Below, in pieces: positions 1 to 64,000 of a DNA stretch of 64,000 bases (the first letter of the stretch is position 1; the number at the start of each line of letters is the position of its first letter). Location of the stretch: NCBI RefSeq assembly GCF_019645835.1, contig NZ_CP080998.1, positions 1,984,001-2,048,000 of the forward strand. Reading direction: 5' to 3'. Source of the DNA: Mycolicibacterium holsaticum DSM 44478 = JCM 12374. Its GTDB lineage: Bacteria; Actinomycetota; Actinomycetes; Mycobacteriales; Mycobacteriaceae. The notes beneath the pieces are model-generated. The model had not been told where the DNA came from, searched no databases, and saw nothing but the letters and a program-made list of their open reading frames with translations. Both the position numbers and the translations under genes were made by a program.

Positions 1-2
1 GG

Positions 3-833
3 CACCTGCCGTACTACGCCAACTGGCACCGGCTGAAGTCCTATTGGGGTACCGCGGACAACAACTACCCGGTCATCCTGCGCGACCCGGAATGGGCCGA
101 GAAGAACCTGTCCATCTCCCCGGCCAACGACGTGCTGCTGCAGATGTGCCGCGACTACATCAACCGGACCTTCGGCGAGGGAACGGAACTGGCGAAGAAG
201 GTCACACCGGACTTCGCGCCGTACGGTAAGCGGATCGTGCGCGATCCCGGTGGCTACTACGCGGCGTTGACCCGCGAACACGTCGACGTGGAGGCCGCCG
301 AACCGGCCGAGGTGAACCCGAAAGGCATTGTCACCCAGGATGGTCGGCAGATCGACCTGGACGTGATCATCTACGCCACCGGCTATCACCTCGACTTCCT
401 GTCGACCCTCGACATCCGTGGCCGCGATGGACGCACGCTGCAACAGGAGTGGGGCGACAGCCCGCGGGCGTACCGCGGTGGCACCGTGCCCGGGTTCCCG
501 AACCTGTTCATCAACTCCGCGCCGAACTACAGTCCCGGGCACGGGGCGGGCGCGAACTTCTCGATGGAGGTGATGGCGCACTTCATCGTCGAGTGCCTGC
601 AGCTGATGGCGTTGCGCGGCGCCACCACCATGGAGGTGACCCGACAGGCCTACGAGGAGTACGTGGCCGCGATCGACGAGGCGATGTCGCAGACGGTGTG
701 GTGTCATACCCCTAACGCGCACACCTACTACCGATCGGGTTCTGGCCGTGTGGTGGTGTCGACACCGTACCGGTTGGTCGACGTGTGGCAGCAGCACCGC
801 GCGCCGGTCGAAGACCACTTCACGCTGCGATGA
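3..833 (+). CDS. Flavin-containing (Baeyer-Villiger-type) monooxygenase, C-terminal part
   Basis: The gene is cut by the window start; about 276 C-terminal residues are readable in frame from base 3 to the TGA at 831-833. The visible part has the FMO/BVMO motif YATGYH inside an LDVIIYATGYH strand, then the usual W-x-D-x-P-x-Y-G-like segment and a FPNLF stretch, which are typical of the C-terminal half of NADPH-dependent flavoprotein monooxygenases that oxidise ketones to esters or lactones. The N-terminal GxGxxG sites lie outside the window. It overlaps the next gene by four bases (ATGA), so the two are probably cotranslated. The substrate cannot be told; a cyclic or steroid ketone is plausible from the neighbouring genes. 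Confidence 0.85.
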   Translation, partial: HLPYYANWHRLKSYWGTADNNYPVILRDPEWAEKNLSISPANDVLLQMCRDYINRTFGEGTELAKKVTPDFAPYGKRIVRDPGGYYAALTREHVDVEAAEPAEVNPKGIVTQDGRQIDLDVIIYATGYHLDFLSTLDIRGRDGRTLQQEWGDSPRAYRGGTVPGFPNLFINSAPNYSPGHGAGANFSMEVMAHFIVECLQLMALRGATTMEVTRQAYEEYVAAIDEAMSQTVWCHTPNAHTYYRSGSGRVVVSTPYRLVDVWQQHRAPVEDHFTLR

Positions 834-1717
834 GCGGACTGCTTGCCGGTCGAACGGCGCTGGTCACAGGCAGTAGCCGGGGGATCGGGCGCGCTGTGGC
901 GCAACGCCTTTCGGCTGAAGGTGCGACGGTTGTGGTGACCGCGCGCTCGTATCGGCCGTCGGCGTCGGTACGGGGCGCGAGGGCTGCGGAACTGCCGGGC
1001 ACCATCGGTGAGACCGTCGAGCTGATCGAGTCGGCCGGCGGTACGGCGATCGGCATCGCCGCCGACCTAGAAGATCCACAGCAGCGCGCCGGCCTGGTGG
1101 ACCAGGTGCTCGAGCGGACCGGACGCATCGACATCCTGGTCAACAACGCGGGTTTCGCCGATTACGCGCTGGTCGAAGACATGGACATGGAGACGTTCGA
1201 CCGGACGGTCGAGCACTACCTGCGGGCGCCGTTCGTGCTGACCCGAGCGGCGATCCCGCACATGCGACAGCAGGGTGCGGGCTGGATCGTCAACATCGGC
1301 TCGGTCACCGGCGTCGCGCCCGTGCGGCCCTACCGCGAGTACAACAAGACCTCCGGGGACGTCGTGTACGCGTCGATGAAGGCTGCGCTGCACCGGTTCA
1401 CCCAGGGGGTGGCGGCCGAACTGCTCGACGCCAACATCGCGGTCAACTGCGTCGGACCCTCGACGGCGATCCGCACACCCGGCGCCGCATCGCTGATCCC
1501 CGAGACATTTCCGACCGAACCGGTGGAGTACCTGGCCGAGACCGTGCTCGCGATGTGCCACCTGCCCGCCGCCGAGCGCACCGGGTTGGTGGCGTTCAGC
1601 CTGCACTACCCGTGGTCGCAGGGCTTGGCGGTGCGCAGCCTCGACGGGGCAACGGTGCTGCCGCCCCGGGAACCGCCGGCCGCCGCGAACCCCAACATCC
1701 TGCCCGCGGGCATGTAA
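830..1717 (+). CDS. SDR family NAD(P)-dependent oxidoreductase
   Basis: A 295-residue short-chain dehydrogenase. The ATG at 830 overlaps the upstream stop in ATGA and places the cofactor motif TGSSRGIG at residues 13-20; an earlier in-frame ATG would only add sequence that overlaps the monooxygenase gene. NNAG is at 105-108, the catalytic Ser is in NIGSVTG (about 158) and the YxxxK pair is Y180/K184. The Ser-Tyr spacing of about 22 residues is longer than the usual 13 or so, so there is a small insertion (around residues 164-177) beside the active site. It probably oxidises or reduces an alcohol/ketone intermediate made or used by the upstream monooxygenase. Substrate unknown. Confidence 0.9.
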   Translation: MSGLLAGRTALVTGSSRGIGRAVAQRLSAEGATVVVTARSYRPSASVRGARAAELPGTIGETVELIESAGGTAIGIAADLEDPQQRAGLVDQVLERTGRIDILVNNAGFADYALVEDMDMETFDRTVEHYLRAPFVLTRAAIPHMRQQGAGWIVNIGSVTGVAPVRPYREYNKTSGDVVYASMKAALHRFTQGVAAELLDANIAVNCVGPSTAIRTPGAASLIPETFPTEPVEYLAETVLAMCHLPAAERTGLVAFSLHYPWSQGLAVRSLDGATVLPPREPPAAANPNILPAGM

Positions 1718-1722
1718 TTGGC

Positions 1723-1771
1723 GATTTCGGCGCGCGCACGCCCCGTGAGGGGGCGTCAGCGCGCCGAAATC
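1723..1771. terminator. Bidirectional stem-loop terminator between convergent genes
   Basis: GATTTCGGCGCGC (1723-1735) is the exact reverse complement of GCGCGCCGAAATC (1759-1771), giving a 13-bp stem, and an inner CGCCCC/GGGGCG stem sits inside the loop. It lies between two convergent genes and its right arm covers the stop codon of the minus-strand gene. There is no T-tract, as is usual for mycobacterial terminators. Confidence 0.7.
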
Positions 1772-2384
1772 ACTCGGAGGGGCAGAAGCTGTGGCAGATG
1801 CGGTCGCGCACGATGGCCTCGGGGCACTCCGGATCGAACCAGCGGTCCACGTAGGCCCAGTGAATCGGGTGCATGAGGTACGGGCCCATCAGGCCGTCGA
1901 CGTCGGTGAAGTGCTGCTCGAACACATGGGTCCACGGCGAGGCACCGACCGCCGACTCGACGGGGCTCAGCTGCCAGTCGACGATCGAGCGCACGTAGCG
2001 CGGCATCAGGGCGAGATCGGCCTCGAAACGCGCGACGACGGCAGCGTCGGTGCCGGGCGCCACCCGCAGCAAAAGCGTGCGATACACCGTCGCCGGTGCG
2101 GCACGGCCGGTGCTGGCTGGACTGCCCGAATACGTCGCGCCGTCGACGTGGCCGACCGCGTGGTTTTCGAGAATATCGGTGAATCGCGCTGCGGCAGTGT
2201 CCCATTGGCTGCGCTCGGTGTAACGCAGATGCACGAGGATGTCGCCGCCGTTGCGGGAGCCGGGCAACGTCGGTGCGACGACGGCGTGTGCGGCGCGGGT
2301 TTGCGACGCCGCCGTGCGAAGCATGCTCACCAGCCGCTCCCGGTCGCCCTCGGCGGTGGTGATCAGCCTCGTGACGTTAAACAT
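1770..2384 (-). CDS. Conserved hypothetical protein, possible Dabb/EthD-like alpha-beta barrel
   Basis: A 204-residue soluble protein without signal peptide or membrane segment. The N-terminal half (MFNVTRLITT...) and the C-terminal half (WTHVFEQHFTDVDGLMGPY...HPIHWAYVDRWF) look like two ferredoxin-like repeats of the kind found in dimeric alpha-beta barrel (Dabb or EthD-like) proteins; the HPIHW segment is typical of these. Such proteins accompany degradation enzymes but their reactions are often unknown. It starts 8 bases inside the end of the upstream minus-strand gene, so the pair is probably cotranslated. The Dabb assignment is from pattern only. Confidence 0.75.
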   Translation of the reverse strand: MFNVTRLITTAEGDRERLVSMLRTAASQTRAAHAVVAPTLPGSRNGGDILVHLRYTERSQWDTAAARFTDILENHAVGHVDGATYSGSPASTGRAAPATVYRTLLLRVAPGTDAAVVARFEADLALMPRYVRSIVDWQLSPVESAVGASPWTHVFEQHFTDVDGLMGPYLMHPIHWAYVDRWFDPECPEAIVRDRICHSFCPSE

Positions 2385-2724
2385 CGCCCAGCCCGTCGAC
2401 GTCGTCGGCTGCGGCCGCGACGTTGCGGGTCCGCTCCACGATCAGCTCGGCGATGTCGTCCCACCACTGCCCGAGCGACGGGTCCGGCCGGCCCTGCCAC
2501 GTCATCTCCCACCAGGCCCCCGGGTTGGGCAACGTCCAGGTGATCGTGACCGTGTTGGGTTGGTCATCGAACCAGATCGGCGGGCTGACAAGCACATCGC
2601 GCAGCGTCATGCCGCGACCGCGGGCGCCGGGGGCGTACTCGTCGAGGTAGCGGTCCACGAACGCGCGGGCACACCCGGGCCGGGTGACCACGCGGTCGAT
2701 GACGTAAACCGCGCCTTCAGCCAC
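2377..2724 (-). CDS. Small conserved hypothetical protein
   Basis: A 115-residue protein, first of a two-gene minus-strand operon. The start taken is GTG at 2724. An almost perfect Shine-Dalgarno (AGGAGG) abuts this GTG directly, an unusually short spacing, but no alternative start lies at a better distance. The sequence (VYVIDRVVTRPGCARAFVDRY...) with VTITWTLPNPGAWWEMTW looks like a small dimeric alpha-beta barrel protein, consistent with the downstream partner. No catalytic residues can be assigned. Confidence 0.7.
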   Translation of the reverse strand: MAEGAVYVIDRVVTRPGCARAFVDRYLDEYAPGARGRGMTLRDVLVSPPIWFDDQPNTVTITWTLPNPGAWWEMTWQGRPDPSLGQWWDDIAELIVERTRNVAAAADDVDGLGDV

Positions 2725-2765
2725 CTCCTCAGGCTAGGGTCACCGGGGCCGGTCGGCGGTCGTGT

Positions 2766-2780
2766 TCCCGCCCATCGGGA
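2766..2780. promoter_or_regulatory. Putative operator, perfect TCCCG-N5-CGGGA dyad (site A)
   Basis: TCCCG-CCCAT-CGGGA lies in the divergent promoter region between the genes starting at 2724 (minus) and 2824 (plus), just upstream of a possible -35 TTGACC at 2789-2794. The same dyad recurs near 9.6, 16.6 and 26.4 kb, each time in a divergent promoter region. The binding protein is not known. Confidence 0.5.
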
Positions 2781-2823
2781 CAGCACGGTTGACCCCGAAG
2801 CCGCTGGCCGGGAACGTGAAACG

Positions 2824-4065
2824 ATGAACCCCGCTGAGACGCCGGACCCGTTCGCGCCCGTCGACCTGGGTCCGGCGCGGTTACGCAACCGCGTGGTCAA
2901 GGCCGCCACCTCCGAGGGCCGGTCCCCGGACGGTTTGGTCACCGATGATCTGGTCGAGTTCCACCGGGCGTATGCCGCCGGCGGTGTCGGGATGACCACC
3001 GTCGCCTACTGCTGCGTGTCACCGCAAGGCGCCAGCGCCCCCGGCCAGATCGTGATGAGCGAGGCCGCGCTGCCGGGATTGCGCCGGTTGACCGAGGCGG
3101 TGCATGAGGAAGGTGCGGCCATCGCCGCGCAGTTGGGCCATGCCGGTGTGGTCGCATCCAAAAAGCTCACGGGTGTGACCCCGGTTTCGCCGAGCCGGTT
3201 CGTCAACCCGGCGTCCATGGCGTACTGCCGGGAGATCACCCGCGCCGAGATCGTCGAGGTCATCGACCAGTTCGGGCGCGCCGCGCAGGTCGCCGTCGAC
3301 GCCGGATTCGACGCCGTCGAACTGCATTTCGGCCATCTGTACCTGCCGAGTTCATTCCTGAGCCCGCTGATCAACCGGCGCAAGGACGACTACGGCGGCA
3401 GTATCGACAACCGCTCGCGGTTGGTGCGTGAGATCGCCAGACACGTCCGCAACGTCGTCGGCACTCAGATCGCGGTCATCGCGAAACTCAACATGGACGA
3501 CGGCTTGCCCGGCGGTATCTGGGTGGACGAGGCGTTGCGCACTGCACAACTGCTCGATGCTGACCAGAGCCTCGACGCTATCGAATTGACCCAGGGCTCA
3601 TCGGTGTTCAAACCGATGTATCTGTTCCGCGGCGACATCCCGGTCAGGGAGTTCACCCAAGTGGTGCCGCGGCCGATGCGCGCCGGCGTCCGCCTCACCG
3701 CGAAGTGGACCATGGGCGCCTATCCCTACGAGGATCTGTACATGCTCGAGGCCGCCCGGCAGTTCGTGCCGGTCATGCGAAACACCAAGCTGATCCTGCT
3801 CGGCGGAATCACCAACCGCGCCCATCTGGAAACGGGCATTCGGGAGGGCTTCCACCTGATGGCGATGGGGCGTGCGCTGCTGCGCGAGCCCGATCTCGTC
3901 AACAGGATGATCGACGACCCGGATACGAAAAGCCGTTGCACGCACAACAACAAATGCATGGTCACCGTGTTCGGGCGCACGCACTGCGTGCTGGATCCGG
4001 TGCAGCGCTACGGCGCGGCCAGCAGCGCCGAGAGTTCGCCGCAGGCCTCGGTGCGCGCGCGCTGA
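2824..4065 (+). CDS. Old yellow enzyme-family NADH:flavin oxidoreductase
   Basis: A 413-residue FMN TIM-barrel protein. The ATG at 2824 begins with the usual OYE opening (DLGPARLRNRVVKAATSEG). AQLGHAG is near residue 105, the ELHFGHLYLPSSFLSP...NRRKDDYGGS block is typical of the bacterial 2,4-dienoyl-CoA reductase/OYE group, and LLGGITN...MGRALLREPDLV forms the phosphate-binding part. The C-terminal CTHNNKC segment replaces the long iron-sulfur/FAD extension of dienoyl-CoA reductases, so this is a single-domain ene-reductase. It probably reduces an activated C=C bond in the local catabolic pathway. Its last 58 bases overlap the convergent esterase gene. Confidence 0.9.
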   Translation: MNPAETPDPFAPVDLGPARLRNRVVKAATSEGRSPDGLVTDDLVEFHRAYAAGGVGMTTVAYCCVSPQGASAPGQIVMSEAALPGLRRLTEAVHEEGAAIAAQLGHAGVVASKKLTGVTPVSPSRFVNPASMAYCREITRAEIVEVIDQFGRAAQVAVDAGFDAVELHFGHLYLPSSFLSPLINRRKDDYGGSIDNRSRLVREIARHVRNVVGTQIAVIAKLNMDDGLPGGIWVDEALRTAQLLDADQSLDAIELTQGSSVFKPMYLFRGDIPVREFTQVVPRPMRAGVRLTAKWTMGAYPYEDLYMLEAARQFVPVMRNTKLILLGGITNRAHLETGIREGFHLMAMGRALLREPDLVNRMIDDPDTKSRCTHNNKCMVTVFGRTHCVLDPVQRYGAASSAESSPQASVRAR

Positions 4066-4937
4066 GCAAGGTCGAGCGTCGGCATCGTGATGAACCCGTG
4101 AATGCCGCCCTCGTAGCGGCACTGCACGGTGTGCACACCTGCGGCGGTCAAGGCGTCGGCGTACGCGACCCCTTCGTCGCGTAACGGGTCGTGGCCGGCG
4201 ATGACGACGATCGCCGGCGGCATCCCGTGCAAGTCGGCGGCCAGTGGTGAGGCGTAGGGGTGATCGCGGTCGGCGGGGGAGGGCACGTACTGGTCCCAGT
4301 ACCACTGCAACGCCGGACGGGGATTGTAGAAACCCTGCCCGAACAGCTGATACGAGCCGGTGTCGAAGTGTGCCGCGATCATCGGGTACACCAGCAGCTG
4401 GGCGGCCAGGCTCGGCCCGCCACGATCGCGCGCCATGAGCGCTGTCACCGCCGCGAGGTTGCCCCCGGCGCTGTCACCACCGACGACGATGCGCTCAACG
4501 TCACCGCCGAACCTGTCGGCGTTGCGTGCCGTCCACTGCGTCACCGCGTAGACGTCCTCGGCGGCCGACGGCCAGCGATGCTCTGGCGCCAACCGATAGT
4601 CGACGGAGATCACCACGGCGCCAAGCAGGTTGGCGAATGCGCGGCACAACCCGTCATGGGTGTCCAGGTCGCAGAACACGAACCCGCCGCCGTGGGCGTA
4701 CACGAGAACCGGTACGGCACCGGTCGACGACGCCGGCCGGTAGATGCGCACCGGCACCGAACCGTCGGCCACGGGCACCGTCTCGTCGGTCACCGCATCC
4801 ACCTCTTCGGGTTGGCGCGACGGGACGAACCGCGACTTGATGACCGCGCGGGCCTGCGCACCGGTCATGGTGTGCACGGCGGGAAAGCCGGAATCGAGCG
4901 CCTCGAGGTAGCCGGCGATCTGCGGGTCCAGGTTCAT
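4008..4937 (-). CDS. Alpha/beta hydrolase, HSL-type carboxylesterase
   Basis: A 309-residue esterase of the hormone-sensitive-lipase family. It shows the oxyanion-hole motif HGGG (82-85), YRLAPEH (about 114-120), the nucleophile in GDSAGG (Ser156), an acid in GHDPLRDEG (Asp250) and the catalytic His280 in GIHGF, so the triad is intact. It has no signal peptide and should be cytoplasmic. A Baeyer-Villiger monooxygenase pathway makes esters or lactones, so an esterase here fits. The start overlaps the stop of iclR by four bases (ATGA), which ties both genes into one transcript. The 3' end runs 58 bases into the convergent OYE gene. Confidence 0.92.
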   Translation of the reverse strand: MNLDPQIAGYLEALDSGFPAVHTMTGAQARAVIKSRFVPSRQPEEVDAVTDETVPVADGSVPVRIYRPASSTGAVPVLVYAHGGGFVFCDLDTHDGLCRAFANLLGAVVISVDYRLAPEHRWPSAAEDVYAVTQWTARNADRFGGDVERIVVGGDSAGGNLAAVTALMARDRGGPSLAAQLLVYPMIAAHFDTGSYQLFGQGFYNPRPALQWYWDQYVPSPADRDHPYASPLAADLHGMPPAIVVIAGHDPLRDEGVAYADALTAAGVHTVQCRYEGGIHGFITMPTLDLAQRARTEACGELSALLAAP

Positions 4938-5773
4938 GCGTACTTCAGCGCGGCCGGATCAGCGGTGGGTCGCGGCATCGGGCCGCCGCGCAACGGACGC
5001 GCCTGCTGCAACGTCGGCGCCACACGCTGTGGTCCGTCCTCGACGTTGCGCCAGACCCCCATCGTCGTCATGCGTACCGGGGCGGCCAGCCGCTGGTCGA
5101 ACGACATCCGGCTCATCGGTCCGCATACCGACACCGCGGCGACGGCCTCGCCGGGGCCGCCGATCGGCGCCGCGACGCAACCGAATCCCGGCAACGACTC
5201 CTCCCGGTCGAACGCCACGCCGCGGGCGCGGATCTTCGCCAGGTCCGCGGCAAGCTGGGCGTGAGAACCGATGGAGTACTTGGTCTTCCGCTTGGTGAGA
5301 TCGACCTCGGCCAGTTCCTCGGCGTAGGCCAGCATCACCTTGCCCACCGCGGTGCAGTGCGCGGGTTGACGGCCGCCGACCCGGGTGGGGATGGCGGCGG
5401 TCATCCGGTCACCGATCTTCTCGAGGTACACGACGTCGGCGCCGTCCAGCACGGCGAGGTGCACCACCAGCCCGGTGGCACGGTGCAGATCGTGCAGCAG
5501 CGGGATCGCGGCCCGGTGCACCCGGTCCTGATGTACAGCCAACGAGCCGAGTTCGACGAGCCGCATGCCCAGTTCATAGTCGCGCCCGCTGCGGCGCAGC
5601 CACCGCAACTGGACCAACCGCTCGAGCATGCGGTGCGCCGAGGAGCGCGGCAGACCCGTGCGGCGCACGATCTGGGCCAGCGTCAACCGGCCGGGACCGT
5701 CGAACGCATCCAGCACCAGCGACACGCGGTCGATAACCGCACTAGGGGTGGTGGATTCGACGCTCACCGTCAT
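4934..5773 (-). CDS. IclR family transcriptional regulator
   Basis: A 279-residue regulator with an N-terminal winged helix-turn-helix (about residues 12-70; LTLAQIVRRTGLPRSSAHRML is the recognition part) and a C-terminal effector-binding GAF-like domain (about 85-255). A good Shine-Dalgarno (GAGGAGG) precedes the ATG at 5773. It is the only transcription factor in the catabolic island and is cotranscribed with the downstream esterase. A 13-bp inverted repeat lies 28 bases upstream and may be its own operator. Whether it also binds the TCCCG-N5-CGGGA sites is unknown. The last 25 residues (TLQQARPLRGG...) are a tail beyond the usual domain. Confidence 0.92.
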   Translation of the reverse strand: MTVSVESTTPSAVIDRVSLVLDAFDGPGRLTLAQIVRRTGLPRSSAHRMLERLVQLRWLRRSGRDYELGMRLVELGSLAVHQDRVHRAAIPLLHDLHRATGLVVHLAVLDGADVVYLEKIGDRMTAAIPTRVGGRQPAHCTAVGKVMLAYAEELAEVDLTKRKTKYSIGSHAQLAADLAKIRARGVAFDREESLPGFGCVAAPIGGPGEAVAAVSVCGPMSRMSFDQRLAAPVRMTTMGVWRNVEDGPQRVAPTLQQARPLRGGPMPRPTADPAALKYA

Positions 5774-5800
5774 GACGCCTCCTCAGGCACGTTTTCCGGA

Positions 5801-5829
5801 CTGCCATATGACTAATAGTCATATGGCAG
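5801..5829. promoter_or_regulatory. 13-bp perfect inverted repeat upstream of iclR, putative operator
   Basis: CTGCCATATGACT (5801-5813) is the exact reverse complement of AGTCATATGGCAG (5817-5829), with a 3-base AAT spacer. It is AT-rich for this genome, has no T-tract, and sits between the end of the KstD-like gene and the iclR start, so an operator for autoregulation is more likely than a terminator. Confidence 0.6.
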
Positions 5830-5938
5830 TTTGTACCATAGTCTGTGGTCGCTGTCACACATTTGGCACGGTCAAGATCCGCGCCACTCGAGACGCGGTG
5901 AACGATCCGGCGCCGTGGGCGCCGGCGCGGTGGTTCGG

Positions 5939-7405
5939 TTACCCGTTGGCGGCGGCGCGACCGGCGCGCCGGCCGTAGAAGCTGCCGTCGCCCAGCGAAA
6001 CACCGCTGGCATACCCCCAGGCCGCCAGGCCGGCCGTGGAGCGGCCCGCCGCGAAAAGACCCGGAATGGGCTGACCGCTGACGTGCAGCACCTCGGCGTC
6101 CAGCGTGGTGTGCAGACCACCGAGGGTGAACCCGCCGGTGCTGTCGCGCAGGTCGATCGCGCCGACGGGGGAGCCGATCGGCCGGATCCACTGCGGCTTT
6201 TTGTGCAGCAGCGGATCCTCACCGCGAACGGCGCCGTCGTTGTAAGCGGTCACGGTCGCCTGCAGCGCGCCGCTCGCAAGCCCCATCTGGTGCTCCAAGT
6301 CGGCGACGGTGTCGGCCACCCAGGTCGGTGGACGCAACATCAACTGCGGTGACAGTGAGGCCATCGCCTCCTCTTGGGAGTCGCCGTCGATGATGAGGTA
6401 GGCGGTGTTGTCCTGGTGGTAAAGCGTGAGTTGGCCCACCCGGCCCGGGTAGGTGTCCTCGGCGACGTAGCGCTGCCCGCGGGCGTTGACGAGGATGCCG
6501 CGTACCAACTGCTGCGGGTCGATGAAGATCGCCACCTCGGTGGCGTCCATGTGCGCCAGGTCCGCGCCGAGCGCCTGCGCCATGCGGATGGCCTGCCCGT
6601 CGTGCTGTTCGATGGACGCGGCGGGACGGCCCGCGATGCGCGGTGCGTGCCGCGCCACCATGGACTCGTTGTAGGCGAAGCTACCGGTCGCGAGCACGAC
6701 GCCGCGGCGCGCGCGGATCGTGACGTCGGTGCCGTACTGGCGCGCACAGACTCCGGCCACCCGGCCGTCGGATTCGACGACGAGGCGCTGGACCCGCACG
6801 TCATAGATCGCCCGCGCACCTGCCGCGGTGGCGGTCTCCACGAGCGGCTTCATCAGCATGTAGCCGGCGCTGGCCTCGCCCTGCTTCTTGTTCGACATCT
6901 GCGGTACGTGGCCGCGCGGCGCGGGGTCGGCGATCGTGTTGAACGGGTAGGAGTTCTCCCCGCCGCTGTACATCAGGCCCTGGTCGCCCATCGGCTCCCA
7001 GCCCGGTTCGGCGAAGAACTCCGGCTTGAACACCACCCCGCAGTCGACGAGCCAGTCGAAATGGCCGACACTGCCCGCGCAGTAGTCGGCGATGCGGTTC
7101 TCGTCGGCGCCAGGGCCCATGGCGACGTTGAGGAACGCCGCCATGTTCTCGACGGAATCGGTGAACCCGCAGGCTTTTTGGATCGCGGTGCCGCCGCCGA
7201 GGTAGATGAACCCGCCGGCCATCGACGCCGCGCCGCCCCACGAGCCGGTGCGTTCGAGCACCAGCACGTCCGCGCCCGCCCGGCAGGCCTCGACCGCTGC
7301 GGCGGCGCCTGCCACCCCGTATCCGGCGATGACGACGTCGGCCTCGTGGTCCCAGGTGGTGATCGACGCGGCCGCAACCGGGGTGACGTCGGCGTCTGGC
7401 GTCAC
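5939..7405 (-). CDS. FAD-dependent oxidoreductase, 3-ketosteroid delta-1-dehydrogenase/fumarate reductase family
   Basis: A 488-residue flavoprotein. The dinucleotide-binding fold is at the N-terminus (G28-Y-G30-VA-G33), with LERTGSWGG near 50, RRGVVLATGSFAYN in the middle and the C-terminal FAD block TGGFTLGGLHTTLDAEVL...GLFAAGRSTAG. This arrangement belongs to the family that includes KstD and soluble fumarate reductases; family members dehydrogenate or reduce next to a carbonyl. Because it is encoded with HsaA-like and HsaC-like enzymes, a delta-1 dehydrogenation of a steroid-like ring is the best guess, but ketosteroid specificity cannot be shown from sequence alone. It overlaps the upstream dioxygenase gene by four bases. 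Confidence 0.88.
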   Translation of the reverse strand: MTPDADVTPVAAASITTWDHEADVVIAGYGVAGAAAAVEACRAGADVLVLERTGSWGGAASMAGGFIYLGGGTAIQKACGFTDSVENMAAFLNVAMGPGADENRIADYCAGSVGHFDWLVDCGVVFKPEFFAEPGWEPMGDQGLMYSGGENSYPFNTIADPAPRGHVPQMSNKKQGEASAGYMLMKPLVETATAAGARAIYDVRVQRLVVESDGRVAGVCARQYGTDVTIRARRGVVLATGSFAYNESMVARHAPRIAGRPAASIEQHDGQAIRMAQALGADLAHMDATEVAIFIDPQQLVRGILVNARGQRYVAEDTYPGRVGQLTLYHQDNTAYLIIDGDSQEEAMASLSPQLMLRPPTWVADTVADLEHQMGLASGALQATVTAYNDGAVRGEDPLLHKKPQWIRPIGSPVGAIDLRDSTGGFTLGGLHTTLDAEVLHVSGQPIPGLFAAGRSTAGLAAWGYASGVSLGDGSFYGRRAGRAAANG

Positions 7406-8310
7406 GGTCGCATCGATGCGGGCAGGTCACTGACCCATTCGTGGCCCCAGTAGCTGTCGGCGGTGATCTCCTCTGCGGTGTAGTACGTTTCGTCGACGCG
7501 CATGCCGTCGGTGCCGAACTCGATGTCCCAGTCCCCGGGTGCGCGCACGTAGAAGGACACCATCTTGTCGTTGGTGTGCCTGCCCAGCGTCGAGGACAAC
7601 TGGAAGCCGTCCTTGTTGACCCGGTCCAGGGCCTGCCCGACGGTGTCCAGGCTGTCCACCTCCACCATCAAGTGAATCAGGCCGGGGTCGCGTAACGTCA
7701 TCGCCGGGCAGATCGCCAGGCTGTGGTGGCGTTCGTTGATCCCGAGGAACCGCACCCGCAGCGGGCCGAACTCCGGTGGCGTCGGCACCCGGAACGCGCC
7801 GCGGGACCTGAAACCGAGTACCTCCGTGTAGAACTCGAACAGCCCCGGCACGTCGAGTGCCGGCAGCACCACGTGGCCGAGGCCTTGGTCACCGGTGACG
7901 AACCTGGCCCCGAACGGTGTGACGACGGGGCTGTGGTCAAGCACCGCGCCGTGGAACACCTCCGTCGAGGTGCCCGCGGGATCGTCGAACGCGAGAACTT
8001 CTTCTACTCGGCGCGCGTCGGCCTCCTGAAGGGACAGTTCCTTCGCCGCGACTCCGGCGTCTGTCAGCGTGGCCTTCACCCGCTCGAGCGCGGCATGGTC
8101 GCGCACTTCCCAGCCCACGGTGACGATCTTGTCGACGTCGCCGGGCACCACGATGATGCGCGCGGCGCGCTCGTCCATGCGCAGATACAGTGCGTCCGGA
8201 TCCGGGCCGGAGCCTTCGGCGAACCCGAGCACGCCGAACGCGAAGCGCCGCCAGCGCTCCATGTCGGTGGCTTGAACCTTGACGTATCCCAGGCTTTTCA
8301 GATCACTCAC
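7402..8310 (-). CDS. Extradiol (meta-cleavage) catechol dioxygenase, HsaC/BphC-like, VOC fold
   Basis: A 302-residue type I extradiol dioxygenase of two VOC domains. The likely Fe(II) ligands are all present in the C-terminal domain: H146 (QGLGHVVL), H213 (LIHLMVEV) and E264 (WDIEFG). The active-site acid/base residues are also visible: His195/196 (ERHHSLA), His245 (GRHTND) and Tyr254. Layout and length match HsaC, which opens the catecholic A ring of 9,10-secosteroids. It should cleave a catechol made by the flavin monooxygenase encoded just upstream; the product would suit the hydrolase at 15.6-16.5 kb. Start ATG at 8310; 14 bases separate it from the upstream gene. Confidence 0.9.
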   Translation of the reverse strand: MSDLKSLGYVKVQATDMERWRRFAFGVLGFAEGSGPDPDALYLRMDERAARIIVVPGDVDKIVTVGWEVRDHAALERVKATLTDAGVAAKELSLQEADARRVEEVLAFDDPAGTSTEVFHGAVLDHSPVVTPFGARFVTGDQGLGHVVLPALDVPGLFEFYTEVLGFRSRGAFRVPTPPEFGPLRVRFLGINERHHSLAICPAMTLRDPGLIHLMVEVDSLDTVGQALDRVNKDGFQLSSTLGRHTNDKMVSFYVRAPGDWDIEFGTDGMRVDETYYTAEEITADSYWGHEWVSDLPASMRP

Positions 8311-8324
8311 GTCGGCAGGCCCTC

Positions 8325-9506
8325 CTAGATCATCGCCCGCAGCGGACCCTGCGGATCCACGCCCAGCGAACTCAGTGCGGAGGCGTGATAGACGGTGCCC
8401 GGCACGTGGATGGCATGGGCCATGCCCGCGTGCGCGTCACGCCAATACCGTTGCAATGGTTTGTCCATGCGCAGCGCGTTGCCGCCCGAGCGGGTGAAGA
8501 TCTGGTCGACGGCCATGACCGCGCGCCATACGGCGCGGATCTGGGTGCGGCGACCCGCGGCCCGGTCGGCGAAGGACACCTCCTTGCCGGCGTCGACGAT
8601 GTCGTAGATGCGGTCGGCGTTGGCCAGGATCTCCTGACGCGCAGCGTTGATGTCGGCGGCCGCCTCGCCGACGGCGTACAAGACATAGGGGTCGTCTTTG
8701 ACCGCGGTGCCCGCCGCGCTGACGCGCTCGCGCTGATAGTCCAGGTGCGCGGCCAGCGCGCCCTCGCAGATACCGATGGTCGCCGAACTGATTCCGAGCG
8801 GGAACATCGTCGACCACGGCATCTTGTAGAGGGTCTTGGTCATGCCGGCCTCGATCTGAGCGGTGCCGTCCATCACCTTCATGGCGTCCATGGTGCGGTA
8901 CTCCGGCACGAACGCGTCCCGCACGATGACGTCCTTGGAGCCGGTGCCGCGCAGGCCCACCACATCCCATGAATCGGGCACGATCTCGTAATCGCTGCGC
9001 GGCAGGATCATGTGCAGCATCTGCGGCGGCATCAGCGGCGTGCCGTCGGCGTCACCGATCATGGCTCCCAGGATGATCCAATCGCACGCGTCGGTGCCCG
9101 AGGAGAACTGCCAGCGGCCGTTGAAGACGTATCCGCCGTCCACCGGTTTGGCCACGCCCTGCGGTGCGTACGGCGAGGCGATCCAGGTGTCGGGGTCATC
9201 GCCCCACACCTCGTCGGCCACCCGGGGATCGGCGTAGGCGAACTGATAGGGATGCACGCCGACCACGCCGTTGATCCAGCCGGCCGCGGGATCCAGCGCG
9301 GCGGTGGCCATCACCGTCTCGGCGAACTCGCGCGGATGCACTTCGTATCCGCCGTGCGACTCGGGCTGCAGCAGCCGGATCGAGCCGATGGCCTTCATGC
9401 TCTTGACCGTTGCGTCGGGCAACTGGCCGATCTTCTCGGCCTCCACGGCCTGCGCCGTGAACTGGTCGGCGAGTTCCATCAGCCTGTCGAGTACGCGCTC
9501 ACTCAT
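8325..9506 (-). CDS. Acyl-CoA dehydrogenase-fold flavin-dependent monooxygenase, HsaA-like
   Basis: A 393-residue protein of the acyl-CoA dehydrogenase superfamily, group D monooxygenase branch (HsaA, HpaH-like oxygenase component). The start chosen is ATG at 9506, preceded by AGGAAC; an upstream in-frame ATG at 9575 would run through the promoter and operator site B. Segments such as GGYEVHPREFAETVMATAALDPAAGWINGVVG (in two parts) and GSKDVIVRDAFVPEYR follow HsaA. Such oxygenases use reduced flavin from a partner reductase to ortho-hydroxylate a phenol to a catechol. The HsaB-type reductase is not in the window. First gene of a three-gene operon with the dioxygenase and KstD-like enzyme. Confidence 0.88.
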   Translation of the reverse strand: MSERVLDRLMELADQFTAQAVEAEKIGQLPDATVKSMKAIGSIRLLQPESHGGYEVHPREFAETVMATAALDPAAGWINGVVGVHPYQFAYADPRVADEVWGDDPDTWIASPYAPQGVAKPVDGGYVFNGRWQFSSGTDACDWIILGAMIGDADGTPLMPPQMLHMILPRSDYEIVPDSWDVVGLRGTGSKDVIVRDAFVPEYRTMDAMKVMDGTAQIEAGMTKTLYKMPWSTMFPLGISSATIGICEGALAAHLDYQRERVSAAGTAVKDDPYVLYAVGEAAADINAARQEILANADRIYDIVDAGKEVSFADRAAGRRTQIRAVWRAVMAVDQIFTRSGGNALRMDKPLQRYWRDAHAGMAHAIHVPGTVYHASALSSLGVDPQGPLRAMI

Positions 9507-9575
9507 CGTCGAAGTTCCTATCTGTGTGTGGCCTGGTTCATGGTCTACCGCAGTGGGCTGCGGTTCGGGCGGCAA

Positions 9576-9590
9576 TCCCGTTCAGCGGAC
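9576..9590. promoter_or_regulatory. Putative operator, imperfect TCCCG-N5-CGGGA dyad (site B)
   Basis: TCCCG-TTCAG-CGGAC lies in the 196-bp divergent region between the HsaA-like gene (start 9506, minus) and the BVMO gene (start 9703, plus). It is nearly the reverse complement of site E at 26400 (GTCCGCTGAGCGGGAC). Confidence 0.4.
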
Positions 9591-9702
9591 CGGATTCAGG
9601 TCAGTATTCGCGGGTCCGTTGCCCGGGCAGTGGGCGGGGCAAGCGTCCGGTGACCGGGAAGTCGACCGTGCGGCGGCCACCCAAACGGCCTACCGTGGCG
9701 CC

Positions 9703-11331
9703 GTGAGTATCTCGGCAGACCCGCAGCGCCCGGTGGTCGACGTCGATGTCGTCGTGGTCGGCGCCGGATTCGCCGGCCTCTACGCACTGCACAAGCTGCG
9801 CGGCCAGGGGCTGTCGGTGCGGGTGTTCGAAGCGGCCCCCGAAGTCGGAGGCACCTGGTACTACAACCGCTACCCGGGTGCACGCTGCGACGTGGAAAGC
9901 GTCGACTACTGCTACTCGTTTTCCAGCGAACTCGAGCAGGAATGGGACTGGTCGGAGAAATACGCCACCCAGCCCGAGATCCTGCGCTACCTGAACTGGG
10001 TCGCCGACAAACTGCACCTGCGCGACGGCATCACGTTCGACACCCGGGTCACCGCGGCAGTGCTGGACGAACAGACAATGCGGTGGACGGTGCGCACCGA
10101 CCGCGGCGACGTGGTCAGCGCCCGGTTCTGCATGATGGCCACCGGTCCGTTGTCGGCGGCGCTGACCCCGGACTTTCCCGGCCTGGACAGCTTCGCCGGG
10201 GAGTTGTACCACACCGCGCACTGGCCACACCAGACCGTTGACTTCACGGGTAAACGGGTAGCGGTGATCGGCACCGGATCGTCTGGCATCCAGTCGATTC
10301 CGGTCATCGCCGAACAAGCCGAACAACTCTACGTCTTCCAGCGCACGCCCAACTACAGCGTGCCCTCGGGCAACCGGCCGCTCTCCGATGACGAGCGGGC
10401 ACAGATCAAGGCGACGTACGCCGAACGGCGCAGGCTGTCGTGGCGCAGCGGCGGCGGGTCACCGCACATCGCCCACCCCAAGCTGACGATGGAAGCCACT
10501 CCCGAAGAGCGCCGGGAAGCGTTCGAAAAGCGTTGGCAGCTCGGTGGCGTGCTGTTCTCCAAGACCTTCAGCGACCAGATGATCGACATGGCCGCCAACG
10601 AGGAGGCCCGCAAGTTCTACGAGGAGAAGGTGCGCGCCGTCATCGACGACCCCGCGGTCGCCGAGCTTCTCATCCCCGACGACCATCCGATCGGCACCAA
10701 ACGGATCTGCACGGACACCAACTACTTTCAGACCTTCAACAAACCGCACGTGACCCTGGTCAGCGTGCGCAAGACACCGATCGAGTCGATCGACGCCAGC
10801 GGCATCAACACCTCGGATGCCCACTACGACGTGGACGCCATCGTGCTCGCCACCGGCTTCGACGCGATGACCGGCGCGCTGGCCAAGATCGACATCGCGG
10901 GCCGCGGCGGACAGAGCTTGCGCGACGACTGGTCCGACGGGCCGCGAACCTATCTGGGCCTGGGCGTCGACGGCTTCCCCAACTTGTTCATGGTGTCGGG
11001 TCCCGGCGCGCCTGCGGTGCTGGCCAACATGGTGCTGCACGCCGAAGCCCACGTGAACTGGATCGCCGACGCCATCGGCTATCTGGACGAACACGGGTAC
11101 GCCGCGATGGAAGCCACGGCGGATGCGGTGGACAACTGGATCGCCGAATGCAGCCGACGCGCCGAAGCCACCTTGTTTCCCAAAGCGAACTCCTGGTACA
11201 TGGGCGCCAACGTGCCGGGCAAACCGCGCGGATTCATGTTGTTCATCGGCGGTTTCGGGGTGTACCTCGACATCTGCCAGGAGGTCGCCGACGCCGGCTA
11301 CAAGGGGTTCGCACTGATCCCGGCGCCGTGA
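9703..11331 (+). CDS. Baeyer-Villiger monooxygenase (cyclohexanone/ketosteroid monooxygenase type)
   Basis: A 542-residue class B flavoprotein monooxygenase. The FAD site GAGFAG is at residues 20-25, the BVMO fingerprint FxGxxxHxxxWP is intact as FAGELYHTAHWP (164-175), and the NADPH site GTGSSG is at 190-195. The ATG-like C-terminal motif appears as LATGFD. These enzymes insert oxygen next to a ketone to give esters or lactones. The start is taken as GTG at 9703 (MSISADPQRP...); the frame is open further upstream but that stretch crosses the divergent promoter. It is the second BVMO-type gene in the island and shares its regulatory region with the HsaA-like operon. Confidence 0.93.
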   Translation: MSISADPQRPVVDVDVVVVGAGFAGLYALHKLRGQGLSVRVFEAAPEVGGTWYYNRYPGARCDVESVDYCYSFSSELEQEWDWSEKYATQPEILRYLNWVADKLHLRDGITFDTRVTAAVLDEQTMRWTVRTDRGDVVSARFCMMATGPLSAALTPDFPGLDSFAGELYHTAHWPHQTVDFTGKRVAVIGTGSSGIQSIPVIAEQAEQLYVFQRTPNYSVPSGNRPLSDDERAQIKATYAERRRLSWRSGGGSPHIAHPKLTMEATPEERREAFEKRWQLGGVLFSKTFSDQMIDMAANEEARKFYEEKVRAVIDDPAVAELLIPDDHPIGTKRICTDTNYFQTFNKPHVTLVSVRKTPIESIDASGINTSDAHYDVDAIVLATGFDAMTGALAKIDIAGRGGQSLRDDWSDGPRTYLGLGVDGFPNLFMVSGPGAPAVLANMVLHAEAHVNWIADAIGYLDEHGYAAMEATADAVDNWIAECSRRAEATLFPKANSWYMGANVPGKPRGFMLFIGGFGVYLDICQEVADAGYKGFALIPAP

Positions 11332-11332
11332 A

Positions 11333-12343
11333 TCAGTTCATCGTGATGACGACCTTGTCGGCCTTGCCCGGCGTCGCGACACACTGCAGCGCCTCGGCCA
11401 GATCATCGAAATCGAAAGTGTGGCTGATGATCACGCGGTATTTCTCCCAGTTTTCGACGATGTCGTCGGTCACCTCGAAGATCTCACTGGGATATCCCAT
11501 CGACCCGACGATCGTCAGCTCGTTGGCCATCAGGTTCATCAGGTCCATGCTGACGGGCTCGTTGTGGACGGCGACGACGCCGAGTTTGGCTCCACGTTTG
11601 GCCACGCCCAGGGCGGTGTCGATCACCGCGGGCACACCGGCGGCATCGAGAAATATGTCCGTACCTGCCCGGTCCGGCCACATCGAAGTCCCGGTTCCGT
11701 GGAGCTCGGTCAGCCGCGCAGCCAGATCCTCGGCCGCGGAGTTGATCACGGCGTCCGCACCGACTTTCAGCGCCTTGTCCAGCCGGGACGGCAGGACATC
11801 GGCAACGACGACGGATCTGACCCCGCGCGATTTCAACGCCAGCGTGATGCCCAGGCCGATGGGGCCAGCGCCGAACACCAGCACCTGATCACTCTGCCGG
11901 GGCGCCACCTGGTTGACCGCGTGACGAGCCACCGCCATGGGTTCGTTGAGCGCTGCGACCTCGTATGGAATGTGATCGGGCACCACCTCGATGCTCTTGC
12001 CGCGCACCGCGTTTTTGACGAGTAGGTAGTCGGCCAGCGCTCCGGTCGAGCCGCCGTTGCCGATGATGTCGTCAGCCGCGGCCATCGGGTTGACCACGAC
12101 TCGGTCACCGACCGATATGCCGCTCACCTCGGCGCCGACCTCTACCACTTCACCGGCGGGTTCGTGGCCGATCGGCATCCTGCCTTGCCGCGGCGGCAGC
12201 CCGCCGAGGGAGATGTAGAGGGTGTCGGACCCGCAGATGCCGCAGGCCCGGATCCTCACCACGACGTCGTGCGGGCCGGCGGTTGGCGTCGGCACGTCCA
12301 CGATCTCGGTGGTCTGCGGAGCGGTGATGACGGCTGCTCTCAC
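11333..12343 (-). CDS. Zinc-dependent medium-chain alcohol dehydrogenase
   Basis: A 336-residue MDR enzyme. The start is GTG at 12343, behind a strong GAGGAGG Shine-Dalgarno. Catalytic zinc ligands are visible in ACGICGSD (Cys about 38) and GHEPAGEV (His-Glu about 62). The NAD(P) site is GAGPIG. The four-cysteine structural zinc lobe of classical ADHs is missing: the corresponding stretch reads NPMAAADDIIGNGG. That places it with sorbitol/threonine dehydrogenase-like members that have lost the structural zinc. Last gene of the minus-strand operon that begins at 16515; it probably oxidises a secondary alcohol of the pathway. Confidence 0.9.
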   Translation of the reverse strand: MRAAVITAPQTTEIVDVPTPTAGPHDVVVRIRACGICGSDTLYISLGGLPPRQGRMPIGHEPAGEVVEVGAEVSGISVGDRVVVNPMAAADDIIGNGGSTGALADYLLVKNAVRGKSIEVVPDHIPYEVAALNEPMAVARHAVNQVAPRQSDQVLVFGAGPIGLGITLALKSRGVRSVVVADVLPSRLDKALKVGADAVINSAAEDLAARLTELHGTGTSMWPDRAGTDIFLDAAGVPAVIDTALGVAKRGAKLGVVAVHNEPVSMDLMNLMANELTIVGSMGYPSEIFEVTDDIVENWEKYRVIISHTFDFDDLAEALQCVATPGKADKVVITMN

Positions 12344-12377
12344 TGCGGCATCCTCCTCGTCGATGTCGTTGGGTCGT

Positions 12378-13127
12378 TCAGAAGACGCCGTAGCCGCCGT
12401 CGACGACGAGCGCCGATCCGGTGCTGTAGGACGCATTGCCGCTGCACAGATAGAGAATCGGGCTGGCTATCTCCGCCGGGTCGGCGAACCTGCCGAGCGG
12501 GATATGGTCGATCTGTGCTTGCTTGATCTCAGGTACATGGTCCATCGGCGCGGTCATGCGGGTGGCGACGACCCCGGGGACGACGGCGTTGACCCGGATA
12601 CCGTCTGCGGCCCATCTCACGGCGAGGTTGCGGGTCAGCGCGAGCACCCCGGCTTTCGCAGATCCGTACCCGGGTACCACCGGCACCGCACGAATCGCCG
12701 CCATCGAGGCGAGCATCACCACGCTCGCGCCGCCCGCCGCTGTCGATGCCTTCAGCGCGCCGTGCAGGCGTTCGGTCAACCTGAACGGCGCCAGCAGGTT
12801 CACCTCCACCGATGCGGCGAACCCTGCCGCGGTCGCTTCATCGAGACCACCCGGAAAGTTGCCCCCGGCGTTGTTGATGAGCACGTCCAATTCCGCAAAT
12901 GCGTCGGCGAGAGCGTCGATCCCGCTCGAGTCGGTCAGCGCCAACTGATGATACCGCAGACCCGACAAGTCGACGTCGTAGTCCTCGGGTCGGGCCCTGG
13001 TGCCGGTGATCGTCACGTGCGCACCGCTGTCGCGCAGCCGGGTTGCAGTGGCGTGACCGATGCCGCTGGTGCCGCCGGTGACCAACGCCGTCGCACCGGT
13101 GAAGTCGAACGAAACGCGGTTGCTCAT
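12378..13127 (-). CDS. SDR family oxidoreductase
   Basis: A 249-residue classical SDR: TGGTSGIG near residues 17-24, NNAG near 88, catalytic Ser in MLASMAA, YGSAK for the YxxxK pair, and a C-terminal VVDGGYGVF. The ATG at 13127 overlaps the stop of the metallo-hydrolase gene (ATGA); a long upstream open frame is only the antisense of that gene. Probably an NAD(P)-dependent hydroxy/keto interconversion. It sits between the metallo-hydrolase and the zinc ADH in the same operon. Confidence 0.92.
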   Translation of the reverse strand: MSNRVSFDFTGATALVTGGTSGIGHATATRLRDSGAHVTITGTRARPEDYDVDLSGLRYHQLALTDSSGIDALADAFAELDVLINNAGGNFPGGLDEATAAGFAASVEVNLLAPFRLTERLHGALKASTAAGGASVVMLASMAAIRAVPVVPGYGSAKAGVLALTRNLAVRWAADGIRVNAVVPGVVATRMTAPMDHVPEIKQAQIDHIPLGRFADPAEIASPILYLCSGNASYSTGSALVVDGGYGVF

Positions 13128-14368
13128 GTCAGGCCCTCGATCCGCTTGCGTAGCCATGCGGCCTCCCAGAAGTTGGAGCTGTCTCGCAGTAACGCTTGGT
13201 GTGCGGCGAGCGACACCTGCTTGGCTTCCTTGTTTTCGGGTTCGGCACGGTTCACGATCTCGGCCAGTTGGACGGCCCGCACCGGTTCTCCGGCGTGCAA
13301 GAGTGCGCGGGCCCGGTCGAGAACCGGTCCTGCGCCTGCGAGTTCGAGCAAATCCGCTTCGGCTGGGTCCGTGCTCTGGGCGTAGAGTTCGGCGGTCGAT
13401 CGATGGTGAAACCATCCCGCATAGTTCTCCCAGATGGCGCGGACGTTCCACCGTACGGTGCCGTACCCTTGGCCGACCTCCAGTTCGGGCGGTAGTTCGA
13501 TTTCACGCATCAGCGTGTGAACGTCCTTGCCTGCGTTCATACCTTCCACCGTGCGGTCGTGAATGTATTTCACGGCATCGCGTAGCCGCGTCAGCTCCCA
13601 TTCGATCCGGTCTTTTCCGACGATCGGGCCGAAGTGCCCCGTCAGCAACGTCTGGGCGCCGAGCGCGCGGACTCGATCGATCGACTCCACCACGGTCAGC
13701 GCGTCCCGATAGCGGTCACCTCGGACGGTGACCAGGTTCGGAATGTGTCCGAAAAGTGCCCCGAACACATTGCCGCACAGGCAGACCTCTTCGTCGGGTA
13801 ACCACACCACCAGACTGTCGGTCGTTTCACCCCCGGGGGTGGAGATGAGCTGCAGAGTGCGGCCACCGAGCTCGATGATCAGTTCGTCGTCGAACACGAC
13901 GGTGGGGTTCGGCACGCTCTGCGGCGGCGGGGGCCCGAACCGCTCGGTCGTGCCTTCGATCGTGGCGATCACCTTGTCGAGCCATGCGAACGCAGAGTTG
14001 CGGGCCCGGAACGCGGACAGCCGCTCGTTGTCGTGCCGCCACGTCTGCCAGTTCGCCTGCGCGACGATCTCGCTGTCGGGGTCGGCGACCGTGTCGATAC
14101 CCCCGACATGGTCGACGTGTCCCTGCGTGAGAATGACGTAGCGGATCGGTGCGGTGCTGATGGCGTCATAGTTAGCGCGGTGAACCGGTCCCTCGAAACC
14201 CATCCCCGTGTTCACCACGATCCGGCCCTCATCGGTAGTCAGCAGATACGAGTTCGACAACCCCGGAGAGAGCCAGATGCCGGGGCTGACCTGCTCGGCA
14301 GGCGCACCCGCGCCGACGATCTCGTCGGCCCCTGGTCGGCTCAGGTACGCGGGCTCATAGGGCGTCAC
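13124..14368 (-). CDS. MBL-fold metallo-hydrolase related to alkylsulfatases
   Basis: A 414-residue protein. The metallo-beta-lactamase domain covers about residues 20-250 and is followed by a segment (about 255-320, including YGTVRWNVRAIWENYAGWF) like the alkylsulfatase dimerisation domain, then a helical tail. The metal motif reads T-Q82-G-H84-V-D86-H87, so the first histidine of the HxHxDH signature is a glutamine; a later His is in LLTGHFGP. Known alkylsulfatases have all ligands, so metal loading or chemistry may differ. It overlaps both neighbours by four bases. Next to a sulfotransferase gene, a sulfate-ester substrate is tempting but unproven. Confidence 0.82.
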   Translation of the reverse strand: MTPYEPAYLSRPGADEIVGAGAPAEQVSPGIWLSPGLSNSYLLTTDEGRIVVNTGMGFEGPVHRANYDAISTAPIRYVILTQGHVDHVGGIDTVADPDSEIVAQANWQTWRHDNERLSAFRARNSAFAWLDKVIATIEGTTERFGPPPPQSVPNPTVVFDDELIIELGGRTLQLISTPGGETTDSLVVWLPDEEVCLCGNVFGALFGHIPNLVTVRGDRYRDALTVVESIDRVRALGAQTLLTGHFGPIVGKDRIEWELTRLRDAVKYIHDRTVEGMNAGKDVHTLMREIELPPELEVGQGYGTVRWNVRAIWENYAGWFHHRSTAELYAQSTDPAEADLLELAGAGPVLDRARALLHAGEPVRAVQLAEIVNRAEPENKEAKQVSLAAHQALLRDSSNFWEAAWLRKRIEGLT

Positions 14369-15615
14369 GCGTCCTCCCGCACGTCGAAACGGTCGAAGTA
14401 GAAACCAAACCGCGAACGAACCTCGCTCGGGGACCGCCCGAAATGGCCCTGCAGGTCATAGCGAAGCCGGCCGTGCTTGCCTCGCGGGTTGTCGTCGAGG
14501 TAGCCGCGGAACGCCGCCCGCGCCTGTGGGCTCAACGGTGTGCCGTTGTAGGCATACAACGTCTCCAGGATCGACATCTCGTTTCCGTTGAGTTGGTGGA
14601 AGGAGATGTCGATACTGCTCCCGGAATCGACGAGCTCCCGGTCGCGCGCACACGCCCGCAGCAGCCGTTCGACTCGATCGATCCAGTACTCCACCAGCGC
14701 TTCCGGGTCAATCTTCTTGCGGCGGACCCGGTCGCCGTAAGCCAGCATGGTGACGGCGGATTGGATGACCGCCACCGGATCCCGGTGGGTGAACGCGACG
14801 GTCGCGTCGGGGAAGGTGCGCATCAACGGGCCGAGTTGTTCGCAGTGCTGCGGGGACTTGAGGACCCACCGCCGTGGCCCCCTCAAGAATGTCAGTGCCT
14901 TGAGAATCGTGCGCAGATAGGCATAGTGCTCGTCCTGGTTCAAGCCGAGATAGAAGTCGCGCCACTGCGGAACCCGGCCATGCCACTCCAGCACATAGCT
15001 CGCGAAGTCGAGGTCGAGCAGCTCGACCTCCTCCTCGATCGCCTGCGGAAACCGGTCGTGCATCGCCTGCAGCAGTGGGGTCATCGTCTTCGCCGATTCG
15101 TGCTCGGCGGCACTTCGCGCGAATCGGGGATCGACGCCGTCGACGCCGGGGCCTTCGCCGCGAAGTACAAACGGCTCCTGGCTCTCCCAGTACGGGAGAG
15201 CCCGCCGCCGGGCATCCGAGGCGATGAGGTTCACCAGATGTGTTGTGCCCGAACGGGGAAGCCCGACCACGATGATCGGTCTGTCGATCTCGATCTCGTT
15301 TATCTCGGGATAGCGGCGCAGCAGATCGGTCAACAACAGGCGCTGCGACAGCAGTCGGACGATCCGATTATGGAGGATGAGGCGGTTGAGGTTCGTGGCG
15401 CCGGTGTCGACTTCGACGGCTCCCGCGTACGCATCGAGCCGGGTCCGGAAATCGCCGCTCCCGAAATTCTCCAGTCCGGTTTTCTCGACCGCCTCCGCGA
15501 TCAGGGTTCCGGGGTCCAGGTCTACGGGCAGGCTTTCAACCTGTTCGAGGGTGTCGCGTTGCGCCCGAGTGAGCACCGGATTGGTCAGATCCTCGATGTC
15601 TACCGCGCTATCCAT
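14365..15615 (-). CDS. PAPS-dependent sulfotransferase family protein
   Basis: A 416-residue sulfotransferase-3-like protein. The 5'-phosphosulfate loop is GLPRSGTTH (118-126), and a 3'-phosphate-binding region is suggested by VAFTHRDPVAVIQSAVTM further along. Many actinobacterial members of this family are sulfotransferases for lipids or small molecules, and some have no known substrate. It overlaps the metallo-hydrolase gene in ATGA and follows the meta-cleavage hydrolase by 27 bases. No signal peptide, so cytoplasmic. Confidence 0.87.
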   Translation of the reverse strand: MDSAVDIEDLTNPVLTRAQRDTLEQVESLPVDLDPGTLIAEAVEKTGLENFGSGDFRTRLDAYAGAVEVDTGATNLNRLILHNRIVRLLSQRLLLTDLLRRYPEINEIEIDRPIIVVGLPRSGTTHLVNLIASDARRRALPYWESQEPFVLRGEGPGVDGVDPRFARSAAEHESAKTMTPLLQAMHDRFPQAIEEEVELLDLDFASYVLEWHGRVPQWRDFYLGLNQDEHYAYLRTILKALTFLRGPRRWVLKSPQHCEQLGPLMRTFPDATVAFTHRDPVAVIQSAVTMLAYGDRVRRKKIDPEALVEYWIDRVERLLRACARDRELVDSGSSIDISFHQLNGNEMSILETLYAYNGTPLSPQARAAFRGYLDDNPRGKHGRLRYDLQGHFGRSPSEVRSRFGFYFDRFDVREDA

Positions 15616-15642
15616 CTGGCTCCTCCGGGGCCGGCGGACCGA

Positions 15643-16515
15643 TCATCGTCGGTTCAGGAACGCCAGCACGGTGCTTTCGAACGCCTCTTTCGCCTCGATC
15701 ATCGCCCAGTGTCCGCAGTTGGGGAACACGTGCAGCTCCGCGTTGGGGATGGTGCGCATCGGGATCAACGCCATATCAAGGGGACTCACCCGGTCGTCTC
15801 TACCCCATGTCAACAGCGTCGGGGCTGCCACCTTGTGCATCAGCGCCCACGGCATCGGCATGTCGGCGGCCTTCATCATCGCCATCATCTGAGCGAACGC
15901 CTTCTTGCCGTACATGCGGCGCGCGGCGGCAAGCGTGTCCGGATCGGTCGCCAGCTGCCAGCGCTCCTCGATGAGCTGATCGGTGACCAGCGACTGGTCG
16001 TAGACCATCGAGTTGAGCCAGTCCACCAGGCGTTGGCGGGTCGGGTCTTCGGTGAATTCCTGCAGAAGCCGGATGCCCTCGCTGGGTCCGGGGCTGAAGA
16101 TGCTGGTGCCGATGCCGCCGATCGTGACCAGCCGGCCGATGCGGTCGGGGTTGTTGATCGCGAAGTTGACGCCGACGCCGCCGCCCATCGAGTTACCGAT
16201 GATGTCGACGCGGTCCACGTCGAGCGCGTCGAGGAACGGGGTGACCACACCCTGCGCGGTGACCATCGGATGCCCACCGAAGTCGTCGCTGACCCCGAAC
16301 CCGGGGAACTCCAGGATCAGACACCGGAACTGGTCGGCGAACGCGGGCAGCACGCCGCGGAAGTTACGCCAGCCGGTAACGCCCGGGCCCGAACCGTGCA
16401 GGAACAGCAAAACCGGCCCGGAACCGGCGTCGTAGTAGCGCAATGTCCCCGACGGGGTTTGAGCCTCACGCAGATCGTTCTCGACTCGGGCGGCCAGCGA
16501 GGCGTTGTCGGTCAT
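15643..16515 (-). CDS. Alpha/beta hydrolase, meta-cleavage-product hydrolase (HsaD/BphD-like)
   Basis: A 290-residue C-C bond hydrolase. HGSGPG (40-45) forms the oxyanion region, the nucleophile is Ser109 in GNSMGGG, the acid is about Asp241 in WGRDDRVSPLD and the base is His269 in NCGHW. The same order, spacing and length (about 290) are seen in HsaD, BphD and MhpC, which hydrolyse the ring-opened product of an extradiol dioxygenase. It is the first gene of a five-gene operon and is transcribed away from the yrbE-mce operon from a shared regulatory region. Together with the HsaC-like gene it would complete a meta-cleavage route. Confidence 0.9.
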   Translation of the reverse strand: MTDNASLAARVENDLREAQTPSGTLRYYDAGSGPVLLFLHGSGPGVTGWRNFRGVLPAFADQFRCLILEFPGFGVSDDFGGHPMVTAQGVVTPFLDALDVDRVDIIGNSMGGGVGVNFAINNPDRIGRLVTIGGIGTSIFSPGPSEGIRLLQEFTEDPTRQRLVDWLNSMVYDQSLVTDQLIEERWQLATDPDTLAAARRMYGKKAFAQMMAMMKAADMPMPWALMHKVAAPTLLTWGRDDRVSPLDMALIPMRTIPNAELHVFPNCGHWAMIEAKEAFESTVLAFLNRR

Positions 16516-16556
16516 CGCAACAGCCTGCCACGCCGGTGCGCGGCAGCGGTGACGTG

Positions 16557-16587
16557 TTCCGCTGATCGGGCCTCCCGTTAAGCGGGA
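16557..16587. promoter_or_regulatory. Two adjacent putative operators (sites C and D)
   Basis: Site C is TTCCG-CTGAT-CGGGC (16557-16571) and site D is the perfect dyad TCCCG-TTAAG-CGGGA (16573-16587). They lie one base apart in the 165-bp divergent region between the HsaD-like operon (start 16515, minus) and the yrbE-mce operon (start 16681, plus). A separate inverted repeat GTTCG-GTG-CGAAC is at 16609-16621. Confidence 0.5.
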
Positions 16588-16680
16588 CGCTCAGCGTGAG
16601 CGGCCGCGGTTCGGTGCGAACCTTTGCGCTCGGGGGACTGTCGCTACCCGTTATCCGTTCACCCAGCACTGAGGAGCGCG

Positions 16681-17529
16681 ATGTCAACGCCGGACGTCAC
16701 CGACCGTGCGGTGGTGACGTCGCCGGAGCGGTGGGCGGTGGGTCGCAGAAGAGGGTTGCCGCGGGTGCGTGATTTGGCGGGGCCGATGGCGGCTGTGGGT
16801 GGGTTGTTTGCGATGTCGGCTGATGCGGTGCGGTTTGTGTTTCGGCGGCCGTTTCAGTGGCGGGAGTTTTTGGAGCAGTGTTGGTTTATTGCGCGGGTGG
16901 CGTTGGCGCCGACGTTGTTGGTGGCGATTCCGTTCACGGTGTTGATTAGTTTCACGCTCAATATTTTGTTGCGGGAGTTGGGTGCGGCGGATTTGTCGGG
17001 GGCTGGTGCTGCGTTTGGGGCGGTGACGCAGGTGGGTCCGATTGTGACGGTGTTGATTGTGGCGGGGGCGGGGTCGACGGCGATTTGTGCGGATTTGGGG
17101 TCGCGCACGATTCGTGAGGAGATCGATGCGATGGAGGTGTTGGGTATTGATCCGGTGCAGCGGTTGGTGACGCCGCGGATGTTGGCTTCGGGTTTGGTGG
17201 CGTTGTTGCTCAACAGTTTTGTTGTGGTGATCGGCATTTTGGGTGGATATATGTTTTCGGTGTTCATTCAGGATGTGAATCCGGGGGCGTTCGCGGCGGG
17301 GATCACGTTGTTGACCGGGGTGCCTGAGGTGATTATTTCGTGTGTGAAGGCGGCGTTGTTCGGGTTGATCGCGGGGTTGGTGGCCTGTTATCGGGGGTTG
17401 ACGATTTCGGGTGGTGGGGCCAAGGCGGTGGGTAATGCGGTCAATGAGACGGTGGTGTATGCGTTTATGTCGTTGTTTGTGATCAATGTGGTGGTCACCG
17501 CGATTGGTATCCGGATGACGGCGGGGTAG
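16681..17529 (+). CDS. YrbE/MlaE-family ABC transporter permease (YrbEA of an mce operon)
   Basis: A 282-residue MlaE-type permease with about five membrane helices. It carries the conserved cytoplasmic loop GAGSTAICADLGSRTIREEIDAMEV (in two parts), which contacts the MceG-type ATPase in this family. YrbEA and YrbEB form the inner-membrane channel of the Mce lipid importer. The ATG at 16681 follows GAGGAG. From about 16741 the coding strand is strongly G-rich and C-poor, with TTG, GTG and ATT codons instead of the C-ending codons of the neighbours; this continues through the next gene. Confidence 0.93.
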   Translation: MSTPDVTDRAVVTSPERWAVGRRRGLPRVRDLAGPMAAVGGLFAMSADAVRFVFRRPFQWREFLEQCWFIARVALAPTLLVAIPFTVLISFTLNILLRELGAADLSGAGAAFGAVTQVGPIVTVLIVAGAGSTAICADLGSRTIREEIDAMEVLGIDPVQRLVTPRMLASGLVALLLNSFVVVIGILGGYMFSVFIQDVNPGAFAAGITLLTGVPEVIISCVKAALFGLIAGLVACYRGLTISGGGAKAVGNAVNETVVYAFMSLFVINVVVTAIGIRMTAG

Positions 17530-17540
17530 CGGGGCCGCTG

Positions 17541-18398
17541 ATGGGCACGATGACGATTTTGCGTTCCACCTATCCGCGGTTGACGCGTTCGGTGCGCCGG
17601 CCGGTGGATGTGTTGGGTCGTGTCGGTGATCATTTGTTGTTTTATGTGCGGGCGTTGGCCGGTATTCCGCATGCCAGTGTGCATTTCCGTAAGGAGATCG
17701 TGCGGTTGATCGCTGAGATCTCGATGGGTGCGGGCACGTTGGCGATGATCGGTGGCACGGTGGCCATTGTGGGGTTTTTGACGCTGGCGGCCGGGGGCAC
17801 GTTGGCGGTGCAGGGGTATAGCTCGTTGGGTGATATCGGTATCGAGGCGTTGACGGGGTTTTTGGCGGCGTTTATCAATGTGCGTATCGCTGCGCCGGTG
17901 GTGGCCGGGATCGGGTTGGCGGCCACGTTCGGGGCGGGGGTGACTGCGCAGTTGGGGGCGATGCGGATCAATGAGGAGATTGATGCGTTGGAGTCGATGG
18001 CGATCCGCCCGGTGGAATATTTGGTGTCGACGCGGATTGTGGCCGGGATGTTGGCGATCACGCCGTTGTATTCGATCGCGGTGATCTTGTCGTTTGTGGC
18101 GTCGCAGTTCACCACGGTGGTGTTGTTCGGGCAGTCCGGTGGGCTCTATGACCATTATTTCGACACGTTTTTGAACCCGATCGATTTGTTGTGGTCGTTT
18201 CTGCAGGCGGTGTTGATGGCGATCACGATTTTGTTGATCCACACTTACTTCGGTTATTTCGCCACCGGGGGTCCCTCGGGGGTGGGGGTGGCGGTGGGTA
18301 ACGCGGTGCGCACCAGTTTGGTGGTGGTGGTCTCGGTGACGCTGTTGGTGTCGCTGTCGGTGTATGGCTCCAACGGCAACTTCAACCTCTCAGGCTAA
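17541..18398 (+). CDS. YrbE/MlaE-family ABC transporter permease (YrbEB of an mce operon)
   Basis: A 285-residue MlaE permease, second half of the channel pair. ATG at 17541; a second in-frame ATG is three codons on (17550). The family loop FGAGVTAQLGAMRINEEIDALESM is visible and the C-terminal half has three to four hydrophobic helices. It sits 11 bases after yrbEA and 12 bases before mceA. The same unusual G-rich, C-poor codon choice as in yrbEA holds until about 18260, after which base use returns to normal. Confidence 0.93.
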   Translation: MGTMTILRSTYPRLTRSVRRPVDVLGRVGDHLLFYVRALAGIPHASVHFRKEIVRLIAEISMGAGTLAMIGGTVAIVGFLTLAAGGTLAVQGYSSLGDIGIEALTGFLAAFINVRIAAPVVAGIGLAATFGAGVTAQLGAMRINEEIDALESMAIRPVEYLVSTRIVAGMLAITPLYSIAVILSFVASQFTTVVLFGQSGGLYDHYFDTFLNPIDLLWSFLQAVLMAITILLIHTYFGYFATGGPSGVGVAVGNAVRTSLVVVVSVTLLVSLSVYGSNGNFNLSG

Positions 18399-18410
18399 AG
18401 GGCGTCATCC

Positions 18411-19598
18411 ATGAAATCTGGTGCACTACGCCCGCTGACCGGGCTGGCCATGATCATCGCGATCGCCTTGATCGTGACCCTGGCCATCACCTTGTTCCGC
18501 GGCGACTTCACCAAAACCGTGCCCATCACCATCATCTCCGAACGCGCCGGCCTGGTCATGAACCCCGACGCGCGGGTCAAGCTCAACGGTGCACAGGTCG
18601 GCACGGTGGCGTCGATCGACACCCTGCCCGACGGTAAGGCCGCCATCCACCTCGCGATGGAACCGTCAGCGCTGCAACTGATCCCGGCCAACGTGCGGGT
18701 GGACATCACGTCGTCGACCGTGTTCGGCGCGAAGTATGTCGCGCTGGTCCCACCGGATGATCCCGCACCCCAGTCGCTGCGGTCCGGACAGGTCCTCGAC
18801 TCCGAGCACGTGACAGTCGAAATCAACACGATCTTCCAACAACTCGTTGCCGTGCTGGACAAGGTGGAACCCGCCAAGCTCAACGAGACGCTCGGCGCGA
18901 TCGCGACTGGTCTGGACGGTCGCGGCGCGAAGTTCGGCCAGATGATGTCTGACCTGGACACGATGCTGGCCAAGATCAACCCCAGCCTGGATAACCTCGC
19001 CCACGACATAGCGGTGGCCCCCGAGGTGCTCGACGCTTATGCCGACGCGGCGCCCGATCTCGTCACGATCGCCGAACGCGCCACCCGCATGAGCGACACC
19101 ATCGTGGAGAAGCAAAGCGATCTGGACACGTTGCTGCTCAGCACGATTGGGCTGGCCGAAATCGCCGGCGAGGTGGTGGCCACCAACCGGCGGGCGCTCA
19201 CCGATGTCGCTGACCTGCTGGTGCCCACCACCGACCTGACAAACCAGTACAACGCCGCGCTGAACTGCGCCCTGGCCGGTATGGCGCCACTGGCCAAAGC
19301 CCCGCCGACACCGGTACCCGGTGTGCTGCTGCTGGATTCCTTCGTGCTGGGTTCCGAACGTTACCGTTACCCGGGCAACCTGCCCAAGGTCGCGGCCACC
19401 GGTGGGCCGCAGTGCGGGCGGCTACCCGACGTCGGGTACGAGACCCGGGCACCGTATGTCGTCACCGACATCGACGCCAACCGTGCGCAATACGGCAACC
19501 AGGGCATCCTGCTCAACTCCGATGCGCTCAAACAGGCGTTGTTCGGCCCGATCGACGGGCCGCCACGCAACACCGCCCAGATCGGGCAGCCGGGATGA
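18411..19598 (+). CDS. Mce family protein, MceA position
   Basis: A 395-residue Mce protein: one N-terminal membrane helix (about residues 10-28), an MlaD/Mce beta-barrel domain (about 35-115, with AGLVMNPDARVKLNGAQVG), then long helices that build the periplasm-spanning needle, and a C-terminal domain with two cysteines. Mce proteins A-F form a hetero-hexameric tunnel carrying lipids or sterols from the outer envelope to the YrbE permease. First of six mce genes that follow each other with one- or four-base overlaps. Confidence 0.92.
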   Translation: MKSGALRPLTGLAMIIAIALIVTLAITLFRGDFTKTVPITIISERAGLVMNPDARVKLNGAQVGTVASIDTLPDGKAAIHLAMEPSALQLIPANVRVDITSSTVFGAKYVALVPPDDPAPQSLRSGQVLDSEHVTVEINTIFQQLVAVLDKVEPAKLNETLGAIATGLDGRGAKFGQMMSDLDTMLAKINPSLDNLAHDIAVAPEVLDAYADAAPDLVTIAERATRMSDTIVEKQSDLDTLLLSTIGLAEIAGEVVATNRRALTDVADLLVPTTDLTNQYNAALNCALAGMAPLAKAPPTPVPGVLLLDSFVLGSERYRYPGNLPKVAATGGPQCGRLPDVGYETRAPYVVTDIDANRAQYGNQGILLNSDALKQALFGPIDGPPRNTAQIGQPG

Positions 19599-20617
19599 GG
19601 CTTTTTGCCACCGCGCTCAAGTTCGGCGTGTTCGGGGGCGTCATGGTGCTGATGACCGCCGGTCTGTTCGCGGTCTTCAGCGAGTACCGATCGGGCACCG
19701 CCCACGGCTACTCCGCGGTGTTCACCGATGTGTCGAGCCTGGAACCGGGGGATTCGGTGCGGGTTTCGGGAATCCGGGTCGGCACCGTGACCGGCGTATC
19801 GCTGCAGACCGACCACAAGGTCCTCGTCGAGTTCGACGCCGACCCCGAGATCGTGCTCACCACGGGCACTAGGGCCGCGGTGCGTTACCTCAACCTGGTC
19901 GGCGACCGCTATCTCGAACTGCTCGACGGGCCTGGTTCTACCGAAATCCAGGCCGCCGGATCGCAAATACCGACCGAGCGCACCGACCCGGCGCTCGATC
20001 TGGACCTGCTGCTCGGTGGGCTCAAGCCGGTCATCCGGGGCCTCAACCCACAGGACGTCAACGCGCTGACCAGCTCGCTGATCCAGATCCTGCAGGGGCA
20101 GAGCAGCAACGTGGAGTCCCTTTTCGCCAAGACGGCATCTTTCACCAACGCGATCGCCGACAACGGTGAGACAGTGCAGCAGCTGGTCGACAACCTCAAC
20201 GCGGTGATGACCACCGTCGCCAAGGACGGGGACAAGTTCTCCGGTGCCGTCGACCGCCTCGAACAGTTGATCACCGGCTTGGCCGCCGACCGCGATCCCA
20301 TCGGCGAGGCGATCACCGCGCTCGACAACGGCACCGCGTCGCTGGCCGACCTGCTCAACCACGCGCGTCAACCGCTGGCAGGCAGCATCGACCAACTCAA
20401 TCGGGTCGCTCCGTTGTTGGAGAAAGACGAACCGTTGCTCGACATTTCACTGCAGAAGCTCCCGGAGAACTACAAGAAGGTGGTGCGGCTGGGCGCCTAC
20501 GGCAGCTTCTTGAATCAGTACCTTTGCGGAATCTCGGTGCGCGTCACCGATCTACAGGGTCGCACCGCGCACTTTCCCTGGATCATCCAGAACACCGGAA
20601 GGTGCGGGGAGCCCTGA
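19595..20617 (+). CDS. Mce family protein, MceB position
   Basis: A 340-residue Mce protein starting at ATG 19595 (MRLFATALKFGVFGG...), overlapping mceA by ATGA; a longer open frame upstream lies inside mceA. N-terminal helix about 8-27, Mce domain about 38-115 (FTDVSSLEPGDSVRVSGIRVG), helical needle region 130-290, and a short C-terminal domain with a pair of cysteines (YLCG, NTGRCG). Confidence 0.92.
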   Translation: MRLFATALKFGVFGGVMVLMTAGLFAVFSEYRSGTAHGYSAVFTDVSSLEPGDSVRVSGIRVGTVTGVSLQTDHKVLVEFDADPEIVLTTGTRAAVRYLNLVGDRYLELLDGPGSTEIQAAGSQIPTERTDPALDLDLLLGGLKPVIRGLNPQDVNALTSSLIQILQGQSSNVESLFAKTASFTNAIADNGETVQQLVDNLNAVMTTVAKDGDKFSGAVDRLEQLITGLAADRDPIGEAITALDNGTASLADLLNHARQPLAGSIDQLNRVAPLLEKDEPLLDISLQKLPENYKKVVRLGAYGSFLNQYLCGISVRVTDLQGRTAHFPWIIQNTGRCGEP

Positions 20618-21699
20618 TGCTGAAATACCGCAAGGCGTCGCTTATCCGCACCGGCTTCATCGGCACGGTGTTGATCGTGCTGGTATGCGCGGTCGGGCTG
20701 CAACCGGAGCGGCTGCTCTCGATGGCGACGTCGATCAGATATCAGGCGCTGTTCGCCGAGGCCGGTGGGCTGACGGCGGGTAACGACGTGAAAGTGTCCG
20801 GCATGAAGGTCGGTTCGGTTTCGCGGGTCGCACTCAGCAAGGGCAAGGCGTTGGTCACCTTCACCGTCAACGCCACGGTGGCGCTGGGATCACAGACCAC
20901 CGCTCACATCCGCACCGGGACCTTGCTCGGTGAGCGGATGATGACGCTGGAACCCGACGGCACCGAGAAGTTGCGTCCCTCCGATGTGATCCCACTGTCG
21001 CGGACCTCGTCGCCGTACTCGTTGACCGAGGCGGTCAGCGAGTTCACGGCGAACACCGCTACCACCGACACCGCGGCGCTGAACCGGTCGCTGGACACGT
21101 TGTCGGAGACGATCGAGCGGATCGCCCCGCAACTCGGGCCCACGTTCGACGGGCTGAGCCGGCTGTCACAGTCGCTGAACGGCCGCGACGAGACGCTGGG
21201 AAACCTGCTGAACAGCGCCGCCGACGTCACCGGTGTCCTCTCCGAACGCAGCCAGCAGCTCAACACGCTCATCCTCAACGCCAACGACTTCACGGGTGTG
21301 CTCGAGCAACGCAGGCACGCCATCGTGAACCTGCTCGCCCAAACATCAGCGGCGGCACAGCAATTGACCAACATCGTGCACGACAACGAAGCCGAACTCG
21401 CGCCCACCCTGGAGAAGCTGAACATGGTCTCCGACATGCTCGAGCGTAACCGCGACAACATCGCCAAAGCCTTGACGGGCCTGGCCAAGTACCAGGTCAC
21501 CCAGGGTGAGGCGGTCAACAACGGCTTCTACTACAACGCGTTCGTCGGCAACCTCATCCCGGGACCGGCCCTGCAACCGTTCCTCGACTACCTGTGGGGC
21601 TTCAGACGCGGTGTCAACGCCGGCCAGCCTCCGGACAACGCCGGGCCCCGCGCCGAATTCCCGTTCCCGTACAACGGGATTCCCGGAGGATCACGATGA
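20617..21699 (+). CDS. Mce family protein, MceC position
   Basis: A 360-residue Mce protein; ATG 20617 shares one base with the mceB stop (TGATG). N-terminal helix about 12-30, Mce domain about 40-120 (FAEAGGLTAGNDVKVSGMKVG), then a long helical region with heptad-like leucines, ending in a short proline-rich tail (PRAEFPFPYNGIP). Subunit of the lipid-import tunnel. Confidence 0.92.
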   Translation: MLKYRKASLIRTGFIGTVLIVLVCAVGLQPERLLSMATSIRYQALFAEAGGLTAGNDVKVSGMKVGSVSRVALSKGKALVTFTVNATVALGSQTTAHIRTGTLLGERMMTLEPDGTEKLRPSDVIPLSRTSSPYSLTEAVSEFTANTATTDTAALNRSLDTLSETIERIAPQLGPTFDGLSRLSQSLNGRDETLGNLLNSAADVTGVLSERSQQLNTLILNANDFTGVLEQRRHAIVNLLAQTSAAAQQLTNIVHDNEAELAPTLEKLNMVSDMLERNRDNIAKALTGLAKYQVTQGEAVNNGFYYNAFVGNLIPGPALQPFLDYLWGFRRGVNAGQPPDNAGPRAEFPFPYNGIPGGSR

Positions 21700-23129
21700 A
21701 CCGCCGTAAGCGTCTGACCGTCGCGTTGTCGGCGGTACTGGCCGGGCTGCTGATCGCCGGTTCGGCGGTACTGGTCTACCAGAACTACCTCAGTCCCAAG
21801 ACGATCACCGCGTACTTCACCTCGGCCACCGCCATCTATCCCGGCGACGAGGTGCGGGTTGCGGGAGTCAAGGTGGGCACCATCGAGGCCATCGAGCCTG
21901 TCGGAGCCGAGGCGAGGGTCACGCTGCGCGTCGATCGTGACGTGCCCGTGCCCGCCGACGCCCAGGCCGTCGTCGTCGCGCAGAACCTCGTCTCCGCACG
22001 CTACGTTCAGCTCACACCCGCCTACGAGACGAGCGGGCCGACGATGCCCGACGGCGCGGTGATCGGCGCCGACCGCACCGCCGTGCCCGTCGAGTGGGAC
22101 GAGGTCAAGACCCAACTGATGCGCCTGGCAACGGAGTTGGGGCCCTCCGGCGATGTCTCGACGACCTCGATGGGACGTGTCATCGACAGCGCGGCCAGCG
22201 CGATGAACGGCAACGGAGAGAAGTTGCGCGAGACCATCACCCAACTCGCACAGGTGGGCCGCATCCTGGCCGACGGCAGCGCAGACATCGTCGACGTCAT
22301 CAAGAACCTTCAGGTCTTCGTCGCCGCGTTGCGTGACAGCAACACTCAGATCGTGCAGTTCTCGGACCGGTTGGCCACCGTGAGCAGCCTCGTGGATGCC
22401 AGCAGGTCCGACCTCGACGCGGCACTGACCTACCTGTCGGAGGCCGTCGTCGAGGTGCAGCGATTCGTAGCCGGAAGCAGCGAGCAGACCGCCGAGCAGA
22501 TATCCCGGTTGGCCAACGTGACACAGAACCTCGCCGACCGCCGCCTGGCCCTGGAGAACGTCCTGCACGCGGCGCCCAACGCGATCGCCAACGGCTACAA
22601 CATCTACAACCCCGACACCGGGACGATGATCGGTGGGTTCGCCATGTCGAACTTCGCCAACCCGGTACAGCTGGTCTGCTCGTCGATCGGCGCGGTCAAG
22701 AACGCCACCGCATCAGAGACTTCCAGGCTCTGTGCGGAATACCTCGGCCCTGCGCTGCGTCTGCTCAACTTCAACTACCTGCCCATGCCGTTCAACGCCT
22801 ACCTACAGAAATCGCCGAGCCCGGACAACCTGATCTACTCGGATCCCGACCTGGCGCCCGGCGGCGCAGGCGGCAGCCCGCTGCCGCCCGAACTCGCACC
22901 GGCGGTGTCGGCCTACACAGGTGCCGGCGACATGCCGCCCCCGGCGGGCTGGGACACCCCACCGGCTCCTCCGGGCGCCTATGCGCCGCACGGGTTGCCA
23001 GGACATCCCCAGCCCGCGCTGTATCCCGGGGCGCCCGTCCCGCCGGGAGTGCCCACGGCCGCGCCGTCAGGGCCGACGACCGTTTCGGACATGCTGCTTC
23101 CCGCGGAAGCGCAGGAGCCGCCATCATGA
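21696..23129 (+). CDS. Mce family protein, MceD position, with proline-rich tail
   Basis: A 477-residue Mce protein; ATG 21696 overlaps mceC by ATGA and follows GGAGG. N-terminal helix about 10-28, Mce domain about 35-120 (TAIYPGDEVRVAGVKVG), helical needle 140-300, then a conserved C-terminal block (NPVQLVCSSIGAVKNATASE). Residues after about 390 form a long Pro/Ala/Gly-rich tail, common in MceD proteins and probably disordered in the periplasm. Confidence 0.92.
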   Translation: MNRRKRLTVALSAVLAGLLIAGSAVLVYQNYLSPKTITAYFTSATAIYPGDEVRVAGVKVGTIEAIEPVGAEARVTLRVDRDVPVPADAQAVVVAQNLVSARYVQLTPAYETSGPTMPDGAVIGADRTAVPVEWDEVKTQLMRLATELGPSGDVSTTSMGRVIDSAASAMNGNGEKLRETITQLAQVGRILADGSADIVDVIKNLQVFVAALRDSNTQIVQFSDRLATVSSLVDASRSDLDAALTYLSEAVVEVQRFVAGSSEQTAEQISRLANVTQNLADRRLALENVLHAAPNAIANGYNIYNPDTGTMIGGFAMSNFANPVQLVCSSIGAVKNATASETSRLCAEYLGPALRLLNFNYLPMPFNAYLQKSPSPDNLIYSDPDLAPGGAGGSPLPPELAPAVSAYTGAGDMPPPAGWDTPPAPPGAYAPHGLPGHPQPALYPGAPVPPGVPTAAPSGPTTVSDMLLPAEAQEPPS

Positions 23130-24310
23130 CCGTCGGCAAGGCGCTTCGCCGCATGACCGTGCTCGCGTCCTGCGTCGTCCTGACCGCAACCGGATGTGCC
23201 TTCGAAGGGCTGAACTCACTGCCGCTTCCCGGTACCGTCGGGCACGGTCCCGACGCCTCCACCTACCGTGTGCTCGTCGCCAATGTCGGTTCGCTGGAGC
23301 CGAACTCACCGGTCATGATCGACGATGTCGTGGTCGGCAGCGTCGGCAAGATGCGGGTCGACAACTGGCACGCCGACGTGGAGATCTCTGTCGAACCCGG
23401 CGTCGCGATACCGGCCAATGCGGTGGCCACCGTCGGGCAGACGAGCCTGCTCGGCTCGATGCACTTGGCGCTAAACCCACCGTTGGGACAACCGGCCAGC
23501 GGCACGCTGCAACCAGGTGCGACCATCGGTCTGGACCGGTCCTCGACGTATCCGTCCACCGAACAGACCCTGGCCTCGCTGTCCGTCGTGGTCAACGGCG
23601 GGGGCCTTGGCCAGGTGGGCGACATCGTCAGGGAGTTCAACGCCGCGCTCAACGGCCGCGAGAGCCAGATCAGAAGCCTGCTGACCCGGCTGAACGACTT
23701 CGTCGGCATGCTCGACACCCAACGTGACGACATCAACGCGTCGATCGCGGCGATGGACCGGATGGCCACCACGTTCGCCGGCCAGCGAGACGTGATCACC
23801 GCTGCGCTGCACCGGATTCCGCCCGCGCTGGACGTCTTGGTCACAGAGCGGCCGCGCATCACCGAAGCCCTCGACAAACTCCGCCAATTCAGCGACACCG
23901 CCACCGGACTGATCAACGACTCCCAAGCCGATCTTGTCCGCAACCTCGAGAACCTCGAGCCGACGTTGCGGGCCCTCGCCGACGTCGGACCCGACCTGGG
24001 CACGGTGCTGTCGTACGCGCCGACCTTCCCCTACACGCAGAGCTTCATCGACCGCGCGATCCGAGGCGACTACATGAACCAGTTCATCGTGTTCGACTTC
24101 ACCATCCCGCGGCTCAAGCGGGGATTGTTCCTGGGCACCCGGTGGGGCCAGGAGGGCGCCCCGATGGTCCCCGCACCCGGAGATCCATGGTACCTGGCCT
24201 ACACCTACGACCCGCTCAAGGCGCCCATCACCGCCACCCCCACCGAAGTCGCCGAGTTGCCACCGTTGGCGGTGTCGCCGACCGGTGCGGTCCCCGAGGG
24301 CGGCAGCTGA
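23126..24310 (+). CDS. Mce family lipoprotein, MceE position (LprK-like)
   Basis: A 394-residue Mce lipoprotein. Unlike the other subunits it has a lipobox: LTATGC places the acylated Cys at residue 24. The Mce domain follows (VGSLEPNSPVMIDDVVVGSV, about 55-125), then helices to about 290. In M. tuberculosis the E subunits of mce operons are likewise lipoproteins. ATG 23126 overlaps mceD by ATGA. Confidence 0.92.
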   Translation: MTVGKALRRMTVLASCVVLTATGCAFEGLNSLPLPGTVGHGPDASTYRVLVANVGSLEPNSPVMIDDVVVGSVGKMRVDNWHADVEISVEPGVAIPANAVATVGQTSLLGSMHLALNPPLGQPASGTLQPGATIGLDRSSTYPSTEQTLASLSVVVNGGGLGQVGDIVREFNAALNGRESQIRSLLTRLNDFVGMLDTQRDDINASIAAMDRMATTFAGQRDVITAALHRIPPALDVLVTERPRITEALDKLRQFSDTATGLINDSQADLVRNLENLEPTLRALADVGPDLGTVLSYAPTFPYTQSFIDRAIRGDYMNQFIVFDFTIPRLKRGLFLGTRWGQEGAPMVPAPGDPWYLAYTYDPLKAPITATPTEVAELPPLAVSPTGAVPEGGS

Positions 24311-25791
24311 TGCTCACCCGTTTCGTCCGGAATCAGTTGATCGTCTTCACGGTCGCCTCCGTCGTCGGCATCTCGGTGATGTTGTTCAGCTACATGCAGG
24401 TACCGACGCTGCTGGGAATCGGCCGCATCACGGTGAAGCTGGAGTTGGCCGGCACCGGCGGGCTTTACCGGTTCGCCAACGTCACCTATCGCGGCGTACA
24501 GGTCGGCAAGGTGATGGATGTGCAGCCCACCCGCGACGGTGCCGTCGCCACCCTGTCGCTGGGTACGTCACCGAGAATCCCGGCAAGCTCGCACGCCTAC
24601 GTGCGCAGCGTCTCGGCAGTCGGGGAACAGTACGTCGATCTGACGCCCGCCAATGCCGACGGGCCCTACCTGGCAGACGGATCGGTCATCGCCAAGGAGA
24701 ACACGTCTGTGCCGCAGGCCGTCGGCCCCATGCTCGATCAGGTCAGCGCCCTGCTGGACAGTGTGCCCAAGGACAAGATCAGCGCGCTGCTCGACGAAAC
24801 GTTCAAGGGCCTCGACGGTGCCGCCTACGACATCGGATCGCTGATGGACTCGTCGGCGACGGTGGTCGCCGAGACCGACGCCGTCGCCGATCGCGCCCGA
24901 TCGTTGATCGACGACAGCCGCCCGTTGCTCGACGGCCAGGCGCAGTCCGCGGACAGCATCCGAACGTGGGCGCGCAGCGTGGCGGGCATCACCGACCAGC
25001 TCGCCGCCAACGATGCGCAGATACGCACGGTGCTGGACGCCGGACCCGGCGCCGCCGACGAGGCGTCCCAGCTGTTCAACCGCGTCAAGGCCACGCTGCC
25101 GGTGCTGTTGGCCAACCTCACCACGATCGGCAAGGTCGGCGTCACCTATCACGCGTCCCTGGAACAACTGCTGGTGCTGTTCCCGCCCTACGTCGCCGCC
25201 ACCCAGACGGTCGGCGTCTCGAGAAACAACCCGACCGGAATGGCGTTGGGAGACTTCACCATGGTGATGAACGATCCACCGGCATGCACCGTCGGGTTCC
25301 TGCCGCCGAGCATGTGGCGGTCGCCCGAGGACACCACCGTCGTCGACACCCCCGACGGGCTGTATTGCAAGCTTCCGCAGGACTCGCCGATCGGCGTTCG
25401 CGGTGCTCGCAACTACCCCTGCATGGGTCAGCCGGGAAAGCGGGCCCCCACGGTGGAGATCTGTGAAAGTGACCGGCCTTTCGAGCCGCTGGCAATGCGC
25501 CAACACGCCACCGGCCCGTACCCCATCGACCCGAACCTGATCGCCCAAGGCGTGGCCCCCGACGACCGGGTCGACTTCGGTGACCGGATCTTCGGGCCGG
25601 TCGAGGGCACCCCGGCGCCCGCACCGGCCCCGCCGGCGCCCGAACCCGCAGGACCCTCCGTTGCGGTGGCGACCTACGATCCGCAGACGGGTCAGTACGC
25701 CACACCCGACGGAAAGGTGTTCCGCCAGGGCGACCTGGTTACGCCGGCCGGCCCTCGGCCGTGGCAGGATCTGTTCGCCACCGGACCATGA
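24310..25791 (+). CDS. Mce family protein, MceF position
   Basis: A 493-residue Mce protein and last gene of the operon; ATG 24310 shares its first base with the mceE stop. N-terminal helix about 8-30, Mce domain about 40-120 (GLYRFANVTYRGVQVGKV), helical needle to about 310, then a large C-terminal region with several cysteines (CTVGF, YCKL, YPCMG, EICES) and a Pro/Ala-rich stretch. Only 15 bases separate its stop from that of the convergent secreted-protein gene. Confidence 0.92.
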   Translation: MLTRFVRNQLIVFTVASVVGISVMLFSYMQVPTLLGIGRITVKLELAGTGGLYRFANVTYRGVQVGKVMDVQPTRDGAVATLSLGTSPRIPASSHAYVRSVSAVGEQYVDLTPANADGPYLADGSVIAKENTSVPQAVGPMLDQVSALLDSVPKDKISALLDETFKGLDGAAYDIGSLMDSSATVVAETDAVADRARSLIDDSRPLLDGQAQSADSIRTWARSVAGITDQLAANDAQIRTVLDAGPGAADEASQLFNRVKATLPVLLANLTTIGKVGVTYHASLEQLLVLFPPYVAATQTVGVSRNNPTGMALGDFTMVMNDPPACTVGFLPPSMWRSPEDTTVVDTPDGLYCKLPQDSPIGVRGARNYPCMGQPGKRAPTVEICESDRPFEPLAMRQHATGPYPIDPNLIAQGVAPDDRVDFGDRIFGPVEGTPAPAPAPPAPEPAGPSVAVATYDPQTGQYATPDGKVFRQGDLVTPAGPRPWQDLFATGP

Positions 25792-25806
25792 CGGTCGGCG
25801 GATCGC

Positions 25807-26328
25807 TCAACCGCCGACCTTGACCAGCTTGAACGGCATGCTGATGAACACCGGCTTGCTCACCCCGCAGGCGCCGCTGACGCCCGTGGTCTGGTCTTCA
25901 CCCGCCAACGTCGTCGACGCGGGGTCGGTTTGGCTGCCGTCCTCCACGACCGGCACGAAGCGGAACACCTGAAGCCCGGGCGCCCCCGTGCCGTCCGGGC
26001 ACGGCACCCAGTTCTCCACGGTGTGCTTGACGTACCAGATGCCGCCGGTCTTGTAAATCGGTGCGGTCCAACCGAAGTCGCTGACCACAGTGCCCGTGCA
26101 TTCGGTCGGGTAACTGCAGACCGTCGAGATCGTCCAGGTGCTGCGCAAGCTGGCTTCATCGCGAAACTTGTCGTTGGTCTTGGCCCATTCACCGTTCGAC
26201 GTCGCGGTGTAGGTGCCGTTGAGGCCCCAGTCGTCCTCGGACGCGTGGGCGGTAGCCGCGAATCCGCCCGCCGTGAGTCCCAGCGCCACCGCCGCCGCGC
26301 ACCCCACCAGTTCGGAGATCCCCAACAC
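25807..26328 (-). CDS. Secreted mycobacterial protein of unknown function, paralogue of the 26523 gene
   Basis: About 173 residues with a Sec signal peptide (hydrophobic AAAVALGLTAGGFAATAHA, cleavage near AHA). The start is GTG at 26328, or TTG one codon later, which sits at better distance from the GAGGAG at 26337-26332. The mature part has six cysteines in a pattern fitting disulfides (TVCSYPTECTG, PCPDG, GACG) and ends PFKLVKVGG. The product of the divergent gene at 26523 has the same plan, ending PFRLVRL, so the two look like distant paralogues. Function unknown. The gene ends next to mceF; a role with the lipid importer is inference only. Confidence 0.75.
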   Translation of the reverse strand: MLGISELVGCAAAVALGLTAGGFAATAHASEDDWGLNGTYTATSNGEWAKTNDKFRDEASLRSTWTISTVCSYPTECTGTVVSDFGWTAPIYKTGGIWYVKHTVENWVPCPDGTGAPGLQVFRFVPVVEDGSQTDPASTTLAGEDQTTGVSGACGVSKPVFISMPFKLVKVGG

Positions 26329-26399
26329 ACACTCCTCACCGCGGCGGCCCGGCCAGGTAACCAAACCTAGCGGTGGTGCCGATGGCGGTGCGCACCGTC

Positions 26400-26454
26400 G
26401 TCCGCTGAGCGGGACGACCCGAGGGCAGGCGATGCGCTGTCCCGCCTGCAGGGA
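26400..26454. promoter_or_regulatory. Two putative operators (sites E and F) between divergent secreted-protein genes
   Basis: Site E is GTCCG-CTGAG-CGGGA (26400-26414) and site F is TCCCG-CCTGC-AGGGA (26440-26454), each one or two bases off the perfect TCCCG-N5-CGGGA dyad. Just downstream is another inverted repeat, CCCTT-A-AAGGG (26458-26468). The region holds the promoters of the genes starting at 26328 (minus) and 26523 (plus). Confidence 0.45.
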
Positions 26455-26522
26455 CAACCCTTAAAGGGGGTGCCCGCAATCGGTGAGGATCACTGCAGAC
26501 CACCACGAGTCCGGAGACCGCC

Positions 26523-26960
26523 ATGAAAGCCGCACTGCTCGCCATCGCGTGCACTGTCATCGCACTGTCATCGCCGGGGACTGCGGCGGCCGACACGCCT
26601 TACGGCAACTTCGAACTGCACATCGACGGCCGATACGACTTCCACACCTGGCTGTGGGTGATCTCGCGCTGCGGGAACGAAAAGTGCGTCGAGGTCCAGG
26701 CGGTGCCGCAACCCAACGCCAAGGCATTTCCGTACCGGGGAACCGCGCAGCTGGCAGACGGCCGGTACACGATGACCGTCGACGTGCCGGACGGGTTACG
26801 CTGCGGCAACGTCTATTACGGTCCGGTCATCGCCACCCGTGACGTCTATTCCTGGGACGCGACGACGCGGTCGGGCACGCTTGAATCCTCCTTCGCGGCG
26901 GGTTGCGACGGTGCGCCGGGCGGCACGTTCACCTACCCGTTCCGCCTCGTACGGCTGTAG
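26523..26960 (+). CDS. Small secreted protein of unknown function
   Basis: A 145-residue protein with a Sec signal peptide (MKAALLAIACTVIALSSPG, cleavage after about AAA-DTPY). The mature part carries four cysteines (SRCGNEKC, LRCG, GCDG), a beta-rich pattern with many Tyr/Thr and ends PFRLVRL. Arrangement and ending match the divergent neighbour's product, so both probably share one fold. No known domain recognised. Its promoter shares operators E and F with that neighbour. Confidence 0.78.
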   Translation: MKAALLAIACTVIALSSPGTAAADTPYGNFELHIDGRYDFHTWLWVISRCGNEKCVEVQAVPQPNAKAFPYRGTAQLADGRYTMTVDVPDGLRCGNVYYGPVIATRDVYSWDATTRSGTLESSFAAGCDGAPGGTFTYPFRLVRL

Positions 26961-27028
26961 GCATTCGAACTTTTCGGTCCCCCCAGCCGTGACCTAGAGG
27001 TCCGGTCGCTACCAAAAAGGGGGTCGAG

Positions 27029-28234
27029 ATGCCGGGTCGACTTCAATCGGGTCTGCTTGCCGCCGTCACCGCCGTGGGTGTCGTCGCGCCGACGGCGGTC
27101 ATCCCCGCCGAGCCGGCGGTGGCAACGCCGCGCACCGAGGTCCACGACGTACGTCTCGCCGCGACCGCCCCACCCCTTGGCGCGATACCGCTGGCGTTCA
27201 TCGGCAACCAGCTTCAGTACTGCAGCCTCATCTGCCCCCACGTCGTCGACGGGCTGATCACGGTGCCGATCGCGCTGGCAATTACCCCGGTCACGTTTCT
27301 TGGCGCCCTCGGCGCGACGGGATCACCGCTGCGGGCGCTCGGCGCTGCCGCGGCTTCGGTGACCGGACCGGCGAACGCCGCGGCGACGGGCATCATCGAA
27401 AACGATGTCTTCCGGGTGGTGCCGAAGGCGTTCAACAACCTTGAGGTCACCGTGGTCGAGCTGTTCGACGTCGCTTCGGCGGCGCTGCGGCCCGGTGATC
27501 TGCTGCACGAAGTCGACGCCGCGCGGACGAGCATTCTGGCCGCTCTCAACCAGCCGCTGCCGCCGCCCGCGCCGACCGAAACCGGCGCAAGGACGCTGCC
27601 ACAGGTGCTCGCGGTCGAGACGATCAGGGTTCTCGCGGCCATCGCGTTTCAGGCAGGCGAGATCCTGCTGCTGGGAACCGTGCAGGCCGTCGACACCGCC
27701 GCCCAGGAACTGGCCGTGTCCGGCGACCCGTCCGCAGCGATCGCAGCGGGCACCGCGCAAGCAGCCGACGCCGTGGCCGTCGCCGCCGGCATCGTCGGCG
27801 ACGCGGCCAAGACCGCTGTCACCAACGTGCGCGCCGCGGTCGCCGACCCGTTTGCACGCACCGCGTCGACGCTGCGTCCCGGCCCTGCCGAGCTGCCGGC
27901 CGCCGAACCCGCCAGCGAGCCGGCGACCACCCAAACATCGCGTCCCGCAGCGACTTCGGATACCCACCACACCCAGCTGCACCGCCCGAAATTAGGTAGG
28001 TTCGCGCAGATACCCAAGCGGGCAGCGGACCTCGGCCGGCACCACGATGCGCCCGCCGCTTCGGATCAGCTCTCGTCGGCGGACTCCTCGGTTTCTCCGG
28101 CGGGCCGGTCGGCACGCTCCGGGGCGTGGTCGGGTCGCTCCGACGGCCCGGATTCCACCGACGACGGATCGTCCAGGGACAGCGCGACGCCGAGCGCGGC
28201 GAAGAACACGACGAACAACGACCCGCCGAGATAG
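27029..28234 (+). CDS. Exported alanine-rich hypothetical protein
   Basis: A 401-residue protein starting at ATG 27029 behind AAGGGGG. It has a signal peptide (LLAAVTAVGVVAPTAVI, cleavage near AVA-TP), then an Ala-rich helical region with the conserved-looking segment FIGNQLQYCSLICPHVVDGL (about 55-75) containing two cysteines. From about residue 290 it becomes Pro/Ser/Thr/Asp-rich and low in complexity. The last 169 bases overlap the 3' end of the convergent membrane-protein gene, so the tail beyond about residue 345 is less certain; a shorter protein through frameshift cannot be excluded. Function unknown. Confidence 0.65.
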   Translation: MPGRLQSGLLAAVTAVGVVAPTAVIPAEPAVATPRTEVHDVRLAATAPPLGAIPLAFIGNQLQYCSLICPHVVDGLITVPIALAITPVTFLGALGATGSPLRALGAAAASVTGPANAAATGIIENDVFRVVPKAFNNLEVTVVELFDVASAALRPGDLLHEVDAARTSILAALNQPLPPPAPTETGARTLPQVLAVETIRVLAAIAFQAGEILLLGTVQAVDTAAQELAVSGDPSAAIAAGTAQAADAVAVAAGIVGDAAKTAVTNVRAAVADPFARTASTLRPGPAELPAAEPASEPATTQTSRPAATSDTHHTQLHRPKLGRFAQIPKRAADLGRHHDAPAASDQLSSADSSVSPAGRSARSGAWSGRSDGPDSTDDGSSRDSATPSAAKNTTNNDPPR

Positions 28235-28791
28235 ACGTTCATCGGTCCGCCCGGTGAGATGAAGCTGCCCGGCGGGCCGATGATCGTGATCGTCTCGATC
28301 AACTGCTCGACGGTGAACACCGCGGCCGCGATCCCCAGCCAGCGTGGAAACCGGTCTTCGTTGGCCGCCAAGAGAATTGGTACCGCGACCATGATGTTGG
28401 CGAAGGTGAGCATCGGCGCGGACATCGCCACGATGTCACCGATCGTGCGGGCCGTCGCCGAACCGAGCTGAGCGGGGTTCAGCGCGAACCCGGCGGTGAA
28501 CCACGTCGCGACGGCGATCTGGGCCAGCACCAGCGCCGAGCCGATCGTGAACACGTAACCGGCGGGGCCGGTCAGCCGGTCACGGGCGTGGCCGAACACC
28601 ACCACCAGCGCCAGCGACCCGAACGCCACCAACAGCGCGTGCACCCGCATCGTGGCCGAATGTTCGTTGACATAGGAGACGATGTCCAAGCCGGGCCGGT
28701 CGATGCCCGGCATGCTCGGACCCGTCACCAGCGCGAGGGCGAAGAGCACGCCGAACGCGATGCCGGCGATCATCGGTGTACGACGATCCAT
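28066..28791 (-). CDS. Integral membrane protein of unknown function
   Basis: A 241-residue protein with about six membrane helices (IAGIAFGVLFALALV, ALLVAFGSLALVVVF, a helix near SALVLAQIAVATWF, MLTFANIMVAVPILLA, WLGIAAAVFTVEQLIE, LFVVFFAALGVAL) and a hydrophilic Ser/Glu/Asp-rich C-terminal tail of about 35 residues. ATG 28791 is preferred; the open frame 18 codons upstream adds basic sequence before the first helix. The tail is encoded antisense to the end of the convergent gene. It is divergent from comEA. Function unknown. Confidence 0.78.
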   Translation of the reverse strand: MDRRTPMIAGIAFGVLFALALVTGPSMPGIDRPGLDIVSYVNEHSATMRVHALLVAFGSLALVVVFGHARDRLTGPAGYVFTIGSALVLAQIAVATWFTAGFALNPAQLGSATARTIGDIVAMSAPMLTFANIMVAVPILLAANEDRFPRWLGIAAAVFTVEQLIETITIIGPPGSFISPGGPMNVYLGGSLFVVFFAALGVALSLDDPSSVESGPSERPDHAPERADRPAGETEESADES

Positions 28792-28859
28792 TGTTGCGCT
28801 CCCTACGTGCCGTGGCGACGCGGTGGCGCGGGCGCCGGCGGACAAGCGTCAACCACACC

Positions 28860-28886
28860 GTATCCACAAACGCGATTTCATCCACA
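28860..28886. promoter_or_regulatory. Pair of DnaA-box-like 9-mers upstream of comEA-comEC-holA
   Basis: GTATCCACA (28860-28868) and TCATCCACA (28878-28886) each differ by one base from TTATCCACA and lie in the same orientation in the divergent promoter region upstream of the operon that includes holA. Two near-matches may occur by chance. Confidence 0.25.
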
Positions 28887-28949
28887 GCCTCTGCGGCGTG
28901 TCACCGCACAAGACGAAATCGGTCGGCGCCGCGGCCTACCTTTCAGCGC

Positions 28950-29786
28950 ATGCGAACCGAATTGCCGGCCGAGCGTCTGCAGCGTCGGTTGGGCGCCGAG
29001 ACCGAGCCCGATGCCGACGACGGCCAGCCGCCGGGTGAGGCGCCCCAACCCGACACGCTGTTGTCGCGATGGCTTCCCGACACCAACACCGGCGGCGCCG
29101 CCAGCTGGATCGCCGGGGTGCGCGCGGACCCCGGCCGGGCCGGTGTCGTGGCACTGGCCGTAGTGGGCATCGTTGCGGTGCTGGTGACGGTGTTCGCCAT
29201 CGTCCGTGACCGGCCACCGCCGGTGATGTCGGCGAACTTACCTCCGGTGCAGATGGTTTCGTCGGGCAGCCCGACACCGAGCGACGCCCCGCCGGGGCCC
29301 GCGCAGCCGGTCGTCGTCAGCGTGGTCGGGTTGGTGCACAAACCGGGTCTGGTCACGCTGGACCCGGGTGCGCGGATCGCTGACGCGCTGGGAGCCGCCG
29401 GGGGACCGCTCGACGGTGCTGATCTGCTCGGGCTGAACATGGCCAGGCGTGTCACCGACGGTGAGCAGATCATCGTCGGCATCGCACCGGCTCCCGGTGA
29501 ACCGGCCGCGATGGGCAGCTCGGTCACCGCAGACACCGGCGCGACCGCGTCCACCGGCGCATCAGCACCCGCGCAGGGCACCGCGGCCCCCGGCGCTCTC
29601 GTGGATCTCAACTCCGCGACCGTCGAACAGCTCGACACGTTGCCCGGAATCGGGCCGGTGACCGCATCGGCCATCGTGGCGTGGCGCGACGCCAACGGAC
29701 CGTTCAGCAGCGTCGACCAGCTCGGTGACGTGGACGGCATCGGTCCAGCGCGGCTGGAGAAGCTTCGTGAACTCGTGCGTGTGTGA
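28950..29786 (+). CDS. comEA: ComEA-family helix-hairpin-helix DNA-binding protein
   Basis: A 278-residue protein starting at ATG 28950. A cytoplasmic N-terminal part of about 55 residues precedes one membrane helix (GVVALAVVGIVAVLVTVFAIV). Outside lie an SLBB domain (VVSVVGLVHKPGLVTLDPGARI, about 115-180), an Ala/Thr-rich linker, and two C-terminal HhH motifs (LPGIGPVTASAIVAWR and VDGIGPARLEKLREL). ComEA proteins bind double-stranded DNA at the membrane during uptake. The stop overlaps comEC by GTGA. Mycobacteria are not known to be naturally competent, so the role here is open. Confidence 0.92.
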   Translation: MRTELPAERLQRRLGAETEPDADDGQPPGEAPQPDTLLSRWLPDTNTGGAASWIAGVRADPGRAGVVALAVVGIVAVLVTVFAIVRDRPPPVMSANLPPVQMVSSGSPTPSDAPPGPAQPVVVSVVGLVHKPGLVTLDPGARIADALGAAGGPLDGADLLGLNMARRVTDGEQIIVGIAPAPGEPAAMGSSVTADTGATASTGASAPAQGTAAPGALVDLNSATVEQLDTLPGIGPVTASAIVAWRDANGPFSSVDQLGDVDGIGPARLEKLRELVRV

Positions 29787-31336
29787 CCCCCATGGAAGTC
29801 GGCGCATTCCGGCTCGACCTGCGCCTGGTGCCCGCGGCGCTGACCAGCTGGGCCGTGACGGCGGCCGGAATCCTCTGGCACGTCACCGGTTTGTTCGTGG
29901 CGGTGATCGCGGCGGTGGCGCTGACCGCCGCGGCGGGGTGGTTCGGTGAGCGCCGCCGCGGCACCGACGCCGACGGCTGGGCCGTGCGCGCCGGCCTCGC
30001 CGCGGTCGCCGTCGTCGGCGCGACGTTCGCGATCGCGATCGGGTTGCGGGTCGACGCCCTGCAGCATCATCCGGTCACGCAGCGCTACGGCACGGTCGCC
30101 GCCGTCGTCGTGACGGCGAGTGAGAGCCCACGCGTGCTTGGCGGTAACCGGGCGATGTTCCGCGGATCGCTGGTGGCGGTTGACGGACGCGAGATGACCG
30201 GCGGGGTGGTCGTTTTCGCCTCGGCGGTCTCGGTCGCCGACCTGTCGGCGGGACAACCCGCCGGGTTCCGTGCGCGCATCGGCCGGCCGACGCGCCGCGA
30301 TTTGTCCGTTGCGGTGCTTTCGGCCGGTGGAGAACTGTCGCTGGGACAAGCGTCGCCGGTCCACCGGGCCGCACACCGGATTCGGCGCGGGTTCGCCGAC
30401 GCCGCGCGGCACGTGCTGCCCGCCGATCAGGCGGCGATGCTGCCCGCGCTGGTGTTGGGCGACACCTCGGCGGTGACCGCGCAGACGACCGCCGAGTTCC
30501 GGGCATCCGGGTTGACGCATTTGACCGCGGTGTCGGGCGCCAACGTCACCATCGTCTGCGGTGCTGTGCTGTTGACCGCGGGGCTGATCGGACCGCGGAC
30601 GGCCGTCGTGTTGGCCGCGGCGGTGCTGGTGGCGTTCGTCGTCGTGGTGCAACCGTCGGCCAGCGTGCTGCGGGCGGCGGTGATGGGCGGGATCACGCTG
30701 TTGGCGTTGCTGTCCCACCGCAGGCGGCAGGCGATGCCGGCGTTGGCGGCCAGCGTGCTGGTGCTGATGGTCGCCTCCCCGGAACTGGCCGTCGACGTCG
30801 GGTTCGCGCTGTCGGTGTCGGCGACGGCGGCCCTCGTCGTGCTGGCTCCGCACTGGTCGCGGCGACTCGTCGGACGCGGCTGGCCCAAGCCGCTGGCCGA
30901 CGCGGTGACGGTGGCCGTCGCCGCGCAGTTGGTCACCGCGCCACTGGTGGCCGGCATCTCGGGCCGGTTCAGCCTGGTCGCCGTCGTCGCGAACCTGGCT
31001 GCGGCCGCGGTGATCCCACCGATCACCGTGATCGGCACCGCGGCGGCCGCACTCGGTGGGCTCTGGCCGCCCGCGACCCACCTGCTGATCCGGTTCACCG
31101 GGCCCGAGCTGTGGTGGTTGTTGAAGGTGGCGCACTGGGCCGCCGCGGTCCCCGGCGCGTCGCTGCCGGTGCCCTCGGGTCTGCTCGGGGTGTCGACGAT
31201 CGCGGCGGCAGGCGGTGTCGCCGTGTTGGCGTGGCGGTGGCGCTGGGTGCGGCTCGCGGTGTGCGCGGCCGCGATCTGCCTGCTCGCGTGGACGGTGTCG
31301 GGGCTGTCGGGCGGGCATGACACGATCGGGGAGTGA
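29783..31336 (+). CDS. comEC: ComEC/Rec2-family competence membrane protein
   Basis: A 517-residue polytopic protein with the ComEC Competence domain, including the family motif [17 protein letters not shown] near residue 245 and about ten hydrophobic helices. The C-terminal metallo-beta-lactamase domain found in long ComEC proteins is absent, as is also the case in mycobacterial relatives. In competent bacteria ComEC forms the channel for single-stranded DNA. The GTG at 29783 overlaps comEA; ATG 29792 is an alternative. It overlaps holA by GTGA. Confidence 0.9.
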
Positions 31337-32295
31337 GCCAAGAGGATTCGCGCCTGCACCTGGTCCTGGGTGACGAGGAGCTGCTGGTCGAACGCGCCGT
31401 GGCCGCCGTGCTGCGGGCCGCCCGTAAGAGCGCAGGCACCGACGACGTCCCGGTCGATCGGCTGCGCGCCGGTGAGGTCAGCACCAGCGAACTGGCCGAG
31501 CTGCTCAGCCCGTCGTTGTTCGCCGACGAGCGGGTGGTGGTGTTGGAGTCGGCGGGCGAGGCGGGCAAGGACGCGGTCGCCGTCATCGCCGCGGCCGCGG
31601 CGGACCTGCCGCCGGGCACCATGCTCGTCGTCGTGCATTCCGGCGGTGGCCGCGCCAAGGCCCTCGCGGATCAACTCAAAAAGCTGGGGGCCCAAGAGCA
31701 TTTATGCGCCCGGATCACCAAGCCGCGTGAGCGCGCCGACTTCGTGCGCGCGGAGTTCCGCGCGTTGAAGATGAAGGTCGACGACGACACCGTCACCGCC
31801 GTGCTCGACGCTGTCGGCTCGGACATCCGCGAGCTGGCATCGGCGTGCTCACAGTTGGTCGCCGACACCGACGGCGCGGTCAACGCCGCGGCGGTGCGCC
31901 GCTACCACTCAGGCAAAGCCGAGGTGAAGGGTTTCGACATCGCCGACAAGGCCGTCCTCGGCGACGTCGCGGGGGCCGCCGAGGCGCTGCGGTGGGCGAT
32001 GATGAGCGGCGAACCGCAGGTGGTGCTGGCCGACGCGTTGGCCGAGGCCGTGCACACGATCGCGCGGGTGGCTCCGCTGTCCGGAGATCCCTACCGGCTG
32101 GCCTCGGAGTTGGGGATGCCGCCGTGGCGGGTGCAGAAGGCGCAGAAGCAGGCCCGTCGGTGGTCGCGTGCATCGGTGGCCGAGGCGATGCGGCTCGTCG
32201 CGGCGCTCAACGCCGACGTCAAGGGTGCGGCAGCCGACGCGAACTACGCGTTGGAATCGACGGTGCGCAAAGTCGCCGAACTCGCGGCGGACTAG
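31333..32295 (+). CDS. holA: DNA polymerase III delta subunit
   Basis: A 320-residue delta subunit of the clamp loader. The N-terminal AAA-like region opens [20 protein letters not shown]; delta has no functional Walker A, as usual. The middle lid region ([14 protein letters not shown], about 158-171) and the C-terminal collar helices ([22 protein letters not shown]) match HolA. It opens the beta clamp together with the gamma/tau complex. The GTG at 31333 overlaps the comEC stop. The comEC-holA-rpsT arrangement, with rpsT convergent, is common in actinobacteria. Confidence 0.93.
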
Positions 32296-32324
32296 AAAGA
32301 TAAAGATAAGGAAAGCGGCGCGGC

Positions 32325-32585
32325 TCAGAGCTTGTTGAGCGCGCGGGCCAGCGCCGACTTGCGGTTGGCGGCCTGGTTCTTGTGGATGACACCCTTGCTG
32401 GCGGCCTTGTCGAGCTGGCGGCTGGTCGACAGCAGCAGCTCGCCGGCCTTCTCCTTGTCGCCGGACTCCACAGCCGCCCGGAACCCGCGCACCGCGGTGT
32501 GAAGCGACGACTTCACCGACTTGTTGCGCAGCCTGCGCTTCTCGTTGGTGCGGTTGCGCTTCATCTGCGACTTGATGTTGGCCAC
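32325..32585 (-). CDS. rpsT: 30S ribosomal protein S20
   Basis: An 86-residue, Lys/Arg-rich helical protein with the typical S20 start [16 protein letters not shown] and the end of [13 protein letters not shown]20 binds 16S rRNA early in 30S assembly. The start is GTG at 32585 with GAAGGA about nine bases upstream. It is convergent with holA, with a 29-bp AT-richer gap (AAAGATAAAGATAAGGAAAG) and no clear stem-loop. Confidence 0.97.
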
Positions 32586-32727
32586 GCGGATAGTCCTTCG
32601 TAAGTCTCGACGGGATGGGGCAAGTAAGTGGGCGCCCGAACAAGGGCAGCGACTGCTCAGGGTACCAGCGAGCCCCCCGATCTCCCAAAGCGAGGGACGC
32701 TGGCCTGCCGGTATGGGCCCGGTGGTG

Positions 32728-33585
32728 TCAGCCGGGCTGGGCGCCGACGCCCGGGTGCACTTCGACCCGGTGCAGGTCGTCGCCCAACTCGATCTGCCGG
32801 TCGAACGCCGTCGCGGCCAGCGCCCGCCACTGGTCTTCCTGACCAGGCTCGATGGCAGGCACGTAGTGGGTGAGGATGAGGATGCCCACCCCGGCGCGCG
32901 TCGCGGTGGCCGCCGCCTCCTCGACCGAGGAGTGGTAGTCGCAGATGTCGCGGATCCGCTGCATCGGCATCGCGTCGATCAGATCCTTGCGGATCACCGT
33001 GTGCACCAACGCGCCCGCCCCGGCGGCCAGCTTGTCGAGGCTTTCACACGGGACGGTGTCGCCGGCCAGCACCACCGAGGCGCCGGCGTGTTCGACGCGG
33101 AAACCGATCGTCGGGGCCACGGGCCGGTGATCGGTCGGCGCGGCGGTGATCGTGACGCCGTCGCGGTCCCACACCACCCCTTCGGTGTATTCGTGCACCT
33201 CCAGCGGGGGCGGCGTCTTCAGGTCGTCGTGGTGGGCGATCCGGTAGCCGATGTCGAAGCCGAACGCCTTCAGCGTGGCGTCGACGACCTCGGCGGTGCC
33301 GGGCGGGCCGATGATCGGAAACGGGGGCTGTTCGGGGGTGAACGTGGTGACCCAGCGGCTGATGATGATGTCGCCGAGATCGGCGATGTGGTCGCTGTGC
33401 AGGTGGGTCAGCAGCAGCGCGGTCAGCCCGTTGGCGCCGGCACCGGCGGCCGTCATCCGCTGCTGCACCCCGCGGCCGCAGTCGATGAGGAACGTCTGCC
33501 CGCCTGCCCGCACGAGCGTCGACGGGCCCGCGCGATTGGCGTCGGGAATCGGGCTACCAGTTCCGAGCAGCGTCACCTCGATCAT
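32728..33585 (-). CDS. RNase Z-like MBL-fold hydrolase
   Basis: A 285-residue metallo-beta-lactamase protein. It starts [15 protein letters not shown] and has the full metal motif [12 protein letters not shown] (HxHxDH), a later His in APTDHRPV, an Asp in VLAGDTVP and a His in LTHYVPA. This is the plan of RNase Z/ElaC and arylsulfatase-AtsA-like phosphodiesterases. The M. tuberculosis gene at this place (Rv2407 region) is annotated as ribonuclease Z. The ATG at 33585 is the natural start; the frame stays open upstream as antisense sequence. Either tRNA 3'-end processing or a phosphodiesterase role is possible. Confidence 0.88.
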
Positions 33586-33828
33586 GGCCCCACATATACC
33601 GGACCGCAGCGGCAAAAGTGCGGTCGTAGCGAAATCGGTTGCGCTGACTGATGACTCGTGCCCGCACCGGACGACGGCGCCGCACGGTGCGCGCTCGAGC
33701 GGTCCGTCGGGGCTGCGCCGTCCGGGGGCAGCGGTGCCGCGGTTCTGGGACACCGATGCCAAAACCTCCCGCGTTTGGCCCCGCAGACCTAGCCTGGTGT
33801 GAGGAAGATCACTGAAACGGAGGCATCG

Positions 33829-34260
33829 ATGCGGATCGCGGACGTATTGCGCAACAAGGGTGCGTCGGTGGCGACCATTACCCCGGAGACTTCGATCGCC
33901 GGGCTGCTGACCGAGTTGAGCGTGCGGAACATCGGCGCGATGGTGGTGGTCGCCCCGGATGGTTTGGCCGGCATCGTGTCCGAACGCGATGTCGTGCGTG
34001 CACTGCAGAAAAAGGGCGGTGAGCTGCTCACCCGCCCGGTGTCGGAGATCATGTCCACGCTCGTGGCGACCTGCTCGCCGAACGACTCCGTGGACAGCCT
34101 GAGCGCGTTGATGACCACCAACCGGGTGCGTCACGTTCCGGTGATGGAAAACGGTCGACTGGCCGGGATTGTTAGCATCGGCGACGTGGTCAAGACGCGG
34201 ATGGAGGAACTCGAGGCGCAACAGGAGCACTTGGAGGCCTACATCACCCAGGGCGGCTGA
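33829..34260 (+). CDS. Two-CBS-domain protein
   Basis: A 143-residue protein made of a CBS pair: first repeat about 5-60 ([14 protein letters not shown]...[21 protein letters not shown]), second about 75-130 ([16 protein letters not shown]), resembling Hrp1 and Rv2406c. CBS pairs bind adenine nucleotides and act as energy or redox sensors. ATG 33829 follows ACGGAGG at good spacing; a GTG at 33799 is less likely. A -10-like TAGCCT is at 33790-33795. The stop overlaps the acetyltransferase start by one base. Confidence 0.9.
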
Positions 34261-34871
34261 TGCCGAGCGTCCTCGACGTTCGTCCACCGCACAAGGCCGA
34301 TATCCGGTCGCTGGCTCGCACCTTGGGCCGAGCCTTCTACACCGACCCCCTGATGACGTGGCTGCTGCCCGACGACAGCCGCCGCACCAAGGGGTTGACG
34401 CGCATGTTCGCGGCGATGACCCGTTACCACTTTCTGGCCGGCGGAGGCGTCGAGGTCGCGCTCGGATCCGACGGCATCGGCGCGGCGGCGCTGTGGGATC
34501 CGCCGGGCCGGTGGCAGCAGTCGCCGCTGCAGGAGTTGCGGATGATGCCCAGCTTCATGCTCGCGATGGGCACCGCGGCGGGCCGGGGTCGCCAGATCAG
34601 CGAGCTGATGAAGAAGCACCATCCCGAAGAGCCGCACTGGTATCTGGGCGTGATCGGCAGCGATCCGACCGTGCGCGGCGGCGGGTTCGGGCACGCCTTG
34701 ATGCAGTCCCGGCTGGAACGGGTGGACGCCGAGCATGCGCCGGCTTACCTGGAGTCCAGCAACCCCGACAACGTGCCCTACTATCAGCGGTTCGGCTTCG
34801 AGGTCACCGGCGAGATCACGGTGCCCGACGGCGGGCCGACGATGTGGCCCATGTGGCGCCAACCGCGATAG
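34260..34871 (+). CDS. GNAT family N-acetyltransferase
   Basis: A 203-residue GNAT protein. The acetyl-CoA pyrophosphate loop is in [15 protein letters not shown] (about 140), followed by [25 protein letters not shown], the usual motif B. The N-terminus ([23 protein letters not shown]) fits acetyltransferases of small amines or antibiotics, but the substrate is unknown. It starts at ATG 34260 within the stop of the CBS gene, so the two are cotranslated. Confidence 0.9.
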
Positions 34872-34889
34872 GTCGGCGCCGAGGAGAAG

Positions 34890-35492
34890 TCAGCTCCAGG
34901 AGTACTCGGCGCGCAGCCGGGTGGCGACCAGCTCGAACTTCTCGCGTTCGAGGATCGCCCCTTCGCGGCGGATGCCTTCCTCGGGCACGTCGAGCACCCG
35001 GTCCAGCCGCACCCAGCTCTGCCTGTTCTCGTAGTCCCAGGTGCCGCTGCCGATCGCGACCCAGTTCGGGTCGTCGCGATGGTGGTCCTGGCTGGAGAGC
35101 ATCAGCCCGAGCAGGGTGGCGCGGTCCCGGCCGACCACCAGCACCGGACGGTCCTTACCCTGGTTCGGATCGTCCTCGTAGACCACCCAGGTCCACACGA
35201 TCTCGCCGGGGTCGGCGCGGCCGTCCAGGTCGGGGGCATAGACCAGCTTGCGGGCGCGATGCGTGGTCGGCACGAAATTGCGGCTGACCGGCCGGCCTGT
35301 GGTGAGGGCAGGAACGCGCTCGTCGACGGGGCCCGCGATGGCATCCCAGCCGATCTTGATGCCCTGCTGGATACCGCGCTGCAGCGTCTGGGAATTCTGC
35401 AGTTGACGGACGAACTTGGGCGCCTCGTTGAACACCAAATTCTCGGCAAACCTCTGAAAGGTTTTCCACGGCGGAGCCATATTGCCGAGCAT
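34890..35492 (-). CDS. PemK/MazF-like protein (Rv2405-type), no antitoxin beside it
   Basis: About 200 residues. The C-terminal two thirds ([27 protein letters not shown]) has the PemK/MazF-like barrel signature in which a K/R-DRP-V-x-V strand follows an acidic loop. The N-terminal 60 residues are a predicted helix-rich extension absent from small toxins. It occupies the position of Rv2405 beside lepA. No small antitoxin gene flanks it, so a classical toxin-antitoxin role is doubtful. ATG 35492 is preferred; ATG 35480 is the alternative. It is divergent from lepA. Confidence 0.75.
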
Positions 35493-35494
35493 AT

Positions 35495-37435
35495 GTGAAG
35501 TCGCCTGGCCGCGATTGTGCCGACCGGCGCCTGCCTGGATACCCTGATAGCACACATAGTCCGCTTCACCAGGAGATTCCCATCAGCAGCTTCGCCGACC
35601 AGACCTTCACCGCGCCGGCGCAGATTCGAAACTTCTGCATCATCGCCCACATCGACCACGGCAAGTCGACGCTGGCCGACCGGATGCTGCAACTCACCGG
35701 CGTCGTCGACGACCGCACGATGCGCGCGCAGTACCTGGACCGGATGGACATCGAACGTGAGCGCGGCATCACGATCAAGGCCCAGAACGTCCGGCTGCCT
35801 TGGACGGTGCAGGGGCAACAGGGCGACCAGCAATACGTGCTGCACCTGATCGACACCCCCGGCCACGTCGACTTCACCTACGAGGTGTCGCGGGCGTTGG
35901 AGGCGTGCGAAGGCGCGGTGCTGCTCGTGGACGCCGCCCAGGGCATCGAGGCGCAGACACTGGCCAACCTCTACCTGGCGCTCGACCGCGACCTGGCGAT
36001 CATCCCGGTGCTCAACAAGATCGACCTGCCCGCCGCCGACCCGGACCGCTATGCCGCGGAGATCGCCCACATCATCGGCTGTGAACCCGGCGACGTGCTG
36101 CGGGTCTCGGGCAAAACCGGCGATGGTGTCCCCGACCTGCTCGACCACATCGTGCGCGAGGTGCCTGCCCCCACCGGCGACGCCGACGCCCCGGCACGAG
36201 CGATGATCTTCGACTCGGTCTACGACACCTACCGCGGTGTGGTGACCTACGTCCGCGTCGTCGACGGCAGGATCGTCCCACGCGAGCGGATCAAGATGAT
36301 GTCCACCGGCGCCGTCCACGAACTCCTCGAGGTCGGCATCGTGTCCCCGGAACCCAAGCCGTCCGACGGCCTGGGCGTCGGGGAGGTCGGCTACCTGATC
36401 ACCGGGGTCAAAGACGTGCGGCAGTCCAAGGTCGGTGACACCGTGACGACCGCACGTAACGGCGCCGTGGAGGCGCTGACCGGCTACCGCGAACCCAAGC
36501 CGATGGTGTACTCGGGGCTGTATCCGGTCGACGGCTCGGACTACCCGGATCTGCGTGACGCGCTGGACCGCCTGCAACTCAACGACGCCGCGCTGACGTG
36601 GGAGCCGGAGACCTCGGTGGCGCTGGGATTCGGTTTCCGCTGCGGCTTTCTGGGCCTGCTGCACATGGAGATCACCCGCGAGCGCCTCGAGCGAGAGTTC
36701 AACCTGGACCTCATCTCCACCTCACCCAACGTCGTGTATCGGGTGGTGACCGAAGACGGTGCGGAGATGGTGGTGACCAACCCGTCGGACTGGCCGGGCG
36801 GCAAGATGCGCGCCGTCTATGAGCCCGTCGTCAAGACGACGATCATCGCGCCCAGCGAGTTCATCGGCGCGATCATGGAACTGTGCCAGTCGCGCCGCGG
36901 CGAGTTGGGCGGCATGGACTACCTGTCGCCCGAACGCGTCGAGTTGCGGTACACGATGCCGTTGGGCGAGATCATCTTCGACTTCTTCGACTCGCTGAAA
37001 TCACGTACCCGCGGCTACGCCAGCCTGGACTACGAAGAGGCCGGCGAGCAGGAAGCCGACCTGGTCAAGGTCGACATCCTGCTGCAGGGTGAGCCCGTCG
37101 ACGCGTTCAGCGCGATCGTGCACAAGGACTCGGCGTACGCCTACGGCAACAAGATGACGACCAAGCTCAAGGAGCTCATCCCGCGTCAGCAGTTCGAAGT
37201 TCCGGTGCAGGCGGCGATCGGGTCGAAGATCATCGCCCGCGAAAACATCCGCGCGATCCGCAAAGACGTGCTATCGAAGTGCTACGGCGGTGACATCACC
37301 CGTAAGCGCAAGCTGCTGGAGAAGCAGAAGGAAGGCAAGAAGCGGATGAAGACGATCGGTCGGGTCGAGGTGCCGCAGGAGGCGTTCGTCGCCGCCCTGT
37401 CCACCGACTCGGCTGCCGACAAGGCCAAGAAGTAG
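35495..37435 (+). CDS. lepA: Elongation factor 4 (LepA), back-translocating GTPase
   Basis: EF-4 with the full G domain (AHIDHGKST for G1, DTPGHVD for G3, NKID for G4), domains II and III, an EF-G-like domain V and the LepA C-terminal domain ([24 protein letters not shown]). It acts on stalled ribosomes. The coordinates give the only NTG start upstream of the G domain, GTG 35495 (646 residues). That start lies upstream of a likely promoter, has no Shine-Dalgarno, and overlaps the divergent gene's start. A strong AGGAG at 35571-35575 instead points to ATC 35582 (or ATT 35576), giving a protein starting near ISSFADQTF (about 617 residues). Confidence 0.95.
35515..35543 (+). promoter_or_regulatory. 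Putative lepA promoter
   Basis: TTGTGC (35515-35520) and GATACC (35538-35543) are separated by 17 bases and resemble a weak SigA promoter. Transcription would start near 35550, about 30 bases before an AGGAG Shine-Dalgarno (35571-35575) in front of the lepA reading frame. Confidence 0.35.
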
Positions 37436-37442
37436 GCCGTCG

Positions 37443-38156
37443 ATGCGCTCGCGCGGGTGGACCGTCGGTGCGCTGAGCGCCTGTGTGCTGCTTGCCGGTT
37501 GTTCGAGCCAGGTCGCCGACCCGCCCGCGCTGCGTATCGCCGAGGTCGTCAAGCCGTCGCCGGTGCGTGCGCTCGCCCAGGTGCTGCCCAGCGGCGACGA
37601 ACTGGCCACGATGCTGGGCATCGCCGGTTTCCTGGGGCAGCTCGTCGATGGCGGCCCCGACCTGCTGCTGCAGAGCGTCGGGGAGGCCGAGGCGACCCCC
37701 GCGGAGTGCGTGGGCACCGGCTACCGGCTGCAGAAGGTCGTCTACGGGGCCGGTTCGGTGCGCACCGTGGCCAGCCAGTCGTGGGCGGGTGGGGACGCCA
37801 ACGGCCCGTCGTCGTCGGGATTCTTCGGCGTCGTCCAGTTCGCCACCCCCGACGACGCCCAGCAGTTCTTCGCCGCCGCGGCCGACGAATGGCACCGCTG
37901 CAACGGGCAGACGTTGGTGCTGCAACGCCCCGGCTCGCACACCTCCGCCGCCAGCAGGATCACCGGGGTGACCGTCGACCACAACACCGTGTCGGCCGTC
38001 GTGATGCACGACGGCGGCTCGACGGTTCAGCGCGCGCTGGGGGTGGCATCGGATTGCGTTGTGGACGTGGAGATCTCCGACGTGGCCGGGCCCGACCCGA
38101 TGGGCGCGCACGACGCGGTCTCGGTCGCCAACCTGATGTTGCAGAAGATCGACTGA
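37443..38156 (+). CDS. lppR: Lipoprotein with PknH-like extracellular sensor domain (LppR-like)
   Basis: A 237-residue lipoprotein with lipobox LLAGC (Cys about 20). The mature domain has paired cysteines (AECVG, HRCNG, SDCVV) and the FFGVVQFATPDDAQQFFAAAADEW...C pattern of the PknH-like sensor domain found in many mycobacterial Lpp lipoproteins. It follows lepA by seven bases. The position next to lepA corresponds to LppR (Rv2403c) in M. tuberculosis, which is the basis for the symbol. Ligand unknown. Confidence 0.85.
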   Translation: MRSRGWTVGALSACVLLAGCSSQVADPPALRIAEVVKPSPVRALAQVLPSGDELATMLGIAGFLGQLVDGGPDLLLQSVGEAEATPAECVGTGYRLQKVVYGAGSVRTVASQSWAGGDANGPSSSGFFGVVQFATPDDAQQFFAAAADEWHRCNGQTLVLQRPGSHTSAASRITGVTVDHNTVSAVVMHDGGSTVQRALGVASDCVVDVEISDVAGPDPMGAHDAVSVANLMLQKID

Positions 38157-38180
38157 CCGGCTTCCGCCGCCCGCCGACCC

Positions 38181-38765
38181 TCAGATATACATCGCCGGAT
38201 CGATGTAGCAGGTGGGGTCGACGGCCTGCTCGCGTTCCTGATCGGTGCGGTGCCGCACGACCGCCGGTATGCCGGTCGCGATCGAATCCGGCGGAACATC
38301 GCGGGTGACAACGGCGTTGGCGCCGATCGCGCTGTCGTCGCCGACCGTGAGCGGCCCCAGCACCTTGGCGCCGGCGCCGATCGTGACCCGGTTGCCGACC
38401 GTGGGGTGGCGCTTGACCTGTTTGAGGGTGCGCCCACCCAGCGTCACCCCGTGGTAGAGCATCACGTCGTCGCCGATCTCGGCGGTCTCGCCGATCACCA
38501 CGCCCATGCCGTGGTCGATGAAGAAGCGCCTGCCGATGGTGGCGCCCGGGTGGATCTCGACACCGGTCAGCGCCCGGACCATCTGCATCAGCACGCGCGC
38601 CGGTCCACGCAGCCGCGGCCGTGCCCACATCCGGTGCGCCACCCGGTGCGCCCAGATCGCGTGCAGACCGGAGTACACCAGCGCGTTCTCCAGATCTCCG
38701 CGCGCGGCGGGATCGTGGGCACGGGCGTTTCTCAGGTCCTCTCGCAGGGTGGCGAGCAGCGCCAT
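38181..38765 (-). CDS. cysE: Serine O-acetyltransferase
   Basis: A 194-residue short-form serine acetyltransferase (EpsC/SrpH type). The left-handed beta-helix of hexapeptide repeats is clear ([28 protein letters not shown]), with the active-site HGVT and DHG histidines. It makes O-acetylserine from serine and acetyl-CoA for cysteine synthase. It follows cysK by seven bases in the same operon. The C-terminal tail after the helix is short, so the classical CysK-docking end is uncertain. Confidence 0.93.
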
Positions 38766-38772
38766 GACGGTC

Positions 38773-39708
38773 TCAGTCCCGGATGTGCTCGAACAGCGGC
38801 GTGGACACGTAGCGTTCGCCGAAGTCGGGGATGACCACCACGATCATCTTCCCGGCGTTCTCCGGCCGGTTGGCCAACTCGAGCGCGGCCCACACATTGG
38901 CGCCCGCCGAGATGCCGCCCAGGATGCCCTCCTGGGTGGCCAGGGCGCGTGCGACCGTGATCGCGTCGTCGAACCCGGCGTCGATGATCTCGTCGTAGAC
39001 GCCGCGGTCGAGCACCTCGGGGATGAAGTTGGCCCCGATGCCCTGGATCTTGTGCGGGCCGGGGTCACCGCCGTTGAGGATCGGGGAGTCCAGCGGTTCG
39101 ACACCGACGATCTTCACGTCGGGCTTGTGGGACTTGAGCAGCCGGCCGACACCGGTCAGTGTGCCGCCGGTGCCGATCCCGGCGACGAAGATGTCGACCG
39201 CGCCGTCGGTGTCGGCCCACACCTCCTCGCCGGTGGTGCGCTCGTGGATGTCGGGGTTGGCGGGGTTGGCGAATTGGTCTGCGGCCACCGCGTTCTGGGT
39301 CTCGGAGATGATGTGTTTGGCGCGGGCGACGGCGCCGGCCATACCCTCGGCGCCGGGTGTCAGGACGATTTCGGCGCCGAAGGCCCGCAGCATCACCCGG
39401 CGTTCGGTCGACATGGTGTCCGGCATGGTCAGGATCACCCGGTAGCCGCGGGCCGCGCCCACCATCGCCAACGCGATACCGGTGTTTCCGCTGGTGGCCT
39501 CCACGATGGTGCCGCCCGGCCGCAGCGCCCCGGCGGCCTCGGCCGCGTCGATGATCGCCACCCCGATCCGGTCCTTGACGCTGTTGGCCGGGTTGTAGAA
39601 CTCGAGTTTGGCCAGCACCTGGGCCTGCAAACCCTCGGTGATGCGGTTGAGCCGGACCAGCGGGGTCCGACCCACGATCTCGCTGACGTCGTGATAGATG
39701 TTGCCCAT
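38773..39708 (-). CDS. cysK: O-acetylserine sulfhydrylase (cysteine synthase A)
   Basis: A 311-residue PLP enzyme of fold type II. The PLP lysine is in [11 protein letters not shown] (Lys about 44), the substrate loop is [10 protein letters not shown] (about 69) and the phosphate-binding loop is [10 protein letters not shown] (about 176). It combines O-acetylserine with sulfide. With cysE downstream this forms a two-gene cysteine operon. A possible -10 TACTCT lies on the minus strand at 39747-39742, with AAAGGG just before the ATG at 39708. In M. tuberculosis this pair is elsewhere (Rv2334-Rv2335). Confidence 0.95.
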
Positions 39709-39764
39709 GCCGCCCTTTGGTCGAGCCCGTTCGTCAGACCGAGAGTAGCGGTAAGGCGCCTCTG

Positions 39765-41789
39765 CTACATCGGCGCGTTGGCGGGCACGAACCCGCCGGA
39801 GTTGTCGGCCTCTTCCTCGGCGCGGATCACGTGCACCACGGCGTTGATCAACGCCAGGTGGGTGAAGGCCTGCGGGAAGTTACCCAGATGGCGGCCGGTG
39901 CGCGGCTCGATCTCCTCGGCGTAGAGGTGCAGCGGGCTGGCGAACGACAGCAGCCGCTCACACAGGTGCTTGGCCCGGTGCAGCTCACCGATCTCCACCA
40001 ACGCCGACACCAGCCAGAACGAGCAGATCGTGAACGTGCCCTCCTCGCCGGCAAGCCCGTCGTCGGTCTCCTCGACGCGGTAGCGCAGCACCAGCCCTTC
40101 CTCGGTCAGCTCGTCGGCGATCGCCAGCACGGTGGCCCGCACCCGCGGGTCGTCGGAGGGCAGGAACCGGGTCAGCACCGCCAACAGCAGCGACGCGTCC
40201 AGCGCGTCGTGGCCGTAGCGCTGGGTGAGCACCCCGCGGGAGTCCACACCGTTCTTGAGCACGTCGGCCTTGATCTCCTCGGCGATGGCGCGCCACTGCT
40301 GGGCGTAGGACTTCTCACCCTGCAGTTCGGCGAGTTTGGACCCGCGGTCCAGCGCCACCCAGCACATGATCTTGCTGGAGGTGAAGTGCTGCGGTTCACC
40401 GCGCACCTCCCAGATGCCGCGGTCCGGCTGGCGCCAGTGCTTGATGGCCTCTTCGACCTGTTGTTTGAGGACCGGCCACAGCGTGTCGGAGATCTGCTCG
40501 CGCGACTTCGCGTGCAGGTACACCGAATCCAGCATGGTGCCCCAGATGTCGTGCTGCATCTGGTTGTACGCCCCGTTGCCGATGCGCACCGGGCGCGCGC
40601 CGTCGTAGCCGGACAGGTGGTGCAGTTCCTCCTCGACCAGCGTGCGCTCACCGCCGACGGCGTACATCACCTGAAGCGGGTGCCGTTCACCGTTGTTCGC
40701 CCCGGACACGTCGGCGATGAACGCGAAGAAGTCGTCGGCCTCGCGGTCAAGACCCAACGTGTACAGACCCCACAGCGCGAACGTCGAGTCGCGCACCCAG
40801 GCGTAGCGGTAATCCCAGTTCCGTTCGCCCTGAGGGGTTTCGGGCAGCGACGTGGTCGGCGCCGCCAGCAGCGCGCCGGTCGGGGAGTACGTGAGCCCCT
40901 TCAGCGTCAACGCGCTGCGCTGCAGGTAGGCCCGCCACGGGTGGTCGGGGAAGTTCCCGATGTTGATCCACTGCCGCCACGCCTCGCTGGTCTGCCACAT
41001 CTTGTCGGCGGCTTCGTCGTAGTTCTGTGGTGCCGGATGCTTGGACCACGACAGCGCGACGAACGCGTTGTCGCCCTCCTTCATCCGGGTGCGGGCGCGG
41101 GCCTCGTGACCTTCCAGGCCCAGCCGCAGGTTGGTGGTCAGCCGCATCGTCGGATGCGCATCGGGGTCGCGGCGCGCGCGGGCGATCGCCTCGCCGTAGG
41201 CCTGGGCCGAGTACTCCCACGTGGCCGGGATGCGGTGGTAGTCGAAGGCCGGTTCGCAGTTCATCACCAACTCGACCGTCCCGCTGACGCAGCGCACCGT
41301 GCGCAGCAGGATGTGCTCGGCGTCCCAGTCCATCGGGGTGCGCCGGTGGGTGCGCGACCGGGCATCCAGGTCGTGCCACGGCCCCATCACCAGCGCGTCG
41401 CGCACGATCAGCCACCCCGTGTGGGTCTGCCAGGTGGTCTCCAGGATCAGGCTGCCCGGCAGATACCGGCGCGCCGAGGGTACCGACACCCCGTACGGGC
41501 CCAGCCGGAAGTGGCCGGCGCCGCGGTCCAGGATCGCGCCGAACACGCTGGGGGAGTCCGGGCGCGGAACACACAGCCATTCCACCGACCCCGCCGACGA
41601 GATCAGGCAGGTGTTCTCGCAGTCGGACAAGAACGCGTAGTCGGCGATCGGGGGAAAGGAGTTCCGCAACGTCGCCGTCGGCGCGTAGGGCATCGGCCCA
41701 GTCATCGTCAACGAGACGTTGGACTCAGTGGTGAGGTCGGGCTGTGCCTGCGGGGACCCGTCGGACGGCTCGATCTGTGGCAGAACCAT
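39765..41789 (-). CDS. Glycoside hydrolase family 15 protein, trehalase type
   Basis: A 674-residue GH15 enzyme. The N-terminal beta-sandwich (about 25-270) begins [17 protein letters not shown] and is followed by an (alpha/alpha)6 barrel, with the catalytic-site segments [14 protein letters not shown] and a glucoamylase-like W-E-V-R stretch ([10 protein letters not shown]). The gene at this place in M. tuberculosis (Rv2402) and its M. smegmatis relative act as trehalases, so trehalose hydrolysis is more likely than starch hydrolysis. The start is ATG 41789; a start farther in at [14 protein letters not shown] is possible. No signal peptide. Confidence 0.9.
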
Positions 41790-41847
41790 GCCGACATCAT
41801 CGACTGCCGACCTGCCCGCCGTCCACCGAATCGTTTCCCGCGCGGTT

Positions 41848-43077
41848 TCAGCGGCGTGCGAATTCGGGCACATGTTCGGGCAGCGGGCCGATCGCCACCC
41901 CGTAGGCCGCGACCCTGCGCAGCAGCGACGAGCGCGCGGCCAGCCGGACCATAAGCGGGGGTCGGGCCGGGCCGCTGGAGCCCACCGCGACGGCGATCAC
42001 CCGCGCGTGGATCACCCGCTGCACGGCCTGGATCAGTGCCGCGGGCACCCACCGCCGGATCTGCACCCGGGCCAGCTGCCTGGTCGAGACCCTGCCGGTG
42101 CGCAGCGGGCCGGCCAGGACGCGCGCGGCGGCCACCGCGTCGGCCACCGCGAGGTTGATCCCGACCCCGCCGACCGGTGACATCGCGTGCGCGGCGTCCC
42201 CGATCAGCAACAATCCGTCGGTGTACCAGCGGTGCAGCCGGTTGAGCGCCACGTTGAGCAGCTTGACGTCGTCCATCGACGTCAACGCCGCGGTGTGCGG
42301 GGCCAGCCACGGCACCAGGGCCACCACGTCGCGGCGCAGCCTCTCGACGCCTTCGGCGCGCAGTTCACCGTCGCGGCCCTTGGGGATGACGTAGGCGCAC
42401 TGGTAGTAGTCGCCGCGGTCGATGACGATCTGGGCGTGGCCGGCGCCGAGCACCCCGGCCAGGCCGTGCGGGTCGCCGGCGTTGCGCGGCAGCCGGAACC
42501 ACCACACGTCCATCGGCGCGCCGAAGTTCTTGGGCGTCAGCCCCATCGCCGACCGCAACGTCGAGGACCGGCCGTCGCAGGCGACGGTCAGCGCCGCGTG
42601 CATCGCGCGCACCGCGCCGTCGGGGGTGCGGTAGCGCACCCCGACCATGGTGCGGCCGCGCACGATCGGCCCGAGCACCTCGGTGCTGCGCAACAGCGTG
42701 AACGTCGGCTCCTTCTCGGCCGCCGACGCCAACAGCTCCAAGAAATCCCACTGCGGGACCAGCGCGATGTGTTTGTGCGGCCCCGGGATTCGACGCAGAT
42801 CCATCGTCACCTCGGTGCCCTGCACGTCCATGGTCAACCGGTCGATCTCGCGGTGCGGCATCCGGTCGAACTGCTCGCCGAGACCGAGTTCGTCGAGCAA
42901 CCGCAGGGTGCTGGCATGCACGGTGTCGCCGCGGAAGTCACGCAGGAAGTCGGGGTGCTTTTCCATCACCGTGACGTCCACGCCGGCGCGGGCCAGCAGC
43001 AGCCCGAGCATGATTCCGGCGGGGCCGCCGCCGGCGACGAGGCAGGTGGTGCGGTCGCTGCGGTGGTCGTCCGGCAC
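41848..43077 (-). CDS. FAD-dependent aromatic-ring-hydroxylase-type oxidoreductase
   Basis: A 409-residue group A flavoprotein. The ADP-binding motif AGGGPAGIMLG is at the very N-terminus, the DG motif is near CDGRSSTLRSAMG, and the second FAD site is LLIGDAAHAMSPVGGVGINLA. This is the PHBH/UbiH-like fold, using NAD(P)H to hydroxylate or epoxidise. The start is GTG 43077 (PDDHRSDRTTCLVAGGG); the frame is open farther up but lies antisense to other genes. The C-terminal 90 residues are basic and may touch the membrane. Substrate unknown. Confidence 0.9.
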   Translation of the reverse strand: MPDDHRSDRTTCLVAGGGPAGIMLGLLLARAGVDVTVMEKHPDFLRDFRGDTVHASTLRLLDELGLGEQFDRMPHREIDRLTMDVQGTEVTMDLRRIPGPHKHIALVPQWDFLELLASAAEKEPTFTLLRSTEVLGPIVRGRTMVGVRYRTPDGAVRAMHAALTVACDGRSSTLRSAMGLTPKNFGAPMDVWWFRLPRNAGDPHGLAGVLGAGHAQIVIDRGDYYQCAYVIPKGRDGELRAEGVERLRRDVVALVPWLAPHTAALTSMDDVKLLNVALNRLHRWYTDGLLLIGDAAHAMSPVGGVGINLAVADAVAAARVLAGPLRTGRVSTRQLARVQIRRWVPAALIQAVQRVIHARVIAVAVGSSGPARPPLMVRLAARSSLLRRVAAYGVAIGPLPEHVPEFARR

Positions 43078-43110
43078 GGCGCAAATCTTGCCATCACCTA
43101 CCCTGGCCTG

Positions 43111-43308
43111 GTGGACGGCTTCCTCAATTGGTGGGACGGCGTTGAGCTGTGGCTCACCGGGCTGCCGTTCGTTGCCCAGACCGCGGTGGTGATGCCGGTG
43201 GTGCTGGCGCTGGCGTTCGGGGTTGCGGTGGTGCTCGACGGCGCGCTGGGCAACAGCATTCGGTTGGTGCGCCGGGCGCGCCATCTTGACCTGGACGACG
43301 ACCGATGA
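43111..43308 (+). CDS. Small membrane protein (Rv2401A-like), probably leaderless
   Basis: A 65-residue protein with one or two hydrophobic segments (AQTAVVMPVVLALAFGVAVVL) and a basic-then-acidic tail (RRARHLDLDDDR). GTG 43111 has no Shine-Dalgarno; a -10-like TACCCT at 43099-43104 would place the transcript start at the GTG, as in leaderless mycobacterial genes. A membrane protein of similar size (Rv2401A) lies at the same place in M. tuberculosis. Function unknown. Confidence 0.65.
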   Translation: MDGFLNWWDGVELWLTGLPFVAQTAVVMPVVLALAFGVAVVLDGALGNSIRLVRRARHLDLDDDR

Positions 43309-43318
43309 GGAGGGCGGC

Positions 43319-43405
43319 ATGCCACGTTCGCGGGTGACGTTGGTGCTGGTCTTCCTGGTGGTGTTGGTGCTCGTCACGTGGCTGGTGACGCGTCAGGGCG
43401 GTTGA
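43319..43405 (+). CDS. Putative 28-residue membrane peptide
   Basis: ATG 43319 stands behind GAGGAGGGC, a strong Shine-Dalgarno, ten bases after the previous stop. The peptide is a short basic head (MPRSRV), one hydrophobic helix rich in Val/Leu (TLVLVFLVVLVLVTWLV) and a TRQGG tail. It looks like a single-pass microprotein cotranscribed with the preceding gene. Size alone makes it uncertain. Confidence 0.45.
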   Translation: MPRSRVTLVLVFLVVLVLVTWLVTRQGG

Positions 43406-43436
43406 GCCCACGCCGCGCACAATCGGCTGGTTCTGT

Positions 43437-43442
43437 TATTCT
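43437..43442 (+). promoter_or_regulatory. -10 element of the sulfate-transport operon
   Basis: TATTCT lies seven bases upstream of the ATG of the cysteine-rich leader ORF, so the transcript would begin at that ATG and be leaderless. No clear -35 is seen. Confidence 0.6.
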
Positions 43443-43449
43443 TCGCGCC

Positions 43450-43542
43450 ATGCGTACGGCAACCGGCAACAAGGACGGCCATGTGTTGGCCCTCATTGCC
43501 GTGGGTTTCACCGCTGTCGCTGATGTCTGCTGTTGTTGCTGA
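43450..43542 (+). CDS. Leaderless polycysteine leader peptide upstream of subI-cysTWA
   Basis: A 30-codon ORF, MRTATGNKDGHV...ending DVCCCC, with four consecutive Cys codons (TGC TGT TGT TGC) just before TGA. It begins at the inferred transcript start. Polycysteine leaderless ORFs upstream of sulfur operons are known in M. smegmatis as cysteine-responsive attenuators: when cysteine-tRNA is scarce the ribosome stalls at the Cys run and downstream expression rises. Gene content and position (in front of the sulfate importer) fit that system. The peptide itself probably has no function. Confidence 0.85.
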   Translation: MRTATGNKDGHVLALIAVGFTAVADVCCCC

Positions 43543-43658
43543 CTCCAATCCCGTCCGCGGTTTGGTGTCGGCAGCGGCTTTCCCGAGCCTGATGCTGGTC
43601 CCTTCGTGCCGTCGCGGCGGGTCGCCCCGTTAGCGTCCCTGCAAGGAAAGGTCATCAG
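43543..43658 (+). promoter_or_regulatory. Attenuator leader between the polycysteine ORF and subI
   Basis: This 116-base stretch has no gene. The subI Shine-Dalgarno AAGGAAAGG is at 43643-43651. CTTTCC at 43578-43583 is complementary to GGAAAG at 43645-43650, so a long-range fold could mask it unless a ribosome stalled on the Cys codons changes the structure. The pairing is my inference. Confidence 0.45.
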
Positions 43659-44690
43659 ATGCTCATCAACCGCAAGTCCTGGCGCACCGCCGCCGTCGTC
43701 GCCGCCACGGCCAGCCTGCTGGCCGCGTGCGGCGGCGGGTCCAGCGACGTCGCGGGCGGAGGCGCGGAGACCGGCGGCGGCGACCACACGTTGACGCTGG
43801 TCGCCTACGCGGTTCCCGAACCCGGCTGGAGCAAGATCATCCCGGCGTTCGCCGCCACCCAGGAGGGCGAGGGCACCGCGGTGACCGCCTCCTACGGCGC
43901 CTCGGGTGACCAGTCGCGCGCCGTGGTCGACGGCAAGCCCGCCGACATCGTGAACTTCTCCGTCGAACCCGACGTCACCCGGTTGGTGAAGGCGGGCAAG
44001 GTCGCCGAGGACTGGAACGCCGACGCCACCGGCGGCGTCCCGTTCGGCTCGGTCGTCACGCTGGTGGTCCGCGAGGGCAACCCGAAGAACATCCGGGACT
44101 GGGACGACCTGCTGCAGCCGGGCCTCGAGGTGGTCAGCCCCAGCCCGCTCAGCTCGGGTTCGGCCAAGTGGAACCTGTTGGCGCCGTACGCCGCGAAGAG
44201 CAACGGCGGGCAGAACGCGCAGGCCGGGCTGGATTTCGTCAACGCGCTGGTGTCCGATCACATCCGGACCAGGCCGTCGTCCGGACGGGAGGCCAGCGAC
44301 CTGTTCCTGCAGGGCACCGGCGATGTGCTGCTGAGCTATGAGAACGAGGCCATCAACATCGAACGGCAGGGCAAGCCCGTCGAGCATGTGAACCCGCCGC
44401 AGACGTTCAAGATCGAAAACCCCGTCGCCGTCGTCACCTCCAGCGCGCATCCCGAGAAGGCCAACGCGCTGAAGAACTTCCTCTACACGCCCGAGGGCCA
44501 GAAGATCTGGGCCGAGGCCGGCTTCCGTCCGGTCGACCCCGGGGTCGCGATGGAATTCGCAGGCGATTTCCCCGCTCCGGAGAAACTGTGGACCGTCGAC
44601 GATTTGGGCGGCTGGCAGGCCGTGGATCCGGCATTGTTCGATAAGGACAACGGCACGATCACCAAGATCTACAAAGAAGCAACGAGATGA
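43659..44690 (+). CDS. subI: Sulfate ABC transporter substrate-binding lipoprotein
   Basis: A 343-residue periplasmic sulfate-binding protein of the Sbp/CysP family with lipobox LLAAC (Cys about 24) and a Gly-rich linker. The mature domain opens TLTLVAYAVPEPGWSKIIPAF and contains VSPSPLSSGSAKWNL, the segment that binds the oxyanion through main-chain amides. It delivers sulfate to CysTWA. The four genes run subI-cysT-cysW-cysA with ATGA-type overlaps. In M. tuberculosis this is Rv2400c. Confidence 0.95.
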   Translation: MLINRKSWRTAAVVAATASLLAACGGGSSDVAGGGAETGGGDHTLTLVAYAVPEPGWSKIIPAFAATQEGEGTAVTASYGASGDQSRAVVDGKPADIVNFSVEPDVTRLVKAGKVAEDWNADATGGVPFGSVVTLVVREGNPKNIRDWDDLLQPGLEVVSPSPLSSGSAKWNLLAPYAAKSNGGQNAQAGLDFVNALVSDHIRTRPSSGREASDLFLQGTGDVLLSYENEAINIERQGKPVEHVNPPQTFKIENPVAVVTSSAHPEKANALKNFLYTPEGQKIWAEAGFRPVDPGVAMEFAGDFPAPEKLWTVDDLGGWQAVDPALFDKDNGTITKIYKEATR

Positions 44691-45571
44691 CAGCTGGCCT
44701 CGACGCGGACGGGCCACAGCTTCCGCCGGACCAGTCCGGCGCCGGCGATGCCGCAGCGGCCAGGGGGTTTTTCACCAGCCGCTACGGCAACACGAAGCTG
44801 CGCGTCGGGGTCGCCACGACGTGGCTGTCGATCATCGTGCTGATGCCGCTCGCGGCGATCGTGTGGCAATCCGCAGGCGGCGGGTGGGAGGCGTTCTGGC
44901 AGGCGATCACCTCCAACGGCGCCATCCAGTCGTTCCGGGTCACGCTGACCGTCTCGTTCGCGGTCGCGGTGATCAACTTGTTCTTCGGGCTGCTGGTGGC
45001 CTGGGTGCTCACCCGCGACGACTTCGTCGGCAAACGGTTGGTCGACGCGATCATCGACCTGCCGTTCGCCCTGCCCACCATCGTGGCGAGCCTGGTGATG
45101 CTGGCGCTCTACGGGCCGAACAGCCCGGTGGGAATCCACATCCAGCACACCAAGTGGGGCGTGGGCGTCGCGCTGCTGTTCGTCACGCTGCCGTTCGTGG
45201 TGCGCTCGGTGCAACCGGTGATCCTGGAGTTGGACCGCGAGGTCGAGGAAGCCGCGGCGTCACTGGGCGCCGACAACTTCACGATCTTCCGGCTGGTGAT
45301 GCTGCCCGCGCTGCTGCCGTCCCTGCTTTCCGGGGCGGGGCTGGCGTTCTCCCGCGCGATCGGTGAGTACGGTTCGGTCGTGCTGATCGGCGGCGCGGTG
45401 CCCGGCGAGTCCGAGGTGTCCTCGCAGTACATCCGCACGTTGATCGAGTTCGACGACCGCACCGGCGCGGCCGCGGTGTCGATTGTGCTGCTGACGATCT
45501 CGTTCGTCGTGCTGTTCATCCTGCGCACCATCGGGTCGCGGGCCGCCAAGCGCCAGGAGTTGGTGACGTGA
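44687..45571 (+). CDS. cysT: Sulfate ABC transporter permease CysT
   Basis: A 294-residue permease with six membrane helices after a hydrophilic 50-residue N-terminus. The EAA loop is EEAAASLGADNFTIFRLVMLP (about 185-205), where the CysA ATPase docks. ATG 44687 overlaps subI by ATGA; the stop overlaps the cysW GTG. Confidence 0.95.
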   Translation: MTAGLDADGPQLPPDQSGAGDAAAARGFFTSRYGNTKLRVGVATTWLSIIVLMPLAAIVWQSAGGGWEAFWQAITSNGAIQSFRVTLTVSFAVAVINLFFGLLVAWVLTRDDFVGKRLVDAIIDLPFALPTIVASLVMLALYGPNSPVGIHIQHTKWGVGVALLFVTLPFVVRSVQPVILELDREVEEAAASLGADNFTIFRLVMLPALLPSLLSGAGLAFSRAIGEYGSVVLIGGAVPGESEVSSQYIRTLIEFDDRTGAAAVSIVLLTISFVVLFILRTIGSRAAKRQELVT

Positions 45572-46380
45572 CCCTGTCGCCCGCGGTGCGCTACCTGCTG
45601 CGCTTTTTGGCGCTGGGCTACCTGCTGTTCCTGCTGGTGGTGCCGGTCGGCTTGATTCTGTGGCGCACCTTCGAGCCCGGGGTGGGCGAGTTCATCGCGT
45701 CCATCAGCACCCCGGCAGCCATTTCGGCGTTGCGCCTGTCGCTGATCGTCGTCGCGATCGTGGTGCCCCTCAACGTGATCTTCGGGGTGCCCACCGCATT
45801 GGTGTTGGCGCGCAACCGGTTCCGAGGGAAAAGCCTGCTGCAGGCGGTGATCGACCTGCCGTTCGCGGTGTCTCCGGTGGTGGTCGGTGTCGCGTTGATC
45901 CTGTTGTGGGGCTCGGCCGGGGCGCTGGGGTTCGTCGAGAACGACCTCGGCATCAAGATCATCTTCGGGTTTCCCGGCATCGTGCTCGCCAGCATCTTCG
46001 TCACCGTCCCGTACGTCATCCGCGAGGTCGAACCGGTGCTGCACGAGCTGGGCACCGACCAGGAGGAAGCCGCCTCGACACTGGGATCGAGCGCGTGGCA
46101 GACGTTCCGGCTGGTCACGCTGCCCTCGATCAAGTGGGGGCTGATGTACGGGGTGGTGTTGACCGTCGCGCGCACGCTCGGCGAATACGGCGCCGTGATC
46201 ATGGTGTCGTCGAACCTGCCGGGGATATCGCAGACGTTGACGCTGCTGGTGTCCGACCGCCACACCCGCGGCAACGAGTACGGCGCCTACGCGATCTCCA
46301 CGCTGCTGATGACGGTCGCAGTCGTCGTCCTGGTGGTCCAGGTGCTACTCGACGTCCGCCGCGCGAAACTGGACACCTGA
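45568..46380 (+). CDS. cysW: Sulfate ABC transporter permease CysW
   Basis: A 270-residue partner permease with six helices and the EAA loop EEAASTLGSSAWQTFRLVTLP (about 168-188). The GTG at 45568 overlaps the cysT stop (GTGA). It forms the transmembrane channel with CysT. Confidence 0.95.
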   Translation: MTLSPAVRYLLRFLALGYLLFLLVVPVGLILWRTFEPGVGEFIASISTPAAISALRLSLIVVAIVVPLNVIFGVPTALVLARNRFRGKSLLQAVIDLPFAVSPVVVGVALILLWGSAGALGFVENDLGIKIIFGFPGIVLASIFVTVPYVIREVEPVLHELGTDQEEAASTLGSSAWQTFRLVTLPSIKWGLMYGVVLTVARTLGEYGAVIMVSSNLPGISQTLTLLVSDRHTRGNEYGAYAISTLLMTVAVVVLVVQVLLDVRRAKLDT

Positions 46381-46407
46381 GTTCTACGCCATGAGGAGAC
46401 GATTGCC

Positions 46408-47478
46408 GTGACCACCCGGACGACCACTGCGATCACCGTGCGCGCCGTCAACAAGCGCTACGGCGACTTCGCGGCGCTGGACAACGTCGACTTCGACGTG
46501 CCGTCGGGGTCGCTGACCGCGCTGCTCGGCCCCAGCGGTTCGGGTAAGTCGACCCTGCTGCGCGCGATCGCCGGGCTGGACCGGCCCGACACCGGGACCA
46601 TCACGATCAACGGCCGTGATGTCACCAAGGTGCCCCCGCAACGCCGCGGCATCGGCTTTGTGTTCCAGCACTACGCGGCGTTCAAGCATCTGACCGTGCG
46701 CGACAACGTGGCGTTCGGGCTGAAGATCCGCAGGCGGCCCAAGGCCGAGATCAAGGAGAAGGTCGACAACCTGCTGGAAGTGGTGGGGCTGGCCGGTTTC
46801 CAGACCCGATACCCCAATCAGCTCTCCGGCGGGCAACGGCAGCGCATGGCGCTGGCGCGCGCGCTCGCGGTGAACCCGCAGGTGCTGCTGCTCGACGAGC
46901 CGTTCGGCGCGCTGGACGCCAAGGTCCGGGAGGACCTGCGGGTCTGGCTGCGACGGCTGCACGAGGAGGTGCACGTCACGACCGTGCTGGTCACCCACGA
47001 CCAGTCCGAAGCGCTGGACGTGGCCGATCGCATCGCGGTGCTGAACAAGGGTCGTATCGAGCAGGTCGGTTCTCCGACAGAGGTTTACGACGAGCCCGCG
47101 AACGCGTTCGTGATGTCGTTTCTGGGCGCGGTGTCGTCGCTGAACGGCAGCCTGGTGCGCCCGCACGACATCCGCGTCGGGCGCAATCCGGAGATGGCCA
47201 TCGCGGCAAGCGACGACACCATCGCCGCCACCGGCGTGGTGCGGGCGACCATCGACCGGATCGTGATGCTGGGCTTCGAGGTTCGCGTCGAGCTCACCAA
47301 CGCCGCGTCGCACACCTCGTTCACCGCGCAGATCACCCGTGGCGACGCCGAGGCGCTCGCGTTGAAAGAGGGCGACACCGTCTACGTTCGGGCCACCCGT
47401 GTGCCCGCGATACCGGCCGCTTCGTCAATACCCAAGGCCGACAACGCCGATGATGACGAGGCGCTGACGACGGCGTGA
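46408..47478 (+). CDS. cysA: Sulfate ABC transporter ATP-binding protein CysA
   Basis: A 356-residue ATPase with Walker [10 protein letters not shown] (about 40), Q-loop FVFQHYAAF, signature LSGGQRQRM, Walker [13 protein letters not shown] and an H-loop in [11 protein letters not shown]. Residues after about 240 form the TOBE-like regulatory domain. GTG 46408 is 27 bases after cysW. It ends one base from the stop of the convergent chelatase gene, so no terminator fits between them. Confidence 0.95.
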
Positions 47479-47479
47479 G

Positions 47480-48184
47480 CTAGGCCGCGATGTCGGCGGT
47501 GGTGCGCGCGTCGAAGCGGTCCAGCACCGTGGCGGCGACGAGGTTGTGCGAGCCCAGCGGCTCGGCCATCGAAATACCGTGTGCGCCAGCGTAGTCGGCT
47601 ATACGGTCGGTGATCCGGCCGTGCGCCAAGAACCACGGGGCGATCACCAGGCGTCGTGCACCTTGGGCGCGCAGCAGTTGCGCGGTGTCGTGAACGCTGG
47701 GATACGGCCCGGTGGCGAACGCCACTTCGGCGCCCACCCAACGGGTTCCGGCGTGCAACGTCTGCGCGACGGCCGCGGTGTGCGCGTTTGCGGTGGCGCT
47801 CGACGAACCGACGGCGACCACGATCACCCCGAGGCCGTCGTCGTCGGGAGACACCCCGCTCTCGGCGAGGCGCTGCCGCAACACCGACAGCAGCGACAGG
47901 TCCTGGCCGAGCACTTCGGCCTGTACCACGTTCGCCCCCGAGGCTTCGATCACCGCGGGCAGGTCGATGCGGGCATGGTAGGCGTCGGCGAGCAGGAACG
48001 GCACCACGATTCCGTGGCCGGGCACGCCGGCGAGCACATCGCCCAGGCTCGGTGCGGCTTTCTCCAGGAACGCCGGACGCACGTCCAGCCACGGCCGCAG
48101 CCGCCGGATGCGGCCTGCCACCGCGTGCGTCACCGCGGCCGAGCGCGGATCGACGCTGCCGTGCGCCGTGAGGATGAGCGTCAC
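47480..48184 (-). CDS. SirB/CbiX-type chelatase
   Basis: A 234-residue class II chelatase made of two CbiX-like halves: residues about 1-115 open LILTAHGSVDPRSAAVTHAV with the metal-binding His in TAHGS, and about 120-225 contain VVAVGSSS and APWFLAHGR. In sulfur operons these proteins insert iron into sirohydrochlorin to make siroheme, the cofactor of the sulfite reductase encoded in the same operon. Gene order sirA-cysH-chelatase equals Rv2391-Rv2393. GTG 48184 is seven bases after cysH. Cobalt specificity cannot be excluded. Confidence 0.88.
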   Translation of the reverse strand: MTLILTAHGSVDPRSAAVTHAVAGRIRRLRPWLDVRPAFLEKAAPSLGDVLAGVPGHGIVVPFLLADAYHARIDLPAVIEASGANVVQAEVLGQDLSLLSVLRQRLAESGVSPDDDGLGVIVVAVGSSSATANAHTAAVAQTLHAGTRWVGAEVAFATGPYPSVHDTAQLLRAQGARRLVIAPWFLAHGRITDRIADYAGAHGISMAEPLGSHNLVAATVLDRFDARTTADIAA

Positions 48185-48191
48185 GACGACC

Positions 48192-48896
48192 TCACGAGGC
48201 GTGCAGCCCGCATTCCGTCTTGGCGGTGCCTGCCCAGCGACCGCTGCGCGGGTCGGCGCCCTCGACCGGCTTGGCCGTGCACGGAGCGCAGCCGATCGAG
48301 GGATAGCCCTCGTAGACAAGGGGATTGACCAGGATGCCGTTGGCGTCGATGTAGTTCTGCATGTCTTCGTCGGTCCACGCCGCCAACGGGTTGATCTTCA
48401 CCAGGCCGAACGCCTTGTCCCAGCTGATCAGCGGTGCGTTGGCCCGCGTCGGCGCCTCGACCCGCCGGATGCCGGTGACCCACGCCGAATATCCGCGCAG
48501 CGCCTTGCTCAACGGCTCGACCTTGCGCATCCGGCAGCATTCGTTGGGTTCGCGGGCGAACAGGTCCTTGCCGAACAGCTCGTCCTGTTTGGCCACGGAG
48601 TTCTCCGGCGTGACGTTGATCACCTTCACGTCGTAGACGGCTTCGACGGCGTCGCGGGTGCCGATGGTTTCCACGAAGTGATAGCCGGTGTCCAGGAACA
48701 ACACGTCCACCCCGGGGCGCACCTTGGCGGCCAGATCGACCAGCACCGCGTCCTGCATGTTGGACGCCACGATGTAGTCGCCGCGGAAGTGCTCGTCGGT
48801 CCAGCGCAGCAGGTCAACGGCGCTGGCGCCGTCGAGTTCCCTGGCGCCGCGCTCGGCCAGTGCCTGCAGATCGGTGTCTGAAGAAAGGTCGGTCAT
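48192..48896 (-). CDS. cysH: Adenylyl-sulfate (APS) reductase
   Basis: A 234-residue APS/PAPS reductase. The [4Fe-4S] cluster cysteines (CC in ECCRMRKVEPL and CAPC in IGCAPCTAKP) mark it as the APS-reducing, thioredoxin-dependent type. The catalytic Cys is in the C-terminal ECGLH, and VDVLFLDTGYHFVET is the nucleotide-binding part. It converts APS to sulfite, which SirA then reduces. ATG 48896 (MTDLSSDTD) is 28 bases after sirA. Confidence 0.95.
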   Translation of the reverse strand: MTDLSSDTDLQALAERGARELDGASAVDLLRWTDEHFRGDYIVASNMQDAVLVDLAAKVRPGVDVLFLDTGYHFVETIGTRDAVEAVYDVKVINVTPENSVAKQDELFGKDLFAREPNECCRMRKVEPLSKALRGYSAWVTGIRRVEAPTRANAPLISWDKAFGLVKINPLAAWTDEDMQNYIDANGILVNPLVYEGYPSIGCAPCTAKPVEGADPRSGRWAGTAKTECGLHAS

Positions 48897-48924
48897 CTGT
48901 GCCTTCCGTTGGTCGCCCGTGCGC

Positions 48925-50601
48925 TCATCGCAAATCGGCCTCGTCGGCCCGCATCGCCCAGGTAGCGAAACGCTCACCCTGGTCGCGTTGTTTCACGAAG
49001 TTGCGGACGATCCGCTCGATGTAGTCGCCCAGTTCGGCGTCGGTGACCTTGTGCTTGCGCAACTTGCGGCCGAAACCGCTGTCCACGCCCAGGCTGCCGC
49101 CCAGGTGGACCTGGAATCCGGGCACGGTGTTGCCGTTGCCGTCGTCGACCATCTGGCCCTTGAACCCGATATCGGAGGTCTGGATGCGGGCGCAGGAGTT
49201 GGGGCAGCCGTTGATGCCGATGGTGATCGGCACGTCCAGTTGGGCGTTGATGTCGTCGAGGCGTCGCTCCAACTCGGGCGCCATCACCTGGGCGCGGCCC
49301 CGGGTTTCGGCGAACGACAGTTTGCAGAACTCGATGCCGGTGCACGCCATCAGGTTGCGCCGCCAGTGCGACGGCCGCGCGGGCAGACCGAGCTTGTCCA
49401 GCCCCGCCGTCAGCTCGTCGACCTTGTCGTCGGGCACGTCGAGGATGATGACCTTCTGGTACGGGGTGAATCGGATGCGGTCGGAGCCGACCTGCTCGGC
49501 CAGGTCCGCGATCGCGCACAGCACCGTGCCCGACACCCGCCCGGCGATCGGCGAGACGCCGACCGCGTTGAGGCCGTTCTTCAGCCGCTGCACGCCGACG
49601 TGGTCGATGGCGTGGGGCACCGGCTCGGGCGCCGGGCCGTCGATGAGTTTGCGGCCCAGGTACTCCTGTTCGAGAACTTCCCGGAACTTCTCCACACCCC
49701 AGTCCTTGACCAGGAACTTCAGCCGGGCCTTGGAGCGCAGCCTGCGGTACCCGTAGTCGCGGAACACCGAGGTCACGCCCGCCCACACCTCGGGCACCTC
49801 ATCCAGCGGCACCCAGACGCCGAGGCGTTGGGCCAGCATCGGGTTGACCGACAGGCCGCCGCCGACCCACAGGTCCAGGCCGGGCCCGTGTTCGGGATGG
49901 TTGACGCCCACGAACGACACGTCGTTGATCTCGTGCGGAATGTCCTGCAGGCCCGAGATCGCGGTCTTGTACTTGCGCGGCAGGTTGGAGAATTCGGGGT
50001 TGCCGATGTAGCGCCGCACGATCTCGTCGAGCGCGGGCTGCGCGTTGAGGACCTCGTCGACCGAATCGCCGGCCAGCGGCGAACCGAGCATGCCGCGGGG
50101 GCAGTCGCCGCACGCCTCGGTGGTGCCCAGGCCGACGGCGTCCAGGCGGCGCCAGATCTCGGGCACGTTCTCGATCTCGATCCAGTGGTACTGCAGGTTC
50201 TCGCGGTTGGTGAGGTCGGCGGTGTCGCGGGCGAAGTCGATCGAGATCTGGCCCAGGGTGCGGATGGTTTCGACCGAATGCGCCTTGCCGTCGGAGCGCA
50301 CCCGCATCATCAGGTACTTGGCTTCCAGGATTTCGGCGTTCTCGTCACCGGTCCAGGTGCCGTCGTAGCCCTCCGCGCGCTGCGTGTAGAGCCCCATCCA
50401 GCGGAACCGGCCCCGCAGATCGGTGAGGTCGATGCCGTCGAAACCGGTCTTGGAGTAGATGTCGATGATGCGGTCACGCACGTTGAGCGCGTCGTCGTCC
50501 TTCTTGAACTGCTCGGTGGGGTTGAGCGGTTCCCGGTCCCCGAGAGCCCACTGGCCTTCGGCGCGAGGCGCACGGGCTGGTCTTGGGTTTGCCTGAGTCA
50601 T
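48925..50601 (-). CDS. sirA: Ferredoxin-dependent assimilatory sulfite reductase
   Basis: A 558-residue siroheme/[4Fe-4S] reductase with two ferrodoxin-like half repeats. The cluster and siroheme ligands are CTGIEFC and NGCPNSCAR, and ENLQYHWIE...GLGTTEACGDCPRG forms part of the active site. It reduces sulfite to sulfide with six electrons. Relatives include M. tuberculosis SirA/NirA. ATG 50601 follows GAAGGAG, and that Shine-Dalgarno lies inside a small hairpin. The transcript begins with a polycysteine leader ORF about 120 bases upstream. Confidence 0.95.
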   Translation of the reverse strand: MTQANPRPARAPRAEGQWALGDREPLNPTEQFKKDDDALNVRDRIIDIYSKTGFDGIDLTDLRGRFRWMGLYTQRAEGYDGTWTGDENAEILEAKYLMMRVRSDGKAHSVETIRTLGQISIDFARDTADLTNRENLQYHWIEIENVPEIWRRLDAVGLGTTEACGDCPRGMLGSPLAGDSVDEVLNAQPALDEIVRRYIGNPEFSNLPRKYKTAISGLQDIPHEINDVSFVGVNHPEHGPGLDLWVGGGLSVNPMLAQRLGVWVPLDEVPEVWAGVTSVFRDYGYRRLRSKARLKFLVKDWGVEKFREVLEQEYLGRKLIDGPAPEPVPHAIDHVGVQRLKNGLNAVGVSPIAGRVSGTVLCAIADLAEQVGSDRIRFTPYQKVIILDVPDDKVDELTAGLDKLGLPARPSHWRRNLMACTGIEFCKLSFAETRGRAQVMAPELERRLDDINAQLDVPITIGINGCPNSCARIQTSDIGFKGQMVDDGNGNTVPGFQVHLGGSLGVDSGFGRKLRKHKVTDAELGDYIERIVRNFVKQRDQGERFATWAMRADEADLR

Positions 50602-50607
50602 GGGTTT

Positions 50608-50624
50608 GGCTCCTTCGTGGAGCC
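50608..50624 (-). promoter_or_regulatory. Hairpin masking the sirA Shine-Dalgarno
   Basis: On the transcript GGCTCC-ACGAA-GGAGCC forms a 6-bp stem whose right arm contains the sirA Shine-Dalgarno GAAGGAG. It lies between the polycysteine ORF and the sirA start and could serve as the attenuating structure. Confidence 0.55.
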
Positions 50625-50720
50625 GGCGTTGGGACCGCGCATTCACCGGTGAGCTGACCGGCAGCGCAGATCCGGCGGCCAGCTAGAAGTGTTGGTTGGG
50701 CTGGGTCCGAAATCAGCGCG

Positions 50721-50813
50721 TCAAGGCAGACAACAACAGGTACAGACGCGCTTGAAATCGACGTGCCGACGCGCCACCAGCGAAATGCGGGGGAAGATGC
50801 GTGCGGCAGTCAC
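50721..50813 (-). CDS. Leaderless polycysteine leader peptide upstream of sirA-cysH
   Basis: A 30-codon ORF from GTG 50813: MTAARIFPRISLVARRHV...ending VCTCCCLP, with Cys codons TGT ACC TGT TGT TGT near the stop. The -10 CACAAT ends seven bases before the GTG, so the message starts at the start codon. It has the same length and design as the leader of subI, and corresponds to known cysteine-responsive attenuator ORFs of M. smegmatis. The rest of the 303-base gap (50602-50904) holds the hairpin at 50608-50624, about 96 bases of leader without other recognisable features, and the divergent hemW promoter. Confidence 0.85.
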   Translation of the reverse strand: MTAARIFPRISLVARRHVDFKRVCTCCCLP

Positions 50814-50820
50814 GACGCCA

Positions 50821-50826
50821 ATTGTG
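50821..50826 (-). promoter_or_regulatory. -10 element of the sirA operon
   Basis: CACAAT on the minus strand (ATTGTG on plus), seven bases upstream of the leader-ORF GTG; five of six bases agree with TATAAT-type hexamers apart from the first. No convincing -35. Confidence 0.5.
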
Positions 50827-50904
50827 CCATGAACTACGCCGTGTGCACTAACCGGGCGATATTTGCGCTCAAGGTGAGCAGAAGTCGTCTGGGAAACTGG
50901 CCCT

Positions 50905-52080
50905 ATGACCGTCCGAACCGCGCCCGTGACACTGCCGGGCCTGGCCGCCACACCGGGGGGCGCGTTCGGCATCTACGTGCACGTGCCGTTCTGCGCGTCG
51001 CGCTGCGGATACTGCGACTTCAACACCTACACACCGGCCGAGCTGGGCGGGGCGAACCCGGACGGATTCCTGGCCGGGCTGCGTACCGAGCTGCGCCTGG
51101 CCGCCGCCCAGCTGGGGTCGCCGCCGGCGGTCGACACCGTATTCGTCGGGGGCGGCACCCCGTCGCTGCTGGGCGGCGCGGGCCTGGCGGTGGTGCTCGC
51201 GGCGATCCGCGAGCATTTCGTCCTGGCTCCCGACGCCGAGGTCACCACCGAGGCCAACCCCGAGTCCACCTCGCCGGAGTTCTTCGCGCAGCTGCGCGCC
51301 GCGGGGTTCACCCGGGTGTCGCTGGGCATGCAGTCGACCGCTGCGCACGTGCTGGCGGTGCTCGACCGGGTGCACTCGCCGGGCCGCGCCCTCGACGCCG
51401 CCCGCGAAGCCAGCGCCGCCGGGTTCGCGCACGTCAACCTCGATTTGATCTACGGCACGCCGGGGGAGAGCGACGGCGATCTGCTGCGCTCGATCGAGGC
51501 CGCCGTCGACGCGGGTGTCGACCACGTATCCGGGTACGCGCTGGTGATCGAGGACGGCACCGCGATGGCGCGCCGGGTGCGTCGCGGCGAGCTCACCACA
51601 CCCGACAACGACGAGCTGGCGCACCGGTACGAGCTGCTCGACGCGCAGCTGTCGGCGGCCGGGTTCGGTTGGTACGAGGTGTCGAACTGGTGTCGGCCCG
51701 GCGGTGAGTGCCGGCACAACATCGGCTACTGGAACGGCGGTCAATGGTGGGGCGCCGGGCCGGGGGCGCACGGTTACGTCGGTGCGACCCGGTGGTGGAA
51801 TATCAAGCACCCCAACGCTTATGCCCAAGCGCTGGATGCCGGGCAGCTGCCGGTGGCCGACTACGAGCTGCTCGACGACGGCATCCGCCACACCGAGGAC
51901 GTCATGCTGCGGGTGCGACTGCGCGACGGGTTGCCGGTGGCGCTGCTGAGCCAGGCCGAACGCCGCCGCGCCGCCACCGTCGTCGACGACGGGCTCGCGA
52001 CCATGCAGGCCGACCGGTTGGTGCTCACCGACCGCGGCCGCCTGTTGGCCGACGCGGTCGTGCGCGCGGTGCTCGACTAG
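50905..52080 (+). CDS. hemW: Radical SAM heme chaperone HemW
   Basis: A 391-residue radical SAM protein. The cluster motif is CASRCGYCDF (CxxxCxxC), followed by GGGTPSLL and TEANPES. HemW proteins resemble oxygen-independent coproporphyrinogen oxidase HemN but lack its activity and deliver heme. The gene is next to the sulfite reductase operon, as Rv2388c is near sirA in M. tuberculosis. ATG 50905; promoter shared in the 91-bp divergent gap with the sirA leader. Confidence 0.92.
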   Translation: MTVRTAPVTLPGLAATPGGAFGIYVHVPFCASRCGYCDFNTYTPAELGGANPDGFLAGLRTELRLAAAQLGSPPAVDTVFVGGGTPSLLGGAGLAVVLAAIREHFVLAPDAEVTTEANPESTSPEFFAQLRAAGFTRVSLGMQSTAAHVLAVLDRVHSPGRALDAAREASAAGFAHVNLDLIYGTPGESDGDLLRSIEAAVDAGVDHVSGYALVIEDGTAMARRVRRGELTTPDNDELAHRYELLDAQLSAAGFGWYEVSNWCRPGGECRHNIGYWNGGQWWGAGPGAHGYVGATRWWNIKHPNAYAQALDAGQLPVADYELLDDGIRHTEDVMLRVRLRDGLPVALLSQAERRRAATVVDDGLATMQADRLVLTDRGRLLADAVVRAVLD

Positions 52081-52164
52081 GGCGGCACCACTTCCGACCT
52101 GCGCTCCGTAGTTGCCAAATATCACCGACGGTGTGCAAATATGGGCGCCATGGCGCGTCACTTG

Positions 52165-52183
52165 TTAGGCAAGGCTATCCAGA
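52165..52183. promoter_or_regulatory. IdeR (iron) box upstream of the PKS gene
   Basis: TTAGGCAAGGCTATCCAGA agrees with the IdeR consensus TTAGGTTAGSCTAACCTAA at 14 of 19 positions and overlaps a possible -10 TATCCA (52176-52181). Upstream are a 12-bp palindrome GCGCCATGGCGC (52145-52156) and two CAAATAT repeats 20 bases apart (52116 and 52136). IdeR-Fe represses siderophore genes. Confidence 0.6.
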
Positions 52184-52217
52184 CTACTGGGCCTGTTTGT
52201 GGCGGCCGGATTCTTTC

Positions 52218-55200
52218 GTGAGCTCCGCCTCCGAGCCCGTCGCGATCGTCGGCATCGGTTGCCGGGTGGCGGGTGACATCACCACACCGGCCCAGTTCTG
52301 GAACTTTCTGCTCGACGGCGGCAGCGCGGTCACCGAAGTGCCCGCCGAGCGGTGGGAGCCCTACCTGCGCCGCGACCCGCGCAACGCCGCGGTGCTGCGC
52401 GACGTGACCCGCTGGGGCACCTTCCTGGACGACCTGCCCGGCTTCGACGCGGAGTTCTTCGGCGTCTCGCCGCGGGAGGCCGAGCTGATGGATCCGCAAC
52501 AGCGGCTGGCGCTGGAGGTCAGCTGGGAAGCGCTCGAGCACGCCGGGGTGCCGCCGAGGTCGCTGGCCGGTAGCGACACCGCCGTCTTGATGGGCGTCAA
52601 CTCCGACGACTACGGCAAGTTGGTCATGGAGGACCTCACCGGCATCGAAGCCTGGACGGGGATCGGCACCTCGTTGTGTGGCATCGCCAACCGGGTGTCG
52701 CACCTGCTCGATCTGCGCGGGCCCAGCGTCGCGCTGGACGCCGCCTGCGCCGCATCGCTGGTGGCCGTGCATCAGGCCTGCCAGATGTTGCGCGCCGGGG
52801 AGACGTCGTTGGCGTTGGCCGGCGGGGTCAGCGCGCTGATCGGCCCGGGGCTGACCCGCGTGCTCGACGTCGCAGGCGCGACCGCCCCCGACGGCAGATG
52901 CAAGACCTTCGACGCCACGGCCGACGGATACGGGCGCGGCGAAGGCGCCGGCGTGGTGGTGCTCAAGCGGCTCGGCGACGCGCTGCGCGACGGCGACCAC
53001 GTCTACGCCGTGGTGCGCGGCGGCGCGGTCGCGCAGGACGGCCGCACCGTGGGCATCATGTCGCCCAACGGTGACGCCCAGGCCGAAATGTTCCGGCGCG
53101 CATGCCAATCCGCGGGTGTCGCGCCGTCGAGCGTGGACTTCGTCGAGGCGCACGGCACCGGCACTCCGACCGGCGACCCCACCGAAATCCGCGCGCTGTC
53201 ATCGGTTTACGGTGTGGGCCGGCCCCCCGATGCGCCCTGCCGGATCGGATCGGTCAAGCCCAACGTCGGTCACCTCGAGGGCGGGGCCGGGATCGTCGGG
53301 CTGATCAAAGCCGCGCTGGCGTTGCACCACGAGACGATCCCGCCGACCGCGGGCCTGCAGACATTGACCCCGGCGGTCGACTGGGCCAACAGCGGGCTGC
53401 GGGTGCCCACCGAGGTCGAGCAGTGGAAACGCGGCGACGACGCGCCGCGACGCGCCGCGGTGTGCAGCTACGGATACGGCGGCACCATCGCCCACGTCCT
53501 GCTCGAAGAGGCGCCGGCGCAGGTCGTCGAAACCACACGGGCGCAACGTTATCCGGTTGTCATCCCGGTGTCGGCGCGATCCGCGCCGCGGCTGCGCGCA
53601 CAGGCGGCGGCGTTGTCGGCGCGCCTGGGCCGCGGTGACCTGCGGCTCGACGAGGTCGCCGCGACGACGTGGCTGCGCCGCTCGCACGAACCGGTACGCG
53701 CGGCGGTCGTCACCGACGACATCGACGGTGCGGCCGCCGGTTTCGACGCGTTGGCCAACGCGGTGCCCGACGCTTCGGTGGTGACCGGCGCCGCCCTTGC
53801 GTCCGCGGAAGACGGCGCGGTGTGGGTGTTCTCCGGACACGGCTCGCACTGGCCGCAGATGGGCCGCGAACTGTTGGCCGGCGAACCCGAGTTCGCGGCG
53901 GTGATCGAAGCCGTCGAACCGATCTTCACCGCCGAACTGGGCTTTTCGGCGGCCGAGGCGCTGCGCACGGGTGAGCTCGGCAGCACCGACCGCGTGCAGG
54001 CGCTGACGTTCGCGATGCAGGTGGGCCTGGCCGCCGTGTTGCGCGCCCGCGGGGCGGCGCCGGCGGCGGTGATCGGGCATTCGGTCGGAGAGGTCGCGGC
54101 CTGCGTGACCGCGGGGGTGTTCGACCTGACGGTGGGGGCGGCGGTGGCCTGCTACCGGGCCCGCGGGTTCCGCACGGTGATGGGCCGGGGGGCGATGGCC
54201 CTGGTGCACGTTCCGTTCGCGGACGCCGAAAAGCGGTTGGGCGCGAGCCTCGACGTGGTGGCCGCGATCAGCGCGTCACCGGGGTCGACGGTGATCTCCG
54301 GCGAAATCGGCGCCGTCGACGCGGTCTGCCGATCCTGGACCGACGAGGGCCTGGTGGTGCGCCGGGTCAACACGGACGTGGCGTTTCACAGCCCGGCCAT
54401 GGACACTCTGACCGGCGAGCTGGGTCGGCTGACCGGTCAGCTGCCACCTGCCCGCAAACCCGATATCCCGCTGTACACAACAGCGTTGGCCGACCCGCGC
54501 TCGGCCGCGCCGCGAGACCAGCGCTACTGGGTGGCGAACCTGCGGGACCGGGTGCGTTTCACCGAGGCGGTCGTAGCCGCCGTCGAGGACGGCCATCGGT
54601 TGTTCCTGGAGGTATCCGCGCACCCGGTGGTCGCGCATTCCATCGTCGAGACGCTCACGCATCACGGCATCGACGAGCACGCGGTCCTACCCCTGCTTCG
54701 TCGCGACCGGCCCGCCATCACGTCGGTGGCCACCGCGCTGGCGGCGTTGCACTGCCACGGCGCACCCGTGGACCACGGTATCGCCGTCACCGCGCCGTGG
54801 GCCGACGACCTGCCGGTGACCCAGTGGCAGCACCGGCGGTTCTGGCGCACCCCGACCCCGCCGCCGGGCGGTCGCGGCGTGCACGACGTCGAGAGCCACA
54901 CGCTGCTCGGCGGCCGTGTCGACGTGACGGGCGCCGTGACGTCACGCATGTGGCAGACCCGCCTCGACCTGGACACCCGGCCCTACCCGGGAAATCATCC
55001 GGTCAAGGGCACCGAGATCGTGCCTGCCGCAGTTCTTTTGAACACTTTCCTCGCCGCGGCGCAGTGCGACCTGGTCGACGTCCGGTTGCGCACGCCGGTG
55101 GCCCCCGGTCGGGCCCGCGACGTCCAGGTCGTGCTGCAGGACCGCGCGCTGACCCTGGCCACGTGCCTGCTCGACGACGACACCGCCGAGGACGGCAGTT

Positions 55201-57326
55201 GGCTCACCCACAGCAGCGCGGTGGCCGCGGCCGACGACGACCTCGAAGAACTGCGGGGCCGGACGATCGACGAGCCCGTGCTGCGCGACCGCTGCCCCGA
55301 GCCGTTGCCTGCCGAGCACGTGGTCGACACGCTGGCGGCGCTCGGCGTCGCCGCGATGGGATTCGATTGGCAGATCACCGAATTGCGCCGCGGGGACGGT
55401 GAGCTGTTGGTCCGGGTAGCAGCTCGCCCTGACCGGTCGCGGCCGGCGAGCTGGGCTCCGCTTCTCGACGCGGCGACGTCGGCGGCGTCGACGGTGTTCG
55501 ACGGCCCGCCGCGGCTGCGGATGCCCGCCCGGATCGAGCGGGTCGCGGTACACGGTCGGCCGCCTGCGGTGGCCCTTCTGCATGTTCGGCGCCGCGCCGG
55601 CACCACCGCCGCCGACGTGTCGATCGCCGAGGAAAACGGCACGGTGTGTGCGTCGCTGACGGCGATGGTGTTCGAGGAGCTGGAAAACCCCACCGGCAGC
55701 GATGTCTCGCAGCTGGTGCACCGGCTGGCGTGGTATCCGGTGCCGTGGCGCGAAGACAGCCGCCCCGCCGCGGTGCTGCTCGTCGGCGGGGACGCCCAAA
55801 CGCGCGGATTCGCCACCCGCGACCTGGCCGCCGCCGATGTGCCGTACGCGATGTGCACCGATCCGGCCGCGATCACGGCCGCCGAACTGGACCGCGACGC
55901 GACGGTATTGGTGCTGCCGGACGCCCACGGCTCACCGCAGGCGTCGGTGGACCTCGTGATGCGCACGCTCAAACACCTGCTCGAGCGCGGTGTGAAGGCG
56001 CGGATGTGGGTGCTGACGCAGCAGGTGCACGAGGGGACGAACGTCGCGCACGCCTCGCTGTGGGGGCTGGCCCGCGTGGCCGCCGCCGAACACCCGGACA
56101 TCTTCGGCGGGGTGCTCGACGTCGCCGACGCGCACCTACCCGTCGGTGCGTTGGTGTCGCTGCCCGGCCATGCGGTCGTGGTGATCCGCGACGGTGTCGC
56201 CACCGTCGCGCGGTTGGCCGACGCGGGCCACGGCGCCGGTGCGCCGATGCAGTGCAGCGCGGGTGGCACCTATGTGATCACCGGTGGCACCGGCGTGCTG
56301 GGACTTCGAATGGCCCAGCGGCTGGCCGACATCGGGGCGCGGCGAGTGGTGCTGCTGTCCCGCTCGGGCATGCCCGAGCGGCAGACATGGCGCGACTGCG
56401 GTGACTCCGAGGTGATCCGCACCGTCGAGGCCCTCGAGGAGCGCGGCGTGTCGGTTCACGTCGTCGCCGTCGACATCGCGGCGCCCGGCGCGGCCGAAAC
56501 CCTTCGCGCGGCGCTGCGCAACCTGCCACCGGTTCGGGGCGTGATTCACGCCGCGGGTGTGGAAGCCGGTGCGCTGCTGGTCAATACCAGCCAGGACGAT
56601 ATCGAGGCGGCGATGCGGCCCAAGGTCGACGGCACGCTGACCCTGCACGAGGTGTTTCCGCCCGAGCAGTTGGACTGGATGGTGCTGTTCTCCTCGTGCG
56701 GGTATCTGCCCGGCTTCCCGGGTCAGGGCGCATACGCCTGCGCGAACTCGTTTCTCGACGCGATGGCCCGCCACCGCAGCGCGCTGGGGGATCGCACCGT
56801 CAGCGTCGCGTGGACCGCGTGGCGTGGCCTCGGCATGGGGTCGACGTCGCGGTTCGTCGCGGCGCAACTGGACGCGCTGGGGATGGACACCGTGACCGCC
56901 GACGAGGCGATGCGCGCGCTGGACGTGGCCATGCGCTTGGACGAGGCGAACGTGGTGGTGCTGCCGCTGCGTGCCAACGCCGCCGCGGTGCCGATGCTCG
57001 CCGACGTGGCGCCCGCGGAGACCGACGCGGACGGTGCCGACGAGTTGGCCGGCGTCGACGCGGATCCGCAGCAGGTGCCCAGGCGCGTGGTCGCGGCTGT
57101 GGCGGCCCAACTGGGCCTGCCCGAGGACGGGGTCGATACCAGCCAGCCGCTGGTCGAACTCGGCGTCGACTCGATCATGACCGTCGGCCTGCTGCGGCAG
57201 CTGGAGAAGCAGACCGGCCTCGCGCTGCCGCCGACCCTGCTGTGGGAATACCCGACCGCGGACGCGGTGTGCGACCGGATCGTCGAACTGGTCACCGCCG
57301 CACGCGAAGAGGTCCACGCGTCCTGA
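52218..57326 (+). CDS. Type I polyketide synthase, KS-AT-DH-KR-ACP (MbtC plus MbtD functions in one protein)
   Basis: A 1702-residue modular PKS. The start is GTG 52218 (MSSASEPVAIVGIGCRVAG), after the IdeR box. Domains: KS about 5-430 (Cys177 in DAACAASL, EAHGTGT, KPNVGHLEG); AT about 520-810 (Ser622 in GHSVGE; AFHSPAM suggests malonyl); a DH-like fold about 890-1170 (His927 in HPVKGTEIVP, Asp1084 in LLDAA); KR about 1190-1560 (TYVITGGTGVLG, Tyr1506); ACP about 1610-1690 (Ser1652 in GVDSIM). In M. tuberculosis the KS (MbtC) and AT-KR-ACP (MbtD) are separate proteins that add the hydroxybutyrate-type linker of mycobactin. Position beside mbtA and the IdeR box support mycobactin, though another PKS role is possible. 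Confidence 0.85.
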   Translation: MSSASEPVAIVGIGCRVAGDITTPAQFWNFLLDGGSAVTEVPAERWEPYLRRDPRNAAVLRDVTRWGTFLDDLPGFDAEFFGVSPREAELMDPQQRLALEVSWEALEHAGVPPRSLAGSDTAVLMGVNSDDYGKLVMEDLTGIEAWTGIGTSLCGIANRVSHLLDLRGPSVALDAACAASLVAVHQACQMLRAGETSLALAGGVSALIGPGLTRVLDVAGATAPDGRCKTFDATADGYGRGEGAGVVVLKRLGDALRDGDHVYAVVRGGAVAQDGRTVGIMSPNGDAQAEMFRRACQSAGVAPSSVDFVEAHGTGTPTGDPTEIRALSSVYGVGRPPDAPCRIGSVKPNVGHLEGGAGIVGLIKAALALHHETIPPTAGLQTLTPAVDWANSGLRVPTEVEQWKRGDDAPRRAAVCSYGYGGTIAHVLLEEAPAQVVETTRAQRYPVVIPVSARSAPRLRAQAAALSARLGRGDLRLDEVAATTWLRRSHEPVRAAVVTDDIDGAAAGFDALANAVPDASVVTGAALASAEDGAVWVFSGHGSHWPQMGRELLAGEPEFAAVIEAVEPIFTAELGFSAAEALRTGELGSTDRVQALTFAMQVGLAAVLRARGAAPAAVIGHSVGEVAACVTAGVFDLTVGAAVACYRARGFRTVMGRGAMALVHVPFADAEKRLGASLDVVAAISASPGSTVISGEIGAVDAVCRSWTDEGLVVRRVNTDVAFHSPAMDTLTGELGRLTGQLPPARKPDIPLYTTALADPRSAAPRDQRYWVANLRDRVRFTEAVVAAVEDGHRLFLEVSAHPVVAHSIVETLTHHGIDEHAVLPLLRRDRPAITSVATALAALHCHGAPVDHGIAVTAPWADDLPVTQWQHRRFWRTPTPPPGGRGVHDVESHTLLGGRVDVTGAVTSRMWQTRLDLDTRPYPGNHPVKGTEIVPAAVLLNTFLAAAQCDLVDVRLRTPVAPGRARDVQVVLQDRALTLATCLLDDDTAEDGSWLTHSSAVAAADDDLEELRGRTIDEPVLRDRCPEPLPAEHVVDTLAALGVAAMGFDWQITELRRGDGELLVRVAARPDRSRPASWAPLLDAATSAASTVFDGPPRLRMPARIERVAVHGRPPAVALLHVRRRAGTTAADVSIAEENGTVCASLTAMVFEELENPTGSDVSQLVHRLAWYPVPWREDSRPAAVLLVGGDAQTRGFATRDLAAADVPYAMCTDPAAITAAELDRDATVLVLPDAHGSPQASVDLVMRTLKHLLERGVKARMWVLTQQVHEGTNVAHASLWGLARVAAAEHPDIFGGVLDVADAHLPVGALVSLPGHAVVVIRDGVATVARLADAGHGAGAPMQCSAGGTYVITGGTGVLGLRMAQRLADIGARRVVLLSRSGMPERQTWRDCGDSEVIRTVEALEERGVSVHVVAVDIAAPGAAETLRAALRNLPPVRGVIHAAGVEAGALLVNTSQDDIEAAMRPKVDGTLTLHEVFPPEQLDWMVLFSSCGYLPGFPGQGAYACANSFLDAMARHRSALGDRTVSVAWTAWRGLGMGSTSRFVAAQLDALGMDTVTADEAMRALDVAMRLDEANVVVLPLRANAAAVPMLADVAPAETDADGADELAGVDADPQQVPRRVVAAVAAQLGLPEDGVDTSQPLVELGVDSIMTVGLLRQLEKQTGLALPPTLLWEYPTADAVCDRIVELVTAAREEVHAS

Positions 57327-57358
57327 GGGGCCGGCGCCCGCTCGCGGCGACCTACCGG

Positions 57359-59017
57359 TCAGGACAGCAGCTGGGCCACGACTCTCTTCTTGTCCACCTT
57401 GCCGACCGCGGTCTTGGGCAGCGACGGCAGCGGGGCGAGCATGTCGGGGCGGGAGTGCGCCGAAACCCCGCGCGCGTCGAGGAACTGGTTGAGCTCGGCC
57501 AGCGAAATCGGCGAGCCGTTGAAAACCACGGCCGCGCAGATCTTCTCACCGAGATACTCATCGGGCAGCGCGACGGCCGCTGCGGCGTAGATCGCCGGAT
57601 GGGCGAACAGGTGCTCCTCCAGGTCCGACGCCGACACCGTCTCGCCGCCGCGGTGGATGACGTCCTTGATACGGCCGGTGACCTCGACGTAGCCGGCCCG
57701 CGGTCCGTCGGCGAAGATTCGCACCCGGTCCCCGGTGCGGTAGAACCCGTCGGGGCTGAACGAGCGGGAATTGGCTTCGTCGGCACGGTAATAGCCGTTG
57801 AGGGTGTAAGGCCCGCGGACCAGCAGTTCACCTTCCTCGCCGGGCGCGACCGGGGCGCCGGTGTCGTCAACCACCCGCATCTCGTCGTGCGGCGACATCG
57901 GCCGGCCCTGCGTGTTGAGCACGATGTCGACGGAATCGCCGAGGCGGGTGAAGTTCAGCATGCCCTCGGCCATGCCGAAGATCTGCGACAGCCCGGGTGT
58001 CAGCCCCTCGTGGATGTAGCGCGCCTCGTCGGCGGTCATCCGCGACCCGCCGACCTGCACCAGCCGTAACGACTTGGGCAGCACCGGTTCCCACTCGCAG
58101 GCCTGCGTCCACATCTTGGCCAGCGCGTTGACCAGGCCGGTCACGGTGACGGTGTGGCGATCGATCAACGCGAACGCGCACTCCGGGCTGGGGTCGGGGG
58201 TGAAGACCGTCGCGGCGCCGACCGTCATCGACCCGAGCAGGCCGGGGCAGGCCAGCGGAAAGTTGTGGCCCGCGGGCAACACCACCAGATAGACGTCTGC
58301 GGAGGTGAGGCCGCACTCGCGGGCACTGGCCGTCGCGTTGTAGACGTAGTCGTTGTGGGTGCGCGGGATCAGTTTGGGCAGCCCGGTGGTGCCGCCGGAC
58401 ACCAGCAGCAGCGCGGGCAGGTCCGGGTCGACGGGCGCCGGTTCACGGACTGCGCCGTCGAAAGTGCCCAGCTGCGACCAGGATTGGAACCTTCCGGGAT
58501 CGCCGTCGACGAACACGTGACGCAACCCCGGGTGGTCGTTCACCAGACCTTCGGCCATGTCGCGGTAGTCGAATCCGGCGATGACGTCGGGAATGATCAG
58601 CCCCACGGCGCCGCTGACCGCGGCGAAGTGACTGAGCTCGGCGAAACGATGTCCCGAAAGGCACATCACCGGCACAGCGCCCGCGCGCAGCAGCCCGAAC
58701 AGCGCGACCGCGAACTCGCACGTGTTCGGAAGCTGCAACAGGACCCGGTCTCCTGCGGCGATGCCGCGGTCGGCCAGCGCCGCGGCGATCCGGTCGGCGC
58801 GCGCGTCGAGTTCGGCGAACGTGTAGGTGACGTCGGCGTCGATCACCGCGTTGCGGTCGGGCCAGGCGGCCGCCGCGGCGGTGAGGATCGAATCAAGCCG
58901 GCGATCGGTCCAGTAGCCCGCCCGGCGGTACTCCTCGGCACGGTCGGCGGGAAACGGCGCGAAACCGTGCGCCAGGTCGGCGAAGTCGCTCCGCTGAGGC
59001 GTGAAACCGGTGCTCAT
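57359..59017 (-). CDS. mbtA: Salicyl-AMP ligase
   Basis: A 552-residue aryl acid-AMP ligase of the DhbE/EntE/MbtA family. It opens RAEEYRRAGYWTDRRL, as these enzymes do, with the P-loop VSGGTTGLPKLIPRTHND (about 190-207), the A5-like FGMAEGMLNFTRLGD, the A8 hinge GRIKDVIHRGGETVSA and the catalytic Lys in PKTAVGKVDKK. It activates salicylate and loads it onto the aryl carrier domain of MbtB. Divergent from mbtB with a shared IdeR-type site; ATG 59017. It is convergent with the PKS gene, 32 bases apart. Confidence 0.94.
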   Translation of the reverse strand: MSTGFTPQRSDFADLAHGFAPFPADRAEEYRRAGYWTDRRLDSILTAAAAAWPDRNAVIDADVTYTFAELDARADRIAAALADRGIAAGDRVLLQLPNTCEFAVALFGLLRAGAVPVMCLSGHRFAELSHFAAVSGAVGLIIPDVIAGFDYRDMAEGLVNDHPGLRHVFVDGDPGRFQSWSQLGTFDGAVREPAPVDPDLPALLLVSGGTTGLPKLIPRTHNDYVYNATASARECGLTSADVYLVVLPAGHNFPLACPGLLGSMTVGAATVFTPDPSPECAFALIDRHTVTVTGLVNALAKMWTQACEWEPVLPKSLRLVQVGGSRMTADEARYIHEGLTPGLSQIFGMAEGMLNFTRLGDSVDIVLNTQGRPMSPHDEMRVVDDTGAPVAPGEEGELLVRGPYTLNGYYRADEANSRSFSPDGFYRTGDRVRIFADGPRAGYVEVTGRIKDVIHRGGETVSASDLEEHLFAHPAIYAAAAVALPDEYLGEKICAAVVFNGSPISLAELNQFLDARGVSAHSRPDMLAPLPSLPKTAVGKVDKKRVVAQLLS

Positions 59018-59057
59018 GGATGATGTGGGCCCCTCTGTAGGAGTGTGCGGTGCCTCG

Positions 59058-59103
59058 AATATAAGGTAGCGTCCACCGGGTTAGTTAGGGCAGCCTTTAC
59101 TAA
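59058..59103. promoter_or_regulatory. mbtA/mbtB divergent promoter with IdeR box
   Basis: The IdeR-like box TTAGGGCAGCCTTTACTAA is at 59085-59103 (14 of 19 consensus bases). The mbtA -10 TATATT is on the minus strand at 59063-59058; the box overlaps its -35 region and the likely -10 of mbtB on the plus strand, so bound IdeR would shut both genes. Confidence 0.65.
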
Positions 59104-59116
59104 TTTGGAGGACAGA

Positions 59117-62100
59117 GTGGGTGATGCGGCGACGAGTTCCGAGACCGTCCGACAGGAGGTCGCCGAACTCCTCGGTGTCAGCCCCGACGCCGTCGACCCC
59201 GACGCCGACCTGATCGCCTCCGGCCTGGACTCCATCCGGATGATGTCGCTGTCCGGGCGCTGGCGTAAGCAGGGCATCGACGTCAACTTCGCCGCGCTGG
59301 CCGAGGCGCCCACGGTCGCGGCGTGGTCGGCGCTGGTCGCCGCCCGTACCGCACCGCCGAGCGCCGACCCCGCAGCAGCCGAGGACACCGACGCCGACGG
59401 ACCGTTCCCGCTCGCGCCCATGCAGCACGCGATGTGGCTGGGCCGCAACGACGACCAGCAACTCGGCGGGGTGGCCGCCCACCTGTACGTGGAATTCGAC
59501 GGCGCAGGCGTCGACCCGAACCGGCTGCGGCAGGCCGCAGCGAAACTCGTTGCGCGCCACCCGATGCTGCGGGTGGAGATCCTGCCCGACGGCACGCAGC
59601 GCATCGGTGAGCGTGCTCTGCCCGTGACGGTGTACGACCTGCGGGACCTGTCCGAATCAGCGGCGCAGGAACGGCTCGACGCGATCCGGGACGAGAAATC
59701 GCATCAGGTCCTCGACGGTGACGTGCTGGAACTGAGCCTGTCGCTGTGCCCGGGCGGGCGCACCCGCCTGCACGTCGACATGGACATGAACGCCGCGGAC
59801 GCGGTGAGCTACCGCAAGTTCATGGCCGACCTCGCGGTGTTCTACCGCGGCGGTGAGCTGCCCGAACTGGGCTACACCTACCGGCAGTACCGCGCCGCGC
59901 TCACCGCCGCCGACCCCGGACCGTCAGAAGAAGACGTGCGGTGGTGGGCCCAAAGGATACCGGAACTGCCCGAACCGCCTGTGCTGCCGCTGGTTCCACC
60001 CGCCGAACAAGCCGACCCCCGGCGCAGCGTCCGGCTCTGGCACGTCTTCGACGTCCCGACCCGAGACGCGCTGTTCGCCGCCGCCCAGCGTCGCGGCCTC
60101 ACACCGGCCATGGCGGTGGCGGCGTCGTACGCCAACGCGCTGGCGCGATGGTCGACCAACGCGCGCTTCCTGCTCAACCTGCCGATGTTCGGCCGCGAGC
60201 CGTTTCACCCCGACGTCGAGAAGCTGGTCGGGTGTTTCACCTCGTCGCTCATGCTCGACATCGATCTCACCCAGACCCGCACCGCCGCAGAGCGCACCCG
60301 CGCGGTCCAGGAGACGTTGCACAGCACCGCACGGCATTCCAGCTACTCCGGGCTCTCGGTACTGCGCGACCTGAGCAGGCACCGCGGTGTTCAGACGCTG
60401 GCACCGATCGTGTACACCAGCGCGATCGGTCTCGGCGACCTGTTCGCGGGGGAGGTGACCGACCAGTTCGGCGCGCCGGTGTGGACGATTTCCCAAGGCC
60501 CGCAGGTGCTCATCGACGCACAGGCCACCCCGTTGGCGACCGGCCTGATGATCAACTGGGATGTCCGCGTCGAGGCGTTCCGCCCCGGCGTCGTCGACGC
60601 GATGTTCGCCTATCACGTGGCCGAACTGACCCGCCTCGCCACCGACGACGCGGCGTGGGACGCGCCGGATCCGCCCGCGGTACCGCAGCAGGCCCGCGCG
60701 GTACGCGATGCGGTGAACGCCGCGACCGCGCCGGCGAGTGGGGAAGCGTTGCACGACGGGTTCTTCCGCGCTGCGCAGACAACGCCCGATGCGCCCGCCG
60801 TGCTCAGCAGCGCGGGCGAGCTGCGCTACGGCGCCCTGCGCGGACAGGCGTGTTCGGTCGCGGAAACGTTGCGTGACAACGGGGTCCGGCCACACGATCT
60901 GGTGGCGTTGATCGGACCGAAATGCGCCGAGCAGATCCCCGCGGTGCTGGGCATTCTGGCCGCGGGCGCGGCGTACCTGCCGATCGGCGCGGACCAACCG
61001 CCCGACCGGACCGCGCGCATCCTGAAATCCAGCGGTGTCGCGGCGGTGCTGGTGTGCGGTGACGCTGAACCGGCTGCGGTGCTGCCCGACGTGCCGACGA
61101 TCACCGTCGCCGCCGCCGTCGACCGCGACGCGGATTTCGCACTGGCCGCGGTCGACCCCTCGGCGCTGGCGTACGTGTTATTCACCTCGGGGTCGACCGG
61201 CGAACCCAAGGGTGTCGAGTTGACCCACGACGCGGTGATGAACACCGTCGAGTTTCTCACCGCGCACTTCGACCTCGGACCCACCGATCGCAGCCTGGCG
61301 TTGGCCTCGCTGGAAGCCGACATGTCGGTGCTGGAGATCTTCGCGATCCTGCGCGCAGGCGGCACGGTCGTCGTGGTCGACGAACAACAGCGCCGCGACC
61401 CCGACCGGTGGGCCGATCTGATCGAGCAGCACTCGGTGACGTTCTTGAACTGGATGCCCGGCTGGCTGGACATGCTGCTGAGCGTCGGCGGCGCCCGGCT
61501 GTCGAGCCTGCGGACGGTGCTTCTCGGCGGCGACTGGGTGCGCCCGGAACTCGTTGTGGCACTGCGCAACGCCGCACCGGGCGTACGGGTGGCGGGGTTG
61601 GGCGGGGCGACCGAGACCGCGGTGCACGCCACGCTGTGCGAGGTCGACGAGCCGGCGCCGCACTGGGCGTCGGTGCCCTACGGCACGCCGTTTCCGAACA
61701 TCGCGTGCCGCGTGGTCGCCGCCGACGGTGCGGACTGCCCGGACTGGGTGCCCGGCGAGCTGTGGTTATCCGGCCGCGGCATCGCCCGCGGTTACCGCGA
61801 CCGCGCGGACCTGACCGCCGAGAAGTTCGTCGAGTACGACGGCCGAACGTGGTACCGCACAGGTGATCTGGTCCGCTACTGGCCGGACGGCACGCTGGAG
61901 TTCGTCGGCCGTATCGACCACCGGGTCAAGATCAGCGGATATCGGATCGAGCTGGGCGAGGTCGAGGCGGCGCTCAAGCGCGTCGGCGGCATCGACGCCG
62001 CCGTCGCCGCCGTGCTACCCGGTGAGAGCGACGTGCTGGCGGCGTTGGTCCGGACCACCGATCCGACCGTCGACTCGCACGCGGTCGCCGCTGAGATGGC

Positions 62101-62572
62101 GGAACTGGTTCCGGCACATATGGTTCCGAAGGTTCTCGTGGTCACCGACCGGATACCGTTCACGCTGGCGGGCAAGATCGACCGCGCGGCCGTGCAACGG
62201 CAACTGGCCGACGCCGAGATGCCCGCCGGGCGCGGTTACCGCGCGCCGACGAACCCGCTGGAGTCGGCGCTGGTGGCGATCGTGGCCCGGGTGCTGGGCG
62301 TCGAGGCGGGACAGGTCGGCGTCGACGACGACTTCTTCGTCCTGGGCGGGGATTCGCTGCTGGCCACCCAGGCGGTGGCCCGGATGCGGGAGTGGCTGGA
62401 CACGTCGTCGGTGATGGTCACCGACATGTTCGCCGCCCGGTGCGTGGCCAAGCTGGCCGAGCGACTGCGCGAGCGGGAACCCGACGCCGACCGGCTCGAC
62501 GCGGTGGCCGAGGTGTATCTGGAGGTCGCGGCGATGGACAGCGCCGAAGTCCTCGCCGAACTCACCCGATGA
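59117..62572 (+). CDS. mbtB: Mycobactin NRPS MbtB (ArCP-Cy-A-PCP), without thioesterase domain
   Basis: An 1151-residue NRPS. GTG 59117 behind GGAGG is preferred over ATG 59045, which would read through the IdeR box. Domains: aryl carrier about 5-80 (Ser39 in GLDSIR), heterocyclisation about 95-510 (DMNAADAVS at 223-231 keeps the DxxxxDxxS cyclisation motif), adenylation about 540-1040 (FTSGSTGEPKG near 690) and PCP about 1055-1135 (Ser1080 in GGDSLL). It joins salicylate to Ser/Thr and forms the oxazoline ring. M. tuberculosis MbtB is longer (about 1414 residues) because of a C-terminal thioesterase; here that activity may be the separate gene at 63778. Confidence 0.93.
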   Translation: MGDAATSSETVRQEVAELLGVSPDAVDPDADLIASGLDSIRMMSLSGRWRKQGIDVNFAALAEAPTVAAWSALVAARTAPPSADPAAAEDTDADGPFPLAPMQHAMWLGRNDDQQLGGVAAHLYVEFDGAGVDPNRLRQAAAKLVARHPMLRVEILPDGTQRIGERALPVTVYDLRDLSESAAQERLDAIRDEKSHQVLDGDVLELSLSLCPGGRTRLHVDMDMNAADAVSYRKFMADLAVFYRGGELPELGYTYRQYRAALTAADPGPSEEDVRWWAQRIPELPEPPVLPLVPPAEQADPRRSVRLWHVFDVPTRDALFAAAQRRGLTPAMAVAASYANALARWSTNARFLLNLPMFGREPFHPDVEKLVGCFTSSLMLDIDLTQTRTAAERTRAVQETLHSTARHSSYSGLSVLRDLSRHRGVQTLAPIVYTSAIGLGDLFAGEVTDQFGAPVWTISQGPQVLIDAQATPLATGLMINWDVRVEAFRPGVVDAMFAYHVAELTRLATDDAAWDAPDPPAVPQQARAVRDAVNAATAPASGEALHDGFFRAAQTTPDAPAVLSSAGELRYGALRGQACSVAETLRDNGVRPHDLVALIGPKCAEQIPAVLGILAAGAAYLPIGADQPPDRTARILKSSGVAAVLVCGDAEPAAVLPDVPTITVAAAVDRDADFALAAVDPSALAYVLFTSGSTGEPKGVELTHDAVMNTVEFLTAHFDLGPTDRSLALASLEADMSVLEIFAILRAGGTVVVVDEQQRRDPDRWADLIEQHSVTFLNWMPGWLDMLLSVGGARLSSLRTVLLGGDWVRPELVVALRNAAPGVRVAGLGGATETAVHATLCEVDEPAPHWASVPYGTPFPNIACRVVAADGADCPDWVPGELWLSGRGIARGYRDRADLTAEKFVEYDGRTWYRTGDLVRYWPDGTLEFVGRIDHRVKISGYRIELGEVEAALKRVGGIDAAVAAVLPGESDVLAALVRTTDPTVDSHAVAAEMAELVPAHMVPKVLVVTDRIPFTLAGKIDRAAVQRQLADAEMPAGRGYRAPTNPLESALVAIVARVLGVEAGQVGVDDDFFVLGGDSLLATQAVARMREWLDTSSVMVTDMFAARCVAKLAERLREREPDADRLDAVAEVYLEVAAMDSAEVLAELTR

Positions 62573-62615
62573 TCCGCCGAAAGGGACAAACGGGCGGGGA
62601 AGTGCGAGTAAAACG

Positions 62616-62637
62616 CGCCGAAACGTCGGTCTCGGCG
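62616..62637. terminator. Possible stem-loop terminator between mbtB and the convergent oxidoreductase gene
   Basis: CGCCGA (62616-62621) pairs with TCGGCG (62632-62637), with a 10-base loop that can form a further short CCGA/TCGG pairing. It lies in the 69-bp convergent gap. The stem is short. Confidence 0.4.
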
Positions 62638-62641
62638 GAAG

Positions 62642-63502
62642 CTAACCCAGCGCCGCGGCCAGCCGACGCCACTGCTCGCGCGGGAACTCCCTCGGGTCGG
62701 CGGTCAACACCTGCACGCACACGTGGTCGGCGCCCGCGTCGCGATGCTCGTTGACGCGGGCCAGCACCTTCTCCTCGTCGCCCCACGCGATGATCGCGTC
62801 GAACAACCGGTCGCTCACCGACGTCACGTCTTCCTCGGTGAAACCGGAGCGCAGCAGGTTGTTGGCATAGTTCGGCAACGCCAGATACGAACGCAGCCAG
62901 TCCTTTCCGATCGTATGGGCCACCGAAGCGTCCTCGGTGAGCAGCACGGTCTGCTCGGGCAGCAGGAGGGGACCCGTACCGAGCACCTCGCGGGCGCCCC
63001 GGGTGTGCTCGGGCGTGACGAGATAGGGGTGGGCACCGCGCGCCCGGGTCGCCGACAACTCGAGCATCTTGGGGCCCAGCGCCGCCAGCACCCGGTTGCC
63101 GACCGGCACCGGGGTTTGCGCCGCGTCGATGCCGTCGAGGAAGGCTCGCGTCGCCGCCAGCGGCTTGCGGTAGCGACCCGGTTCCTTCGAGTCGATGAGC
63201 GGCGCGTGGCTCACCCCGATGCCCAGCAGGAAACGCTCACCGTGTTCGGCCGTCAGGGACTGATAGCGCGCCGCCACGTCGGCAGGCTCGTGCATCCACA
63301 GGTTCAGGATGCCGGTGGCGATGACGACCTGCTTGGTCGACGACAGCAGATGGTCCACGGAATCGAGAACCGGCCCGCCGACGTCGGGAATCCACAGCGC
63401 CGTAAAGCCCAGGTCTTCCAGCTCGGCGGCGGCGTCCGCCGCCTCGCCCTGGTCGCCGTAACGCAGCTGCGAACTCCAAATCCCGACGCCTGCCAGATCC
63501 AT
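62642..63502 (-). CDS. LLM-class F420-dependent oxidoreductase
   Basis: A 286-residue luciferase-like TIM-barrel protein of the mycobacterial F420-dependent group. It starts DLAGVGIWSSQLRYGD and has the segments LEDLGFTALWIPDVGG, VVIATGILNLW, YQSLTAEHGERFLLGIGVSHAPLI and GARGAHPYLVTPEHT (in the form ARGAHPYLVTPEH), typical of the family. The ATG at 63502 lies after triplicated AAAGGAC. It is inserted between mbtB and the thioesterase gene and points the other way, so it may be unrelated to mycobactin. Substrate unknown. Confidence 0.9.
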   Translation of the reverse strand: MDLAGVGIWSSQLRYGDQGEAADAAAELEDLGFTALWIPDVGGPVLDSVDHLLSSTKQVVIATGILNLWMHEPADVAARYQSLTAEHGERFLLGIGVSHAPLIDSKEPGRYRKPLAATRAFLDGIDAAQTPVPVGNRVLAALGPKMLELSATRARGAHPYLVTPEHTRGAREVLGTGPLLLPEQTVLLTEDASVAHTIGKDWLRSYLALPNYANNLLRSGFTEEDVTSVSDRLFDAIIAWGDEEKVLARVNEHRDAGADHVCVQVLTADPREFPREQWRRLAAALG

Positions 63503-63507
63503 GCCCT

Positions 63508-63546
63508 GTCCTTTCGAAGCGTCCTTTCGAAGCGTCCTTTCGACGC
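63508..63546. repeat. Three tandem 13-bp repeats at the ribosome-binding site of the LLM gene
   Basis: GTCCTTTCGAAGC occurs at 63508-63520 and 63521-63533, and GTCCTTTCGACGC at 63534-63546 (one mismatch). On the minus strand every unit carries AAAGGAC, and the nearest copy is the Shine-Dalgarno of the gene starting at 63502. Confidence 0.85.
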
Positions 63547-63674
63547 AACTACCGACCCCACGTTACGTAGCCGCCGATCTCCAAGCCGCGACCGGTTGGT
63601 CGATGGCCGCACCCGGTGGCACTCGGGGCGTAGCCGTGTTCGGCGGGCCGACGATAAGGTAATGTCACCCTAAC

Positions 63675-63693
63675 TTAGGGCAGCCTGCGCTAA
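63675..63693. promoter_or_regulatory. IdeR box upstream of the thioesterase operon
   Basis: TTAGGGCAGCCTGCGCTAA agrees with the IdeR consensus at 14 of 19 positions and shares its left half with the mbtB box. It lies about 14 bases before the first ATG of the downstream transcript. Confidence 0.6.
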
Positions 63694-63706
63694 TTCTCGG
63701 AGGGAC

Positions 63707-63781
63707 ATGATGGGTGGTACCGCCGCGCAGAGCCAGGCCGTCCACTGCCGTGGAGCCGATGCGACGCCACCGCCACGATGA
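63707..63781 (+). CDS. Putative 24-residue ORF translationally coupled to the thioesterase gene
   Basis: ATG 63707 (or 63710) follows GGAGGG at ideal spacing. The peptide MMGGTAAQSQAVHCRGADAT... ends at TGA 63779-63781, which overlaps the thioesterase ATG (63778) in ATGA. The thioesterase start has no Shine-Dalgarno of its own, so its translation may depend on this ORF. It could be a real leader or the remnant of a longer N-terminus. Confidence 0.4.
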   Translation: MMGGTAAQSQAVHCRGADATPPPR

Positions 63782-64000
63782 TCGATGAACAGCGGGAACT
63801 GATTTTCGCGCCCTGGATCAAACGCACACCCGGCCAGCGCGCCGACGGCTCGACGGTGGTGTTCCCCCACGCCGGCGGCGCCGCCGCGGCCTACCGGGGG
63901 TTCGCGACAGCCCTGGCCGCCACCGGCAACGACGCGTACGTCGTGCAGTATCCGCAACGAGCCGACCGGTTGTCGCACCCGGCGCCCGACACCGTCGAAC
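63778..64000 (+). CDS. Type II thioesterase, N-terminal part (truncated by window end)
   Basis: About 74 residues are visible. The opening IFAPWIKRTPGQRADGSTVVFPHAGGAAAAYRGFA (in parts) carries the FPHAGG oxyanion motif and VVQYPQRADR that are typical of siderophore and polyketide type II thioesterases. The GHSxG nucleophile would lie beyond the window. Located behind an IdeR box and next to mbtB, it may release or edit mycobactin intermediates and could replace the thioesterase domain missing from MbtB. Confidence 0.8.
   Translation, partial: MIDEQRELIFAPWIKRTPGQRADGSTVVFPHAGGAAAAYRGFATALAATGNDAYVVQYPQRADRLSHPAPDTVE

Follow-up and report, generated by a model that had tools for sequence, protein, structure and literature searches.

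An island of catabolic and uptake genes

The window, that is the whole stretch of 64,000 nt from Mycolicibacterium holsaticum analysed here, carries an island of genes that, from their profile matches, look made for the import and breakdown of a steroid-like compound. Its features are as follows.

1770..2384, minus strand: Dabb-domain gene (Pfam PF07876)
2377..2724, minus strand: 115-aa gene (translation), first of the divergent transcript and followed by the Dabb gene
2824..4065, plus strand: OYE-family (Oxidored_FMN) gene, predicted leaderless (Pfam PF00724; -10 spacing)
4008..4937, minus strand: LipP1-type alpha/beta hydrolase (NCBIfam NF058653, 399.7 versus a cut-off of 350)
4934..5773, minus strand: IclR-family regulator, candidate binder (HTH_IclR and IclR_C)
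5939..7405, minus strand: KstD-like FAD-binding dehydrogenase (Pfam PF00890; NF005512 over cut-off)
7402..8310, minus strand: HsaC-like extradiol dioxygenase (over the BphC model cut-off, under that of HsaC)
8325..9506, minus strand: HsaA-like flavin monooxygenase, heading the operon in this strain (Pfam and NCBIfam profiles)
9703..11331, plus strand: Baeyer-Villiger monooxygenase (BVMO)-like gene (Pfam FMO-like)
13124-14368: alkyl-sulfatase-like gene, after hsaD and the sulfotransferase gene
14365-15615: sulfotransferase gene, after hsaD
15643..16515, minus strand: HsaD-like hydrolase, predicted leaderless (profiles; -10 spacing)
16681..25791, plus strand: import operon of yrbEA, yrbEB and six mce genes (Pfam MlaE, MlaD, Mce4_CUP1)
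25807..26328, minus strand: small protein with an export-signal-like start (start and signal judged by eye)
26523..26960, plus strand: small protein with a signal-peptide-like start (signal judged by eye; no Pfam match)

The HsaA, HsaC, HsaD and KstD proteins of the island are "-like", as none reaches its curated NCBIfam equivalog cut-off (scores and cut-offs: HsaA 377.5/450, HsaC 372.5/450, HsaD 285.9/400, KstD 139.6/789). The best solved relative of the HsaC-like protein is 2zi8. Protein 4934-5773 belongs to the IclR transcription-factor family, with 50.9 bits for HTH_IclR (cut-off 22) and 110.6 bits for IclR_C (cut-off 24); its best NCBIfam match, TIGR02431 (PcaR/PcaU/PobR), stays under threshold (124.3 versus 284.75 bits). 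The two small proteins at the right end are probably exported, judging from their first residues, and a Pfam scan of ORF 25807-26457 gave no match. A survey of gene families in 42 island loci, covering ORFs of at least 100 aa, revealed a family of 121-aa proteins without known function; it occurs in 23 loci and, from its position, is probably orthologous to the 115-aa gene. Among 118 sampled genomes of the genus, 63 have this IclR and 70 an hsaA-like gene.

Dyads in the window

A sequence-only reading had proposed that a TCCCG-N5-CGGGA dyad recurs at six places in the promoters of the island. All six 15-mers are present where it had placed them. It had counted two perfect copies, both in promoters, but the window holds three, and the third (21665-21679) lies in mce coding sequence. 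Perfect copies are enriched: the mean per simulated window was 0.275, and one of 200 first-order Markov sequences reached three. In the 5.62-Mb genome the perfect dyad occurs at 12 places, three of them in the window, and a reversed control pattern at five. When up to two mismatches were allowed, no enrichment over shuffles was found in the window; with 73 matches versus a shuffled mean of 91.4, the count was below expectation (98 of 100 shuffles reached 73). Counts of this loose dyad by themselves therefore prove nothing.

The spacer CTGAN is common, besides the arms, to the sites at 9576, 16557 and 26400, and nearly so (CTTAA) to that at 16573. The exact 14-mer TCCGCTGANCGGGA, whose two genomic copies both lie in the window, was the first tighter pattern tried; it was abandoned since it matched hsaA-type sites and missed the OYE dyad, where the spacer varies. 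The arms combined with the distance to a -10-like hexamer unite the two kinds, where TCCGCTGANCGGGA could not. Sites and hexamers are listed below (sites marked unstranded have no direction assigned).

2731..2736, minus strand: -10-like TAGCCT, 37 bp from the centre of the 2766 site
2766..2780, unstranded: perfect dyad TCCCGCCCATCGGGA, a symmetric site shared by the OYE promoter and the divergent promoter of the 115-aa/Dabb genes
2812..2817, plus strand: -10-like GAACGT, 39 bp from the centre of the 2766 site
9540..9545, minus strand: -10-like GACCAT, 38 bp from the centre of the 9576 site
9576..9590, minus strand: hsaA operon promoter site GTCCGCTGAACGGGA, model score 23.3
9645..9659, plus strand: BVMO promoter site GTCCGGTGACCGGGA, model score 18.0, overlooked in the sequence-only reading
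9691..9696, plus strand: -10-like TACCGT, 39 bp from the centre of the 9645 site
16522..16527, minus strand: -10-like CAGGCT, 37 bp from the centre of the 16557 site
16557..16571, unstranded: site TTCCGCTGATCGGGC, positioned for hsaD, model score 14.9
16573..16587, unstranded: perfect dyad TCCCGTTAAGCGGGA, positioned for yrbE-mce, model score 10.2
16618..16623, plus strand: -10-like GAACCT, 38 bp from the centre of the 16573 site
21665..21679, unstranded: third perfect dyad, where two Mce reading frames overlap, model score 10.4
26364..26369, minus strand: -10-like TAGGTT, 38 bp from the centre of the 26400 site
26400..26414, plus strand: site GTCCGCTGAGCGGGA, positioned for the leftward small gene, model score 18.3
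26440..26454, unstranded: imperfect dyad TCCCGCCTGCAGGGA, positioned for the rightward small gene, arms 9/10, spacing 38
26485..26490, plus strand: -10-like GAGGAT, 38 bp from the centre of the 26440 site

Eight promoters in the window fit the pattern: those of OYE, the 115-aa/Dabb genes, the hsaA operon, BVMO, hsaD, yrbE-mce and the two small genes. A site shared by a promoter pair has two perfect arms, and its -10 hexamers are placed symmetrically about it. The weakest of the six sites first listed is 26440-26454, whose arms and spacing fit but whose spacer does not fit the model (score -8.7); membership of the rightward small-gene promoter rests on it. No spaced -10 was found on either side of 21665-21679, which is probably not a site, and the candidates at 26662 and 50531, likewise without a spaced -10, were rejected together with it.

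A fixed distance between site and -10

The site-to--10 geometry is the strongest observation. The mycobacterial -10 element is TAnnnT, and distances were taken from the site centre to the first base of the -10-like hexamer. With each of 297 sites taken in the orientation of the motif, NAnnnT was found exactly 38 bp from the centre in 47%, versus a median of 1.7% over offsets. A -10-like hexamer lay at 37-39 bp in 92 of 98 hsaA, 56 of 60 BVMO, 16 of 16 OYE, 6 of 6 yrbEA (all at exactly 38) and 18 of 28 hsaD promoters, against a background of 5-9% in other 3-bp windows. On the divergent side of the OYE site, TAnnnT occurred at 37-39 bp in all 44 orthologous promoters. The spacing extends to other genera, with 0.83 spaced -10 per strong site (24 sites) versus 0.08. 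Identical sequences had been removed for the spacing test, as for the cross-promoter model, OYE-dyad and -35 tests.

Some matches to the model lack the spacing (KstD-associated, 0 of 6 spaced; Est-associated, 1 of 4). Among 51 genome-wide matches outside the island, the 20 places chosen for closeness to the consensus revealed no further regulon member: one had a spaced -10, and 19 lay in ORFs with clear codon bias.

With the -10 at 37-39 bp, the site is centred near position -50 relative to the predicted start of the transcript. Leaderless transcripts are known in mycobacteria. The GTG start of BVMO at 9703 is predicted to be leaderless because its -10 lies at 9691..9696, and the GTG of the 115-aa gene falls on the predicted transcription start, so that it would be leaderless by arithmetic. 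The dyad was also considered as the -35 element of an alternative sigma factor, and rejected because 38 bp is too far from the -10. At the hsaA, BVMO and hsaD promoters no -35 element was detected above shuffled spacers; a fair -35 (5 or 6 of 6 matches) was present in 27 of 38 OYE promoters.

Conservation in orthologous promoters

The first reading had looked to orthologous promoters for support of its dyad, and they provided it. The hsaA site, with consensus KYCCRCTSAYCGGGA, was present in 112 of 115 promoters (88 distinct sites, since the 115 include genomes fetched twice), and the OYE site in 44 of 44, with all ten arm positions kept; related species are non-independent observations in these counts. 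Most one-way promoters have the palindrome in this KYCCRCTSAYCGGGA form. A model trained on hsaA sites matched BVMO in 70 of 72 promoters, yrbEA in 6 of 7, hsaD in 28 of 64 and OYE in 11 of 43, versus 0.4, 0, 1.0 and 0.6 in shuffles of the same sets. The perfect OYE dyad was found in 43 of 43 promoters versus 0 of 860 shuffles. Because the upstream regions of divergent genes overlap, hsaA and BVMO matches, and hsaD and yrbEA matches, are partly the same sites. Other upstream sets gave 7 of 83 (Est), 1 of 61 (SDR), 2 of 4 (SulfoT), 1 of 14 (yrbEB) and 0 of 48 (Dabb).

Nor was the dyad equally frequent in coding sequence. In 40 orthologous loci, with coding sequence mapped by tblastn, strong sites were about 20 times denser outside it (94 in 378 kb non-coding versus 5 in 391 kb coding). 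Conservation suggests two further members 6-9 kb beyond the left edge of the window, the promoters L151:11414 and 13854; a spaced -10 is present at the first and absent from the second. The proposed joint control of import and breakdown holds for this strain; yrbE was present in only 8 of 40 relatives' stretches (11-20 kb).

Activation or repression

An activator is suggested by a site upstream of the -35 position, by the rigid spacing, and by the lack of a -35 at hsaA, BVMO and hsaD. At OYE, the fair -35 of most promoters means that activation is not forced. The IclR family comprises repressors and activators as well as regulators that do both (PMC8222616, PMC9582017), so that the same operator might serve a repressor, or a protein acting either way depending on the promoter, released by a pathway intermediate. 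The OYE -35 elements favour such a scheme and a fixed position is also compatible with it. We nevertheless find it rather unlikely, given that the site lies entirely upstream of the -35 position, that its distance to the -10 is rigid, and that three promoter classes have no -35 above shuffled spacers.

The local IclR as candidate binder

The site behaves as would the landing site of the neighbouring IclR-type regulator, which would probably switch the genes on together. The earlier suggestion of one regulator, perhaps this IclR, is supported by the conserved, mostly non-coding sites; the link to the local protein itself is indirect and has a counterexample, given below. IclR was the sole regulator among gene families present in at least 6 of the 42 island loci. 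The arms of the site also resemble published IclR-family operators, that of PobR closely and the NdgR/LtbR consensus as well. No site was found in 104 upstream regions of IclR genes, nor directly before the 4934-5773 gene.

Loss of the regulator was examined at hsaA promoters, using 41 that have IclR (this genome and 40 of 60 others with both genes) and all nine that do not. A BVMO-trained score of at least 12 was reached in 40/41 versus 1/9 (Mann-Whitney p = 7.6e-6 for the loss test; 2.5e-5 with the second hsaA copies L053_0, L056_0 and L057_0, omitted from the main test, added). With simple matches to TCCRCTSANCGGGA, 12-13 of 13 positions agreed in 38/41 versus 3/9, so that the result depends on the measure. 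Since four of the nine are hsaA copies that are paralogous or on long branches, there are few clean independent losses (about four), and the site was weakened or lost in three of these. One of the nine genomes, G018, encodes IclR proteins with 52-56% identity. On these comparisons, the hsaA site appears usually weakened or lost where the local IclR is missing. The counterexample is G030 (L186), whose strong hsaA site scores 16.0 (BVMO-trained) and 22.9 (hsaA-trained), yet which has no IclR match at 1e-40 genome-wide.

G030 is one reason to consider that the sites are real operators of another protein, either an IclR paralogue or an unrelated regulator encoded elsewhere. The three IclR-less promoters intact by simple matches point the same way, as do the 39 first-look IclR-like candidates in this genome, the resemblance of the published NdgR/LtbR consensus KTYCRSMWYSYGRRM to the island site, and the motif matches in IclR-less genomes (on average 4.3 copies of TCCGSTSANCGGGA per IclR-bearing genome versus 2.8 per IclR-less one, a weak separation). 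Against it, no regulator but IclR is among the conserved families, the site appears mostly weakened or lost without this IclR, and in other genera motif and spacing travel with IclR. We regard another binder as unlikely.

Steroid-ring degradation, which the island resembles, is elsewhere under KstR and KstR2, of the TetR family (PMC8228715, in the part available); that these govern the island, the dyad being incidental, is very improbable. The KstR operator TNNAAC-N2-GTTNNA was sought in the island promoters and is absent from them. Its only exact match in the window, at 15535, falls within the coding part of the sulfotransferase gene; with up to one mismatch allowed, the count is at chance level (8 versus 5.5). 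The KstR2 operator AAGCAAGNNCTTGCTT has no window match within three mismatches. That the dyads are chance palindromes of GC-rich DNA, as the lack of enrichment of the loose dyad might suggest, is hardly credible in view of conservation, spacing and the coding/non-coding contrast.

Comparison with known systems

One close parallel is the PobR/PcaU/PcaR branch for 4-hydroxybenzoate and protocatechuate catabolism. PobR and PcaU act as activators. The regulator's best NCBIfam match is to this branch, yet at 124 bits versus a cut-off of 285; the targets are likewise neighbouring genes of aromatic-ring catabolism, and the PobR operator TTGTCCGATSATCGGACAR closely resembles the island site. The island differs in its larger number of promoters (up to eight), in its steroid-ring-type and Mce targets, and in the inner spacer CTSA and CGGGA arm of its site. 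Sites of the IclR group-1 operator, GKTYCRYW3-4RYGRAMC, are mostly centred 20-80 nt upstream of gene starts (Suvorova and Gelfand, PMC8222616). The island half TCCRC fits TYCRY, with a 3-bp centre, but the other half, YCGGGA, departs from RYGRA at two positions; and group-1 sites occur in tandem at 18-22 nt, whereas island promoters mostly have a single site, whose distance to the -10 is fixed. The strings 'mycobacteri' and 'steroid' are absent from the main text of that paper.

KstR is known to control mce4, and the C-19+ cluster of M. smegmatis is under PadR control. The KstR and KstR2 cholesterol regulons similarly pair steroid catabolism with a dedicated regulator (motifs in PMC8228715), but protein family and motif differ from those of the island. 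The C-19+ cluster is, like the island, a second steroid gene set outside the KstR regulon (PMC5962712), and is adjoined by mce genes MSMEG_2854-2865 (PMC4881515). The candidate regulator of the island is an IclR, and the island KstD-like protein is far under the KstD models. A Pfam scan of 30 ORFs from the interval 132-32295 detected neither a PadR nor a KshA, both features of the C-19+ cluster. By gene content, the 'steroids pathway' clusters of R. ruber Chol-4 (kshA, hsaC, iclR, padR, chnB, hsaA, hsaD; PMC6498646) are similar and, like the island, contain an IclR gene together with a BVMO; the available sections of that paper describe no operator or regulon for them. In L195, from another genus, an island-type operon is headed by a KshA-type oxygenase.

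A putative IclR-type regulon

We consider it likely that the dyad serves as operator in a local IclR-family catabolic regulon, probably activated from about -50. An IclR-family dimer (4934-5773) would bind the dyad and, in the manner of PobR and PcaU, assist RNA polymerase when carrying a pathway intermediate. Mce uptake and ring breakdown (KstD-like, HsaA/C/D-like, BVMO, OYE) would thereby be switched on together. Because the IclR gene lies downstream of the hsaA-hsaC-kstD-like genes, in the same direction, the regulator may boost its own supply.

Searches of the open-licence PMC literature gave no account of this regulon. More tentatively, it is quite possible that, in several genera of the family, actinobacteria have a third steroid-type regulon besides those of KstR and KstR2, which is run by an activator of the IclR family and joins Mce uptake to ring breakdown. 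Its operator would be rigidly centred at -50, often with leaderless transcripts, so that a single symmetric copy could turn on a divergent promoter pair simultaneously. In Rhodococcus, kshA1 and kshA2 are induced by androstenedione without a KstR site, and their regulator is unknown (PMC8228715, in the part available). The regulon proposed here supplies a regulator candidate together with its operator and targets, which makes questions of the kshA1/kshA2 kind directly testable. The regulon would also give a handle on the substrate of the orphan HsaACD-like/Mce cluster, present in about half of the genus genomes sampled, and its fixed -50 geometry would offer a clean system for the action of IclR proteins on mycobacterial RNA polymerase.

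Occurrence of the dyad in the window

All six 15-mers from which the sequence-only reading had deduced a recurrent promoter dyad, TCCCG-N5-CGGGA, were confirmed at the positions it gave. It had counted two perfect copies, both in promoters, whereas the window has three (2766, 16573 and 21665), of which the first two are in promoters and the third lies within overlapping Mce reading frames. For comparison, 200 first-order Markov sequences gave a mean of 0.275 perfect copies, and one of them reached three. In the full 5.62-Mb genome, of which the window covers 1984001-2048000, 12 perfect places were found, versus 5 for a reversed control pattern. The loose dyad (at most two mismatches) was not enriched in the window (73 found, 91.4 expected), so that counting alone could not carry the claim.

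When the sites were read in the same orientation, their likeness extended past the dyad arms:

Site 9576, minus strand: GTCCGCTGAACGGGA
Site 16557: TTCCGCTGATCGGGC
Site 16573, minus strand: TCCCGCTTAACGGGA
Site 26400: GTCCGCTGAGCGGGA

The genome has two exact copies of TCCGCTGANCGGGA, and both are inside the island. A near-perfect palindrome, GCCCGCTGACCGGGC (18430-18445, site-model score 15.4), about 20 bp into the mceA reading frame, is likely due to chance.

Conservation in orthologous promoters

Among 118 genomes from the genus, 63 had an orthologue of the island's IclR-family regulator (E < 1e-100, at least 66% identity); at 1e-40 the number was 67. The orthologues gave 40 orthologous loci and 80 named ones, from partly overlapping genomes. 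The site was present in 112 of 115 hsaA-like promoters (88 distinct sites; consensus [GT][TC]CC[GA]CT[CG]A[CT]CGGGA[TA]), and in all 112 the first base of the 14-mer was 79-86 or 55-57 bp 5' of the start codon. A model built solely from these hsaA sites was then run on the 300 bp upstream of other genes. It matched 70/72 BVMO, 6/7 yrbEA, 28/64 hsaD and 11/43 OYE regions, few Est (7/83) and KstD (6/86) regions, and no IclR (0/104) or HsaC (0/97) region, some matches being counted for both divergent neighbours. Shuffled controls gave 0 to 1.4 matches per gene set. Over the 40 loci, with coding sequence mapped by tblastn, 94 sites scoring at least 13 were outside (378 kb) and 5 inside (391 kb) coding sequence. 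Enrichment outside genes and conservation in orthologous promoters, to which the sequence-only reading had looked for support, were thus both observed, the latter for hsaA, BVMO and the OYE dyad (44/44).

Distance between site and -10

The mycobacterial -10 has the form NAnnnT. Each of the window's seven promoter sites has such a hexamer on the gene side, beginning 37-39 bp from its centre.

Genes of the island and distance from site centre to -10
1770-2384, minus, Dabb gene
2377-2724, minus, 115-aa gene, predicted to be leaderless with a GTG start, overlaps the start of the Dabb gene, absent from the earlier gene list: 37 bp (OYE site read leftward)
2824-4065, plus, OYE: 39 bp
4934-5773, minus, IclR-family regulator
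hsaA: 38 bp
9703-11331, plus, BVMO: 39 bp
hsaD: 37 bp
16681-25791, plus, yrbE-mce import operon: 38 bp
25807-26328, minus, small gene, probably exported protein: 38 bp
26523-26960, plus, small gene, probably exported protein: 38 bp

Across all loci (297 sites), reading along the motif's direction placed NAnnnT at exactly 38 bp in 47% of cases, where offsets 10-119 had a median of 1.7%; reading the other way gave 19% and 2.7%. Among site-bearing promoters, a -10 was at 37-39 bp in 92/98 (hsaA), 56/60 (BVMO), 16/16 (OYE), 18/28 (hsaD) and 6/6 (yrbEA, every one at 38 bp), other 3-bp windows averaging 5-9%. The KstD-associated matches had none (0/6) and the Est-associated ones a single one (1/4), so that both groups are doubtful. 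As far as can be told, promoters of different genes are not mutually homologous, so that the spacing they have in common is not easily put down to shared descent.

The hsaA/BVMO, hsaD/yrbE and two-small-gene intergenic regions each carry two sites, one per direction, and divergent promoters explain these odd pairs. OYE and the divergent 115-aa/Dabb genes share a single site, whose arms are both perfect. All ten arm positions (TCCC[GA]-N5-[CT]GGGA) were kept in the 44 orthologous promoters and in 0/860 shuffled ones; the flanks were TAnnnT on the left (44/44) and NAnnnT on the right (38/44).

OYE, BVMO, hsaD and the 115-aa gene are predicted to be leaderless in the window (+1 at the start codon), the call for the last being arithmetic from its sequence. 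In relatives, the computed start often fell a few bases inside the gene as annotated by alignment, reaching -21 for BVMO, which we put down to start codons transferred from the alignment; leaderless transcription therefore stays a prediction. A 121-aa family (23/42 loci) is probably orthologous to the 115-aa gene.

Candidate regulator

Both IclR domains were recognised in the protein encoded at 4934-5773. Among named subfamilies it scores best against PcaR/PcaU/PobR, at a value under the cut-off. With ORFs of at least 100 aa considered, IclR is the sole regulator among the gene families that recur in 6 or more of the 42 loci. The island site resembles operators published for IclR proteins: that of PobR, TTGTCCGATSATCGGACAR, the NdgR/LtbR motif KTYCRSMWYSYGRRM and the group-1 half-site TYCRY (PMC8222616).

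Loss of the regulator was examined in 70 genomes with an hsaA gene at 1e-190, nine of which lack this IclR (one, G018, has IclR proteins at 52-56% identity). BVMO-trained scores of at least 12 were reached by 40/41 hsaA promoters with IclR versus 1/9 without (Mann-Whitney p = 7.6e-6); the nine scored at most 1.2 (four), 7.7 to 11.6 (four) and 16.0 (one). Plain matches of at least 12/13 to TCCRCTSANCGGGA numbered 38/41 versus 3/9. In the tree, several losses are nested in IclR-bearing clades (G011; G076; G058 with G097; G030), and paralogous or long-branch copies account for four of the nine hsaA genes. A plain counterexample is G030, where the site is intact and no IclR was found: the loss may be recent, or the site may be recognised by a different protein.

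The site centre is at about -50 from the predicted start, and the site ends upstream of the expected -35 position. No -35 above shuffled spacers was detected in hsaA, BVMO and hsaD promoters; 27/38 OYE promoters had one that matched at 5 or all 6 positions. R. opacus has IclR-type proteins that activate aromatic pathways, and IclR-type repressors as well (PMC9582017). Repression, which the latter would allow, is less favoured here: the rigid spacing and the upstream site argue for activation.

Other genera and likely substrate

The same motif was found in eleven loci of other genera of the family (L194-L204, IclR 69-78% identical), usually about 1.3 kb ahead of the hsaA-like gene. In L195, the single such locus examined, the intervening gene encodes a KshA-type Rieske oxygenase (L195:5041-6249, KshA_C). 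A -10 was at 37-39 bp for 0.83 of their 24 strong sites, versus 0.08 at other offsets; where the IclR was 52-67% identical (14 loci), the signal was weaker (0.56, 9 strong sites). The operon promoter of L195-L199, L202 and L203 often has a pair of sites separated by 51-53 bp, or roughly five turns of the helix, whereas most Mycobacterium promoters are single-site.

Of the 42 Mycobacterium loci, 17 have a member of a KshB-like reductase family. Together with the KstD-like and HsaA/C/D-like proteins, this points to steroid-ring-type substrates. The HsaA, HsaC, HsaD and KstD-like proteins of the window all score under the curated cut-offs of cholesterol-pathway enzymes, and the HsaC-like protein clears that of a biphenyl-2,3-diol dioxygenase model (377.6 vs 366.5), so that the substrate probably differs from the usual cholesterol intermediate. 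No KstR- or KstR2-type site was found in the island's promoters.

Extent of the regulon

A broader pattern gave 51 matches outside the island. Among the 20 read, 19 were within ORFs of clear codon bias and one had a spaced -10, so that, within these 20, the regulon looks local. Two candidate promoters lie left of the window:

Genome 1975415, spaced -10 at 38, 358-aa ORF (L151:10295-11431, genome 1974295-1975431; conserved protein, no Pfam match)
Genome 1977855, SnoaL-type gene, conserved in relatives, without spaced -10

Beside hsaD, at 11333-15615, are genes for a Zn-dependent dehydrogenase, an alkyl-sulfatase-like metallo-beta-lactamase and a sulfotransferase; the sulfatase/sulfotransferase pair was mapped in just 3/40 relatives' stretches (L044, L054, L065). 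Directly after the island (28776-32295) are helix-hairpin-helix/SLBB, competence-family (ComEC-like) and DNA polymerase III delta-like genes.

Searches of open-licence PMC papers turned up no description of this regulon. The recurrent promoter dyad is real, and conservation and spacing support it more strongly than the sequence alone could. As a kind of system it is known: the island looks like a catabolic regulon of the IclR type, with an unusually strict promoter geometry and, in the M. holsaticum strain, an Mce importer among the predicted targets.
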